From contig CM041202.1 in the NCBI GenBank assembly GCA_023078555.1, forward strand, positions 2,228,022 to 2,292,021: a DNA stretch of 64,000 nt. Reading direction: 5' to 3'. Below, piece by piece: positions 1-64,000 of this stretch (its first letter is position 1; each line of letters begins with the position of its first letter). The position numbers and the translations under genes were made by a program. The notes under the pieces are model-generated. The model was not told the DNA's origin. It saw only the letters and a program-made list of their open reading frames with translations, and searched no databases. This stretch comes from Ulva prolifera. Its lineage: Eukaryota; Chlorophyta; Ulvophyceae; Ulvales; Ulvaceae.

Positions 1-1563
1 TGTGAGTTCTTCAGTACCCTGCTACCGCGACGAAATGCGTCGCTGCAGGCTGTCAGCAGCAACTCCTCCGCAGACCTCGGACATCAGCAGGGCTGACCAC
101 GCCTCCAAATTTAAGCACGACACAGTCGATAAGTAAGTCTGTTGCGTGGTTTGGCGTGCTGTCGCAACAGCGCAGCACTGCAGTACGATATCGATGTCCC
201 GGCGTACCGGCCAATGTGCAGATCTGACGCCAACAGTTGCATAAGCTGATCAAACAAGATGTGCAGTTGCATATGCAGGATGCGAATTGTTGTTATTTTT
301 ACCCCATCAGCTGAGCACATGCGCCCCGCTGTAAAGCATATGTAGAACAGGTGCACGATATCTAAATTAACGAACGACAGCTCACACTCCGACTGCAGGT
401 GTTGCTGCGAGGTGAGCACCTCGCATGGCAAGAGCGGTTTGAGGCATCAGAGCCACACGTGAGAGTAATGACTGCCTCAAACCGCTCTTGCCATGCGAGG
501 TGCTCACCTCGCAGGGCACCTGTGCGTGCCACCGCAGCTGGTCTCTTGAGCCATGCCTGCTACAGCAACACATGCCTGGCACCTGCACATGCCTGCTGAA
601 GCATCTGGCATAAAACCTATGACCCACCAGATTCCTTGTTCGCCACCGTTGATGGATGGAGACCAAGCAATGCACGATGATGGGAGACCCAGCAGTACAG
701 TTGCCAGTCGTGGTGCATGTCCTTGACAGTTCGGCTCCTACTTCGCTGAATCCTCTGCAGCAGCAGCGTCATCTTGCCCTTCGAAGGAATTCCACCTCTT
801 CTCCCTTTGCACCTGGTCTCTTGGCCAATTGCGAAGCCTATTTGACATCAACTGCGACAGTTCCATGCCCTCCGTGACGTCGTGCCCAAACTAAGTAGTA
901 CGGTAGCTGGATGCTTCAGATTCAGTGTGAGATTTCAATTCGACAGGATCCCATGATACTCAGAATCGTGAGGACGACCTCCTGAGTCCGCTGCATATGG
1001 AATAACTCCAACCCAACACGTGGGATTGATCAATTGTAGCACACACAGCTGCTCTGTGGCTGTGGGGGTGCCATTGGAGGGGGGCCATATGCATGTGTGG
1101 GCAGAGATGTTGCGGGTTGTTTGCGTCAGAGGAGGTGCTGCATGCTGCCTGCTGTGGCGTAGGTGCGTTGCGCTGGGTCGGTGGGCGTGTTAATGCGCTG
1201 CCCGCCTCGCCGTCTGTCCTAGGTCAGGCTGGTCAGGCAGCCGCTCTCGACCCTCCACCCGGTCCTCAACACTACAGCTCTCTAGCGCCCCCACAACCAC
1301 AATGTGCACCACACAACCAATTTGTGCACTCACGACTCGTTGCGCAAGAATGCCCACCGCCACACTGCTGCCGACGGGCCTCCTGCGGCTCATGCAGCGG
1401 TGCACGAACCGCAGACGATGGCTGCAGACACCTGCCGACCTTGCACCAAACTGCTCCACCAGCCCGTGTGTGTGCAGGTAGAAGCTTGAGGACCGCGAGA
1501 ACAGAGCGCCGAAGCGCCCTCAGCTGCTGGTGACTCTGCCCTACTGCCGCCACAGGAGTAGTC
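1..1563. other. Intergenic region upstream of gene A
   Basis: I see no supportable coding sequence here. The open frames are short, overlap on both strands and have no recognisable domain. The only strong structure is the long inverted repeat at 406-513. The last few hundred bases before 1564 probably contain the promoter and 5' UTR of gene A, but no core promoter motif stands out. Confidence 0.5.
406..513. repeat. Perfect 41-bp inverted repeat with 26-nt loop
   Basis: The left arm at 406-446 and the right arm at 473-513 are exact reverse complements over 41 bp. They are separated by 26 nt. A transcript from either strand would form a long, fully paired hairpin. This is longer and more perfect than most plant or algal microRNA precursors, and could be a young foldback, a small-RNA source or a hairpin element. 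No similar sequence was noticed elsewhere in the window. Confidence 0.9.
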
Positions 1564-4513
1564 ATGGCCAAGTGGGCTGCCCCTGTTGCCCTCGTGCTGG
1601 CGTCGCTCCTCCGAGCCGAAGCCCAGATCGGTGAGTCCCACCTGACCGCCTACATCACATGAGACTTGCTCATGTCTTTATGGTTGTTTCTGATTTGTGA
1701 AGCAACAAGCGCACCTCCTCGTCCGCGTCCTTCTGAATGACCCCCGGGCTCGCTGGTACAGCCCTTTGCCACTTCCCGAGATACACGTGGCGCTAGAAAC
1801 AGGTATGTTGCAGCATGTTGCACCCGATTGTTGCTTGCGGCGCCGCCCTGCCTCGTGGCGTCCGTTTCCCAGACCGCAGCATGTATGCCGAAGCATGGAA
1901 GGACCCCCCCGGCGCCATCTCACGCTGACCGCAACTCCGCATGCAGTTGGGACCAATTTCGCTTCCTGCACGCTCACCGGCCGAGCCTCCGGCATTGGAG
2001 AGGATGCCAGCGTTGTGTCCCGCGCAGGTGTGCACCCCGGCCACCGCTGCATTTACAACCCACTGGAATTGAATCCAGTGTCCACCTGTAGCCACGGCGC
2101 TTTGCCGGGCCGGTCAGCTGTCCCGACATGCCTGTATCGCCCACCTGTGGCCGCATTTGGCATTCTCTCCATGAGCGTACCTATGCTGATGGCTGTCTGC
2201 GTGTGCAGCCTCGACCGTCGCGGCCAACGTGTGCGGCGGCGAAACGCAGAACGCGGAGGACGTCGCCCGCCAGGTCGCCACAGCCACCGCCACCGCGATC
2301 GCTAACTCCACCGCTGCCTGCATCACTTGTGCGCCCCCCCTGGGAAGCTGACCGCCTCTCCCCTCGAGCAACGCATTGTCCGCACAGTGCGGCCGAGACG
2401 TGCACCTGCAATTATTATGCGAGCGTGAATCCTGACATATGAGCTTTTGCCTGGGTAAGGAACGGAATGTGTTGCGGGCTGTACCGCCATTGCCGTGCAC
2501 CCTTCCTTGTTATGGCGGATTGAGGTCCGCCACTCACACAGCACAGCATACGCATCCCACACTCATCAGTTGCCGGTTGAGCCTTCGGGGTTGGCACATT
2601 CAGGTCATCAGTTCCCTCTTCTACAACGCCTTCTGAGTGCAGTAACCGTTGTCATAATCACACTCGCCCGGATGACCGTCTTGTGTGGTGTCGGCCTGTA
2701 CCCACTCTTCAGTAACGAAAACAGTCACAAACCGATGCGGCGGTTGCACTGACGCTGCTGGCTGCTGCCTGCAGCTGGCCTCGGGAGCTTCACGGTGAAC
2801 GGCCTGTCTCTCGGGCAGGCGCGCGCGACCGCCGTCGCCGAGGCCTTCGCGACCGCCCTCGCAACTGCCCCCGCCTGCGACGGCTGCGAAGCCGTCGCCA
2901 ACTTCACCGGCCGCAGCTTCAGCGAGATCCTGATCAACGCGACCGCCCGCGCGGAGGTCAACTTTGACTCCTCCACCTCCACGGACCCTACCACGACGGC
3001 GACCCAGTTTGCGGAGGACATCGCGTCAGTCGTCATCCGCGCGTTCTCAACGGTTTGTTCCCACCCTGCAATGATAATAAGTTGAACATGTTTTAAAAGC
3101 CTGAAAATATAAAATAAAAATAAAATTGTTATTCAACCACGATGAAGCATTTCTTTTCAAAACAAATCATCCCCCCACACAACCTGTACTCCTCACCAAA
3201 GAGACTACCGGTTTGCATCCACAAATGCAAGATCCACAACAGTTCCACCCTTTTCTGTCTAAAAAAAGCAGGAACAAGCACAAAAACCACAAATCAGCGT
3301 GGTCAATGCGAGCCAGGGGGGGGCCTGCCACAGGCTTCTGCTGTCTCAACAGCAGCAGAGTGGCCAAACCCCGCGAATCAATGCATGTGTGCGCATGCAG
3401 GCAATCTCCACGGCCCGCTCCTCCGCCGAGAACAACTGCAGCGCCGAGATCCTCGCGACCGGTGTCACCGGCGAAGTCGGCGACCCCAACCCCAACGCCG
3501 TCTTCTGCTCGGTCATCTCGCTGACGCGGGACAGGAGCGTCGCGAACGATGTCGTGGCTGCGGCGTCACAAGAGGCCATCGCCCTCGCAGGCTGCACCCC
3601 CGGCCAGACCGGCACACTCACAGACACAGCCACGGTGCCGCCCCTCCTCCGGCCTGCTGTGCCGAATGGACGTAAGGGCTGCAGAAGCGCCGTTCTGTGT
3701 GCTGGTGGTAGTGTTCTATGCCCGCTGTACCGCCGGATCGCTGATTCCGCCAATGCAGAGTTTGCTTCAAGCCGGTTGCCCGGCGAAGTAGATTTGGAAA
3801 TGCGCTGGCCGTGTCCTGCCGCGGGCATGTACCTGCGCCACTGGCGTCCTCTGACCTGCAGCGACAATCTAGTCGCATGGCCGCTATACCAGTGCTACAC
3901 CCGCAAAGATGTGACGGGCGGGTGCTGTGCAGCTTCTGGCGGAGGCGTTCGCTTCAGCGCTGGCCCTCGTGGCGGTCAGCTGCGACACCCGCGGCCCCGG
4001 CAACCTCTGCGCGGCTGGAGAGTCTGACATCCAGGCTGCGATCAACGTGCGCGCCCGCTGCGTCCCCCAAGCACACCTGCGTAATGACAGTTTAAACCGT
4101 ACCTGCGTACACCGTTGGACTGATGCTGATGGTTGCAATGCCTGGCAGTATACGCTTCGCAGGGCTCTGCCTGTCTGCAAACAGACGTTACCCTCGACCT
4201 GGGTCGAGCCTTTTAGGCATTTTATTTATTGCTGTTTACAGTGTGCAGCTGCTGGGCACCGCCACACGCTGAGCGGCACTCAACGCATCCAAGCTCAGTT
4301 CTGATCAAGGTGTAGCACGAGTTGTTTCCTGTGCCAACAACGTGGACGTGGCGTATGCAGGCGACGGCAGGCGCGTTTGCGCGGACGCTGGCAAACGGCA
4401 CGGCCGTTTGCAACGGCAACACGTGCACGCTGGCGGCTGAGGTGGTGGCAGAGGCGGTGCTGCCAGTCGCTGCCCAGGCTGCTGCGGCCGCCCAGGCCTC
4501 CGGATGCATCGGT

Positions 4514-4551
<38 letters not shown>

Positions 4552-5516
4552 CCCCGCCCCACATGTGTATGTGTGTATATATTTACATCTACATTTAGAT
4601 GTACCCTCCAAATGAGCAAATCAAGCTTCCGATTGCAATTCCTAGCACGGCCACGGTCCGCCAAACTGCCTTGGCCGAGCCCATGAAATCCACTTGCCCG
4701 TGATCAGTGCCTTGTGCTCAGGGTTCACTCCTGGGGCAACACAGCACCTGCTGACTTGGTAGTACGATATGCATGCTGGATGTGAGGTGGGTTGTGTCAC
4801 GGCCGACGTGTGCGTCTACAGGTGATAACGCTTCTCTCACTGCCGCTGACCTGGATCTCGTGACCAACACCTCCACCGTCACGGCCTTTGCTGAAGCCGT
4901 CGCGTCGGTGCGCCCCCACTCACCCCACCCTGCTCGCATGGCGATTGTCCTGGAATGCATGTACGGATCTGACCTGCTCAAATCGTGCTTGGGTGTCTAC
5001 TTGTCACAGTACTAGTACATGAGTGTAGCTACTAGTGACTGAAATACAAATGCATGTGTGGTGGCCCTGTGCATGCCCTGCGGAGCTACCTCTGTGGCTA
5101 TTTTCTTGTTACATACGCATGGCCAGCTGAACACCCCACCCTCCTCACCGGAACAAATTGGCAACGTGTCGCCATCATGTGTGCAGGCCTTTGCTAACGC
5201 AGAGGAGGGCTGCGTCATCACTACCAACACCACGGCCACCGTCGTGCCGACCAACCCACCCGTCGTGTCCACTCCCGAGACGCGGCCGCCGCTGCCCCCC
5301 CCCGCCCTCGTAGACCCGCTCCCCTGCGCCGGTGAATGTGCGCCCCAGGGGCGCAAGTGCGCCGGCCTCAACTTCCCCGTCGCCCTGCCGTGCTGTGAGG
5401 AGGGCTTCCTGTGTGTCGAGCGCACTCCCGCGTTTGCGCAGTGCCGCTTCCAGGGCATCCCGGGGCTCGTCGGCTGGACCGGCAACATCATCCCCTGCGG
5501 CACCCCCGGCCCTTAG
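1564..5516 (+). CDS. Gene A: secreted Ala-rich, Cys-ladder protein with 8-Cys C-terminal domain
   Basis: Spliced model with eight exons: 1564-1630, 2209-2328, 2775-3052, 3401-3634, 3933-4046, 4361-4511, 4822-4907 and 5187-5516. It is continuously open and predicts 459 aa. Residues 1-20 (MAKWAAPVALVLASLLRAEA) are a clear signal peptide with an AEA cleavage site, so the product is probably secreted. The middle is Ala-rich, with helical A-E-A-x-A segments and paired cysteines (ACDGC in exon 3, AVCNGNTC in exon 6). Several N-x-T/S sites are present. A short Thr/Pro linker leads to the C-terminal domain, with spacing C-x3-C-x6-C-x10-CC-x5-C-x9-C-x17-C. Exon lengths 114, 151 and 86 match gene D exactly, and intron phases are 1,1,0,0,0,1,0. 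Intron 6 starts GTGT followed by 35 C. I do not recognise a named family; binding to wall or matrix is an inference. The ATG context has G at -3 and G at +4. Confidence 0.8.
3082..3300. other. AT/A-rich segment inside intron 3 of gene A
   Basis: This part of intron 3 (3053-3400) is much richer in A and T than its surroundings. It includes a run of short A tracts at about 3090-3130, then a C/A-rich stretch. It may be an inserted sequence, such as a retroposed or organellar fragment, but I could not identify a source. Confidence 0.4.
4516..4550 (+). repeat. Poly-C tract (35 C) at the start of intron 6 of gene A
   Basis: The exon 6 donor is G|GTGT and the C run begins at intron position +5. It is on the coding strand and is the longest of five such tracts found directly after a 5' splice site in this window. 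Confidence 0.9.
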
Positions 5517-5569
5517 ATGGGTCGTTTATTCAAAGCGTGAGGAGGTTGAACGCTCTCACGGCCCTCTGC

Positions 5570-5574
5570 TGTAA
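5570..5574 (+). terminator. Possible polyadenylation signal (TGTAA) of gene A
   Basis: TGTAA occurs 54 bases after the stop codon. In volvocine and related green algae, TGTAA is the usual poly(A) signal, 10-20 bases before the cleavage site. The position is plausible, but the motif is short and could be chance. Confidence 0.3.
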
Positions 5575-6705
5575 GGCATGCTGTGTGCTGCGGAAGACGT
5601 GTGGCCGGGCTGAGGGGCACTGGTGCCTGGTCGTCTTGAGGCAGGTTGGTGGCGCGGGCCGGCATATGCATATGTGTTTGGGCCGACTGCGTGGCTGTGG
5701 TGCTGCAGCCGCGTTCACATGCATGTGCGCCCCCCCAGTCCCAGGGTGTGCAGTGCCATCGGAGCGGCGATTTTTGTTCAGGCGGCACGGGCGCTGCGCT
5801 CAGCCCTTGGCAAGGGCAAGTGTGCGGCTGCCATGATTTCGTATGCATAGGTGCTGTGCCGTGTGGCTTGAGGGTCACGTTTTGTACTGCTGCCGCGGTA
5901 CAGCTGGCTTGCAGTGCCTCGGTGGTTCCTCGCAGAGTCGGGTAGGGACGTGTAGTGACGTTTTTGTGGCGGTAGTTCTGTCAGGGTGGCCGCTGCGTGG
6001 TGCGCCATGCCAGTGCCGTTATTCGCACCGCGTGACGATGTGGATGCGCGTGATCAGGGGATCAGCTGATCGAACTGTATGCATGTGCCGCAGGCCGCAG
6101 ATGCTGTTTGAGAAGGAAAGCCTACGAGATATGGACATGTACTCGTGTAATTGATGCAATTGTGTGACGTAATGACTGTGTGTAACATATACATTGTTGT
6201 AGCCCGGGCTATCATGGCCGTGATGCTGGAGTCACTCAACACTGGTCTGCAGGACATAGATATCTGTATAACAGTGGCTTACGTCTTCACCTTGGCAGCA
6301 TACAGTATTTTCTCACGTTCAACGGAAGTTCCTACTTGCACACTCAATCCGCATATCAGGTCGACATATGTACCTGTAATCCCCAGAGTAACTTGTATCC
6401 GTTGAGCGATAGCTTTTTTCACGTTGAACCGATGGATCACTAAGGCCGGCCCTCGCCGCTGCTCTACATCGAGGCCCGAAAACTACAGAGTACTCGGTCC
6501 AGATTTACTTTTGCGCTGCACAGCCAAAGGCCTCGTGTCGAGCCGTATGTGCACCCATGGCCAATTGGCCAATTCTGCACGCCAGTGCATGCCTCCACGA
6601 CGGAGGAGCACACTCTCGCTCCCAACACTGCGGCTGGAGCAATAGGGGAAAGGGCGACAGCTGGCATGCCTCATGTTCTGGCTACAGGCATGTACGCGAA
6701 AGTCC

Positions 6706-6747
6706 CGACGTGCAAGGGTCCAGTGGTAGAGCGGTCTTGTCACTGAA
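6706..6747 (-). repeat. Degenerate half copy of the palindromic element
   Basis: From CGACGTGCAAGGGTCCAGTG onwards this matches the right half of the perfect 100-bp palindrome at 15785-15884, then diverges. It contains AGTGGTAGAGCGG, which resembles a tRNA D-arm (box A), but no complete tRNA can be folded here. Confidence 0.6.
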
Positions 6748-7059
6748 CTTTCACAATGTATCCATTCGACTACTCCCGGCTCATCCCAGCAATCTTGGCC
6801 TGGCACGTCGCCAAATGGCACATGCATGCTGACTGCGGTGCTGGCTGCCTTTTGTCGCTGTGGCCTTGCCACGCCAGTGCTCGCGGAGCCAGTGTTGATC
6901 ACCCGCAGTGCCACAGTCGTGCGCTGCGCTCGCTATGCACAGCAACACGAGATCACAGCTGCACCGGGGCTTGTCACAGCAGGCTGACGGTTCTAGCACG
7001 TGTCCTTGTGAACACGTGGGGGATTTCCTGCCGACCTCACAAACCCAGCTTTTAACATT

Positions 7060-7109
7060 TGTGGCATTGTCATGCAGTGGTATAGCGGCCATATCACTGG
7101 ATTGCCACA
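7060..7109 (+). repeat. Palindromic element copy, degenerate left side
   Basis: The right part, AGTGGTATAGCGGCCATATC followed by ACTGGATTGCCACA, fits the family consensus. The left part begins TGTGGCATTGTC and has decayed, so the symmetry is incomplete. Confidence 0.75.
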
Positions 7110-9482
7110 ACAAGCCGGCACAGTGCCGGCGCAGTGCAGTGACAATTTATTTTCCATTGCCGTACTGTCCTCTGTTTGATTGATGTCACAGGGGCGCGGG
7201 TCCTTTGCGGGCTGGCATAGGCTGCGCCACCTCAGGCCACGTTGGTGATCGCTGATCACGAAGGACAGCCGCAGGCGCCCTCAATGGCGTATGGCGATGT
7301 ACGTTAGAAAACAGTGAAAAAACACACAGTCGCATGTTTGGGCATGTTGCTGCAGTCCGATGGCGTAGCGGTAGATAGTGCAGATGGGACAGGGCCGCCA
7401 TAAGGGTAACTGACACGTGCAGTGGGTGTGGGAATGATGGTGATGATGAGCTGCGCTGGCCTCTGTGTTTCTGCAGAGAATGGAGCCTTGCTCATGACGG
7501 AAAGGATGGAGCATCGGCGTTTGGTGCACATGATTGTGGGAGGCGGCGCCTGGCTTGGCCAGGAGGCTGGTTGACCCAGGTGCACACAACAGTATTGTTG
7601 GTCCATGCCCACCAGGCCAGGTAGGTTATCATGCCTGGGGGCATCATTGGTTCGTGTTTGTCTCCACTGCCTGCAGGCTGGCTGGGCCTGTTCAGCTGAG
7701 GTTATGTGAACATGCATGTGCAGATGCATCAACGTTGTCATGGGTTCTGCCCTGGCAGTCAGCCAGGAAGGACTTGGACTCATCTGGCAACATGATCACA
7801 GTGGTGTGGTGACTCTGAGTCCTTGGCCCTTGGCAGCTGATGCACTGATGACCACTTATAATGCATTTGTTTTGTGCCTTACAATGCATTTGTTTTGTAC
7901 CTAGCTATCATTCAGGTGTGTCAAGAGGGCCCTGCAGGAAAGACAGGAGAGCTGCAAGGAGGGCATGGAGGTCTACCCAATACCCTCCTGAACTATCTGT
8001 GTCATGTACCTCATCCACTAGCAGGCCTGAGCATGCATTGTACTGAAGGAGAGCTGTGGAGTGCAGGTTGTGAATCAGTCACCCTGTACTATTGCATGGT
8101 GGCTGGCCTGACTCTGGGATTTGCTATGTGGCATGCCAGAGCCACTCATCAAAGCTGAGGTGACTGCAGCAGCAATCTGCTGGGCTATGCAGAGTGGCAG
8201 CAAGTGCTCGAAACGAGCCATCTTGCTGCTACTCTGCACCCCTATCGAACTTCATTGGAGCCAGCACAGGAATTGAGGTTGGGCAGGTGGGAATGGCAGG
8301 CCTGGATGCATGACCGAGCTATGTCCAGCACAAGCTGGGCGCGCCCTGGACGTGCACATACTCGTGCCCAAAGGCGGTCAGCGCGCTGCAGCTGGACGAC
8401 AAAGCACAAGTCCAGAAGTTTGATGAAGAAGTACTGTATCACGTGGTCTAGCCTCGGGACGCAAAGTCTGCAAGTCGAACGCTCATGCCTTCTCAACTCT
8501 TTTGTATCTCTGTGAGATAATACGCTTCTCAAGTGGGAGATCATCAGTGCGGCTGTCCATTGCATCGTCCCGCCCGCATACTCAGATCGCGAGCATGGAT
8601 TTTTTAATGCTGTGGCCGTGTGTCTGGCTGCGATCAGAATTCTTCAACTGTGGATCGTACAGCAGCAGCAGAGGCTCTTTGCGCAGGTTATCAGGTAGCC
8701 CAAAGGGACAGCCACATCGCGTACAAGATCGTATTTCTTCTTCTGTTTGTGGCTTTGCTGGATGAGATTGAGTGATTCTCAGCATCGCACCTATCATGTC
8801 AAACCTCGCGCGGTTGTACCATATATGGGACACGGCCCCGGAAACATCTATCAAGGAAGACTCGATGCGGAATATCGCAGGTATTGCCGCTGGATCTGCA
8901 TGAATAGCTCGCAACAGTCGCTTGTCGAGCAGGCGTTGCCCCCGCGCTGTAAATTTGCACCGCCCCGTTTCCAGCCCCGCTCACTGATTTCGCAGCTCTC
9001 ATCGCAGTGAATCCTGTACCATGCAAAATATAATATCTACCTCAGGCATATTCATCCAGGAGCGCATCTGTTTCCATGGGCTGCTGATAGTTGCCCCAAC
9101 TGACGCATGCCTGTCTGTGCACCAGGTTGAAACGTAGCTGGCGTGTGTGTGTATTTGTGGAGAAGGTGTACTTGGGGCGTGTGTCTCAGCTTCAAGGCTG
9201 TGTCACAGCTTCAAGGCTGTGAGGCAAAATGAACTGGCCCTCACACGGCCCCCATCTGCCCCCATCTGTCGGGTCTACCTCAAGCACACCTGCCATCACC
9301 CAGCGTTTTCCCTGTCATACAACAAGGGCCAAAACTAACCTCACGCTAATATCTTGCCATCAAGATGTAAGTGTGAACCTCAACATCCGCCAAAGCCACA
9401 GCTCAGTCGGCAGCATCCCCCCCCCCCCCCTTCATCCAACAATATGATCAGATGATGTCATACGAACAGGCGTCTGTGCATG

Positions 9483-9508
9483 TCCCCGCTGAGCATGCTC
9501 AGCGGGGA
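9483..9508. repeat. Perfect 26-bp palindrome
   Basis: TCCCCGCTGAGCA is followed directly by its reverse complement. It has no sequence relation to the main palindrome family. Confidence 0.9.
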
Positions 9509-9646
9509 CTGCGCAGGGGTGTCCTGCGTACGAAAACAACCTGACACCCAACCCTGTAGCTAGATGCGGCGCCTGGGCAGTGCTACCGGCCTCTCTGACT
9601 CAAACCTTGTCACACGGTAAAACAACCCCAGGTTTGGGGGAGTGGG

Positions 9647-9720
9647 TGTGTGTTACAAGGACAAAGCTTAAGCCGGAGTGGCCGGCAGCAACGCCAGGGC
9701 ACCGCACAAGCATGCCAACT
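9647..9720 (+). repeat. Dispersed repeat, divergent copy
   Basis: It starts GTGTGTTACAAGGACAAAG, like the copies at 10784 and 46571, and goes on to a related but diverged GC-rich tail. A C/A-rich low-complexity stretch follows to about 9890. Confidence 0.45.
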
Positions 9721-10783
9721 CCCCCACGCACGCACGTCAGGAGATGCTCACCCACGGCGAACCCGAACACGGCGCACAGCTACAGCATGACAGACACCCA
9801 CCGAACACGCACCCCCGCACACACCACCCGCACCACACCCGCGTACCCGCCAGCTCACCAGCCCCATACACAGGCGTGGGTGAGGAGGTGAGGGGGTTGT
9901 AGGGGTGTGGGTGCGTGTCCCGCTGGTGTGTGTGGCCGTCGGGCTGTGCTCGGGAGGCGTGGTCGGGCGCGTCGCGGGTCGGCTTCCGATGTCATTGGTG
10001 GCGGTGGTGCGCTTGTGTGTTGCCCTGGTAGGTGGTGCTACCGCCATCTCCGTCTTGGCCCTCAAGTGTTGCAATTGTAACACAACCCCAGCACAGACAG
10101 AGCTGCCTGCATCGGCCCCATGCCAGTGCAGATGTGAAGTTTGAAGAGGTGCAGCTTGCAGGACGTCACAAGTTCTTATTTTCAAGTTCTTAGATGCACT
10201 CAGTGTGTGCATGTGAGGCCACTTGCATGCACATTAAATGTGCACGAGGATGGGGTGAGGTGATCGTAGTTGTGAGATGGAAACTGGATTGTATGCATTT
10301 CAACATGCCCCTGGAATCATACATGTGTGGGACACCTGTGTGGATCCACTGTGTGTGCCACCTCGATGGCATGCCATGGCACACAGTGCTTGAGAGGCAA
10401 CACAGCCCCACACAGTGGATCGCTGCTGCATGGCCATGGCGATGGAAGTGGCATTGGTGCTGTTGGTGCTACCTGCTGTGGACGCGAACAAAATTTTTGG
10501 GAAAGATGGTGGACCCATGTGACATGCATAGCAGTAAATCTCAAGGACTTCAAGGACACAGTTTGGCACCCTGTCAGATGCACTCCAGCCACTGGGGCAT
10601 GCATTGGCATGCCAAAGTTTTTCCTTGACACACTTACTCATGCATTCCAGCCACTGGGGCATGTGCTGGCATGCTAGAAGTCATGTGACAGCTGGAGCAA
10701 GGTTGCTGTTCATTGTCAAGGTGGGAGTACCAGCAGATTGTTCACAGTCATGGCACAGCATGCATCTGCAAAGCCTCCAATCC

Positions 10784-10865
10784 TGTGTTACAAGGACAAA
10801 GCAAGCAAGGCAGGTAGCACCGCGAGCAGCAACCAGGGGAACTGCACACCACGCAACAAGCCACA
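10784..10865 (+). repeat. Dispersed repeat, full copy
   Basis: It begins TGTGTTACAAGGACAAAGCA and is nearly identical over about 80 bases to the copy at 46571-46652. A reverse copy lies at 39563-39612 and shorter matches at about 15180, 19046, 19258 and 20350. It lies just past the 3' end of the retroelement, so it may be a terminal or untranslated part of that family, or a separate short interspersed element. Confidence 0.7.
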
Positions 10866-11483
10866 TGCAGCACACACCAACACACCCACGCAACGTCAGC
10901 ACCCACGCCGGCCACAGCCACACAGCCACACACACGACCACACCCACTCAGCAGCACACACAACCTCTCCCTTTTGGTCCTGGCGGTGCTACCGGCCCCT
11001 CCGGCTTTTTCCTTTGTGACACAAGCCTCCCACCCAACACCCACAAGCACACCCACACGCCCGCCCCCACCCGCACCCCGCCCACCGGTGCCAGGCGCAC
11101 GAGCCCCGGAACCAGTGGTACCAGCCAGGCGCACGAGCCCCGGAAGCACAAGCATCCAAGGCCGCCCAGCAAACAAACAGCGAAACCCCAACAACAACCC
11201 CCACCCCGGGGAGGCCCCCGCCTCCCCCAGCACAACCCCCCTCCGCCCAGCCCCAGCACACCACCCCGCCCACCCGCGAACACATGCCCACAACCCCAAA
11301 GACCAGCCCAGCCTGCCCAAACCACCCGGCCGCGCCCCAATGGCGGGCCACATGCAGACATACAGGGAAGACAGCGGCAAAGCGTGGCACGCCAGAGGCG
11401 CCACCACGACAAAGCGGACGAGGCCGCGAGCATACGCAACGACGACCGCCCATCAGGCAGCCCAGGCGTACTTGCAGCGCTGC
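10866..11483. other. C/A-rich low-complexity region beside the retroelement
   Basis: The + strand is strongly C/A-rich and Pro/Thr/His codon-like, which keeps long + strand frames open by composition alone. On the element's sense strand this is a G/T-rich stretch directly after its 3' coding end, so it may be the element's 3' untranslated region. Confidence 0.45.
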
Positions 11484-14400
11484 TCAGGCCGGGTGGCCTG
11501 TGAGCGGCGTGAGGTCATCGGACGGGACTGCCAGCCCCATCAAAACTTCCTTGCCCGCATGGCGTGCCATCAACGGGGCAGCGGCATGCACCTGCCGAGC
11601 CACCGCGAGGCACAGCGTCGTGGACAGGTCGCGCATCGCATTCTCCAAGAACAGCCGCCGAGAGGCTGCGCCCGAACCTGCAGCAACGTCAGCAAGCTGG
11701 TCCAGGAAGGCGAATGCAGCCGGGCCGATCCTCCCATACGTTTCGTGAGAGAGCGGCACCAGGGTGAATGCGCCGGAGCCCGCCCGGCCATATTTGCCGC
11801 GCTTGCGCTGGTCGGACTTTGCCGCAGCGGCGCCGTCACAGGTGGCCGCCAAGCGGACACTGGAGCCAGCCAGCGGGTGAGACACGCACACGTCGCCGAT
11901 CACCGGCGAGCCGGGGAAGAACGCGAGAATGTCACCGCGCTGATCATGAGCGCCTCTGCGCGACCGGGGAGGAGGAGCCGAACGGGCACTCCGGACGGTG
12001 GCCGATCGCTGCGAACGCTGCCCGGCCGCTGGAGGTTGCCGAGGGTCAGGGGCGTCATGCATGTGGCCCGCCGCCGCCGCCGGCGCCGGCACCGCTGCTC
12101 CGGGCTCAGCCGGGTGGGGGTCGGGACGGCGTCGGTGGCAGGTGCGACACCGGGGGCAAACCCTGAGGCAGAGACAGCAGCTTCGTACGTGAAAGGAGGG
12201 GGAGCCTGGGTGCCATGGGAGGGAGCGGGCGCGTCTGAGGCAGGGGAGGTGTCGGAGATAGGCTGAGCTGTTGCAGGGAGAGCTGGCCAGGGCTCGACCG
12301 CGGGGTGGGCGCGGGGCGAGTGCGTGCGGAGTGCAGCGGCGCCAAGGACGGCTGCGCCGAGGACTGCGGCATCGGCGGCGGCAGTGCACGCTGGGGCAGC
12401 CGCAGGGAAGGTGGAGGGCAGAGCCTGGGCGCCATGAGAGGCTGCGGGCGCGACCGAGGCCTGGGCGGGTGAGGGTTCAGTTGAGGGTGACGTGCGGGGT
12501 GCTGCCGGGCGTGCCGGGAGGCCACGGCCGAGGCCTTGCGGGAGCCTGCTCAGGTGCGGTTCCACCGTGGAAGCGATGCCGCTGCGCGCGATGACGCGGC
12601 GCCACGCCTCCACGAGCAGCTTGTGGCGGGCGACCACAGTCCCCCACAGCGACTTGCAGACCAAGGAGTGGGTGCCGGATTCCCCGCTGTGGCCACAGGG
12701 GCAGTCACCATCGTCGCTCAGGCTAGGCAGCAGGGCCTCACCCAGCCTCAAGCGGGCGCACACGCCTAACTCCATGTCGGACAGGCCCGTGCCGGGGCCC
12801 GGGAGCGCCGTAAGTCATGCCGACGCGATTGCGCCCATGCAGCTGCGCAGGCGGGCCATGGCCGCACGAGCCCCTGCTGTAATCTGGGCGGAGCGGCCGT
12901 TCGTGGCCACGAGCAGCGCCTGGAAGACCGCAGCTTTGCGCCCGTCAGCCTCTGCCCGGGCGAGCGCGCGCTGCAGTTGGGTCAGCCGCATGCGGCAGGT
13001 GCACCTTTGCCGATTCGTCAACTGCCCAGTTCGCCGCGCCTGCGGGACTTTTGGCGATCTCGGGGACGGAGACACTCCACGTCAGACGAAGTCTGTCGAG
13101 CAGCTGTTGCATCTCGACGGCTGCGCAGCCCCGGAACGGCAGGCCGCACTCGACACCGTCGGCGTGGGTGCATTGAGCCAGCGCGCCGCGGATGACATGC
13201 GCCGCATCCGCGACTTCCTCGCAGTCGCGGATGCGGCGCATGTCATCCGCGACTTCCTCGCAGTAGTGCCGGAGGCCCGAACCGCCGTGGCGGTGAGGCA
13301 GGATGGCCTGCTCGGCCTGTGCCGGGGTCAAATCGGACACGCCGATAATGCTGCAGAGGCCACGCAACGACGCAACCGTTGCCTCTTCCACAGCTGGCAG
13401 GTATTCCCGGAGCGCACTCCACGGCGTGTTCAGGAGGAGATGCGCCTCCCGCTTCTGGAGGCAGTGGAACAGGACCGCCCATTTTGACTGGGACTGCAGC
13501 GGCAGTCCCACGAGCTTGCCGATGAGCTCCACGGTCCGCTGGCATCGCTGCTGCACGTGGGCGTCGACAAATGCCTGGGTGCCAAGCGGGGTGCCGCACA
13601 CAATTGAGGAGCCCCTCAGGGGCCACCGAGGCCTGCAGCTGCGCCACCACATGGTGCGCCTTCTCGGGATCCGCGCAGTACACGACTGTTTTTGCGCGGT
13701 TGCATTTGTGCCGCGAGAGGATGGCATTCGCAGCCGCCACGACGCTCTCCGCGTCTCCCTGCACATACGTATCATCGTGGCACGATGTGACCAGGGAATT
13801 GGGGGCAAGCCGCTGCGCTTCCTTCAGGGTGGGGAGGTAGGCGAGCGCTAACAGGAGCGGGCCCAGGGGGTCGCCATGCCGCACCCCCGACTCGCTGCGC
13901 AGCTCCGCTGTGGTGCCGTCCGGTCGCACGTCGACAAGCGGGCTGCCCCGCCCGTACACCGTGTGGAAGTACGGCTGGAGCTGTGGCAGAGTCTCTGCAA
14001 GCTGCGTCCTCATAGTCTCCCGGGACATCTCTTTGAAGGCATTCTGGAGGTCCGTGGAAATTGTGACCGTGGCAGGGTCAGCGAAATCTGGCCGCAGGGC
14101 ATGCCCAGGGATTTCGGCGCCACCTTGGATGCTGAGCCGATTTGAAGAGGGGCCAGCAGAGCGCCTGCGTCCGGCACACATGCCAGGGCGCAGATGCTGG
14201 CCAGTCGGATGAAGATCTCGCCGATCGTGATGGGCCGCAGGGCCCCCGGCGGCTTTTCAAGCGCAATCAGGCGGGACGCGAGCAGGGTCTCCGAGTGGGG
14301 AATCCGCCCTGCAAGGATGAGGTTGATGTACCTCCGGATAGCCTCCCCCGTGCGCTCGTCATGGAGGCCGGCGCAGCGGATGTGTTCATACGGCCACCCG

Positions 14401-15371
14401 CTCGGCCCCGCGGCTTTGCCGCTCTTCAGACTGCGCAGAATAGCCTCAAACTACTCAGCCCCGATCTGCGCTGGCGGCGTCGCGGCGGGCTCAGCGGTGC
14501 CCGCTAGCGGCGGCGCGCGTGGGTGCAGGACCTGGAGTTGCCGGACGGTGCCATCGTCAACATCCATCATGGGGGGCTGGTGCAGGCAGCGTTCGGCTTT
14601 GCTTGTGTTGCCGTTGCAGCAGCTGCGATACATGCGATCTGCCAGAGCCATGTCCGCTACGGCAGGCGTGGGGGTGCGACCCGGATCAAGATTCCCCCAG
14701 CTTCCCCCAGGGTCGATGATCATCGCTCTGCGGCGGTGAGAATGCAGCTCACACAGCCGAGCGTTCACTCTGCGGCCTCGGCCATCGCTGGCTTTCTTGT
14801 CCACCAAGGCGTACACTGGCAGGCTGAGTAGGATATCTTGGGCGTTGTTGACGCTGGGCGCGTGGTCACGCTCGGCAGCGTCTGCGATAGCCTCGCAGGC
14901 GTCCGCGACCGCTCCTGACCACGCCTTCCTGCCCTCCAAGGGCACAGTTTGACCGACGTGGCCGCGGGAGGCCGCCGGCTGGTGGGGCGAGGGGGCCTGT
15001 GGGGCGCCGTCCACAAGGCTGTGTTCCGCCGCGTCCCGCATGCACGAGTCTCTCGCGGTGTCCCCGTGGATCTCGGCGCGTGCCGTCTCCAATCCTGTGA
15101 GCCTCCCATTCTGCAGCTGCTGCAATGCAATAACTGCACAGTTGCGGCACAGCACCTGCGTGCTTCTTTTGAGGCATTCATCCTTGTAACACAGTTGTGG
15201 CACAGCAGCTGTCCAATACCTACGGTTCGTGTGCCACCCTGCCCACCCTGCCAACATGTGCACCAACACTGTGCAACGTATGTACCCAGTTGTTGTGAGA
15301 TGATGTATGGATCTATGTATGTGGTAGCATGACATGGAATGCTGCAGCAGCAGGCTGGGCCTAAATGTCAC
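11484..15371 (-). mobile_element. Decayed non-LTR (LINE-like) retroelement with reverse transcriptase
   Basis: On the - strand the domains follow in order but are broken by stops and frameshifts. The N-terminal part is 15371-14454. An in-frame TAG at 14451-14453 precedes an RT start with KAAGPSGWPYEHIR, then SRLIALEKPPGALRPITIGE. A frameshift lies near 14140. The RT palm follows, with STDLQNAF (motif A), GVRHGDPLGPLLLALAY (motif B) and CHDDTYV (motif C, both Asp kept). Another shift near 13620 leads into the thumb region. A TGA at 12815-12817 replaces an expected Trp before LTALPGPGTGLSD. A CCHC-like finger (CPCGHSGESGTHSLVC) follows at about 12690, then a Pro/Ala-rich linker. The C-terminal segment has DVCVSHPL, KSDQRKRGKYG and HETYGRIGPAAF, and resembles the restriction-like endonuclease region of related elements. 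It is inactive as read here. Assignment to a clade (R2-like, CRE-like or other) is uncertain. Confidence 0.85.
13188..13250. repeat. 26-bp inverted duplication inside the retroelement
   Basis: 13188-13213 and 13225-13250 are exact reverse complements with an 11-base loop. CCGCGACTTCCTCGCAGT is also directly repeated at 13208 and 13248. In the element's frame this inserts a mirrored CEEVADD/CEEVADA segment after the thumb region. The layout suggests template switching. Confidence 0.85.
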
Positions 15372-15483
15372 ATCTCTACACCACCTGAGATCTCACATAC
15401 TCAATTGAGCTCTAGGCATTCCTGTGTTTACCGTTGCTGTGATCAATGGTGAGCATGGTGCAGCACAGCAGTGTGGTGCACAG

Positions 15484-15517
15484 TGTGGCAACCCAGTGAT
15501 GTGGCCACTAAAGCACC
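15484..15517 (+). repeat. Degenerate half copy of the palindromic element
   Basis: TGTGGCAACCCAGTGATGTG followed by GCC matches the left half of the family consensus with substitutions, after which similarity is lost. Confidence 0.4.
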
Positions 15518-15555
15518 ATCCTTGCACCTTGTGCCACAGAGCACAGTGCAGCAGT

Positions 15556-15602
15556 TGTGGCATGCAATCCAGTGATATGGCCGCTATACCACTGGACCCT
15601 TC
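15556..15602 (+). repeat. Palindromic element copy (single unit)
   Basis: It starts TGTGGCATGCAATCCAGTGA and continues to CCACTGGACCCTT, the same right end as the left half of the 100-bp palindrome. GGTCGGTAGTTCGACACCC, just downstream, resembles a tRNA T-arm but does not fold as one. Confidence 0.8.
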
Positions 15603-15784
15603 GTGAGGTCGGTAGTTCGACACCCGCCTTGCACAGTCAGGTCGCGGCCACTCGTGTCGCGTTAAGTGGGGCATAGGATCACGGGGCCAGCGTAAGTCCA
15701 GAGAGGCAGTGGTCGGATCGATGCTGAAACGGACCGGGGGAGCTGGAGGACTGGCCAGCCTCAGATCTCAGAGGACCCAGCTTT

Positions 15785-15884
15785 TGTGGCAATCCAGTGA
15801 TATGGCCGCTATACCACTGGACCCTTGCACGTCGCGACGTGCAAGGGTCCAGTGGTATAGCGGCCATATCACTGGATTGCCACA
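15785..15884. repeat. Perfect 100-bp palindrome (double palindromic element)
   Basis: The left arm, 15785-15834, is followed without a spacer by its exact reverse complement at 15835-15884. Each arm contains the near-palindromic core CCAGTGATATGGC-C-GCTATACCACTGG, bounded by TGTGGCAAT outside and ACCCTTGCACGTCG at the centre. It is therefore a palindrome made of two smaller ones. A 100-bp palindrome without mismatch is expected to be unstable, so it is probably recent or maintained. Confidence 0.95.
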
Positions 15885-16435
15885 GCAGTGCAGCGTGGCG
15901 TGGTTTGTTGTTGTCAGTCTGCAGATGGGAACATTCCAGCAGGCTTTGGCAAGCTTGAATCACAATGCACAACAGCAAGTACGAATTTCAGCAAAGCCAT
16001 GCAAGCATAGACATTTCAGCGGCCTGGGCCTGGGCCTGGGCTGTATGCGTGCATACATGGCAGGTGGTCCTCAGTCACCACAGCACCGATCCTGTTGATG
16101 GTAGGAGTTTGTCTTTGCTACACCTGATCTCTTTGACTAGGTTCAGCACTACCAGAAGTTTGAGGCAGGCATTGAAGGAGTCATGCTGGCAAGGCCATGC
16201 TTCTCTGGCATGCAGTGGCAGCACACAGCAACCCAGGAAGAACGGCTTCACTGGACAGATCTTAGGAAACATGGCTGGTTCTGGACTTGCCATGGTGATC
16301 ATGGCATAAAGCACTGTATGCTTGCCATGCAGAGATGCTGCCTTCTGATCTGCACTGCTGGTGCTGTGAACCAGGGACAGGAAAGATTTCAGGACACATG
16401 TTGAGTATTCCTTGAGTTCATTCAGTGCTAACCCA

Positions 16436-16463
16436 GTGCTCCACATGCATCCATGTGGAGCAC
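16436..16463. repeat. 12-bp-arm inverted repeat
   Basis: GTGCTCCACATG and CATGTGGAGCAC flank a 4-base loop. Confidence 0.75.
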
Positions 16464-16582
16464 TCCACATGCAGCAATTCAGACAGGGCCAGTCCCAATT
16501 GAATACGTGGAAGAAGCCAAATTCAATGAAACAGTTGGAAGCCATCTGAGAACATGAGCATTAGTGCATCTCATGCACCTGC

Positions 16583-16774
16583 ATGAGACAAGCCCGTACC
16601 ACAGGGCTGGGAGGAAATTTGCTCTGCATACCTCATGAGTCATGACTGTAGCCTGTGTACCTGCCGTGTACCAATACAATGAGACAAGCCCGTACCACAG
16701 GGCTGGGAGGAAATGTGCTCTGCATACCTCATGAGTCATGACTGTTGCCTGTGTACCTGCCGTGTACCAATACA
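16583..16774 (+). repeat. 96-bp tandem duplication, two copies
   Basis: Copies 16583-16678 and 16679-16774 differ at about two positions (AAATTTGC/AAATGTGC and CTGTAGCC/CTGTTGCC), so the duplication is recent. No coding function is apparent. Confidence 0.9.
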
Positions 16775-17891
16775 AATTGCAGCCTTGTCCAAGATAGCAT
16801 CTGTGGACATTCGTACTAATGTACACAGATGCAGCTGGTGTTCAGGTGTGCAACTGCTTCACTTTACTTTGCTGAGCTTACTTGTGGTGCACATTGCGTT
16901 TCATGAGTGCTGATGTTGTCCGCCATTGCTTCTTGTGCTTCTGTGCCGAGTCATGGAGGCAAGCACTCTAATGATGAGAAGCTGTCAAACTTTCCATGCA
17001 CTTGATCACCGTTGCTTCTGCACCTAGACGTAATGTTGTGCAAGCGCAGGCCACAAGCTATCTCAGAGAGAGCACAAGCTTGACCGCTGCAGGGCGGTTG
17101 AAAGCATGACTCGCCGGCATGCACTCACCATGTGCGGTCCTATCTAGCGCAATCATGAACTCACATGTATTGCAAGTCTCCTGGCGCGCGGTACTGTCGC
17201 GAGGCCGTGACGCCGCTGCATCGCACAGCGGTGGATCTATGAAGATACCGCGTAGCGGCCTGTCGCACAATGCACGTGAGTACATAAACAGCTCTTCACG
17301 TGGGAGTATAACCTAGAGCAGCGAGGTCCAGGCACGTACCGGCCTTTCATGAACTGCTGTCGTGGCAGGTGGCATCGATGCCGACTTCAAAGCTTGCATG
17401 GAGTTCACGATGCATGAAAGCAACGGTTCCGGAATCCCGATACCACTCTTCGTCTGCTTCTTGTCGTATCTGTGCCGTGCACACGTTCGCTCTTCTGTTG
17501 CATCGCTCACAAGGCTTCCGCCAGCCCGTCGAGATCGCTCACCCTGCAAACATGCGCGTACGTGGACTGCATTCAGGCCTCAGCTGTTCGCATCGCGATT
17601 CTCGGTCACCTGCTCCGCAAATCCACCACGGATGCATGTGCCAACTTGCATGTTTGCGAGCAGGAGTGATTGTAAAACCCTGTGATCCACCCCGACGGTC
17701 GCAGCGTGAGTCACGCAGCGTGACACGCAAACGCCAGCGTTCGGCGCGAATGCGCTGCTCGCATTGTACGCTTAGAGAGTCTAAAGCCTCGACATCAATT
17801 TGATAGCTTGTAGTGCATCGATGACGATATCGATGCTGACGTCGCTCACGCCCGGCCGCGAATTCTGAAGATCAAACAAATGTAATTTCGT

Positions 17892-18012
17892 AAAGCGTGG
17901 GCACACGAAACTACGTTGTACAAAAGAGGAGTAGACGAATACCACAAAAGAATCTCATCCGAATCCACAGCAACATACACACGATTACGCGAAAGCGTGG
18001 GCGCACGAAACT
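17892..18012 (+). repeat. Pair of 21-bp direct repeats exactly 100 bp apart
   Basis: AAAGCGTGGGC-A/G-CACGAAACT occurs at 17892 and 17992 with a single difference. The segment between is low in GC. Purpose unknown. Confidence 0.6.
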
Positions 18013-18448
18013 CGTTTCGCGACGCGCGAGTGTGCTGCGGATCAAGATGAACACCACGTGGCCACAGCCGGTACCATGGCCATGACGTGTACGCCCCACC
18101 CCAGACATCGGCCCACTCCAAACAGACATCGGCCCCAGCACCCGGTGGTGCAGACAGCCAGGTCGTCACGCACACAAAAACTGAGCACTGCATGTGAACA
18201 TGTACAGGAGGGATAGCCAGCTGTGTGAACTTGGAGGCCACAGGGTGAGTGCAAGGCCCACGGTCGGCAAGGCCCACGGTCGGTTTTTTTTTTTTTTTCG
18301 TTCTGTGCATGCATGGGTTTCAGGGGGGTGGTGGCCAACAGCCCCCCACCAATGCCCCACCCCCCAGGAGGACACACTTCAGCTCTGACTGTCGGCCACC
18401 GCTGCGCCGACTGGTGTCTAGATCAATTTCAATTCGTCAGCAATTGCT

Positions 18449-18493
18449 TGTGGCAATCCAGTGGTATGGCCGCTATACCACTGGATTGCCACA
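18449..18493. repeat. 45-bp palindromic element (short form)
   Basis: It starts TGTGGCAATCCAGTGGTATG and ends CACTGGATTGCCACA. It is symmetric about a central C with one mismatched pair and has the same form as the copy at 33106-33150. Confidence 0.9.
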
Positions 18494-20258
18494 TTGCTGA
18501 AGGTGGGGCTGCTGCAGCAGTGCAGCGTAGCCCAGGCCTGGCAGCCCAACACTGCAGCAAGGGTAGAGCAGGGGTGACCTGCAGAAACCGACCCCTGGCG
18601 TTGCTGTCAACTGCCAGGAGATCGGATAATGGTGGTGCATTGTGGTTGTGGTGCATTATCATGGGGGTGATTCTCATAATCAGAGAAGCACCTGCGGAGG
18701 TGCTGCAGTAGTTACAGTGATGCTGCCAAAGGAGGATCACATGCTTGTGCATCACATGGCTGTGGGAAGTTCAGGATGGTGGGGTGGAGGCAGTGGTCAA
18801 TGGGTGCATGGCAGGCCTGCTGTACATGTTCAGCTTCACTGCAGAGCTGAAGTTCTGACCTGCTTTCAGCAGCTGTGCACATCTGGGCAAGCATCTTGCC
18901 CTCCTTGCATGCAGCCTGCAGCCTGAGATCGTCTGACATCCTCAAAGATGTGGATGGAATGATTGCAGTACCTGGAGGACGTATGAGGTGTCGCTGGTGG
19001 GTGGTGTAGGTGGCATTTTAATAGTGCTGTGCAGTCCTCACATACTATGTGTGTTACAAGGACTATGTGTGTTATGTGCGGCCTTGCTTAAATGGCTGTT
19101 CACCTACATGGTGGCAAGCCTACCTCAAACAAAACAAAACGTCACTCCCCAGCACGCAGCATGGGTGTGAAGCTTTGGCTACACTCAGGCATGACCAGTG
19201 GTGGGGGCTGCCTGTGCCAGGCCACCACAATTCACAATTTGTATCAACCTCAAACCCTGTGCTACAAGGGCAAATCAACCTGGAGCCCTGTGACATCCTT
19301 CTCCATGCTCGCATCACATTAAGCACAGATAACATCCGGGTCGTGCTTCACATTGGCAAGTGCCAAGTGCCCTTCCACCATGCAGGGAGACTCCAGAAAA
19401 CCAAACTAGAAAACCCAAGTTCAGCATGATGCACTGTAGGCATGCAGGCTGGTGAATCCTGCAGGTTCCACAGTGAATTTGCAGTTGTGGCAAGCATCAG
19501 GCATGCAGTTCAATCTTGACAAGAGCTGGAGGTGGGGCACTGAGACATTCCATGCAGGTCTGTGTGATGATCATAGCTCCATAGCTCTGCCATATGTGCA
19601 CATTATGCCGGCAAGATAGGTCAGCAAGAGCTCACAGCAACTCCACTGAGATTCATGGTATGTAGATATGTAAGTTTATGTGGATGTGCAGGACTCAGAG
19701 TCACATCTTACATGTGAGTTCCCAGCTGGTTTTGATGGTTCTGAGTTTTCCAACTGCACAATTCTCCTGACCTACATGACAAAGTTCTAGTGAACTCATA
19801 CTGAATCCATCAAATGCTTTGTTAAAAACGTCCATGGTACACACATCTGCACCTGGCCTGGGATGCATCATCTGCATCCTCGGGCTTGAGAGCTGGTGGA
19901 CGAATTTGAAGTGGCTTTGACTGGGCCTAGGCTTAGCCATTGTGTTTTCAGCAAACTGCATCCCCCCAACAGGGCAATGTCATATCTCAAAGATTTAACA
20001 ATGAACAACTCCTGATAGAATTCCATCTCTGTTTCCATGGTTTTGCTTTTGCAAGCTTGGCTCACAGTGTATTATGATCCATATCTGCTCCCCTCCCACC
20101 TAGCCATAGGGAGCTCAGTGCTGAAACAGAAAATAGAGATCGGAGATCACACCAACCTTGGAATGAACTCCAAACAAAGTCACACACCGGCAGCAGAGTG
20201 TGGTGAGGTCTGTCATGGACATGTCCAATTGAGATCTCTTAGCCTCTCTACCAACATG

Positions 20259-20310
20259 CAAGGATCCACTGGATCCAGTGGTATAGCGGGTATATCACTG
20301 GATTGCCACA
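20259..20310 (+). repeat. Palindromic element copy, left side altered
   Basis: The core CCAGTGGTATAGCGGGTATA plus TCACTGGATTGCCACA is kept. The left flank reads AAGGATCCACTGGAT instead of the consensus. Confidence 0.75.
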
Positions 20311-20616
20311 CATAGCTCAAGGCACACTGCACATGCAAAGCCCTTGCTGCCTGTGTCCTTGTAACACTGCACATACAAAGCCACATCACACTGCCCCACC
20401 GGGTTTTCTGCGACACATCAAGTGTCCTCAGCTGGCGCCCCATGATGGTGCCCCCAAGCAACGGTGGTGCAGAGCATACGCCGTATCACATGCCACTGTG
20501 AGAGCAGCATGCTCTCGTCGATACCCGCGTGAGTGTGGGTACGTGGGTGGTTGTGGTCTTGCAGTGCTTGCTGATTTCGATGTGCTGCCTGCCTCGCCGC
20601 CGCCTCGATCCTCATA

Positions 20617-20632
20617 CCCCCCCCCCCCCCCC
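20617..20632 (+). repeat. Poly-C tract (16 C)
   Basis: A run of 16 C, preceded by CTCATA, so it is not directly after a GT donor on this strand. No gene was found around it. Confidence 0.85.
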
Positions 20633-21036
20633 TGGCTGCGAAGGCACCCAACATCGTGATGCTACGAAAGTGCCCGCTAACGACAGACACGACTGCTTGG
20701 CACTTCCTGCTGCTGCTGTCCCTCAGCCCTGAGGAGGTACACTCCAGAGCGTCGCAGCAGCGGCTGCGTTTGGATGCATGGCGCCACGCAACGTTGGCTA
20801 CTGGACCAGACACAGGCCGTTCAATCGGAGGCCATTGCAGTGGTGGAGCGGGCACTGGTGCCGGGTTGCCGCACCCTATCGCATACATAGCACAAATCTC
20901 TTTTCTTCGGTCTGGTTTCTGGATGGCAGCCCTTAGAATGCCGCTGCGCGACGCAAGTGACGCGACACTGCCAGGCAGCCTGCTGCAGTGTAGGCTGATG
21001 TGATGTGTTGCCTGAAGCCCTAGCAGGGAATCCCTT

Positions 21037-21058
21037 CCCCCCCCCCCCCCCCCCCCCC
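21037..21058 (+). repeat. Poly-C tract (22 C)
   Basis: A run of 22 C preceded by GAATCCCTT. It is not next to a donor I can support. Confidence 0.85.
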
Positions 21059-21646
21059 TTCCTGTGCTGCACCTAAGGAGGTGGGTAGGGAGCCAATGAC
21101 CACACATGATCAGGACCGCCTTGGCTGTAACAAGGGGGTCCTGGTCACATTTCCCCAGTGCCCTGCCATTGGCATCGAAGCGTGGGCTACGAAGTTCTCT
21201 CTGTCGGGTGCGGGCCGGTGCCGCCACGCAATGCCCGGCGAGTGCCGGAGGCGGAGGCACCGGCGCTCACCTGCCATATCATATCACTATTTCACGAGAG
21301 CCCCTTGGTTTAGAGATACGGGCAGCCTGCATGCATGCTATTGCAGTTGTCTCAGGCAGACGCCGTATGATTCGAACGGCTACGTACACAGACCCGTCTT
21401 TAGGGTATACGTACACCCCTGCGCTGCGCAGTGCTGCGCGGCCATCGTGCTGCAATGCACCGATTGTTGAAGACGGCACCACACGCGGCAGCCATTGCCA
21501 TGCCGTGAGTGCACGGCCGCGGGGCAGGGGGCAAGCAGTCAGCTACCGCCAGTCAGAGATGGTGCAACTGCATGCCATGGTGTCAATTGAGGTTCAGCTG
21601 CTCGCTCCTCCTGCACCTGCAGCCGCTGCTGCAGGAACGTCACGGC

Positions 21647-21717
21647 TGTGGACTGCGTTCCTGTCTTCTGATGCGCGTGACGGTCACGCCCATCAGAATA
21701 CAGGAACGCAGTCCACA
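21647..21717. repeat. 71-nt near-perfect hairpin
   Basis: TGTGGACTGCGTTCCTGT at 21647 pairs with its reverse complement ending at 21717. The stem continues through TTCTGATG/CATCAGAA to GCGTGAC/GTCACGC with only a few mismatches and almost no loop. A transcript would form a stem of about 35 bp. Confidence 0.85.
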
Positions 21718-24700
21718 ACATATGCTTTACTTCTTCTGCTGCAAAACAGGAAGGCAGGACGTGTGATGCCGCCACTCAACACGGAACAATGCCCACACGA
21801 GGCTGTCTCGTGTGCAGTATGTGACAAGTCCACTGCCCTGCTTTGTGTGCAAGCCTTGTGTGGATGAGTGCAGGACGAACTGCCACCGTGCATCTGTCCT
21901 TGCAGCAGCTGGGACTGCATGGCTGTGGGGTTGACCCTGAGTGTGGCCTGGTAGCGCTGTGGCAGGTGTTTCAGGACATCAGAATCTCCGACCTTCCCCC
22001 CTTCTCCACACTAGCCCTCACAATCCCGGCGAGGAATAAATATGCGTTGTGTGCGTACATACGTGGGGGCCGCTCGTAGCAGCTAGATGCTACGGACGAG
22101 GTAGCGACAGACGCATTCAGCTCGCGATCGCTGCCGGTGCTCGAAATTTTAAAGCTGAGCAACGGCAGCGTGATTACTCAAGCTGCCTGCCGAATCAACA
22201 CGGCAGGACTTGAATCAAGACACAACCTGCACACGAGATCGTATGGAAGCGGGCCAGATCAGTGGTCGGCCGGCAGTTGTTGTCGGGGCCCTGCGGCATT
22301 TACAAAAGAGTGAACGGGAGAAAGGGCCCTGCGGCATCGATCGCCGGAGGTCGAGGAGACCTCGGCCGATCCACCCTCCAAAAACTCCTGATCCAGCCAC
22401 CAGTTCTGTGTCAGTGGAGATCTATCTCTTAGATGTGGTTCCGAGCCACGTATTCTGCAGCTTGCGAGACGAGGTGCATCCTGTGCCCAAACGACAGAAC
22501 TGGTCAGTTCGCGTGCGAGATGTGTTGTGGGACCCGCGGAAATGCAATGCGTCTCAAAGTACAGGTATTGCTCATATTGCAGCTTTTGGGTGAGGAGTAG
22601 GCTTGGATTGCGCCGGGAAGCCCTTTGCGCTGAGCGGCATCGACACATGCGAGCCCGGACATGTTGGTGTAGAGCGCCACAGCGCGCGCGATCTTGGCGC
22701 AATGACCCATGTTTATCGTCGACTGAGTCGCATCATGGTACGCATCGACTATGCATGCAAAGCTTCTATGCAGGGCGAAGTTCGTATGGAGCAGCTGTAC
22801 GAGCCTGGCACGTAACCCTCGGTCGCCCCAGCCTGAGCTACCGCACCCGCAAACATCTCACCCGCAGCTCGAAGAATAACAAGCTCAGCCAGCCCTTGCA
22901 AACGAAACTTTTCCGACTTCGCGTGCGTTATCGTCAGCATGGTGTAGCACGTCCCCGCGGATGCGTTCAGCCGCAGGCAACCTCGGAGATCGACCACTAG
23001 TCAGGAACCACCCATGCACGGCCGTGTTACGTACTGATCCGGCTTCATGGGCGAGAAGTCTGATCGCATGCGTCGCACGGCGTCACCCCGACGCGTGTGC
23101 GTCGTTGCATGTGATTACATGTGACTCCACGTCGGCACGTTCGGAGCGCAGATGTGCCGACGTGACGTTTTCACACGGGCCCGGCTGATAACCGCACCGC
23201 AGCGCCAAGCGTGGCCAGGCCTGCAAGTTCTGGAAAAGGCCTTGGGAACCTCACACGGCCTGCAACCACTCCTTGTGCGCCAGCGCCACTGGTTTCGGCA
23301 CGCTGGGGATCTATCGCTACATCTGCGCCACAGGACGAGGCGTGGCTGTCACCGCGTGCACGTCGTTGACACAAACCGCCAAGCAGGCCCGCCTTACAAG
23401 GCTGCCACCGTTGCACTGTGTCAAGAAGCTGCTGGGGCACGTTGTTAAGGCGCTCGTGTGCGTGCATGGTCATGGCAAGTCAGCCCTCTACGAGGCCTCG
23501 CGGAGTCGACCTCACGAGGTCGACCGAACGAGATCCTTCGACGGCCTGCATGGAGCCGTATCGAGCCGTCGTGTGTTCAGGCCATGGGCCGCGAGCACCT
23601 GGAGTGCCATGCTACAATTGAGGTTAAGGAGCAACAGGCGCAAGACCAGCGACAGCTTGCACAAGGTCTATGCTAAATCTGTCAGAAGACTCTTGTCACT
23701 TTTATAATCCTGGTCTGGGCTCTATGCAGGAGCAGCAGCGCATGTACATAAAGTGCACGCCTTCATGTCGATGCAAGTAGGGGACACCCAATCAAGACGC
23801 AGCCGCGGCACCAGGAGTCATGCAGCCCACGCTGGCCAAGCGCATGGCAAGAACGCCATGCTCGCAGGCAGGGAGTATTGCGCACAAATATTCCTTGTAG
23901 CTAGACAGAAGGAGACGAGAGCACAGATTTCCCGGCCTGTGTGCGCTGAGCTCCGCGCCACGAACCAGCTCTTGCTACTATCGATAGAGTGATCACTCTC
24001 CACCAGAGGCAGGGGCCGTTGCGTCGATCGTTTGAGAGCACTGTCCGCGAGTCAGCCGACGGGCGCATGCAAGCGGTCTGCATATATACACCACGCCATG
24101 CTACACAACAAACAGCCACCTTCGGTCGATGACCTACATGATGCCTCGGGTATTCGACCGTGCCAACGCAACGCTACACATCTTAGCTCTGACGCCGTGC
24201 AGCTGCTGCAACACTAGTACTGCCCCCACGCGCGTTGAGAGGCTGGCATGACCACAGCGAGGGGGGTGTGGCGCGCCATGGCGCCTAGGGGCCACAGGGT
24301 GACGTGGTCATCGACGCATCACTGCCGCTCTGGGCGCCCAGACTCCCGCGCCAAGCTTCGCCGCATGCAGGAGCTGCGCAGCGAGAGCTGCAGTGCTACT
24401 TCACAGCGTGTCGCGTGCATGCGCGCCATGCCGATGCGCATCTACGGGCTGGAACCATGCATACGCCACTATGATATCATATGCCATCACGGGTGTTGCT
24501 CCGCCGTGCATGTCGTCCCGTAGTCACGGGCCGACGGCGCCATGCTCCGTGCTGTGAAATTCCTCCGTGAAAAGCTGCAAAGCGTTCTATCGCCAGCGCG
24601 CTGACGGCAATGAGGCCCCTCTAGAGGTGCTTTATTCCGCGCCTTATGCAGAGCACAGCGGCACGCTGTCGCGGACTCGATTCGACTCGAAATCTCCGGG

Positions 24701-26243
24701 CTCCAGGCGCCTCGAGATCTCTGGTGCCTGCGCACTTACATGTACAGCATGGCGCAGTCGCGTCCTCCCCTGGCTCACCACGGGGTGTGGACTCGTCCGC
24801 GCTGCGGCACACACGCGACGCATGCATTCCCGGGACACACTTCCAGATGACGTCTGCTGACACACGTCGATGCGCCCCGCCCTCGCCTCTGCCCCAGCCA
24901 TCACATCAACTACGACAGGGCGTGGGCGAGAGGCACGGTGAAGTGGCAAGTGTTGCGCTTCGAAGCAGCCACGGCTGATACTAGCTGGCCAAGGCCGGCG
25001 TGTGCATGTGTGTTGACACACGATCGCGTGCTTCGCGCGCATGCACCGGGCCTCTTTTGTGATGCCGGATGATGCAGCAGCGAGTGAATTGTACTCGGCA
25101 TCGCGCGCTGGACTGGGCTGTGGCAGCACGCACAGAAGTGCATCGCGACGCTTGCATGAACCTCCGGCCGCAGCTACTAGCCTGTGCCGATACAACAAGC
25201 GTAGGATGTGAGAGCTGATGCAGCCGGTGAGGCAGGGAGCTCTGCTGCAGCGGCCACGGATGCGAGTGCTGGCAGTGGGCAGTCTGTGGGTGCCAGTCAA
25301 GGGCCGGAGAGCATGCTGGCAGACTGCGTGTGGCTGTTTGGCTGTGATGCATGCGTTGCGGAAGCAAAGGCGTGTGTGTCACTGTGCGCTCATCACCGTC
25401 TGCCTGCGGTCCGTTGCATGCCGGCCGCTGCGCTAAGGTTGATCCAACCACCAGTCAATCCAGCACTGGCCAAGCTTGCAACAAAATCCTGGGTCACGAC
25501 CTCGCGTTATATCGGAGTTTGTTCCGTCGCCACTTCACAGTTCGTACTGGAGACCACTATACCTGAAGATACCGGGTGGCTGCATTTAAACCAGATAGCA
25601 GCGCTGAGATGCACGATTGGTTGTGTGACGACAGTGCTTGGACATGAGATAAAGTGTCCCCGCTCCTGCATATCAAACATTTCGTGTGGATAGCTTGTGG
25701 AGACCTCGCTGTAAGCTTCAGCTGGCAAGTCGACGACAGGTAAGGCAGCGGTCCGCTTTACCTCACTGCCGAACAATGAATATTCTCTAGTGAGTGGAGC
25801 AGAAACGGATGCTCAGCATGCCGCAGCTGGCAGCCAGCCCTACCTTAGGACAGCGCAGTTGACCCCGCAGCGTAGCGTGTGCCTGCCGATCCGGGGTCCG
25901 CGTCGTTGTATCTGCTCCGCAGCAGTCATGCCCAGGCGATGCGCCGAAGTCATTGCGCATAGTGTCTTGCTGGAGGTGTATGTGCCGAGACCGTGACCGT
26001 GGCATGTGCGGGATGGGGCGGAGATTGGTATCGAACCTTTCGATGGTGATGAGCATACCCCCCCCGCTTTTCCTCTCACTCTTCGCGCAGTGGCGCACTA
26101 GCTATCGGGCGATGGTGTTATAATGTTGTCTGTAGCCCACTCGCGTGAGTCGGTCTCGCCTGATGCAGGCGTCTGCCTGGTGCCGTACTGAGCTCCATGC
26201 TCTGACCCACGCAGCTGCCGCAGGTACTCTCAGCTCGTGTAAG

Positions 26244-29200
26244 ATGGGCCGTTTCAGCGCCCTAGTTCCTGCCGTGGCAGCCGCAGCCCTGCTCAGCGGC
26301 CAAGCAGGTGCGACTTCAGCCCTCCACCCTTGCTGCAGTATAACACTGCAGCATCACCGCTACGCTGCAGCATCCGGCCGCAGCGTCACATTAAGATTGC
26401 TTCGACGTTCCGGATCCCGTGCGTCATGTGAACTGTGAACATGAGCCCGAAGCTGTGGGAACTTGGCAGTATTCTTTTTCACAATGTGGCGTTTTTACTG
26501 TCAGGCCTCAGCAGCTGATCCTTGGGCCATCTCCACATGCGATGCCCTGACGATGGAAGGCCCAAGAGGGTGGCAGTGTTGTGCGCACACGAGTCGCCAG
26601 CCCGTCTGCCTCCTCCGAGGGTTCGCCCATGGCACACGCAATCTCTCGTAGACTCGGCAGCAGTGTTCGAGACAACATTGTCGTTGGCCATTGTCCGGCG
26701 ATGTAACGACGGAATGTCATCGCCCATCACCGATGCATGCCTACGTGACCATGCCATCTGCATCACCGTCATGCACCCCCCCCGATCATCCACTGTCATA
26801 GGCCCCGAAAGTTGACAGCGTGATGACGATTCGCAGTATCACAAGATGATGCCTGTCTGCGTGGTAACAGATATGCCATTTTCACCGGGTGTATCTTTCT
26901 TTTTGCTGAGATATCTTCTGAAGTGACACTTGCCGTGCAGTAGTGGCTCAAGATGCCATCGCCAGGTGTTCGTTCAACTCGATCGCCACCGGAGCTAGTC
27001 AATCAGCACAAGTTGGAGCTCAACTGGGTGTGTTCTCTGACTCTACCCTCTAGTTTCGGCAGTGCGGTGTAATCTGAAGAGCCAGCCGCACTACCAAATC
27101 CAGATGTGCTATTGCAACTGCAGCTGATGAAGAATTTTGCCCATGGCCAATTTGTATTCTTAGACCTACCTGTGTTTTTTCCTCCCCTCACGTTTTGATG
27201 TGACCAAGAGATTGGTCAGAGGTGTTGAGCCTGTTGATGTCCTTGATTTGAGGGGCTGGGAGTGTTGTGCAGGTGTGACTGTCTCGGATTTCATCTGTGG
27301 CACACCTGGCAACACCATCACCGCGACTCAACTTCTCCAGGAAACTGCCACTGCCGTGGCTTCTGCTGTGGTCAATGCTACTGTGTCATGCTTTGCAAGT
27401 GCGATCCCATGTTCCATGTCACGGCCTTCATTCTCCCATTCAAAGACTGTACCCTGAACCTTTCGGAATGGACTGTCCAACTGAGTGTATGTTCACAATG
27501 GCCAACCAGCACATCTCACTGGTGTCCCATTTTGCAGCCAACACTTCGTCCTTCACCTTCAACGGTGTTTCTCTAGCCACTGGAGTTGCGCAGACAATTG
27601 CATCAGCAGCCGTTGATGTTGTTGCCAACGCTCAGGTCTGTGAGAACTGCACTGCCTCTGCGGCAACTGCCAGTCAGCTCTTCGAGGAGATTATTGTGCG
27701 GGCCATCGCTGAGAATGAGTTCACCCTCGAGGGCGCGGGCTCCCCAGGAGTGACGGTCGAGCAAGCCGCGTCCGTGTTCATAGAGTCGGTGGTCAACAAC
27801 ACAGTCATTGCTGCAGCTTCGGTGCGTCCCCTGTACCATATGTATATCTTCCTGACTGCCCAATCACCTGTGTATGCCTGATGCCCTACCAGCATGCATT
27901 TTGAATATGTGCCCATAAGCACCCACGGAATGTACTGGATGGAGCTGAGTTGGATGCATTGTTCATGTCTGTGTTCGTTTATGGGGACTGTCCCCGATGA
28001 CATCATGGATTACAAGCAGGTGCTGTGCATCTGGATCCAACTGGCCATGATCAATCGGTCAATGTGAGTTTCATCATGCAGTTCAACGTGCTCGTCCAAA
28101 CATCCCTCGACTCCTGCGAAGTCCTCATCGACACTGGCCTCGAGGTCGGAAACATCAGCAACCCCAGCACGGCCCTGTGCACTGTCGGTGCCCGCTCTGA
28201 CTTCATCTCCGACAGCTCCAATGGCATCGCTGACCTGACAGCATCAGTGGTTGCCCAGGCTTGCGCTGCTTCGACCGCTCAGTCAGAGGTTGACGTCAAC
28301 GCTGTCCTGAGTGTGCGTCTCCCTGCCCTTCTCCCTTTCCTTGTTGCATCCTTGCCTGCGCCTGGTCCATTTGGAAGCACTGCATTGGTGCTTGCCTGAT
28401 GTTCATCTGTGCCTGATCTTGCTGCGTGCATGTGAAACCATGGCCTTGCCTTTGCTCTGTATGTGGGTAGCATAGTGCGAAGCGCCACACTACTTTGTGG
28501 CTGTGATGTATGGAAACCGAATCGTGTTGTTCACATACGTTGCAAACGTGCAGGCTGTTGCCACGGCTCAGGCCACTGCCATCGTCGACCTCCTCCTTGC
28601 ATGTGAAATCCAAGGCAATGGCTCTGCGTGCGGCGAGGCTGCCGGTTTTGCCAACGCTGTCGCATCGGCTGTCGCTGAGGCCTTTGCCCGCGGTGTTGCT
28701 AGCGCACAGTCCTTCTGCCCTGATAACCTCTGTGAGACTTCCACAGAGGCCGTCCTCGAGGCCGTGCTCCCCGTCTTCGCTTCGGCCGCCCAGAGCGCCA
28801 GCATCTCCAACGCCTGCGCCGCCGGCCCCATCGGTGATATCTCTATCGAACTCATCACCCAGCAGATTGTCACCGACACCGCCACTGCCATCGCTGATGT
28901 CATCGCTGCTGCCTCTGTCGCTGATGGTGTCTGCAACATCAGCCTGTCCCTCGGCGCTCAAGCTATTGAGGGCACATTCACTGACACTGGGCCCACCGGC
29001 ACCACCACCGTTGTCGTCAACGGCGTGCCCCAGCCCAGCCCAACCCCTGCCACCCCCGCAACCCCTGCAACCCCCGCCACCCCTGCCACCCCCACAACCC
29101 CCGCCACCCCTGCCACACCCGCCACCCCTTCAACCCCCGTCGTCATTGTGAAGACCCCTACAACCCCCACCGTCCCGGCGAAGACACCTCCCGTTGTCCC

Positions 29201-29417
29201 CCACCCCGCTTGCTCTGCCACATGTGTGCGCAACAACCGCAAGTGCGGTGGTGATGGAGTTCCGTTCGCGCTGCCATGCTGCAGCTCACACTACAAGTGT
29301 GTGAAGAGGAGCAACTCCTTCTCGCAGTGCCGCCGTGGTGGTGTGCCAGGGCTGGTTCAATGGGATGGGACCATCCTCACCTGCGGCATGGCCACCGGTG
29401 GTTCGGCCTCGCACTAA
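26244..29417 (+). CDS. Gene B: secreted Ala-rich, Cys-ladder protein with long Thr-Pro linker
   Basis: Five exons: 26244-26307, 27273-27398, 27538-27821, 28082-28312 and 28554-29417. The model is open throughout and predicts 522 aa. Residues 1-20 (MGRFSALVPAVAAAALLSGQ) form a signal peptide. It aligns module by module with genes A, C and D: FICGT...VSCF in exon 2, QVCENC in exon 3, three spaced Cys in exon 4, LACEIQGNGSACG and SFCPDNLC in exon 5. The last exon fuses what are four exons in A and D, so introns 5-7 are absent. A TPATPATP-type linker of about 50 residues leads to the 8-Cys domain (C-x3-C-x6-C-x10-CC-x5-C-x9-C-x17-C, ending FSQC...WDGTILTC). Codon use is less GC-biased than in its paralogues and no poly-C intron is present. 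The ATG has A at -3 and G at +4. No named family is recognised. Confidence 0.82.
29032..29143 (+). repeat. Coding Thr-Pro-Ala repeat in gene B
   Basis: Tandem ACCCC(T/C)GC(C/A) units encode a repeated T-P-A linker between the Ala-rich region and the 8-Cys domain. Such Pro/Thr linkers are typical of extracellular modular proteins and, in green algae, are often hydroxylated and O-glycosylated. Repeat number is likely to vary between strains. Confidence 0.8.
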
Positions 29418-30719
29418 GGTGGGGAAGTGTGTCAGTTTTGCCAGCCTCCCGATTGTTCATGTTTGAACCATTCAATTCTTCGCCGCGGCTGGGAGAGTGG
29501 TCGTGAAGAATGTGAAAAGTGTGCCCGTGTTCGTGCCTGCCCTCGCTTTCAGAAGCTTGCCGTGAGGGGGACATGGTGGATTCCACCACCACCACTTGAG
29601 GCGTCAGAGGTGTAGGTGAGTGTTGCTTGAAGTCTCTCACGCCCCATGGGGATAACTGTGACATGTGACGAGAGATGTTTCCTCTTGAATTCCATTCCTT
29701 AGTGCATAAGGACATAATTGTGTCACGCTAGCATCTAGCCTATTTGGTATGCAGTAACCTGTTTTGCCGGTGAGAGCTTGCCTGCCGTGGTGGAGGTGGA
29801 GGTGTGATCGAATATGATGCATATTGCCACCTTGTAGGTTGGTGTGCAGACCATGGTTGCAGAGGCAAACGTCCTGAATAATTGAGAATAAGCAAAGAGC
29901 AATTCAATGACCCTTCCCTCCATCTGGTAATTCAATAGTATCCCATATGGGTTGAACTTTTCAACATGCACTGGGCACACTGGTGTGCAGTCATCAGCCA
30001 CACGAAGACATTGTCATCCAATCTGCTCCAGTCTCATATGATCATGCCTGCTTCACAATCTCTCCAGTGAAACCTCTCATTATGTGTTCACAGCTCAACA
30101 TAATCCGCCAGTTAGAGACACAGAGGGATTCATCTAACCCCATTCATGGCTCTGATATAGCATGCATATTTGGGGAGATTGCTCCTGGTGTTGCATGTGG
30201 TACAAGTGGTATAACAACTGACCAAAGACAGTGTCAGTCCAAGTATGCACGATTACTCTGAGACAACACGGCACAAGTAACTCAACCTCTGACACACAAC
30301 GTCATCCAGGGCATTCCAGAGCATATAGTTTTCCATATGCTCACAAATCTGTCATCACACAAGTCAGTTTCTGTTCATACATGCAGCAAAGATGTGAACC
30401 TGACGACCCGAGCTCCTAAAAGCCGGCGGCATATACTCCATTGTTTCAAAGGAATGTAAAAACTCTTCTGTTATCTCTGCAGCACAGCAGCCTTGCATTA
30501 ATGTAGTCACCTTGTAGCCACTGAGTTGCAACAAAAGTACACTTCCTACCTCACAGATCCCCCCCTCCCCCTCCAACAAAATAGATATCATGGCGACTGT
30601 GACAGCATTACATTGGAGCCGTTGGCCTAGTCATACCTCACATCCCCAGGCTGTGCAGCCACCAAATGCAATGCTTGCTGGGCAGAGGCCTCAAAGACCA
30701 AATTTCATTGACCATGTAG
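29418..30719. other. Intergenic region after gene B
   Basis: I see no supportable gene. It should contain the 3' UTR of gene B; TGTAA was not found within the first kilobase. Composition drops in GC between about 29850 and 30550. Confidence 0.4.
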
Positions 30720-31110
30720 AGATGGTGCCATGTGGGCGAGCACATCTTGGCGGTTCGGCCTGCACGCCAACCAACCAGCGAAAGACGCGAGGTTGTCCGA
30801 CGGGACTGTGGGCGCGCTCGCAACTTCCTTGCCCATGTAATGAGCCATCAGTGGAGCATGCGAACACACCTGGCAGCCAGGCTGCCAGCACAGCATCATG
30901 GACAGACCGAGCATTGCGTTCTCATGTACCGCCCGTTTGGCAGCGGCGCCAGCCCCCGCAGCCGTTTCGGCAAGCCTATGTGTCGCAGTTAATGCTCGTG
31001 CACACTTTTGGACCAATGTGTCTGTACGTCTCGTGTGCACAACAGTGCGAGGGAGCAGGCGTCTGTACCTGGTGCTCGTGCTGCTGATCAGCCGCGGCGA
31101 CGCTGTGGAC
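30720..31110 (-). pseudogene. Truncated relic of the retroelement C-terminus
   Basis: Read on the - strand, it parallels the end of the element at 11484-15371. HETYRHIGP matches HETYGRIGP. After a frameshift, LAETAAGAGAAAKRAVHENA matches LADVAAGSGAASRRLFLENA, then APLMAHYMGKEV matches APLMARHAGKEV, then VPSDNL matches VPSDDL. Only the last part of the putative endonuclease region remains. It is a dead 5'-truncated copy, as expected for target-primed insertion. Confidence 0.75.
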
Positions 31111-31848
31111 AGCTGTGACACAGAGCTTCGAGGCGGGGCGAGAACGCGGGGCGCACACTCGTCACAGGAAAGCCCTGGCGCACCCTCAGCAGAATTGCAA
31201 AGCCATCAGGCTCGCTGCGCTCAGCAGCTTTGCATGGGCTGGGCAGGGCCTTCAATGTGGCGCCCTGTATGGCGGCCGACTGCTGTGGCGGTCCCTACGT
31301 GCCTCCCTGCCATTGGGGGTCCCCCCCACCGATGTGTTGCAGACATAAAGTTAAGAAACCCTGGCAACTCTGCATGAACAGGACCACATGCTGAAGGCGA
31401 GAACCACCTGGTAACCAGCCTCAGGCAATCGTACGCAATTCACAGGGCCTCCTCATGTGCTCAGCGAGGTGGTTATGTACGGGTGATTCGACCCCGGGGC
31501 CCCAAAGCATACGCAGAGTTCGAATACTGAAATCCACCACCGTTTGATCAGCAGGGGTAGCTTTCACACCGTCCTCAAACCAATGGACTCGGGAGGTGGC
31601 GCGGCCAACACGAGGGTGGAGGGGGCCAGAGGCCCCGAAGGGGCGGGGGTGCGTGCGCACGACACCGGCAAGGGTGGCTAGCCGCAGCCAGGCAGCCAGC
31701 TAGGCAGGGCTGCGGTGTGCGAGGGTATGCGGCGGCATGGAGGCTGCTGTGGGGAGCAGGCGCCAGGAGGCTGGAGGGGCCTAGTCACCTCGACGGCGGC
31801 ACCGGCAGCCCTGCGGTATCTCTATAGGTCAAGGCCTTAACGGTAGAC

Positions 31849-31900
31849 AAATAACGCTCCGCCTTTGGGCGCCTAGGCGCCCAAAGGCGGAGCGTTATTT
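31849..31900. repeat. Perfect 52-bp palindrome
   Basis: AAATAACGCTCCGCCTTTGG plus GCGCCT is followed directly by its reverse complement. It lies 80 bases from a copy of the main palindromic family but does not share its sequence. Confidence 0.95.
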
Positions 31901-31980
31901 TTCTACTGATGAGGATGCACACATGTACAGTGCATTTAAATCTCGAAATTTCGAGTGGCATGTAACATGCCTTCGGAATG

Positions 31981-32075
31981 TGTGGCAATCCAGTGATATA
32001 GCCGCTATACCACTGGACCCTTGCACGGCGTGCAAGCAACCAGTGGTGAAGCGGCCATATCCCTGGATCGCCACA
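31981..32075. repeat. 95-bp imperfect double palindromic element
   Basis: This is a diverged copy of the 100-bp form: TGTGGCAATCCAGTGATATA at the left, CTTGCACG/CGTGCAAG at the centre, and a right half with several changes (CAACCAGTGGTGAAGCGG) ending CGCCACA. It shows how the perfect copy decays. Confidence 0.9.
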
Positions 32076-33105
32076 GAGTCGTAGAACCCTGGGAGATCTT
32101 GCTCAGGTACAGTACCTCCAGGGAAGTGATGGCATGTGGCCATGGCGTGGCGCCACATCTGGACGCGCAGATTTGAACGGACGGCGACATTTTTTCCATA
32201 TTGGCCTGAGAGCGATGGCCCAGGGAGTGCATTCTCGGCGCCTTGCCGCGTCCGCAGGGGCAGCTGCGCGCGCCCTGGCCGGAGCCGAAGGCCTTCCCCA
32301 AGCCGCCGCCGGCCATGCACAGCAACCTCACCTACCCAGGTACTCGTATTAGTAGAATTGAGACACAGACGTCACGGGGCCTGGAGGCGCGCCGCGCCGC
32401 GAGCCGTGCCGACTCGTTAGCCCTCGCCCAGCCGCATGCCGGGCCGCTGTCGCATGCGCCCCTCCCAAAGGTCACAGGCGTGCTGCGTGCTGCGTGCTGC
32501 GTGCTGCATCCGCAACGTCCGCAGCGCGGTGCCAGAGGCCCATGCCTCCGTGGCTGGCGGTGAGGCAGTAGCTCTCCTGGGCCTGGTGAAGCTGAGCTGG
32601 TACAACGTGGACAGTGTCCCCTGCAGCTGGACACGCCGAGCATGATGCTCAGGCCGCGCAGCACACGCATGCATGATGGCTGCGGCAACAACCAGCGTTC
32701 GATCTCAGGAGTTCAGCTGAAGCTACTACGCCCCATGGCTACTGTGTGGTGGCGTGCAGGCTGCCCTGGCGAGCACATGCATGGGCGTGTGCCGTGGTGG
32801 TGTATACACCTTTGCATACACATACTATGCCATTCTGTCACCTGAGGTAACATCCTCATATGATCATCTTCATATGATATCATTAGCACTGACACATGTC
32901 TCCACATCTCTCCCAACCCCAAAAAGGCCGGTTGATCTGAAAAAGGCCGATTGCGCAGACATATCCCCAGACGTGCACGGTAAGATGTGCTGATGCTGAG
33001 CAGGGAGCGCTGATATCATATGGGCGTGCTGATGCTGAGCAGGGAGCAGGTACCGATGCACCATGCTGTGGACTGTGCAGTACATGCATGCTTTCCCTGC
33101 CTTCC

Positions 33106-33150
33106 TGTGGCAATCCAGTGATATGGCCGCTATATCACTGGATTGCCACA
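33106..33150. repeat. 45-bp palindromic element (short form)
   Basis: TGTGGCAATCCAGTGATATG to CACTGGATTGCCACA, symmetric about the centre with one mismatched pair. Confidence 0.9.
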
Positions 33151-33804
33151 CTTCCCGCCCCTGCAGCACATGTTGCCTACATACATTATATAGTGCGGAT
33201 ACCTATACTATACCTACACCTACACTATACCTACGTAGGCTACAGGGGCTGGAAGTGGTAGTACAGCTCAGCTTGTGTCCAACTAGTACTCACCGGTTTT
33301 CCTGGGCTCAGTTCTCCCGGGCTTGTCGAAGGCTTCGGCTGTGGCTGCAGGGGCGCACACATGTGGCAACTCTTGAGGCCATATTTATAGGACAACAGCA
33401 GTGGCCGTGTCATGGAATTGGAATTGTGAAGGGTGGCACGTAGGCCTGTTGTGTGCAGCTAGGCGGGACAGGCTCCCTTGTCCACACCCCCGCTCTGGAG
33501 GCTGCCAGTGCCTGCGGCCACAACTCCGCGCATGCATGTCTACTTTGGATTGTGGTGTGCACTTGAGCGATATGTTCCAGCAGGCAAGAAATGCCCAAGA
33601 TACAGCCAGTTCCAGCCAATGACAAGATGCATGGGCATGTACATGTCTGGGATTACACTGAGACCACATGCATGCTCTCAGTGCTCTGGGAGTTGACAGC
33701 ACTTCTACAGTTTATAAGGCTATGAGGATGCATACGTCCGTGCTCTGGAAGTCCAGAGCACTGATATAGCTTGCAAGGCTATGAAACTCACAGTCGGTTG
33801 GGGT

Positions 33805-33821
33805 GGGGGGGGGGGGGGGGG
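33805..33821 (-). repeat. Poly-G tract (17 G; poly-C on the - strand)
   Basis: A run of 17 G. No - strand gene was found to place it after a donor. Confidence 0.85.
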
Positions 33822-35908
33822 ATTATGTCTCCCCATGCAGGCAGGGCGTGTGCACATGTGGTAACAGTGGTATCTCCAGCTGATTCAAATCATTGATATG
33901 TGAAATCTGAAGTGGGCAGTGCCCCCCAACTGTGTGTATGTGCACATGCATGTGTGTACATTTGAGCTGTAACTGTGGAGCTGCAGCTAGAGTCCTCTGG
34001 ATACCGGAGCCTTCCTGGCTGGAGAGGGCTGCTTGTTGCCGGTGGTTGGCTGTATTCCCACACCTCAGATGTCGAGGCAGGGTGTTTGCTGGCCGTAGCA
34101 TCCTGCAGGACATGTGACCTGCTCGAGGAATGATTGCAGCACGCCAACATGTGCAGCACCTGCACTGCAAACGCTTGGAGTGCGGTGCAGCTGAACTTCA
34201 TGTTTTGGTGTTCACGCTGTTGTTGGCAGAGACCGATTGCGTGAAGCTCACCAGTGCACAGTTGAGCTGTATGCATGCGATGACGACGTGGCGTAAGCGC
34301 CACGCCCTGCAGCTCCTATACAACGCCATCAGCGAACGGGCCGTCTCGACATAGTTCCATGGCCACATCCTTGTTGATGTTGGGTAAGCGCCCCTGTTCT
34401 GGATTCCTCTGCGTGCGCATGGTGCTCACAGATGACGATCCGTCACCATCGTGTGAATGTGCTATCAATGCTGTCGTACATAATCCATGTCCTTCTTGAT
34501 AGCGCCGTATAGCGTCACTTTGCTCGTGCCTGCTGCGATTCTTATTGCCTGCTGCAATAATGCTGCTATGCGCAGGGCAGCTCTCAAAATCTGTGTTGCT
34601 GTCACTCGTTATGAACAAGTCCAACATGCCCTTCGAACTCGCAAATGCGACGGAACCCGCAACATCCATAGTATGATGTCAACATATGTTCTCAACTTTA
34701 GAGGGGTTTCTGGGAACCAGCGGCAAGATGATCACCCGCGCAGAAGTGATCCACTCCGCGGAGGACTGGCGACGACGCGTCGCGACGGCAGCCTGACTGG
34801 GCTCAGCTGAAATCCTCAGTTGTGTCAGCTGAGGCCTTGGAGTGGAGCAGTCGAGGCTGGAACGCCGGCAGCGCGTGTGCTTGCCTGTGGGCGTTGGCCT
34901 GTTACCTGTGGATACTTTGCGTGTATCTTCCTTCCAGCGGCAGGATCACAATTCTGTAGTGGTGAAGGTAGCCTGCGCCTGTCTTAGCTTGGTGGTGGGC
35001 ATATCGAGGCCTGACTGTGGTGTGAGTGCCAGGTATGCAGCCAGGTATGCACAAAATGCTGTTCACTTGCGAGGTGCAGGCCACTCTGGGAAGGGTATAG
35101 AGAGCGGAAGTAGCAGGTATGTTGACATAGCTCTGTTGTGTCCGAGGAATGCTTCCAGGCTGCAGTAGCCTGCAGCCTCTCCTTACTCTGCTCGCACGCG
35201 TTGCAGCGGAGCATACAGCAGCTGTCTGGCCTGTTGGCAAGGCTCATCGAAGCCTCATGGTGCAGCTCTGTGCTGCTTGTCCGCTATCTTAGCGCTGTGA
35301 CTGCGGTTCCAGGCTCAAAGATGTCGACCCTGCGTTCTGCCCATGCTGTCAGGTGGGCAGGATAGCTTATGCCGCCGAGTTGCACATCCAAGCTCTAGCA
35401 CAGTAATTGCACAGGTACTCGATATTTCCATGGATGCCATCTGCAGGTCCCACTCGCCCAAATCGTCCCGTGCCCCAATCCAAGGTTTCTCATCGGGCCT
35501 GCCCACACCCGACTTGCTTTCTCTGGACCAGGATGGACTCACCGTGCTGCTGCTCCATGTGGCAAGTCAGCACTGCCCCAAAGCTTTTGGGGTGCAGCTG
35601 TGGGGCAGGGGCAGCTGCAGTGACGTTTCCGTTGCAGAGCAGCCAATGGTTGGATAACAGTAGCAGCCTCACGCCCATCATGAAGCTCCCTGGTCTCGAG
35701 TTGATCGCTAACCACCACAACCGCAACATTCGACACGAATCGCTATGCATCGCCCATCCCTGCCCAGTGGATGGAACTGGTATGGGCGATGTCTCTGTGG
35801 GTGCTGCGGCGGGGACATCCAATGGTATCACCCATCGCTGCCCAGTGGATGGCACCAGGCTACACAGTGAAATACCGTGGAGCTAGCCTGCCCGGGCGGC
35901 TCACCCGG

Positions 35909-36094
35909 GTGTTGCAGGCAAATGGTGGTTGCTTTGGAAGCGGGTTTGTGGCAAATGATTCCTCGAGACAGACACGCCCAGACTGCTGGAGCTACACGAG
36001 AGTGTTACAGCCAAATGGTGGTTGCTTTGGAAGAGGGTTTGCGGCAAACGAGCCCTTGAGACAGACACACCCAGACTGCTCGAGGTACTTCGTG
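35909..36094 (+). repeat. 93-bp tandem repeat, two copies, in frame
   Basis: Copies start GTGTTGCAG (35909) and GTGTTACAG (36002). The unit is 31 codons, and in one + strand frame both copies read NGGCFG-x-GF-x-AN...RQT-x-PDC. The copies have diverged by about 15%. Whether the frame is translated is unknown. Confidence 0.75.
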
Positions 36095-37383
36095 GGAGCA
36101 GATCTCGTGGACTGCATGTGCCGTGGTCAGCGGCGGCCTTGGTCGCACAGGCACATCTCAGACCCATGGGTAACCACGCACAGGGCCAGCTTCAGGCCCT
36201 CTGCCACACGCCCTACACAGCACCAACAGCCAAGCCACAAGGGATACCTGTAGGCAGGTCCTGGTGCCGGCCTCCTGCACAACACAGACTGCCAAGCCAC
36301 AAGGGGATTTATAACTCTGCAGTTGTAGCCAAGCATAGCGTGGTGTACATGTTGCGAGGTACGGCAGAGGCTGGTTGTATGCGGGCACCGACTACCGTCG
36401 GGGAGGCTCATAGCACCGCAGACCATACGCAGGGGGCTTGTGGCTCTCACCCATGGTGCATCACACTGCAGAGGGGTGGTGTGCATCGTCGTGGTGTGCA
36501 AAATCGCCACGCCGCAGCACCTCAAAGGCCTGGAGCTGCTACACTGCAACTCCATGGCTCCGCACGAGCTGTACCCAAAAACTTGACTTCAAGGTTGGAA
36601 GGGAGTGGATGCCCATACATCCTAGGGCGGCGGTGGCCTGAGCAGGTGCAACCAGCACTGGGTCTGACACTGCCATGAGGACCCTCAAGCTCAAGCAATC
36701 GTGAGTGTATTGCCGGATGGTGGCTGGTGGATGAGGCATGTAGTGGAGGGTTGACAGTGACCTGGTTGTGCATGCATGCATGTGCAAGAGCATGCATGCA
36801 TGCATGCTGTCACACCCCTACCCTGCAGAGCTCTACACGCCATCAGCCTCTCAGAGCTGGAGTCGAGTGGAGCCAGAGGTGTGGCCAGGGTCAGAGGTCA
36901 TGCATGCACAGTGCACAGTGCTCCGTGCTCGTGCCATGCTCAGATTGAGAGGTGTCCAGCAGGCAGCAAAGCTTGAACTGCCGTGGGGGGTATCCTGAGT
37001 TTTCTGGATCTCCACGGAGGTGCACCAGTTTCACAGCTTCAATTGCCAGTTGGCTGTAGACACACCCCCAATCCCCAGCCTGCAGATCAGCAGCAGCACT
37101 GGCAAGGCTGTGGAGTGCTGCCAGGTCGCTGCACAGAGGGCTGCACATGTACAGATCTAGAGGACAGAGGCGCTGGCCCAGCCTGAGCACGGGTTGCGAT
37201 GGTGCATGCTGCCAGGTGATCACATCGGTGTGCTCTAGTGCTCCGAGCTCGAGCGCCCTGCGCGCGTGCTGTCACGCATGCTGCATCTCTGGCCGCCCCG
37301 ACATCAGGTGCGCAATCACAGTGGAGCTGACTGCGCTCCGAGGCCGTGTACACATCGTTCCGCGCTGCGGGGGACGTCGAGCA

Positions 37384-37409
37384 GCTATAGTACTAGCTAG
37401 TACTATAGC
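37384..37409. repeat. Perfect 26-bp palindrome
   Basis: GCTATAGTACTAG followed directly by its reverse complement. Confidence 0.9.
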
Positions 37410-38484
37410 AGCGGCCGCACATGCATGCATATGCGTGCTTGCGCATGCGGAAGGATGGTCCGTGATATCCACATCCTGGGCGTCGTCCTCTCTGTCGAAG
37501 ACGTTCGCTTTCGCGATACCTGGGCGTCGTTCGCCCGGGTGGACCCGGGCTTTTGCATGCGCGTAGTGGTCGAGATAACATGTCGGTGGGGATCGCCATG
37601 GACTTGTGTACACGTATGCGCACGTTGATTAATATTAATCCATTAATGGAGTCGTGACAAACGGAAATGTACATGTGGACAGCAGTGTGCTCCGATGTCG
37701 ACAGTGTCAGCTGCCTGTACGGTTGGTAGGTATGGTGTCATTGCATGACTCGTTGCAGCTGACTGGTGGAGCTCGCTGGGAGGGCCGGGCTCAGTGTTCA
37801 CCCCGGGCGCAAGCTTCCGCGCACCCCACAAGCCACTTCGCACAGCATGCGCGGATTATCGCACCGCGCCTTAGAGCCCACGAACTCTAAGCCGCGCCAT
37901 GCTCCGTCGTGCGGAACGATGGTATATATATACACACTCTGATGCCACAGACGGCAATAATTCAACATTGGTTTCATTATTTTGATTCATCTTCATCGAA
38001 ATCACCAGGAGCGAGCATCTTGCAGCGTTTCCGAACAGGTATCACCTTAGGCCTCAGGACTGCAGCTCAGCAACCGTGCTGCGAACCAAAACGACACGTT
38101 ACCTACGTTTGTTTGCATCGATCAACGGTACGTGCTTCGTTACTTCGATGCCACCTCGGCGCAACAGCGTGTGTGTAATACCCGTACCGATGTGTCTAGT
38201 TGCCCATCCGCAAGCTTCGGTATTCCGAGAGTCAACGGCAGAGTTCACCTGATACGGCGCGGCAGACCTACTCCTGCTTGTATAGTGTCCAACTCGAACA
38301 GCACGCTAGCAGCACGGTTCCCGTGTTACACGTGGCAGACGTCGTTGCTACAAGGGCAAGCCCAACGGTTCAGGCGCACGCACACGGCGGATGGACTTCC
38401 TGAGCCTCGAAGGTCATTGTAGCGACACCATACTGGTAAAAACTGCCGCTGGGTCCGACCTGGAGCTCTGGTTGTGCAGGTACA

Positions 38485-41400
38485 ATGCTCACAGCAGGTG
38501 CCTTCAAGCCTGCCGCCTTGGCCTGTGCGCTGATGCTGTTCTCTGGCACACAAGCGATGGCAGGTGCGATGACTGATGGTCCATATGCATCGATGCCGCA
38601 TCTGTACATGTGTGCGCCATGATATGTACACGTGTAGTACGAGGCTGGGGCTTCAGAACAGCTGCGGTCGCAAGCGCTGGAGCTTGTACCTCTCGCCGTC
38701 TCTTCGTGGAGTCGATGAGAGGTCAAGCGCTAGGATAGCATGCATGGCTCCTGCGCTTCCCTTGTTTAGTGTATGTGTACGGACCCGGCCGCAGCTGTCA
38801 CTCCGAGAACTCCGGAATAGCCGATCGTGTCATGCATGGCGTGTCGAGCGATCGTCGTGGCGTTTGAGGCGCGAATGCCTTGCAACTGCAAGCCCTGCAG
38901 GTGGTGCGATCATGTTGAATCCAGGGTTGTATACGGTGCTAGTTCACGATGAAAGCTCGCGCAGCTAGGCATTACGATGTTGCAAGTACTGCTGATCGCT
39001 ATGTCGCGGCACCTCTGGCCACTGACATGCATACTGCCACGTTAGGCAGGTTCGACTGTTTACATAAGGATTGCAAGACCTGTCCGCCTCAGGTGCAGCT
39101 CCCTATCGCAGTTCTGCGTGAGACAGAAACTGTCTTTCATTTTACTCCTGGCAGGAACATGAACAAGATGCAGTTGCACGTCCGTGTGCTACCGCTCTTG
39201 CGTGGATCGTCGCGTGATACAGCAGAACCGTCGAAGCGCGCAAGCGCGGTTCAGCGCGCCGTCATGACCCGTGATGCATTTGCATGCCGGCCGTCACACA
39301 TGCGTGCACTCGTAGTGCATGCACAGACCACCCGAACCCCCTGCGGGCCGCTCCGCTGGATACGTGATATGTACACAGAACTGTGGCTGCTAGCTACACG
39401 TAACACGAATATCGCGCCTTCTGCCAACGAATTATCCCCGGCTATTTCCCGCATCCTGTGATGATCATCTTACGCTGCAGCTACAGCGGCTAGCCAGGCA
39501 CGTGCACGGCGTGCCCGTGTGCTGCGCACGCCACGTGGCTCGAGGTTTGCACAGCACGCGCGGTGTTGCTCGCGGTGCTTTCTGCCTTGCTCACTTTGTC
39601 CTTGTAACACAGCACGCGCCAGCTCATGCCATCGCGCCGTCTGTGAACTCCGGTCTGTTCGCCCGGATGCAAGCTGCAGCTAGGCTCCTGTATGGCATGA
39701 AGCCGCCCGTGGGAGCCCTAGGCAGCTGTGCATTCACAATGGACGCAGAGTGTGCGCATCATGATGCTTGATCAAGCATTACGATGCACGCCTGACCGTT
39801 CCACAAGCACAGCATGGCGTGGCTGTTAGCGAGGTTGTTGCGTGCGCATTGTGGCTAGAGGTGCTGTGAGCGCGCGTGCAGCGAGGATGTCATGCACTCG
39901 GGCTCTAGAGTAGCCATCGGATCAGCCCTCTTGTGCTCAAACCTCATGATTCTGTCGCAGTCCAACGAGCGAAACGAGCATACTGCGTTCTAGGAGAGGG
40001 ATTGACATGATCTGCAGAACATCATGATGTTCATATGTTTTTTCACATCATATGTTTTTTTTAATGATTATTACATGTTTTCGTTGCTGTGACGGCGTAT
40101 ACAAATAGACCTCACTGGACCTGAATGTGCAGACAGCCCAAAGAAGTCTTCTCAGAGCAGCATTGCAAAGTGCAAGGTCAAGGCGACCAGCAAAGGCAGC
40201 AGCACTGGGACGACCCGAGTCGCCGCTTCCGCGGGTGCGAACCCCCCCTGGATTTCAGCACAGAGCGCGCAGGTTGATCCCGCCCTGGCCTCAGGACCCT
40301 GGGCCGGGAGCTAGGTGCTGAAGGCTTAAGGCCCGACCAGGCCAGGACATGTCTTTGCGGTGCATCATCATGATGCATGATACCTGACAGCACAAGCGCG
40401 TGCATAGTTTGGGACGGCCGTTTGTCATTGGCCAGGCTGAACATCTGTTCGCTACTGGTGTCTAACAATTGTGTGTATGCAGCTGCGGAGGCGACCGCTC
40501 ACATCTGCGGAGGCTCAGGGTCAGCAAGCGCGGCCGCTGTGGCTGAGGCGACCGCCTATGCCGCCGCAGTCGCCGTCGCCGAGATCAGCGTTGACTGCTA
40601 CTTACGTGCGCTAGCCCCCCCCCCCCCCCCCCCCCCCCCCCTTCTTCTACGGCTGGCATTCAGAAAGTATATACCGGTCTATAGACCCAGGGAATCGGGA
40701 TAATTTTGTATGTATGATTCAGCCCGGCAACCCAACGTCGTCGCTCGTGCAGAAGGCAAGGCGTCCGTCAAGATCAACGGCCGCAGCGCCGCGAACGCGG
40801 AGGCGCATGCGTATGCACAGGCATATGCGGAGGCCATTGCGGAGTCGTCCGTCTGCGGCAAGTGCAGTGCTGCCGCCGCCTTTGTCGCGGAGAGCTGGGA
40901 GCACATCTTCCTTGAGGCCGTTGCAAAGGCGGAGCTCGAGCTGTCCGGTGAGACGAACGGCGGCAGTGCCGAGATCCGACAGACCTTGTTTGTTGAGGCT
41001 GTGGAGGAGGCGACTGTTGTCGCCTACGCTGATGTGCGCACCCTTGGCTTCAAGACCAAATGTCTGCCGAGCATACTGAATCATGCTAGACATCGTGTAT
41101 GAAGCACTGCTGTGCGGCCGCCCGTGCTGAAACACCGGGTGCCGGCCTTTGGGTGCGCTATGGGTATGTGGCCACTTGCGGCTGCAGCTGTGCATGTCCG
41201 CCAGGCCTGGCTGAAGAATGCAAAGCACCAATCATAATCCGGGACTTCCGCTGGCTACACATGTTTGGCATAGTGTGGAAGGGTGTTTGGTGTGGCTGTC
41301 ATTCTGCTGCCGAGAGGCGCTCCAGAAGACAGCGCAGGTTTTGTACAGAACGACTCGGAAAAGCGGAAGCGGCCGTGCGGAAATGCTGCGCGAGTGCGTG

Positions 41401-42633
41401 CAGGTGCTGGCAACGGCCAAGGCGAGCGCCGACGCGGGCTGCGATGTTACCATCCTTGGCGAGGTGGCCACCGGCGACGAGGACGACCTGAACGTCGTGT
41501 CGTGCGAGATCACGGCGGTCGGCACAGACAACAACATCATGAAGGACGCCGTCGCGGAGGCCGTTGCGGAGGCCGCCGCGTATGCATGCGACGGCAAGGC
41601 GGATGCCCAGATCGAGCTTGCTGCAACAGTGTGCCCCCTCGGCCCCCTACACAGGCCCCTAGCCCCTTTCAAGGCTTCGAACATGTGGTGTTGTGACAAG
41701 CCAATGCTTGCCCTGATCCAGCAGCAGATCTGTCAGCCCGCCGCTTGCATGTGTCTATCTCTTTTGCTAGCTGCCAATTCAATTATTTATCGGTGCGGGT
41801 GATCGCGAGCGCGAGCGCTGGTAGAGGGGACAGCGTGCCCCGGTCTCTGACAATCCATGTCAATTGAGCTCACGCATGAGTGGCATGCAGGCGTATGCCG
41901 AGGCAGTCGCACACGCGATCGCGGAGATCGGCATCAGCTGCTACGTCGAGGGCAAGGGCATTGCGTGCGCGTACGGCGCGGCTGACATCAAGACCGTCGC
42001 AGAGGCGACCGCGACCGCGTTTGCCCGTGGCTACGCCGAGGCCATCAGCGACTGCGGCAAGTGCTCCGCCTCCGTCGAGGCCATCGCCGAGGCCGTGTCC
42101 AGCGTCATCGTCAAGGCCTACGCCGAGGCCTACAACGAAGTCTGCCTCGGTGCGCCCCGCCCGCCCCCCACGCTGCGTGCTGTGCTGTGTGCTATACCGA
42201 GTGGCGCGTGCTGCGCGTCATGCTCTGCATGTATTGACGGGCAACCCTGGATGCGTGGTGTCGCGCCAGACTGGCTGTTCTGACCCGAGCGCGTGCATGC
42301 GTGCGTGCAGACTCCGGCTACTTCTACGAGATCGAGCTCGTGGAGGTCATCAACAAGGCAACGATCACCGCGGTCGCCGAGGCGTTCGCGAGCGCCGTCG
42401 TGAAGGATGGTGAGTGTGAGGCCGTGGGCGAGGCCGGCGCCGAGACGATCGTCTGCGAGGACTGCGTCGCCAAGCACCGTCGCTGCGGCGGCCATGGCTT
42501 TGACAAGGTCGTTGGCTGCTGCGACGAGGGCTACTCGTGCTACAAGAAGTCCAAGAGATCCCGCTGGATGACCTGCTCCAGCGACAAGTCGTTCTTCGTG
42601 GACCGCTGGGTCAAGCACGACTGCGAGGCGTAG
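38485..42633 (+). CDS. Gene C: secreted Ala-rich, Cys-ladder protein with 8-Cys C-terminal domain
   Basis: Six exons: 38485-38563, 40483-40605, 40753-41033, 41404-41628, 41891-42149 and 42311-42633, predicting 429 aa. The first exon lies far upstream but encodes a typical signal peptide (MLTAGAFKPAALACALMLFS, then GTQAMA), ends in phase 1 and has the same length (79 nt) as exon 1 of gene D. Exons 3 (281 nt) and 4 (225 nt) also match D exactly. Cys modules are HICGG...VDCY, SVCGKC, three Cys in exon 4, ISCYVEGKGIACA and SDCGKC. Introns 5 and 7 of A and D are missing; intron 6 is kept. The 8-Cys domain is the most divergent (C-x2-C-x6-C-x10-CC-x5-C-x11-C-x15-C, WMTC) and has no Pro linker. Intron 2 begins GTGCGCTAG followed by 27 C. 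The function is not recognised; secretion is well supported. Confidence 0.8.
39563..39612 (-). repeat. Dispersed repeat, reverse copy in intron 1 of gene C
   Basis: Read on the - strand it begins TGTGTTACAAGGACAAAG, then AGCAAGGCAGAAAGCACCGC, close to the copies at 10784 and 46571. Its length before divergence is about 50 bases. Confidence 0.7.
40021..40085. other. AT-rich island inside intron 1 of gene C
   Basis: A sharp AT-rich patch with T runs and a repeated CATATGTTTTTT motif in an otherwise GC-rich intron of 1.9 kb. It may be an insertion remnant. Confidence 0.4.
40615..40641 (+). repeat. Poly-C tract (27 C) at the start of intron 2 of gene C
   Basis: The donor is C|GTGCGCTAG and the C run starts at intron position +10. 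It is on the coding strand. Confidence 0.9.
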
Positions 42634-44451
42634 GTGCCGCGCAGCACGCACAGCATGCGTAGCATGCACAAAGGGGGAGTGGAGGGGGGCTTTGGCGTGC
42701 ACGGCGCGTGGCTGAGGGGTGTGTGCGGTGCGCTGGGCACCGCCGTGCCGCGTGAAGCCTTCATGAGGTGATGGGTAGATGGCAGACGGCTGGAGCAATG
42801 GCGTGACGCGGCACGGTGATGTATACTATGCAGTCTGGGGGGGGAGGGGGTGATCTGGCCGCCGGATTCGACCCGAGGCTTCGACGCTTTCATGGCGTGA
42901 GGCCGAGTTGATGATTGGATCGGGGCCCCGCATCGCGGCTGGGCACAGTGCTCCGCGGCGCGGGGCCCCGATGCCGGTACGCGCCCCTCCGTGACACTCC
43001 AGAACGGCACGGCCACCGCCCGGGCCTGCTGCACGCTGGCGCCTGCTGCGCTGCCATTCCCGGGCCTCCACTTGCGCTGGCTTGTTGCGGTGGCGGCGGC
43101 GCGTTGCCGGTCTGGTGTCTGGTGGGGTGGGTTACCATGCATGCGCGCCACGCCGGTCTTTTGTTCCGCAGGCGGCGCATGCACGTGCTATGCAAGGGCA
43201 GTTGCGGAGCAGGCGCGTCCGTACCGGTCATGGGGGGTAAACATCCACCAGGTGCACGCACCTGTGGAGAGGCATAAGCTGGCGCCGGTGGGCGCACCGG
43301 CAGCCGTAGTTGATAGCATAGCGCCCGAGTGTACAGATGAGTTCACAGCGGGCACGCCTTTCCTATTCGTGCCCGGGCCGCGCTTTGGCTGCGCCTGTAG
43401 TTACAGCATGCGCAGCGCAGCGCCCGGCGGGCGTTCGTGCAGAGGCTTTCGTGCCCTTTGCGGCTGTGTACTTTCCCTGAATTCCCGGGGTGTGGCAGGT
43501 CCATGCAGCAACGTAGCTGTGTGGACTGCCGTGTGTGTGTGTGTGTGTTACGTTTGCATTGGCATGACGGCTCGCTCGGCAGAACGTGACCAGTCCAGCT
43601 ATAGCAGCTGTGTTCGAGTTGGGTTTGCAGGTGTGGTGCTGAGTGCAGGTGTAGCTCGGCTCGTGGAGCGCCTGTCCATAATGCATTTCCATTTAGGGAA
43701 GTCTTTCCTTTGCAGCGTGACTGCTTTTACTGTGTGCTTTCGCCTACGTCTAGGGAAGGAGTTGCCTCTGCATGGCGTGTGTGCGATGCATGCATGGCGA
43801 AGAGTGGTGGTGAGGGTGTGGGGGAGGGGACCGGGATGTGGTGGCAACTGGGGCTGTCTTCAGCTGGGGCTCAGGCTTCCACTGGCAAGATTTGCTGGCG
43901 TGAGATGATGCTCTGGCTGCATTTGTCTTATATCGAATATTGGAGGCATGCAGGGTGCTTGGTGCTCTGCTGTCTCGGCTATACAGGAGATCGATCGGCC
44001 TGGATGTAATTGTGTTAAACGTGTGCGTAGCTGATATGCACAGTGCCCGTCTCGCACTGTCGAGATTCAGCCTGGATGTAACTGCGTTTTGATGTGGTGT
44101 GCTCTTGAGCCTGTACTGCTATTGTCTGAAACCCTCGTCAAACAGAAGTGTTTGTGCCCAACATTTACAGTGCCACCCGCCGAGTAGATCTCTCATCGTT
44201 CTTGCCTTGTACAACTTTACCGGCTCTGAATTGACCCTCCGAACGTGGCATCTGGGTTTGGTAAGACACACTCGCCACACATGATCGTGAAGAGCCCCGG
44301 CACAGAGTGCCGTGTGCACAGTCCCACAATTTGGCACATACTGACTTTGGCACACGTGCACGAATGCACGAATGTAACATTGAGTGGAGCATTGCTCGCA
44401 GTGCCTCCGACAAGCCGGCAGCCACGTCTGTAGTACTGGCAAGTGCACCAG

Positions 44452-44479
44452 CCACTACAGGACAGCTGTCCTGTAGTGG
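44452..44479. repeat. Perfect 28-bp palindrome
   Basis: CCACTACAGGACAG followed directly by its reverse complement. Confidence 0.9.
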
Positions 44480-46570
44480 TGCTAGCGCTTGACCAGCAGC
44501 TGCTGAAAGAGTAGCAGAGAACCATTCTGCGATCCTCGGACCAGATGCAGTTGCTCAGGCACGTTGAGCACGCGTCAGGCATGCCTCTACCTACCTGTCG
44601 GGGTCCTAAAAACATAGGCTGTCGTTGTACACCCGGCACGCACCCTGCAGTGCACCAAGAGCAGCATATGCCACTGCTCACTACAGCAGTGTATTCTTCG
44701 GGCATGGTGTTGTACGTTCTTAAGTTAGTCAATAGTTGATGAACGTTCTGGATTGGGAGTTCTGTTTACTTCTCATTCTGTATCGCACCTTGACGTACAC
44801 TGGACACCGCAGCACAGCACGCGGGCCGGCATATGCACGCTTTGCAGAGTCGGCGCTCAAACAACTAGCAGCTATAGTGTACGGAGACGCCGTGTTTGTA
44901 GAGATGCCCCTAGGCCTGCCCGGCAATGCGCTTGCACGTGTGCGCTAATCCAATCCCCCCAGCACGGTTGGACACCTCGTGGCCAGGAAGATGGCACAGA
45001 TTGAGTACAGACTGCGTGCCATACTGCGGCGGCGCCATGCCCTGCCCTGATGTCCCTTCCAAGCAAGCTCTCCCCGGTCCGTGTTCAAGGCAGCCTGGGC
45101 CCGGAAGTCAAAGCTCACCAGCAGAGATTATCAGAGGGCTGTTGCCAGCACGCAACGTTGGTTAACCCTCCCCCTCAGCCTACACTGTGTACTCTGATTC
45201 TGGCGCACGTTGTGTACATATCTTCAGGACCCGGGTAGCCACTGTAGCCATGGACGCGCAGAGGCCACGATGCCCCCCGGACACTCCGACTTCCCGCCGT
45301 GGGGCCCGGAGGCGCACAGATGGAGAGTGTCTGTACACGCACGTGCATGTGACACACGTGCGGGTGAGCGCTGAGACTCGTGATCGCGTCCCTGCAGACA
45401 CACTGCCATATATATCACTGATATATACCACCGGTACGCACGATGGGGCCCAGCCTGTTCAGCGGTGGCTAGAGGTGGGTCAGTCCCCGTGCCCGATTTG
45501 CCGGGGCTGTCACCTCACAAGGATCCTCGAGATCCAGAAAGTATCATTGTTTAGGAACCGATCGCGATGTCTTGACACTGCGCAGCTGCTAGAGCTAGCA
45601 TGCTGTCATGCGTACTGCGTATGCACCTTAAGCAGGCGTGCTGCATACGCGCTTTAAGCTTCAGCAATATTGCACGGATCCCTTGCGACCCTGCTGAGGT
45701 GCCGGCAGATGCGGCCGCTCTGAGCCACACATGCAAATGTACAGTATATGCACGATGCACTATGCATACATGCATGCCATGAAGCGTTCTTTGGTGCCGA
45801 GCCGAGCGGAGCCGGGATGGGTCGGGCAGCAGTCTCCATGCTTATGGTACTACTCGTGCAGGGCTGCTGATGTCAGTCCCAGTGGGCCCCACCTCAGGTC
45901 CCAATGGGACTGAGCTCAGCATGGATATCCATATGGGATAATACTGTGCGCCTCCTGCCAGCCTGGCATGCATGGGTACCTGGCATGCATGGGGCCACTC
46001 TGGCGAAAGTCACGGTGCACTGCACCAGGCATCACAAAGAAACATCCTGCAAGCTGTGGCTGCGGTGCGTTGCAAGCCCCATGGAGACAGGTCACGGCTT
46101 CAGTGTGTATGTATGGATACACGTATGACCACATTATTGTGCTTTGTTCTTGTGCAGTATACTGGAATTCCGTTAACGGTCCGGATGTCGCCGTGGTACC
46201 TGCCATGAGAGCACAGAAATTTGTCCTTCTCAAGGAACTGTACTTCACAAGCTGGGGCTTAAGTATACTGTGCTATGTTGACATCTCCCAAGCAGTCTTG
46301 ATGTGCTCGGCTCAGCATATGTCGCATGCAGAGTCCACAGTGAGAGTGGAATGTCCTGGCCTCAGATCTAGAGTTTGGAAGCCAGGAACAGACAGCGGGG
46401 TCCTGGGGTGTGGCTGCAGCGGCTTGGATAGTCACATCGATGGGCACATGCTGCCGGAACTGCTCAGCTGAGCCGAGTGGGTGTGCATTCATGCATGGGC
46501 AGCTCACAGTGAGCTGTAGGGTGTGCCCAGAGGTGGCTGGCCCCAGAGCAGGCTCCGGGAAGGTGCTCTG

Positions 46571-46652
46571 TGTGTCACAAGGACAAAGCAAGCAAGGCAG
46601 GGAGCACCGCGAGCAGCGACCAGGGGAACCGCACACCACTCAACAAGCCACA
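46571..46652 (+). repeat. Dispersed repeat, full copy
   Basis: It begins TGTGTCACAAGGACAAAGCA and matches the copy at 10784-10865 over about 80 bases with few differences. In one frame both read C-[YH]-KDKASKAGSTASS, so the unit may derive from a coding part of a mobile element. Confidence 0.7.
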
Positions 46653-48128
46653 CTCGAGTCGGCTCGGTGCGAAGGTGCGAAGGTGGGCCCTCGCGACTGC
46701 ACTTACATGCTCATGTACATACTATAGTTTTATGCATTTGGATCCGATCGATGATGACTTCAGCTGGCATGCAGGTGCAGAGCAGCTACAGGCTGCAGCA
46801 AAGTCAGGCTCTGAAGTCTGCTCTGGAGTGCCGGCATGGTGTTGTGCATCGTAGGCTCGTGTGCCATCATGTCCTGGAGCTAGCCAATTGGCTGTGCTAC
46901 ACTGCAGCTAGTTTTTACAAGTAGGCACCTGCAGCTGCCCTAGGTGCCACGTCAGGTGAGTAGGCATGTAGGCGTAAGGGGCATAGAAAGGGAGCACTCG
47001 AGTGCTAGAAAAGGAGGACTCGACTGCAAGTTCAGCATGCTTTTGCGCACAGAGGCACCTGGTGGGCTCGCCCACGCGATCCGACGTGTTCCCGTACCCC
47101 GGAAGAGGCCTCGCATTGGCACCGGTCGCCACTGCCTCGCAGTGGTGACGCATCGGACGTCGCATGCCGCACCGGCGCCACTTCTCGGTCGCCGCACCAA
47201 CTTGCGCTGTGTGAATGCGATGTGTGCCCAGCGGTGGGCTCGCACACGCTGCCACATCGGCGGAGAGCCAATTGCGTGCTTGGGCCTTATATATCGCCTG
47301 TGATAGCTTCACAACTGCACACTGATTTTCACTATTGTTATGTATACAGACCATTGCTATTGCTGTGCATCACACCTCACGAAATCGATTCCCGTAGCTG
47401 GTCCAACCGTTCAATTTTGCCTGCACTAGTGGGCCCGTTTCAAGCACTTTCGCGACAGCCGGCAAGGTAAACCCCCCCCCGCAAAGGCGCCATTTGATCA
47501 TGTGGATAATTTTGCTATTTGCAGTGCTTCTGTGACGTGTGTGACGGGCACAAGGTTTCGGCTTAAGCGTGTACTTCCACAATCTGGCTGTTCCTCGTGC
47601 CAGGTCTCGGGACGAGGTTGCAAGTCATAAGCACCCTTCAGCGCATTCTAGATGGTCTAATGATCTTGAAATGTCACCATGCACGCATGTGTCTGTGTTG
47701 CGTCTGTAAGCACGCGGGGAGGGCTGGAGCTGAGCACTATGCTTGAAACGCTAAAGGCAGTGGTGGACGCATCTTGCGATGCCCGGTCTGCGTATGCCAG
47801 CGTATACAGCCAGCCACTTTCTTTTTGCGTGGGTTCTGGGAGTCACGGAGCAGCAGCGAGAGCTCGCTGGGCCGTGTCATGGTGATTGAGTGTGCGCGTC
47901 AGAGAGGATCCAGCTCACCACCGCGCGAGCTGGCCTGGTCGTCACGGACCGCCTGCTCTTGCGCGGTCCGCCTATGTTGACCTCGTAGCATCGCTGACCG
48001 CACGGCCCAATTCCCAATGCTCTGACCGTGACGCCACAGCGGGTGTGCAGGCACTCGACGAGCGCAGCATTGCCGCCTGAAAGCGCCACACGAAAGCAGC
48101 TTTCGAGACCTCGGCATCGATCGGAAAC

Positions 48129-51100
48129 ATGGGACTGCTAGCCTCGACGGTGCCCGTCCTCTGTGCGGCTGTTGCCGCGAGCAGCGCACATGCAGCTACC
48201 TTCGAAGGTGTGTTTGTACCTCTTTGGAGTGATTTTGGAGCGCGCTGGCGCACCGGTGTCTCCGCCGCGACTCCACATCGCTTGTGGTTGCTGTGGCCAC
48301 TGCAGGGCTTTCTTGTCGTTCGTGACTGCAGGGCTTCGATGTGGTGCCTTGACCGGGCCAGCCTGGAAAGGCGACTTGAATTTAACGTCGTCATATCGTG
48401 GTCCCGGGACAGTGGCCATGGCATGGCCGTTCGATAGCTACTCTGCTGCCATGGCTGTGATTGATCCAAGGTTGGGCCAGACGAGCTGGATATGTGGTAG
48501 CTGTCACCCCGCAGCCCAAAGGCGTGCGGCACGTTGGAGTCTTCGTGCCCATGCTCATGGTGCATTAATAAGCGCGGTTGTCCGCCATGGGTGCTGGATT
48601 GGCAGCATATGCACCCAAGTGAGATGCATGCATTGTTGGTGGTGATGAGGAACATTGCTCTGCCTGGACAACTCAGCCGCAGCAAGGGGTCCTGTCATGA
48701 GAAATGATTCAGCTGTGTTTTGCTATGTATAGCTTGATCATTCGAACTACCATGCGGTTCCTCCAGCGTGGCATGTTTTGTCTTGTTTTGCTGGCTTGTG
48801 ATGCATTCAAGCCAGACATTACCACAGGATCATTAGCATCTGTGGAGCTGCGTCTCCAAAGATACTGTCTTGCTGGGAAGCACAGCTCATCACCTTGTTG
48901 GGCATGTGTCTGATCTGCTTGCTGGGAAGCAGCCCAATTCAACAAGTGTGAGTGTGCTGATCACGGACACAGCTGGACTCAAGGAGCAACACAATATGCG
49001 TCCGCAAGCATTGTTGCTGTGAGCAGACACCTTCCCCCGCTTGACATATTGCTGCAGCCACTGGTCATCTGATCTGGACAATCAATTCGGTTGAATTCTG
49101 TTGCATGCTCGATGCAGCCCCAGAAAATCCCTACATATATTCGGATTTACTGCTATGTGCTTTTGCCAACATATCTAGGTCGACTGCAGTGTTCATGCTG
49201 GGAACTACACAATCAGCAGTGCCAAATCAGCGTGTGACCGTGCAAACACCTCGCGGTAAGATCCTGTTCTTGAAGTCCGATAGGCTGGTTGGCGCGCAGG
49301 TTTGGCGGTGAACATGCGAGCTCGACTTGTGCACCGCAATTGTGCATCTGAAGCTCGCGCATTGTTTCGTCTCAGCAGTGATTCGGTACCGCGGTATACC
49401 GATGCATCGCGATGTTTGTGGGCGATCTAGCGCTACGCTGTTGGTCCAGGCGTCGGCAACATCACGGCAACTGGCCATTGAACCACAGCAGATCAGATCC
49501 TCTATTGTGAATGATGCATAGGTTGATGCAAAGACAAAGCTGCAGCGTCGACCTGGTCGAGTGACCATGCCGTGTCCTTGCACGCAGTCACGAATCACTT
49601 TCAGAGCTATGGCCGGTGTTGATAACGCTCACATGTCTTGCAGACTGGCCGTCACAGCGGCGCGACCTACTCATGACCGCAGGATGCGACATCTTCATCT
49701 CCACAACAACGACTTCAGAGTCAGTTGAGCTTGCGGCAGATGCAGGTACGGGAACGACAACAAAACTGAACCAGTGATGCTTATAGGTCATCCTGAACAT
49801 GTGATTTGTGGCCTGTGCGGGTCTGCTCGAGACCACCTGCCGGCAGCAACCTGTCGTGCTCCATGATCACTGCATGCCGGTGCTTCGCAAACATCTGAAG
49901 ACCGAACATGGATTTTATCCACCAGCACGCATCGATAATGTCACCGTGATTGAGGAGGCTGTGAGTGCTTCTGCATGCCTAATGACGAGCATGTGCTGCA
50001 GCTGCGGACGCTACTGCGGTCATCTGCGGAGATGGCAGCTCTGCCAACGACCGGATTGAGGCAGTTGCTGAAGCATCTGCCCGAGCAGCTGCGACTGCTG
50101 TAGCCAACGTTGCTGCCAGTTGTTACGCAAGTGCGTACCTTATACCAACTACGCTCTGCTTTGACCACATCCGGTACATGTCCACCCGGCTTGTGCCCAC
50201 TCCAGATGGCCCCATAATATGGAACTGGCGCACGACGAGAGCCAGCTTAGCGAGAGCCAGCTTAGCGGCTTCATTCGTGCCCTCCGCTTGAGCGTCATGC
50301 CTGTTGCCGTTGTGGTGGCCACCCTGTCTCCCTTCTCCATAAGGAGCGTCCACACCTGCACACCTGTTGCTCAAACTGCCAAAGCCCAACACAGCACCAA
50401 CATGAGGCACACCATGCAACCCTCCTCCTCTGCAGATGGCAACGGCTCCTTCAGGGTCAATGGCCTCACCATCGCCCAGAGCGAAGCGAGAGCATATGCC
50501 GAGGCGTTCGCGACGGGCACTGTGGACGCCTCAGTCTGCAACCGATGCTCCGCAGCTGCGCAGTTCGTCGCCCGGAGCTGGTCCGACATCTTCTTTGACG
50601 CCGTGGTCGAGGCCGAGACGGCTCTCGAGGGCGCCGCCAACGGCGGCTCCGTCACCGCCGCAAGCAACACCTTTGTCAAGGCCGTTGCAGAGGCCACCGT
50701 CATCGCCTACGCTGCTGTGTGCCCCCCAGCCACCTGTCACTTGTTATGCATGTATCTGCAGCTGATCTGCTCTGCTCTTCCGCCATGTTAGCCTCCGCGC
50801 TCAGGCACACCCGCCTCGCTGCAATGGCTGCTTCTGACCATCCACCAGTATGGAAATTGGCCATCACGATTGATGAGAGCCCCCCGCCCCCTGGCCCCCA
50901 GCCCATTGCTTCACTTGAATCCATCAGGAGCAAGACATGAATATCCCTTCTGATACAAACCATGAGTGCACGAGAACGCACTTGCTGAGGTGCTAATATG
51001 GCGCGGCACAGGTAAACAGCTCAGCTAACGCAGATTTACTGTTCAGGTGCTCGCGAGCGCGTCTGCGACCGTCGACGACGACTGCAACACCGAGCTCCTC

Positions 51101-52293
51101 GTGATCACCGCCACCGGCGACGAGGACGACCCGAACGAGGCCTTCTGCGACATCCGCGCCTCCGGCACCGCCAACACCATCGCGGAGAGCGTCGTCGTCA
51201 ACGCCGTCTTCGAGGCCGAGTCCGAGGCGTGTGAAGACACGGCACAATCCGGCGGCCGCGCCACCGCACGGGTACGCCCCCCCCCCCCCCCCCCCCCCTC
51301 CACCCCCGTCTCTGATAGCTCTCCTTAACTGTGTCCCTGTGGGGATATAACAATTTATGCAAGTCCGGGCCATTGTATGGCAGAACACCATCTCAACAAC
51401 ACAGAGCCAACAACACATCAGCTCAGAAACCAATCAGTCAGCCAGACTGACACGGCCGAAGGCTGACCACCCGCATGACAACTCACAACCACGAACTGTG
51501 TCCTGTGGGGGACACCCTCTTGCGGAACATCGCATGAGCGTGTGGCTTTGTCTGCCAGATGCTCCACTGTCTGTGGAGCTGCCGCCTTGTTGCTGTTAGG
51601 ACGTCGCAGGCGCCCCAACAGCGGGCATGCTGCCACCACACATCTCAGACAACGCATGCGGCGAGATGGCTCCATGCCTCGTTGATCTCGAACACCACAT
51701 CGCAGCTCGCAGCCACATCGGCGCCACTGCGGCGTTGTACCAGTGTGACACAGAGATGCTGTGAGTGCAGGCGCTGGCGAGGGCTATGGCGGAGGCGCTG
51801 TCGGAGGTGAATGCGGACTGCGTCGTCATCGGCACGGGCGGCGCGTGCGCGCTCGGCGAGGCCGACATCCGCACCACAGCCTCGGTGCGTGGCCACTCCC
51901 TGCAGCTCTTGTCATTCGGCCCCTGCCCATCTGTGTACTCGTCTGCCCGGGTCCAATGCCTCCGCTCAGATTCGATTGCACCTGTCTTGCATCATGCTGC
52001 GGTAACGTGTCTGGACAGCTTCTTCCAGCCCACCCCCGATTTCATGTCATGGCACCGCATGTTGAGATTGTCCACAGTCTTGCTGTCACCACCTCGTTGA
52101 CTCGAAGCGTTAAAAAGCTGTGGCACTGTGGGTGCAGGCGACGGCAGACGCGTTTGCACGCGGCTTCGCCAGCGCGGTGAGCACGTGCGACCCCCCGCGC
52201 TGCACCATCAGCATCGAGGCCATCGCCGAAAATACAGAGGCGATCCTTGTGAAGGCCGCCTCTGAGGCGTACGGCGCCGCCTGCGCCGGTTCG

Positions 52294-52325
<32 letters not shown>

Positions 52326-53024
52326 TTGAATCTTGACCTGCCCCGACTCATGCCGCCATGCGCCACTGGTGATGTGTGGACACGCAACTCAGCATCGAGA
52401 CGTGTGTGCAGGCTCCGACGACTCGTTCTCGGTGTCCGTGCTCGAGCGCGACATTGCCGACGCAACCATTGACGCCCTCGCTGAAGCTGTTGTCGAGGTG
52501 CGTCCAGCCCCGGTTCCGTTTTGGTGCCCTCGCGACGACCTTCTGGACAAAGCTCTGCGGCCCTCGTGAAAGGCCCCTGTGCATGTTGCTGCGCTTAGCG
52601 CCCGCATCTATTGAGGCGTCAACTTGACGCCCCGCCCTCTGTCACGCCCCTGCTGATACTCACCACGCAGCACCGGGATCAAAACTCAATATGCCATCTT
52701 GCATGTATCAGATTGTATCGCGATATCGGATCACGTAGAGCATGATTGATCTGTGTTGTGCAGGCGATTGTGGACGGGGACGACTGCCAGATCTCGCTGA
52801 ACGTCGATGCCGACGTCATCCCCGGCTCGACGTGCGACGGCAAGTGCGCCGCGAACAACAAGAAGTGCGGCGGCAAGAACTTCCCCGAGGTGCTGCACTG
52901 CTGCAACAAAGACTTCCTGTGCGTCAAGAAGAACAACAACTTCATGGCGTGCCGCCGCGACGGCAAGCCCCCCCCCAACCGGCCCGGATGGGACGGCTCC
53001 ATCGTCCCCTGCGGCAAGCAGTAA
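48129..53024 (+). CDS. Gene D: secreted Ala-rich, Cys-ladder protein with 8-Cys C-terminal domain
   Basis: Eight exons: 48129-48207, 50002-50130, 50436-50716, 51047-51271, 51771-51884, 52138-52288, 52412-52497 and 52764-53024, predicting 441 aa. The signal peptide is MGLLASTVPVLCAAVAASSA, then HA. Modules follow the family order: VICGD...ASCY, SVCNRC, three Cys in exon 4, ADCVVIGTGGACA, STCDPPRC...AAC, GDDC. The last exon encodes C-x3-C-x6-C-x10-CC-x5-C-x9-C-x19-C with NNKKCGGKNF and WDGSIVPC. There is almost no Pro linker. Introns 4 and 6 start GTACG and GTTCG and run straight into 22 and 32 C. Intron 1 is 1.8 kb. It is closest to C in exons 1-4 and to A in the exon structure of the 3' half. 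The ATG has A at -3 and G at +4. The family is not recognised. Confidence 0.82.
51277..51298 (+). repeat. Poly-C tract (22 C) at the start of intron 4 of gene D
   Basis: The donor is CGG|GTACG and the run starts at intron position +6. Confidence 0.9.
52294..52325 (+). repeat. Poly-C tract (32 C) at the start of intron 6 of gene D
   Basis: The donor is G|GTTCG and the run starts at intron position +6. It is in the same intron as the 35-C tract of gene A, and gene C has GTGCGCCCCGCCCGCCCCCC there. Confidence 0.9.
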
Positions 53025-54878
53025 GCGCGAGCAACGGCGTCCACATGGAGCGCCGTCGATAGCAATCCCCCCTCCCACACCACCCCATGTTGAGTGATTG
53101 ACGCAGGGGCCTCCTTGTAGGGGGTGTGTGCTGTAGCGGACCGTACTTGGCGCCGAGACGGTGGTCCAGCGGAGCGATGATGGTGCATGGAGTGCATGCA
53201 TGTGTGGGACGGGGTGTTTGACCGTGAACTACCTCAGTGTTATACAGAGTTCAGGAATGAATGCGGCCGGCCGTGCAGTTTCCGGCGCGCATGAATGTGG
53301 GATTATAATGTAGGCGTTAGCAGCTTTGCGGGGGTGACGTGGCCCGGGTCGCAGTGGGCGTGGGGCCCTGCGCCGGGCCTGCGCGATGCGTGTATGAGTG
53401 TTGAGGGCAGCTGTAGTCGCTGCAGCCTCTCAGAGGCTGGACGTTGTTGCGGGCCGTCTGCATGATGAAGTATGGGACTGTGCGTCAGAGCCACGCAGCT
53501 CTGGAGGGCTCAGTCTGTAGAAGCCTTTTGTTGGCCCACTATAGCCGCGTGAGTGGGTGCGACACGTCTTTTGCGAGGCCACGTGGGCGCTCTGAGTGTT
53601 GTGGGCGAAGGTGTGAGAGAGGTGGCTGGAGGTAGCTCGAGAGATGGAGGTAGTCATGTGCTGGTACTTCTTGGTATGGTGTTTCCTTGACCTCTGTAGA
53701 CGTCCGGATGTTGCCGAATGTATTGGTAAATCAAACTTAGTTTGCCGCTGTGAACTCGTGCATGAGCCAGAGACAGCTCCGGTATCCATAACGAGCCAGG
53801 CAGGATCTGCTGTGCACGCCCCATCTGCCTTGCTACACACAACCGCAGCATTGGCAGCAACATTGGCAGCGCCACAGCTGCACACACTTGTCCACGACTC
53901 CGAGCCGTCATTGCGGTGCCTGCTCACACCACCTGAGGCACCACTCCCTCCACCCCAGGCATATTGTACAGATGGGTGGATGGTCTGTGAGTGCTCTGAT
54001 CGAGTAGCATCGACTGACGTCGTGCCAATGGACGCAGCAGGTGCTGCAGTGTGCTCTAGTGTGGCTGCTCCTTGTGTTGGTGGTGGTGATGATGTGTTGT
54101 AGTGTGTGATGGCGCTCTGCCATATAATGGCCCGAGCTATTCTTAGCAACTTGTGCTCAGGTCCAAGTACAAACAAGCTCTCCTGCTCTCTGGCCTGGAC
54201 ATATGCGTGATGCAAGAGGACCGCTCTGCTACACTACTGCCGGCAGCTGCATGCAACATGTACGGCTCAGTAAACTTTGATTTACTTTACATGCACATGT
54301 GCACCACACTGTAGCTGCTGACACGTACGGTCCCAGGACCCCCCCCCCCCCCGCCCCTCTCGACGCATGAATCTAGCCCCATCTGCTCAAGTGATAGTGC
54401 TGCAGCGGGGGGTGGCTACCAGGGCCTTTCTACCGGATCCACGGCACCGCTCTGTCATGCACATGGTGCAACCCCCCCCCCCCCCCCCCCCGCTGAAGCT
54501 TTGACAGCAAGAGCACATCTCGCCTGTGACAGCATGTATGCATGACCTGCAGTAGTGTCCTTGTGCAGAGGGCGGTCGCGGCTGTCGACAGTGGCAGCCT
54601 CACAGGTGCCATTGTAGATGAGGGGGGCGAGGAGACGCCGGCAGCGGGACTCCTCTGCACTGCGGCGTAATGGCGATAACAAACATCAAGGGCGTGGGCG
54701 ATTGCATGGCGAAGCACCAAAGCATATTGGCTCGCAAGCAGCATCGGACTGCCACAGTGTGCTGTCAGGGTGCTCCGGCTCGGACCCAATTTCCTCGTAA
54801 ACAGCATGCCCATAGTGTGGATTCCACGCTAGGGCTGCTGATTATCTTCTCCAGATCTCAGATGAACACTTACAAAAC

Positions 54879-54985
54879 ATAATTACACTGTCAATTATCT
54901 GTAAACAAAATCATCGAAATTATCATCGTTTACATTAGATTAATCAGCTTTTTCGGTGTCAAATTAACACTTAATTAAGCAGTCA
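54879..54985. other. AT-rich island
   Basis: About 100 bases of strongly AT-rich sequence with TTAATTAA-like motifs, abruptly different from the GC-rich flanks. It could be a remnant of organellar or transposon DNA. No gene is seen in it. Confidence 0.5.
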
Positions 54986-55304
54986 ATTATTTCCTGTAAC
55001 TGCCTTTTAGGCCTGTCAGCTACACAGCATCCAGTCCAATCGACACAGACACTGGCCATTGCTACGTACCGCCCACTGCCTCTGTCAACGTGCCAGCTGG
55101 GGTGCTAGTACTCAGCTGTGCAGCAAGCTGAGTGCTGCAGCTGTGCTCGCCAGGAGTGTATCAGGCTGTGTGTCAATGGCTGCTATAGATGCAACACTGG
55201 CAGCAGTCTAGTGTAAGCTCTAGTGAAGACTTCTTCGCCGCGAGGAATTGTTCTCGGCAATGCCACAGATGCTGGGCACTGTAGAACAGCATGATGGGCA
55301 CAAT

Positions 55305-55347
55305 GTTGCAGTCCAGTGGTATAGCGGTCATATCACTGGACTGCAAC
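55305..55347. repeat. Palindromic element with compensatory changes
   Basis: The core CAGTGGTATAGCGGTCATAT is kept. The outer arms read GTTGCAGTCC/GGACTGCAAC where the family has GGCAATCC/GGATTGCC. Paired substitutions on both sides keep the symmetry. Confidence 0.85.
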
Positions 55348-57459
55348 AATTGTTTTTCAAAAGCCAGGGAACCCTAAAAAAGCAATAAATGTCCTGCGTG
55401 GAAACTATCCAAAAAAGGCCCCTCTTTTGGATAATGCCGGCCATGCTAGTGTCATGAATTCCGTCCAAAAACTAGGTCAAAGCTAGTCAAAGCACTGAAG
55501 TGTGCAGCGAGAGCTACGCGCACCTCTAACAAACACCTAGTTTGGTACAGCTAGCATGATAGCAGCTCCACTGTTAGACGGGGTGAACAACACACTGCAT
55601 GCTGGTTGGACACAGACCTAAATTACAGCTGCACCTACTCATGGCGACAACTGAACAGTAGCGCAAAGTAAACTAAGCTTACATAAACACAGACAAATAG
55701 AGTCTGTCAAACTACATCAGACCGGACTGCATCAGCGTATGGAAACAAGTCCGGATCCACCAGCACTGCATGCACGGAGCAAGGGCCCGATTGCTACCGA
55801 ATGGAGTGATACAGAAGCATGGCACACATGGCTGTGTAACAGCGTCATTGGCAGCAGCACCAGCGACCGGCATGCCCTCTACACTGCATGTACACCTGGT
55901 CGGCATGGATGCTGCTGAATTGACACAACAGCAAGGCATGTTAAAATAGTTCAGGTTGGTGCTTGCATGTCGTACATAATATGCTCTCCTTGATCACACT
56001 ATCCCCAGAAAATACAAGATTGATCAGGTCATAGTCCTTCGTGTGCAGGTGGACCATTGACATTGACACATTCATTGCTTAATTATGATGTACACTGTAA
56101 CCGCAAGACAAAATTAATAACAACAGGATTTGAGTCACCCACATATTTTAAAAACATCACTTCATTACAACAGCATGTAATCTCTGCTTAAGCTTAAAAT
56201 TTTTAGTGTTGAATTGTAATGCAGCAGCCCTGTTCAACAGACTGGGAAACACATGTGTTGCACCCATAGCCACATGCAGCAGTACCCCACTGGGCCCATA
56301 ACTCCCTGTTCGTGGGTGCCCCGCATCCCAGGCAGCCAAGGGCAGGCTACACCTGATCCTGTGCACTCCTGTCTGTTGTACGAAGCTCAGTGCGCAATGC
56401 TGCAGATGGGCTCCTCATGCGGTTCAGACTGGGGCAGGCCCCACCATCACCTCTGCAAAGGGCAAGTGCTCGTGGCAACACTGTGAGCAGCTGTCGTGTT
56501 CCAACATTTGACGAGACTGATGAGTTGTAAAACTGCAATCAAATCGTCCACAGCGCAGACCATCTTCTTTCTCAGCGATGTTCCTCATGAATCTGTCTGA
56601 TCGCATCGACCAAATGGCCATGTTACACCTACAACGAATCTGCTCCACATCATTTCGCAACGACAGGGACACAGGCGTGCCCTACTGCAAGGGAACTGGG
56701 TGCGGGCCGTGGCCTCGAACATCACTACAAACACCAGCCCCGTACTACAGATCTAATACCCGCACATGCACCATGTAAACCATAGCATGAAAACCACCCC
56801 TACGCAAAATCCCGCCCATCACAGACTGCCATGCAGCACACCGCAGCCCAGCAGCATGCATGCATGCCTTGGTACGCCACGGGCACCACCTGGAATCGAG
56901 CACTGAAACAAACGTTAACCCCTTTGAATCTACACTGCCATGCCGGCAGCCGCTAACACAACCGTGCTCAGAGCCTTTCCACAACGCTCCTAGATCGAAG
57001 GTGCCGCCCAGGCCCTTCGCCACCTCCAGCCACAGCGCCACTGCCACAGCAAGCACTGCCACAGCAAGCACTGCTGCTATTACGTACAGTCTGCAGGGTG
57101 CACACCAAGGGGGGGACCAGTCCGGTCCGCTGCCATCGCAGCATTTGTCAGCCCCTGACAATGCACCGAGGGATCGGTGACCATGCAAGGCCCTGCCACA
57201 CACCATCACAAGACTTGCCAACGTGCACCAGCAATACTGAGACTGAAAGTCACGGCCATATTGGAAGGCACATGTTCACGCACTCTCGCAGCAAGATCAC
57301 CCCCCCTCTCCTCAAGCAATCTACGGGCAATGATGCAGCGCCGATTGCGCGCAAACACCCCCGCAACCCGGCCCCCTTCCCAGCTAGCGGCAGCCCGCGA
57401 CTCCGCTACAAATCGCGATGCAGCCAGAGTGCAGCCCGCGTAGCACCCAGGTAAATCCC

Positions 57460-60400
57460 CTACACGTTGGACAGCAGCTGACTGCTGAGCACCACAAGGT
57501 CCCCTGGGAGCAACACCGTGTCCTCCGGCACCAGCTCGTTGTTCACATTGAGCAGCTTCGAGTCGCGGGGCGCAGCTGCGTCCGCGTCCTCACCCTCTGC
57601 TGTGATGTCCACGCGGCCAAACAGCTGCACCAGGTCGGCCGCCGTGGAACCCCGTGGCACCTCCGCGATGCCCACCATGAACACCATCACCTTCATCATC
57701 CCTGCCGCCGGCGCCGCTGCGACGACGGTGCTGCCGCTGTCCGGCGCCGGAATGGCAGCGGCCGCGGCGGCCGCCGAGGCGGCGGCTGCGCCGCCGCCGG
57801 CGCGCGTGCGCGCCAGCAGCTCCTGCGCGCCCGTCAGCTGGTACAGCTCCCGCCGACTCGCCGGCATGCTGCGCTCGTCCTCGAGGCTGCCGCGGCCCCA
57901 CTCTAGCGCAGCCCGCAGCTGTACCACGCGCTCCTCATCCACCGTCGCCGCATCCGCATCCGCTTGCGCCGCCACATCCCCGGCTACCCTGAACTTCTCC
58001 CATCGCCCAATCTTCCCGCCCTTCACTGCCGAGGCGTCCATCTTCCCGGCAGCTTCCAATTGCCGCACCTCACCCCCGGCGGCCTGTTGCAGCCTGGCCG
58101 CCCCTGGGGCCACCGCCATTCCCTCACTGGCAAAGGCGTCGCGCCGCGCATGCGCCCCATCCTCTTCGCCTGTCTCCCGCGCAGTCGCAAATGTGAGTGA
58201 GCAGAACTGATGCACATGGCCGAACCGGTCGACGTACACGTACGTCCCCGGCTTGTGCCGCCGGAACTCCCGCACCTCCAGCGCTTGGTCCTGCTGCCCG
58301 GCCTGCGTCCACCCCTGCGCGTGCGCGTGTGCGTGCAGGGACGCGTACTCCGATCCCAGCAACGGCCCCGACGGCTCCCGCGGCTTCGCCCAGCGCACAC
58401 ACTTCGTCATCGCGACGAGGATCAGCGTGCCGTCCGCGTCGCTGTCCAGCACCACGCCATCGCAGATACGACCCTCGTCGACGCAGATCACCGCCTGCCC
58501 GACAGGTGCCGGCTCCGCCGCGGCTTGCGCGTCTGCGTCGGCTGTAGCATCGGCGTCGCCGCGGCCGCCGCCGCGCTCCGCGGCGGCCGTGGCATGCATG
58601 ACGGCACGCGGCAGCGGGCCGCTGACGAGCGGGGGAGGGGGCACGATGGGCGCTGGGCTACGCGCCCCTGCGCCGGCACTCGCCGCAGAGTCCGCAGCGG
58701 CGATGTTCTGCGGCGCACCGGCCGGAGGGGGCTTCGAGGAGGTCTTGCTCGATAGCGATGCACGCATGCGGTCCTTGTATGCCCAGTGCGACGCAGGGCC
58801 GTACTCCGCCTCGTAATGCATGGACGCTGTGCGGACCTGCATTACCCGATCTCGGTGAGTCCCCACAATCAAAAGCTGCCCTGGAGAGCTGGTGCCTGGC
58901 TGCTCGCCTGTGATTGAATTGCACAATGTGCATGCACCCACTGTCACCCACTGCAGAGTAAAAAATGTATTTCTGCCATGGCAGGCGCAGTGGCAAGTGC
59001 ATGCCAGCGGCACTTTCTCTTGCCATGCTACAGCGGCAGGGGGAGGGCGTGCCTGCACTTCCAGGGGCACGCCGCACGGGCCGATGACGGCGAGGTGGAT
59101 GCTCTTGTAGCCACTGCCCTTGGGGCTGGTGATGTAGTCGTCGTACTCCGCCGGCACGCGCCGCCACAGCCGGTACGCGACCGGCGGGATGCGGTAGCAC
59201 GTCATGATCGGGTCCGGCGCGCCGGGGCCCTCCGCGTCGCTGACCACCACCCGCAGCGCCACCGTGTCGTACACCTACAGACTTGCGGAGTTTGGGTAGT
59301 CCCGTTCACTCTCTGATGAACGTCTAACAACTTCAACCCGGCCCGGTGGAGCCACATGGTTTCCAATGCGCAGGACCCTCCACCACTCTTGCAGCCGTAT
59401 AGCGATGAGTTGGGGCGCGATATGATCTGTCGATCGTATGGAAGGCACTCGCGCTGCGGACAAACGTACATCTCACAACGGAAACGCCTGACGCATGCAA
59501 CAGGAAAGACAAATTAGGTATTGGGCCCTAACAGTAGGCCCTGGTGAAATTCACAGATGCTGCTTTTGGGCACGCAGATGTTATCCGAAGTTGTTGACTG
59601 GAGAAACACGCGCCCATGCACCAATGTCCCGACTGCGCACACCAGCAGTGTCAACAGCCACAGTCCCAAGCCCGCTGCACGAGGCGACCCAGCCTGCCTG
59701 CACCCCCGCGTGAATTCACACCCCCACACGCATGCCCGATATCCTTACCCACACACGCACCCGAAACCCACAACGCCATTGCGCCTCCCGGAAGTCTCGG
59801 GGAGCCGCACCTGACCGATAAGCACGCCCTTGAGCTGCATCTTGCGGTGCGTGCTGTAGAGGCTCTTCACACGGCCCTGGATCTGGATGGTGAGGCCGGC
59901 GCCGATGCCCTCGACCTGGATCTCGCCCATGAGCTGCGACGCGCACTCGTCGGCGAACCGCATCGCGGCACTCAGCTCGCCCGCCGGGCGGTGGTCCTCG
60001 TGCCGCGTCATGAAGTTATTCGCGCGGAACGGGATGACCAGCGCCAGCGCGCGCCGAAGCTCGAGCTGCGCGGCGCTGAACGCATCGTCCGGGTCCTGCA
60101 CGCCACGCGGCGCCTGCTCAGCAGCTGCTGGGAGCGCACACAACCCATCACCGCGGCCGCGGGACCGCATCGTCGAGGACGACCACAGAGGGCAGGTCTC
60201 GCATTTGAGTGGCGACAGCGGCATGCAATTGTCACGAAACCCCTGCTGGAATGGCTCGTATAAAGTCAAGTCGAAAGCCATCGTGCACTGGACATGAACA
60301 CGCGAGCGCCAAATTCTGGCCCAACTTGCACTTCTTTGGTGAGGAGGAGCTCCTGGGTAGTGGAGCACAGTATTGCATCAGCAAATCAGTAAAGCAACGA

Positions 60401-63400
60401 AGCATGGCCGGCCTGAGGAGCAGCGTCAGATGGGGATGCCACACCGCAGGCTGTGCTGGCGTGATGACCCGATCCGCGGTCCGGCTCGGCTGGAAGCGGA
60501 AGTGCTCATCCATCCCGACATCATGCAGGCACTGCGCCAGCTGCTGCGACGACGGTGCATCGTACCACAGCTCCCCATCATCATACTCACAATCCTCCGC
60601 CTCACAATCTGAGTCCGTCGCCCCCACCATGTCTGCGTCCCTCAGCATCAGCTCCGCCCCGTCCCCCCCGCCACGCCGCCGCCGTGCGTCGTCGCGTGTG
60701 TGACTGCCGTCGGACCCCGGCTCTACATCGCGAGGTGCGGCATGCACGCCCGTGTCTGCGCGGATGCCAGCAGTGCGGAACGGTACATGCGGGGGCATGC
60801 CTGGGGGTGCCCCCGAGGCGTGGCGGGAAGTTTCAGGCAGCATGTGGGATAGCCGCGCGCTGCCGCTCCCACGCTGCGCAGCGTCAGCTTGCGCGCGCTG
60901 TGTGTCACGCGTGGCGCCGGGGGCACTCCTTGAACTGCTGCCGTGCATCTCAGCGCTGGATGGTGGTGATACAGCGGCTGCTACGGCGGTGGCGGTGGCG
61001 GTGGCCGTGGCGGCGTGCATCCGCAGGTGCTCCAGAAATGTCAGCCGGCCAGGCATGGGCTGTGTCGCAAGGCCGGGAGAGGAAACTGGGGCTGCGTCAG
61101 CGGCCGCACCGGCGCTGGGGTGCCGCAGGGCAGAGTCCGCGGCGGGGCGGTGCCCGAGCAGAGACCCCGGAGCGCCGTCATCCGCTGCGGCGGCGGCCGC
61201 ACCGGAGAACACAAAGGTGCGGACATCGTCGTCGCCGGCGTGCTCGGTGGGGTTGAGAAGCAGGCTTGAGTGCACTTGTGCAGCGCGGCGCGGGCCAAGA
61301 GTCTTTGCCGTCTGCAGAACACCATCTTTCACTCTGCGGCGGCGTTTTGTCCAGGCGCCGGTCACAGGTGGGGGCGCAGGCGAAGGATGCAGCACAGGAT
61401 TGCACAACCAATGAATGCTGATGATGGAGTGGTCCCGGCCCCACTGCCAGCAGCCTCTTCAACAGGCAAACATCTGCGGCGAACAGGTGCTCAGGGGCAC
61501 GGCGTTGATGTCCACGACTGCGTCAGCGAGGTCAGGAGGGGGCGGGGACCGCACCTTGCGAGCGCTGCTGGAGCGGGAGGTGCCGCGAAGCAGCATCGCC
61601 TCTCGCGCCTCGTACACCTCTCTAAATGTCTCCGGCTGCAGTACGGCGAAGCAGAGATCCTCCAGCTCGGCCTTGAAGGCCCCGAGCCCGAGGTACTCGC
61701 ACATCGGGCACCACACCTGCACGCCAGCCCCATTCTGAAGCACACTGACTTGGCTGTGATCTGATGCGGGTCTACCTATGCTGGCGCAAACACGGGCACA
61801 TGCACGGGAGGGGGGGGGGGGGGGGGGGCACCTGCAGGGTCTCGTCGGCGAGGGCCTTTGCCTTCTCGGGCTTGAGGGCCCACACCGTGCGCATGTTGTG
61901 CAGCCTGTCCGCCAGCTTCACAATGATCACCTGCACACATGGCACCGCCACTCCGGCACCTCCCCAGCATGACCGCCTCGCTCCTACAGCGAGGCACCGG
62001 CCAGTTGGACCACGCACATAGCTCCACCGAGAATGCTGCCTGGAAGGCTCGCCTGGCGGCTGCAGGAGACACTGTCACAAACCCTCACCAAAGTTGTGCT
62101 CGCCGGTCGCAGGCGGGCGCTGAGGTGCCTGGCCGCGATGCCTTGTTCGGTGCCAGACACCAGTGGCCTCCATGCTCCGACGGGCACGGCAGTGTGCGAA
62201 GTGGCACCGAAACGTGGAGGCGACACGCCCGCGCAGTGCAAGCATGCGAGCACAGCGCACCAGCGGCTCCTCCGTGGACTGCAGGATCATGCTCTTCATG
62301 GCCTCGACCTCCGCCGCGGCGCGCACGTGCTGCCCCTGCGCGACCATGCGGCGGTGCGCGCGCCGCAGGAGCTGGTTGTTGCGCGACAGTTGCGCGACGG
62401 CGCCGACTAGCCCCGCCACGGCGCCGCCGAATGCCGCCTCGACCTCCGCCAGCGTCGCCTCCGAGTCATCGACGATGTCGTGCAGCAGCGCCGCCATGAT
62501 GCAGTCTTCCGCCCTGCACGCTGCCCGCGTGGTCGATGCATGGATGCTATGCATGTCAGCTGCACAAACCAGGGCACATCGGCGGCATAGGACACACACG
62601 AGTTCAGGGGTGCACGTGTGCGTTCAGCAGGTGCCAGCTGCGCTGTGTTGCGTACTTCTTGAAGCGGAAGCCTTGCAGGGTCACAGATTGTGCAAACCCG
62701 TTACGCATGCCCCACCGAGCGGAGTCATCGTGCCAGAGAATGCAAGCAGATTGCGCTTCACAGCTTCTGTGCAGGGATGCAGTGAATGTTAGACACTGCC
62801 TTACGAGGGGGGGAATTGCAGGCAACGTCAGCCTTTGTGGAGCGGCAGCTAAGAGATGGGGCAGTGCGCCACTAGATTGATTAGATCTCGCTCAGTGGGC
62901 GCAGGCGCAGGCCACGGCTGCGTGAGACCAATCAACACAGTGGGTGACAGCTTTCCCACAGGGTCTCCCGAAGTGTTGAGCAGTGTTCAAATGCTGGTCG
63001 ATCGAGCCAGTCTCGGAATGACAGACAGTGTCATACTGGCCAGACGCAGCACAGCATGGGCATTTAGGCGTGGCATAGCAGACCAAGTCTGCAATGTATA
63101 AAGCAGCATTTGTCAGTAGCGATCAACGAGCACGAAAATCGCTTCGAAGTGCCTGAGGGTTCATGTGTTGTGCATCAGTGCACTGGCCATACGAAAGCTT
63201 GGCTGAAGACCAGGCAGCTGGTGAGACCAAATGGGACCTCGCTGACGAGGCACACCTTCTGAGGGTGAGGTCACCTCCACTGGGGTCAAACAAGTGGAGC
63301 ATCATCTGCTCTGTTATGACTGCTGTTTCAACGCAATGACGGACATATGGGTCACCAGTCTTTCGGCATCGACCAGCATGGGCCCTGGCAGCGAAGTTTG

Positions 63401-63530
63401 CTGCTCGCAGACAGACTGGGTGGTCGATATATGCAGTGCCGGTTACATCTACGCCATGGAGAAGTCTTCGAGGGACCTGCATGTAGCTAGAGTCCTTCAG
63501 CAACCAATACCTCTGCACGATGGGTGACAT
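57460..63530 (-). CDS. RelA/SpoT homologue (RSH), ppGpp hydrolase/synthetase, 5' end unresolved
   Basis: RSH enzymes make and degrade (p)ppGpp; plant and algal forms act in the chloroplast. Exons in transcript order: 63476-63256, 62513-62261, 61930-61832, 61716-61555, 61311-60445, 60095-59811, 59274-59053 and 58836-57460, in frame, at least 1161 aa. The HD domain shows RKTGDPYVRHCVETA, LLHDIVDD (HDxxED with D for E) and KLADRLHNMRT. ELEDLCFAVLQPETF follows, then a low-complexity linker of about 290 residues in one exon. The synthetase domain shows GRVKSLYSTHRKM, VYDTVALRVVV, YDDYITSPKGSGYKSIHLAV, PLEVQ and RTASMHYEAEYG. The last about 85 residues look like a TGS-type domain (VPRGSTAADLV...LLNVNNELV); no ACT domain is seen. 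The start may be the ATG at 63530 or an upstream exon; a transit peptide was not identified. Exon borders 4-6 are less certain. The subfamily is not assigned. Confidence 0.88.
58837..59052 (-). other. GC-AG intron of RSH, stop-free and a multiple of three
   Basis: The exon ends CTGGAAGTGCAG and the intron starts GCACGC, so the donor is GC not GT. The acceptor is TAATGCAG before GTCCGCACAG. The 216-nt intron has no in-frame stop, so retention would add 72 residues between EVQ and VRT, just after the catalytic Glu of the synthetase. Confidence 0.75.
61811..61828 (-). repeat. Poly-C tract (18 C on the sense strand) at the start of RSH intron 3
   Basis: On the - strand the exon ends CTGCAG, the donor is GTG and the C run starts at intron position +4. 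It matches the arrangement in genes A, C and D although the gene is unrelated. Confidence 0.9.
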
Positions 63531-64000
63531 GTGTTCAGCGGTCCTGCTGCCACTGCACTGTCTCGCATGGCGAACCTCGAAATTGCCAAGGAGTGCAGCC
63601 GATGCAGCTGAATGTGTACTTCAGTATGGCTTAAAGGGACCGTGCCGCCTGCCTGACACACTGGGCACAGGTCTGAGAATTACAACAAGTCGTCAGCACT
63701 TGTTGTAATTCCTTTGGGTTCCTTTGCGTCGAAGAAACTAGATAGAAGCGACATTTTCTCGAGAGACAGCTGAAATGAACACATGCACGTTGCACGACTT
63801 GCAGATCGCAGGCTCAAATTGCAGTCTCCAAGCATGTGTACGTGGCATGGCTCCGTACGGGATCATACATCCCACGCCACAGATCTACACGAAGAATCGA
63901 AACATGTGTCAGCAGCATTATTTGTTGCAAACTTTCTGGCGGTGCAGGAGTCGATCATGTGTACATGCCGCGGCCAGAACGAGCGAAGACAGCTGCAGGA
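63531..64000. other. Region upstream of the last recognised RSH exon
   Basis: It probably holds upstream RSH exon or promoter sequence, but nothing recognisable is seen. It includes the inverted repeat at 63678-63710. Confidence 0.35.
63678..63710. repeat. 13-bp-arm inverted repeat
   Basis: AATTACAACAAGT and ACTTGTTGTAATT flank a 7-base loop. Confidence 0.85.

Follow-up and report, generated by a model that had tools for sequence, protein, structure and literature searches.

A genome-wide family of secreted-looking cysteine-rich proteins with CBM1-derived tails in Ulva prolifera

Four genes, A to D, in the 64,000-nucleotide stretch of Ulva prolifera DNA analyzed here (the window) probably encode secreted modular wall or mucilage proteins that would be docked by a C-terminal tail derived from CBM1, a reading to which we assign a probability of about 0.6. 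The four genes and the phase-1 signal-peptide exon that they have in common, both proposed in a preliminary description of this DNA, were confirmed by open spliced models over the span in question, and the picture of a secreted-looking, Cys-rich modular family in which the cysteines are held while the rest varies was borne out. The use suggested for these proteins at that time, in the wall, in mucilage or in adhesion, still appears the likeliest one. The coordinates of the genes, their exons and their tails are given in Table 1.

Table 1. Positions of genes A to D and their parts within the window
Feature	Position	Strand	Description	Basis
Gene A	1564..5516	+	9 exons, 486 aa, 22 Cys	Open spliced model, GT-AG, phases 1,1,1,0,0,0,1,0
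Gene A exons	1564-1630, 1947-2027, 2209-2328, 2775-3052, 3401-3634, 3933-4046, 4361-4511, 4822-4907, 5187-5516	+		
Gene B	26244..29417	+	6 exons, 551 aa, 22 Cys	Open spliced model
Gene B exons	26244-26307, 26941-27027, 27273-27398, 27538-27821, 28082-28312, 28554-29417	+		
Gene C	38485..42633	+	7 exons, 463 aa, 23 Cys (1 within signal peptide)	Open spliced model
Gene C exons	38485-38563, 40133-40234, 40483-40605, 40753-41033, 41404-41628, 41891-42149, 42311-42633	+		
Gene D	48129..53024	+	9 exons, 475 aa, 23 Cys (1 within signal peptide)	Open spliced model
Gene D exons	48129-48207, 49644-49745, 50002-50130, 50436-50716, 51047-51271, 51771-51884, 52138-52288, 52412-52497, 52764-53024	+		
Exon 2 (phase 1/1, one Cys each)	A 1947-2027, B 26941-27027, C 40133-40234, D 49644-49745	+	Putative coding exon	Spliced models, internal-repeat match
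Tail of A	5322..5513	+	CBM1-derived, 8 Cys	Profile comparisons
Tail of B	29208..29414	+	CBM1-derived, 8 Cys, after Pro/Thr-rich linker	Profile comparisons
Tail of C	42451..42630	+	CBM1-derived, 8 Cys, most divergent among the four	Profile comparisons
Tail of D	52830..53021	+	CBM1-derived, 8 Cys	Predicted model

All introns of the four models were GT-AG, and the phases at the exon ends began 1,1,1,0 in every gene. The signal peptides were read by eye, and the terminal exon of gene B was found to be a fusion of the counterparts to exons 6 to 9 of A and D. Between the signal-peptide exon and the exon carrying the CG..C motif lies an exon 2 of 81 (A), 87 (B), 102 (C) or 102 (D) bases. In each of the four genes its length is divisible by three, so that skipping it would not shift the reading frame of the transcript. 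A match between internal repeats extends through this exon, which supports its being coding. Because exon 2, which had been omitted from the earlier layout, bears one cysteine, the scaffold contains 14 cysteines rather than the 13 originally counted; the count of 8 for the C-terminal domain stands. The joining of the later exons was supported by paralogues that are open in a single frame across homologous junctions, L034 spanning e3/e4 (in comparison with B only), e4/e5 and e5/e6, and L011 spanning e5/e6 to e8/e9 (in comparison with D). No paralogue in the junction-comparison table spanned e1/e2 or e2/e3.

The 8-Cys tail had been considered unrecognized together with the rest of the layout, and it is for the tail that this view had to be given up. 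We conclude from profile comparisons and a predicted model that the tail derives from CBM1, to which four cysteines and an extension at the C terminus have been added; the profile-profile scores, a PDB profile search, the relative L016 and the predicted fold agree on this. Compared with nine CBM1s of the same genome, the four window tails alone gave a probability of 94.0 and a score of 34.8, against a maximum of 16.1 in 60 shuffles in which the cysteines were kept fixed. A set of 66 tails, which carried a risk of circularity since it was chosen by an iterated profile that had already absorbed CBM1s, scored 54.6 against the CBM1s of the genome (shuffle maximum, 19.1 in 60). To control for this circularity, the comparison was repeated once with just the four window tails and once with 63 tails from a four-tail profile, which excluded L016, L010 and L013; the match persisted in both. 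In the PDB profile search with the tails, six of the seven matches were CBM1-bearing proteins, and a profile built from just the four window tails matched no PDB chain. The Pfam CBM_1 model matched neither the four window proteins nor their tails; among 36 tails searched with it, 6 matched at E up to 1 (best, 0.0033), and L016 rose above its cut-off only together with its neighbors (20.7 versus 20.6 bits). In the predicted model of the D tail, residues 6 to 42 superposed on CBM1. The tails also followed the spacing of the four core cysteines of CBM1, with a gap of 9 preceding the last core cysteine in 65 of 66 tails, a gap of 5 (otherwise 6) preceding that in 53, and a gap of 10 following the first core cysteine in 38 (9 to 15 in the remainder). 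An additional cysteine adjoins the second core cysteine. Pfam matches of tails to Toxin_7 and Hormone_5 were put aside as chance or low-complexity matches. We regard it as very improbable that these are defense proteins whose secreted scaffold carries a knottin-type antimicrobial or inhibitor as its tail.

The scaffold, by comparison, still lacks a name. When the four models were searched with profiles, as the preliminary description had suggested, the scaffold had no credible match in Pfam, NCBIfam, PHROGs or PDB, and our literature searches found no publication recognizable as describing it. Pfam matches of the window proteins to ABHD18 and DYW_deaminase were below the cut-off and were attributed to chance or low complexity; a match to NCBIfam GBS_IgA_bnd_BAC (E 2.3e-5) involved one of four members, with the repetitive Pro-rich linker as its presumed cause; and the PDB matches of the four-protein profile (best E, 0.026) had no common theme. 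The scaffold is acidic and Ala-rich and proved to be an internal duplication, in which one five-Cys module occurs twice in tandem alongside four other cysteines. In A, B and numerous relatives, Pro-rich linkers connect it to the tail. Alanine was over-represented at even spacings, and an alternation of the form A-polar-A-hydrophobic was found in 58 of 82 windows, compared with a shuffled mean of 38.6. In outside paralogues the alternation was found in 78 of 129 (shuffled mean, 63.7; P = 0.0095), a result that we do not rely upon since that set contains wrong-frame segments. Such alternation might be expected of fiber-forming structural proteins, in which the scaffold would build a wall lattice or filaments resembling silk, with the tail serving only to cap or target them. 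We consider this improbable, as the fourteen well-spaced cysteines and the two-fold module favor a globular or rod-like folded domain and the repeat length never exceeds about two and a half modules. The proposed helical nature of the scaffold is unproven: hydrophobic moments peaked near both 90 and 180 degrees and fit helix or strand, and a single-sequence model of the last exon of B was mostly helical at a mean pLDDT of 46.4 and a pTM of 0.29, from which no fold was drawn.

The best relatives elsewhere in the genome had E values of 2.6e-14 (tail) and 2.8e-30 (scaffold), which excludes chance. At least 66 distinct tail copies were found on eight contigs, and genes A to D are only a few members of a family that extends across the genome. 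The earlier proposal that the set had expanded in tandem was not upheld. Clusters do occur, but the family is spread over the eight contigs and the four window tails do not form a single clade: the window label required 4 changes on the tail tree, of which the starred branches forced no fewer than 2, and none of 200 bootstrap trees (0%) grouped the four, on a tree of 60 columns with 27 open forks. No relative was confirmed in viral_contigs (600 pattern stretches) or genome_contigs (123 stretches), and a viral or bacterial origin was set aside. Relatives vary in their linkers and N-terminal partners; in the C4 cluster, the partner domains in one 7.4 kb region were not recognized. Light-harvesting genes mark the genome as that of a green plant or alga, the best PDB entries being from Chlamydomonas and Dunaliella. 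The psaA/psaB genes were absent from the assembly. Stops or missing cysteines in some relatives (L071 and L086) would suit a family of decaying, functionless copies, but such decay is scarcely credible for the window genes, whose models are open throughout and in which the tail of B compared with L002 gave a dN/dS of 0.26. Ratios were below 1 in all 19 tail pairs tested (range, 0.08 to 0.62; 56 to 59 codons each, with dS above 1 in three pairs), which indicates that the tails are under purifying selection.

The window tails retain one of the three cellulose-stacking aromatics and have lost two, and their net charges are 0, +6, +3 and +7. From these two properties, a non-crystalline or acidic wall polysaccharide would be expected as ligand over crystalline cellulose, and the ligand is probably something other than the latter. 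CBM1s of Emiliania huxleyi that lack the aromatic at alignment position 35 are reported not to bind cellulose (PMC5962083). That the cellulose aromatics were lost from a fold that was apparently kept, together with the size and divergence of the family and its varied linkers and N-terminal partners, would also suit adhesion or recognition, with diverse copies serving cell-cell, substrate or mating recognition and the scaffold acting as the stalk of a variable, lectin-like head formed by the tail. We consider this unlikely, since neither a membrane anchor nor a partner was seen in the four window proteins and paralogue pairs are under purifying, not diversifying, selection.

For secreted wall or mucilage proteins, the signal peptide would export the protein from the cell, the scaffold may be a spacer or assembly domain braced by disulfides, and the tail, which has up to four disulfides and whose relationship to CBM1 is supported and agrees with the predicted fold, would tether the protein to polysaccharide. 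Genome-wide duplication would then have given rise to many versions with differing linkers and probably differing ligands. Matrix proteins are poorly catalogued in many green algae. With no fewer than 66 distinct tails of CBM1 origin, of which most lack the complete triad, the alga seems to have put CBM1 to new use as an all-purpose means of attachment. Its genome offers a natural series from the full triad (5 of the 66 tails, besides the Pfam-confirmed CBM1s) to one aromatic or none, and this series makes ligand change in CBM1 directly testable.

The Volvocales possess the pherophorins, large families of matrix proteins that are secreted and modular and carry Pro-rich linkers. The window proteins differ from these in their scaffold and in having a CBM1-derived tail, and none of the four had a Pfam match to the pherophorin domain at E up to 1. 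Pherophorins are mentioned in PMC10762512. The scaffold may represent a new domain family, and we tentatively suggest that this extracellular domain, a duplicated disulfide-braced module with an A-polar-A-hydrophobic tetrad, might together with the re-tooled tail constitute a main wall or mucilage family, as pherophorins do in volvocine algae. The Cys-rich carbohydrate-binding modules of volvocine GH9 cellulases are likewise green-algal, secreted C-terminal modules behind Pro/Ser-rich linkers, but they are joined to GH9 catalytic domains and are reported to lack the CBM1 motif (PMC6032398); no glycoside hydrolase, GH9 included, was matched in Pfam by the four window proteins at E up to 1. The coccolithophore E. 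huxleyi also has CBM1s, again algal and outside the fungi; an additional Cys pair is present in some of these, and some lack the position-35 aromatic and cellulose binding. They number six domains versus the at least 66 distinct tails here, and the accessible text of PMC5962083 mentions no comparable scaffold. With classical CBM1 (Pfam PF00734; the Trichoderma CBH I tail, PDB 1cbh) the window tails share a core Cys spacing of about x10, x5-6 and x9, C[AG]G and SQC-type ends, the profile-profile and PDB-profile matches, and, in the predicted model, a putative fold over residues 6 to 42; they differ from it in their four extra cysteines, in the C-terminal extension (W-x-G-x-I-x-x-C in A, B and D), in an aromatic triad cut to one, in the absence of a catalytic domain and in leaving the Pfam model unmatched.

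The four genes of the array were read from the sequence and spliced, and each gave an open model with GT-AG introns whose phases agreed across A, B, C, and D. The preliminary description of the array was sound, except that it had omitted an additional phase-1/phase-1 exon carrying one cysteine, which in all four genes follows the signal-peptide exon and precedes the CG..C exon; counting it raises the scaffold cysteines from the 13 given there to 14, followed by 8 in the tail. Because the length of this exon (exon 2) is divisible by three in all four genes, an isoform lacking it is possible. The N-termini, judged by eye, were hydrophobic and signal-peptide-like. Two paralogues from other places in the genome, each with a single open frame, cover homologous exon junctions: L034 spans e3/e4 (compared with B), e4/e5, and e5/e6, and L011 spans e5/e6 to e8/e9 (compared with D). 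The junction table also holds the window's own genes (L007, L038, and L045) and one place repeated (L011, L035, and L041). Junctions e1/e2 and e2/e3, which lie outside the paralogue coverage, are based on phase and position, together with the internal-repeat match for exon 2. The window is C7:2228022-2292021 in a genome of 88.9 Mb and 44 contigs. The genome contains LHCII and CP29 light-harvesting genes, which mark it as that of a green plant or alga, and the order of the matching CP29 entries points to a chlorophyte.

Features of the window (positions are those of the window)
Feature	Position	Strand	Product	Basis
Gene A	1564-5516		486 aa	spliced model, open
Gene B	26244-29417		551 aa	spliced model, open
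Gene C	38485-42633		463 aa	spliced model, open
Gene D	48129-53024		475 aa	spliced model, open
RelA/SpoT homologue exons	57463-62623	minus		two domain matches: RelA_SpoT, E 4.8e-17 (57463-59274); HD_4, E 5.3e-10 (62078-62623)
Candidate broken retroelement	about 11500-15400	minus		long overlapping frames, by eye
Near-palindromic element with ggcaatccagtgatatggccgctatac	about 15790-15890, 18454-18494, 33110-33150, 55310-55350			by eye

None of the four frames tested from the candidate retroelement matched Pfam. The near-palindrome containing ggcaatccagtgatatggccgctatac recurred, by eye, in several intergenic places.

Searches with the scaffold found no credible family in Pfam, NCBIfam, or PHROGs, or by profile in PDB, and no relative in the viral or bacterial collections. 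The scaffold is internally duplicated: exons 2-4 aligned with the second half over 127 columns (prob 97.8, score 81.7), and the maximum from 40 Cys-fixed shuffles of this comparison was 19.3. Five cysteines per module corresponded in the alignment, one of them offset by a column or two, and a further, weaker repeat match followed (prob 84.1, 71 columns). Alanines lay at even spacings. Of 82 A-x-A-x-A windows, 58 had polar and hydrophobic residues alternating between the alanines, versus a shuffled mean of 38.6, and none of 2,000 shuffles reached as many; the pattern would fit Ala-flanked amphipathic helices and also strands. The single scaffold model was helical, with a pLDDT of 46, too low to serve as evidence.

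The claim that the family is wholly unrecognised holds for the scaffold, which was unmatched in the libraries searched, and fails for the tail, which is a divergent CBM1. The Pfam CBM_1 model matched 26 places in the genome, 12 of them flagged over the cut-off. One of the 12, the family member L016, passed only with its neighbours (20.7 versus 20.6 bits), and the family members L010 and L013 fell below at 17.6 and 15.3 bits. When 36 tails were scanned singly, CBM_1 was matched by 6 (best E 0.0033), Toxin_7 by 6 (best E 0.065), and Hormone_5 by 5 (best E 0.013). With an E limit of 10, a profile of these 36 tails matched seven sequences in PDB, one a phospholipase and six in CBM1-bearing proteins (6rv8 [E 0.005], 6q8m, 1azj, 5x39, 4qi7, and 4bmf), where entry names and alignments suggest to us that the matched stretches are the CBM1s. 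The four-window-tail profile found no chain in PDB.

We retained 66 distinct tails from the fetched loci, leaving out loci fetched by the CBM_1 model, those with a domain E of >1e-9, duplicates, and stretches with X, <50 aa, or <6 Cys. Profile-profile comparison of these tails with nine CBM1s of the same genome gave a prob of 97.8 and a score of 54.6, and the maximum from 60 shuffles of the CBM1 columns with Cys columns fixed was 19.1. Since the profile selecting the 66 had taken in CBM1s, the comparison was rerun with other tail sets. The four window tails alone scored 34.8 (prob 94.0; shuffle maximum, 16.1), and the 63 tails without L016, L010, and L013 scored 54.6 (shuffle maximum, 18.5). 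Among the fetched frames, the four-tail profile also found L055, a CBM1 of the same genome, at E 2.2e-6. Taken together, these comparisons demonstrate that the tail is related to CBM1. Because the window tails neither reached the Pfam CBM_1 cut-off nor carried the aromatic triad, we call them CBM1-derived rather than CBM1 members. Two loci seem to stand midway from CBM1 to the tail of the family: L061 (C7:2766546-2766638), over the Pfam cut-off at 21.0 bits yet with a tail-like W...C extension, and L055 (C3:5246043-5246369), which has two CBM1s.

The triad positions Y5, Y31, and Y32 (Trichoderma CBH I numbering) were aromatic in 26, 5, and 49 of the 66 tails, respectively, and all three in 5; the tails of A to D keep only Y32. 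A tryptophan was present in the C-terminal extension of 56 of 66 tails. For E. huxleyi, no cellulose binding was reported in CBM1s whose residue at alignment position 35 is not aromatic (PMC5962083). This position probably corresponds to Y31. The net charges of the tails of A to D were 0, +6, +3, and +7, those of scaffold plus linker in the window proteins were -23 to -43, and 43 of 66 tails had a net charge above 0.

The window genes are not a self-contained array but a corner of a far larger family on C1-C7 and C9. In a search of the genome with the D tail, all 80 first-look candidates, on these contigs, scored E 10 or better, and because all 80 scored, the count is a lower bound. With full-length D, 90 of 249 candidates scored, all at E 0.01 or better. 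Among the D-tail matches scored, 12 (including the window's four) lay at 1.99-2.44 Mb on C7 and 17 at 3.22-3.40 Mb on C4. The tails of A to D did not form one clade in the tail tree. The tails are under purifying selection, with dN/dS of 0.08-0.62 in 19 of 19 pairs. Tail matches at C9:36-51 kb, a partly masked stretch (L087), mirror the scores and spacing of those at C4:3355-3370 kb in the C4 cluster, so one stretch may have been duplicated recently from the other or only in the assembly. Four loci, L015 and L019 (C5:8.906-8.911 Mb) and L018 and L020 (C7), carry the family tail behind other N-terminal Cys-rich sequences, L020 with a long PT-repeat linker. At L113 (C4:3299500-3306900, in the C4 cluster), a splice donor ends a tail-like module, near exons of a different Cys-containing, secreted-looking domain.

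The balance favours secreted matrix proteins whose tail would dock to wall or mucilage polysaccharide, with a ligand varying by copy. The A to D proteins would be secreted and located in the wall, their cysteines paired as disulfides, with the scaffold serving as a spacer and the tail binding polysaccharide.

Our literature search found no description of the scaffold, and the parts consulted of a green-algal matrix review (PMC10762512) and of a Scenedesmus genome paper (PMC7590803) contained nothing resembling it. Among known systems, CBM1 is a relative of the window tail, and pherophorins are an analogue in function, unrelated by descent. The volvocine GH9 cellulases, whose Cys-rich CBMs are reported to lack CBM1 motifs, offer a parallel case to the window tails (PMC6032398).
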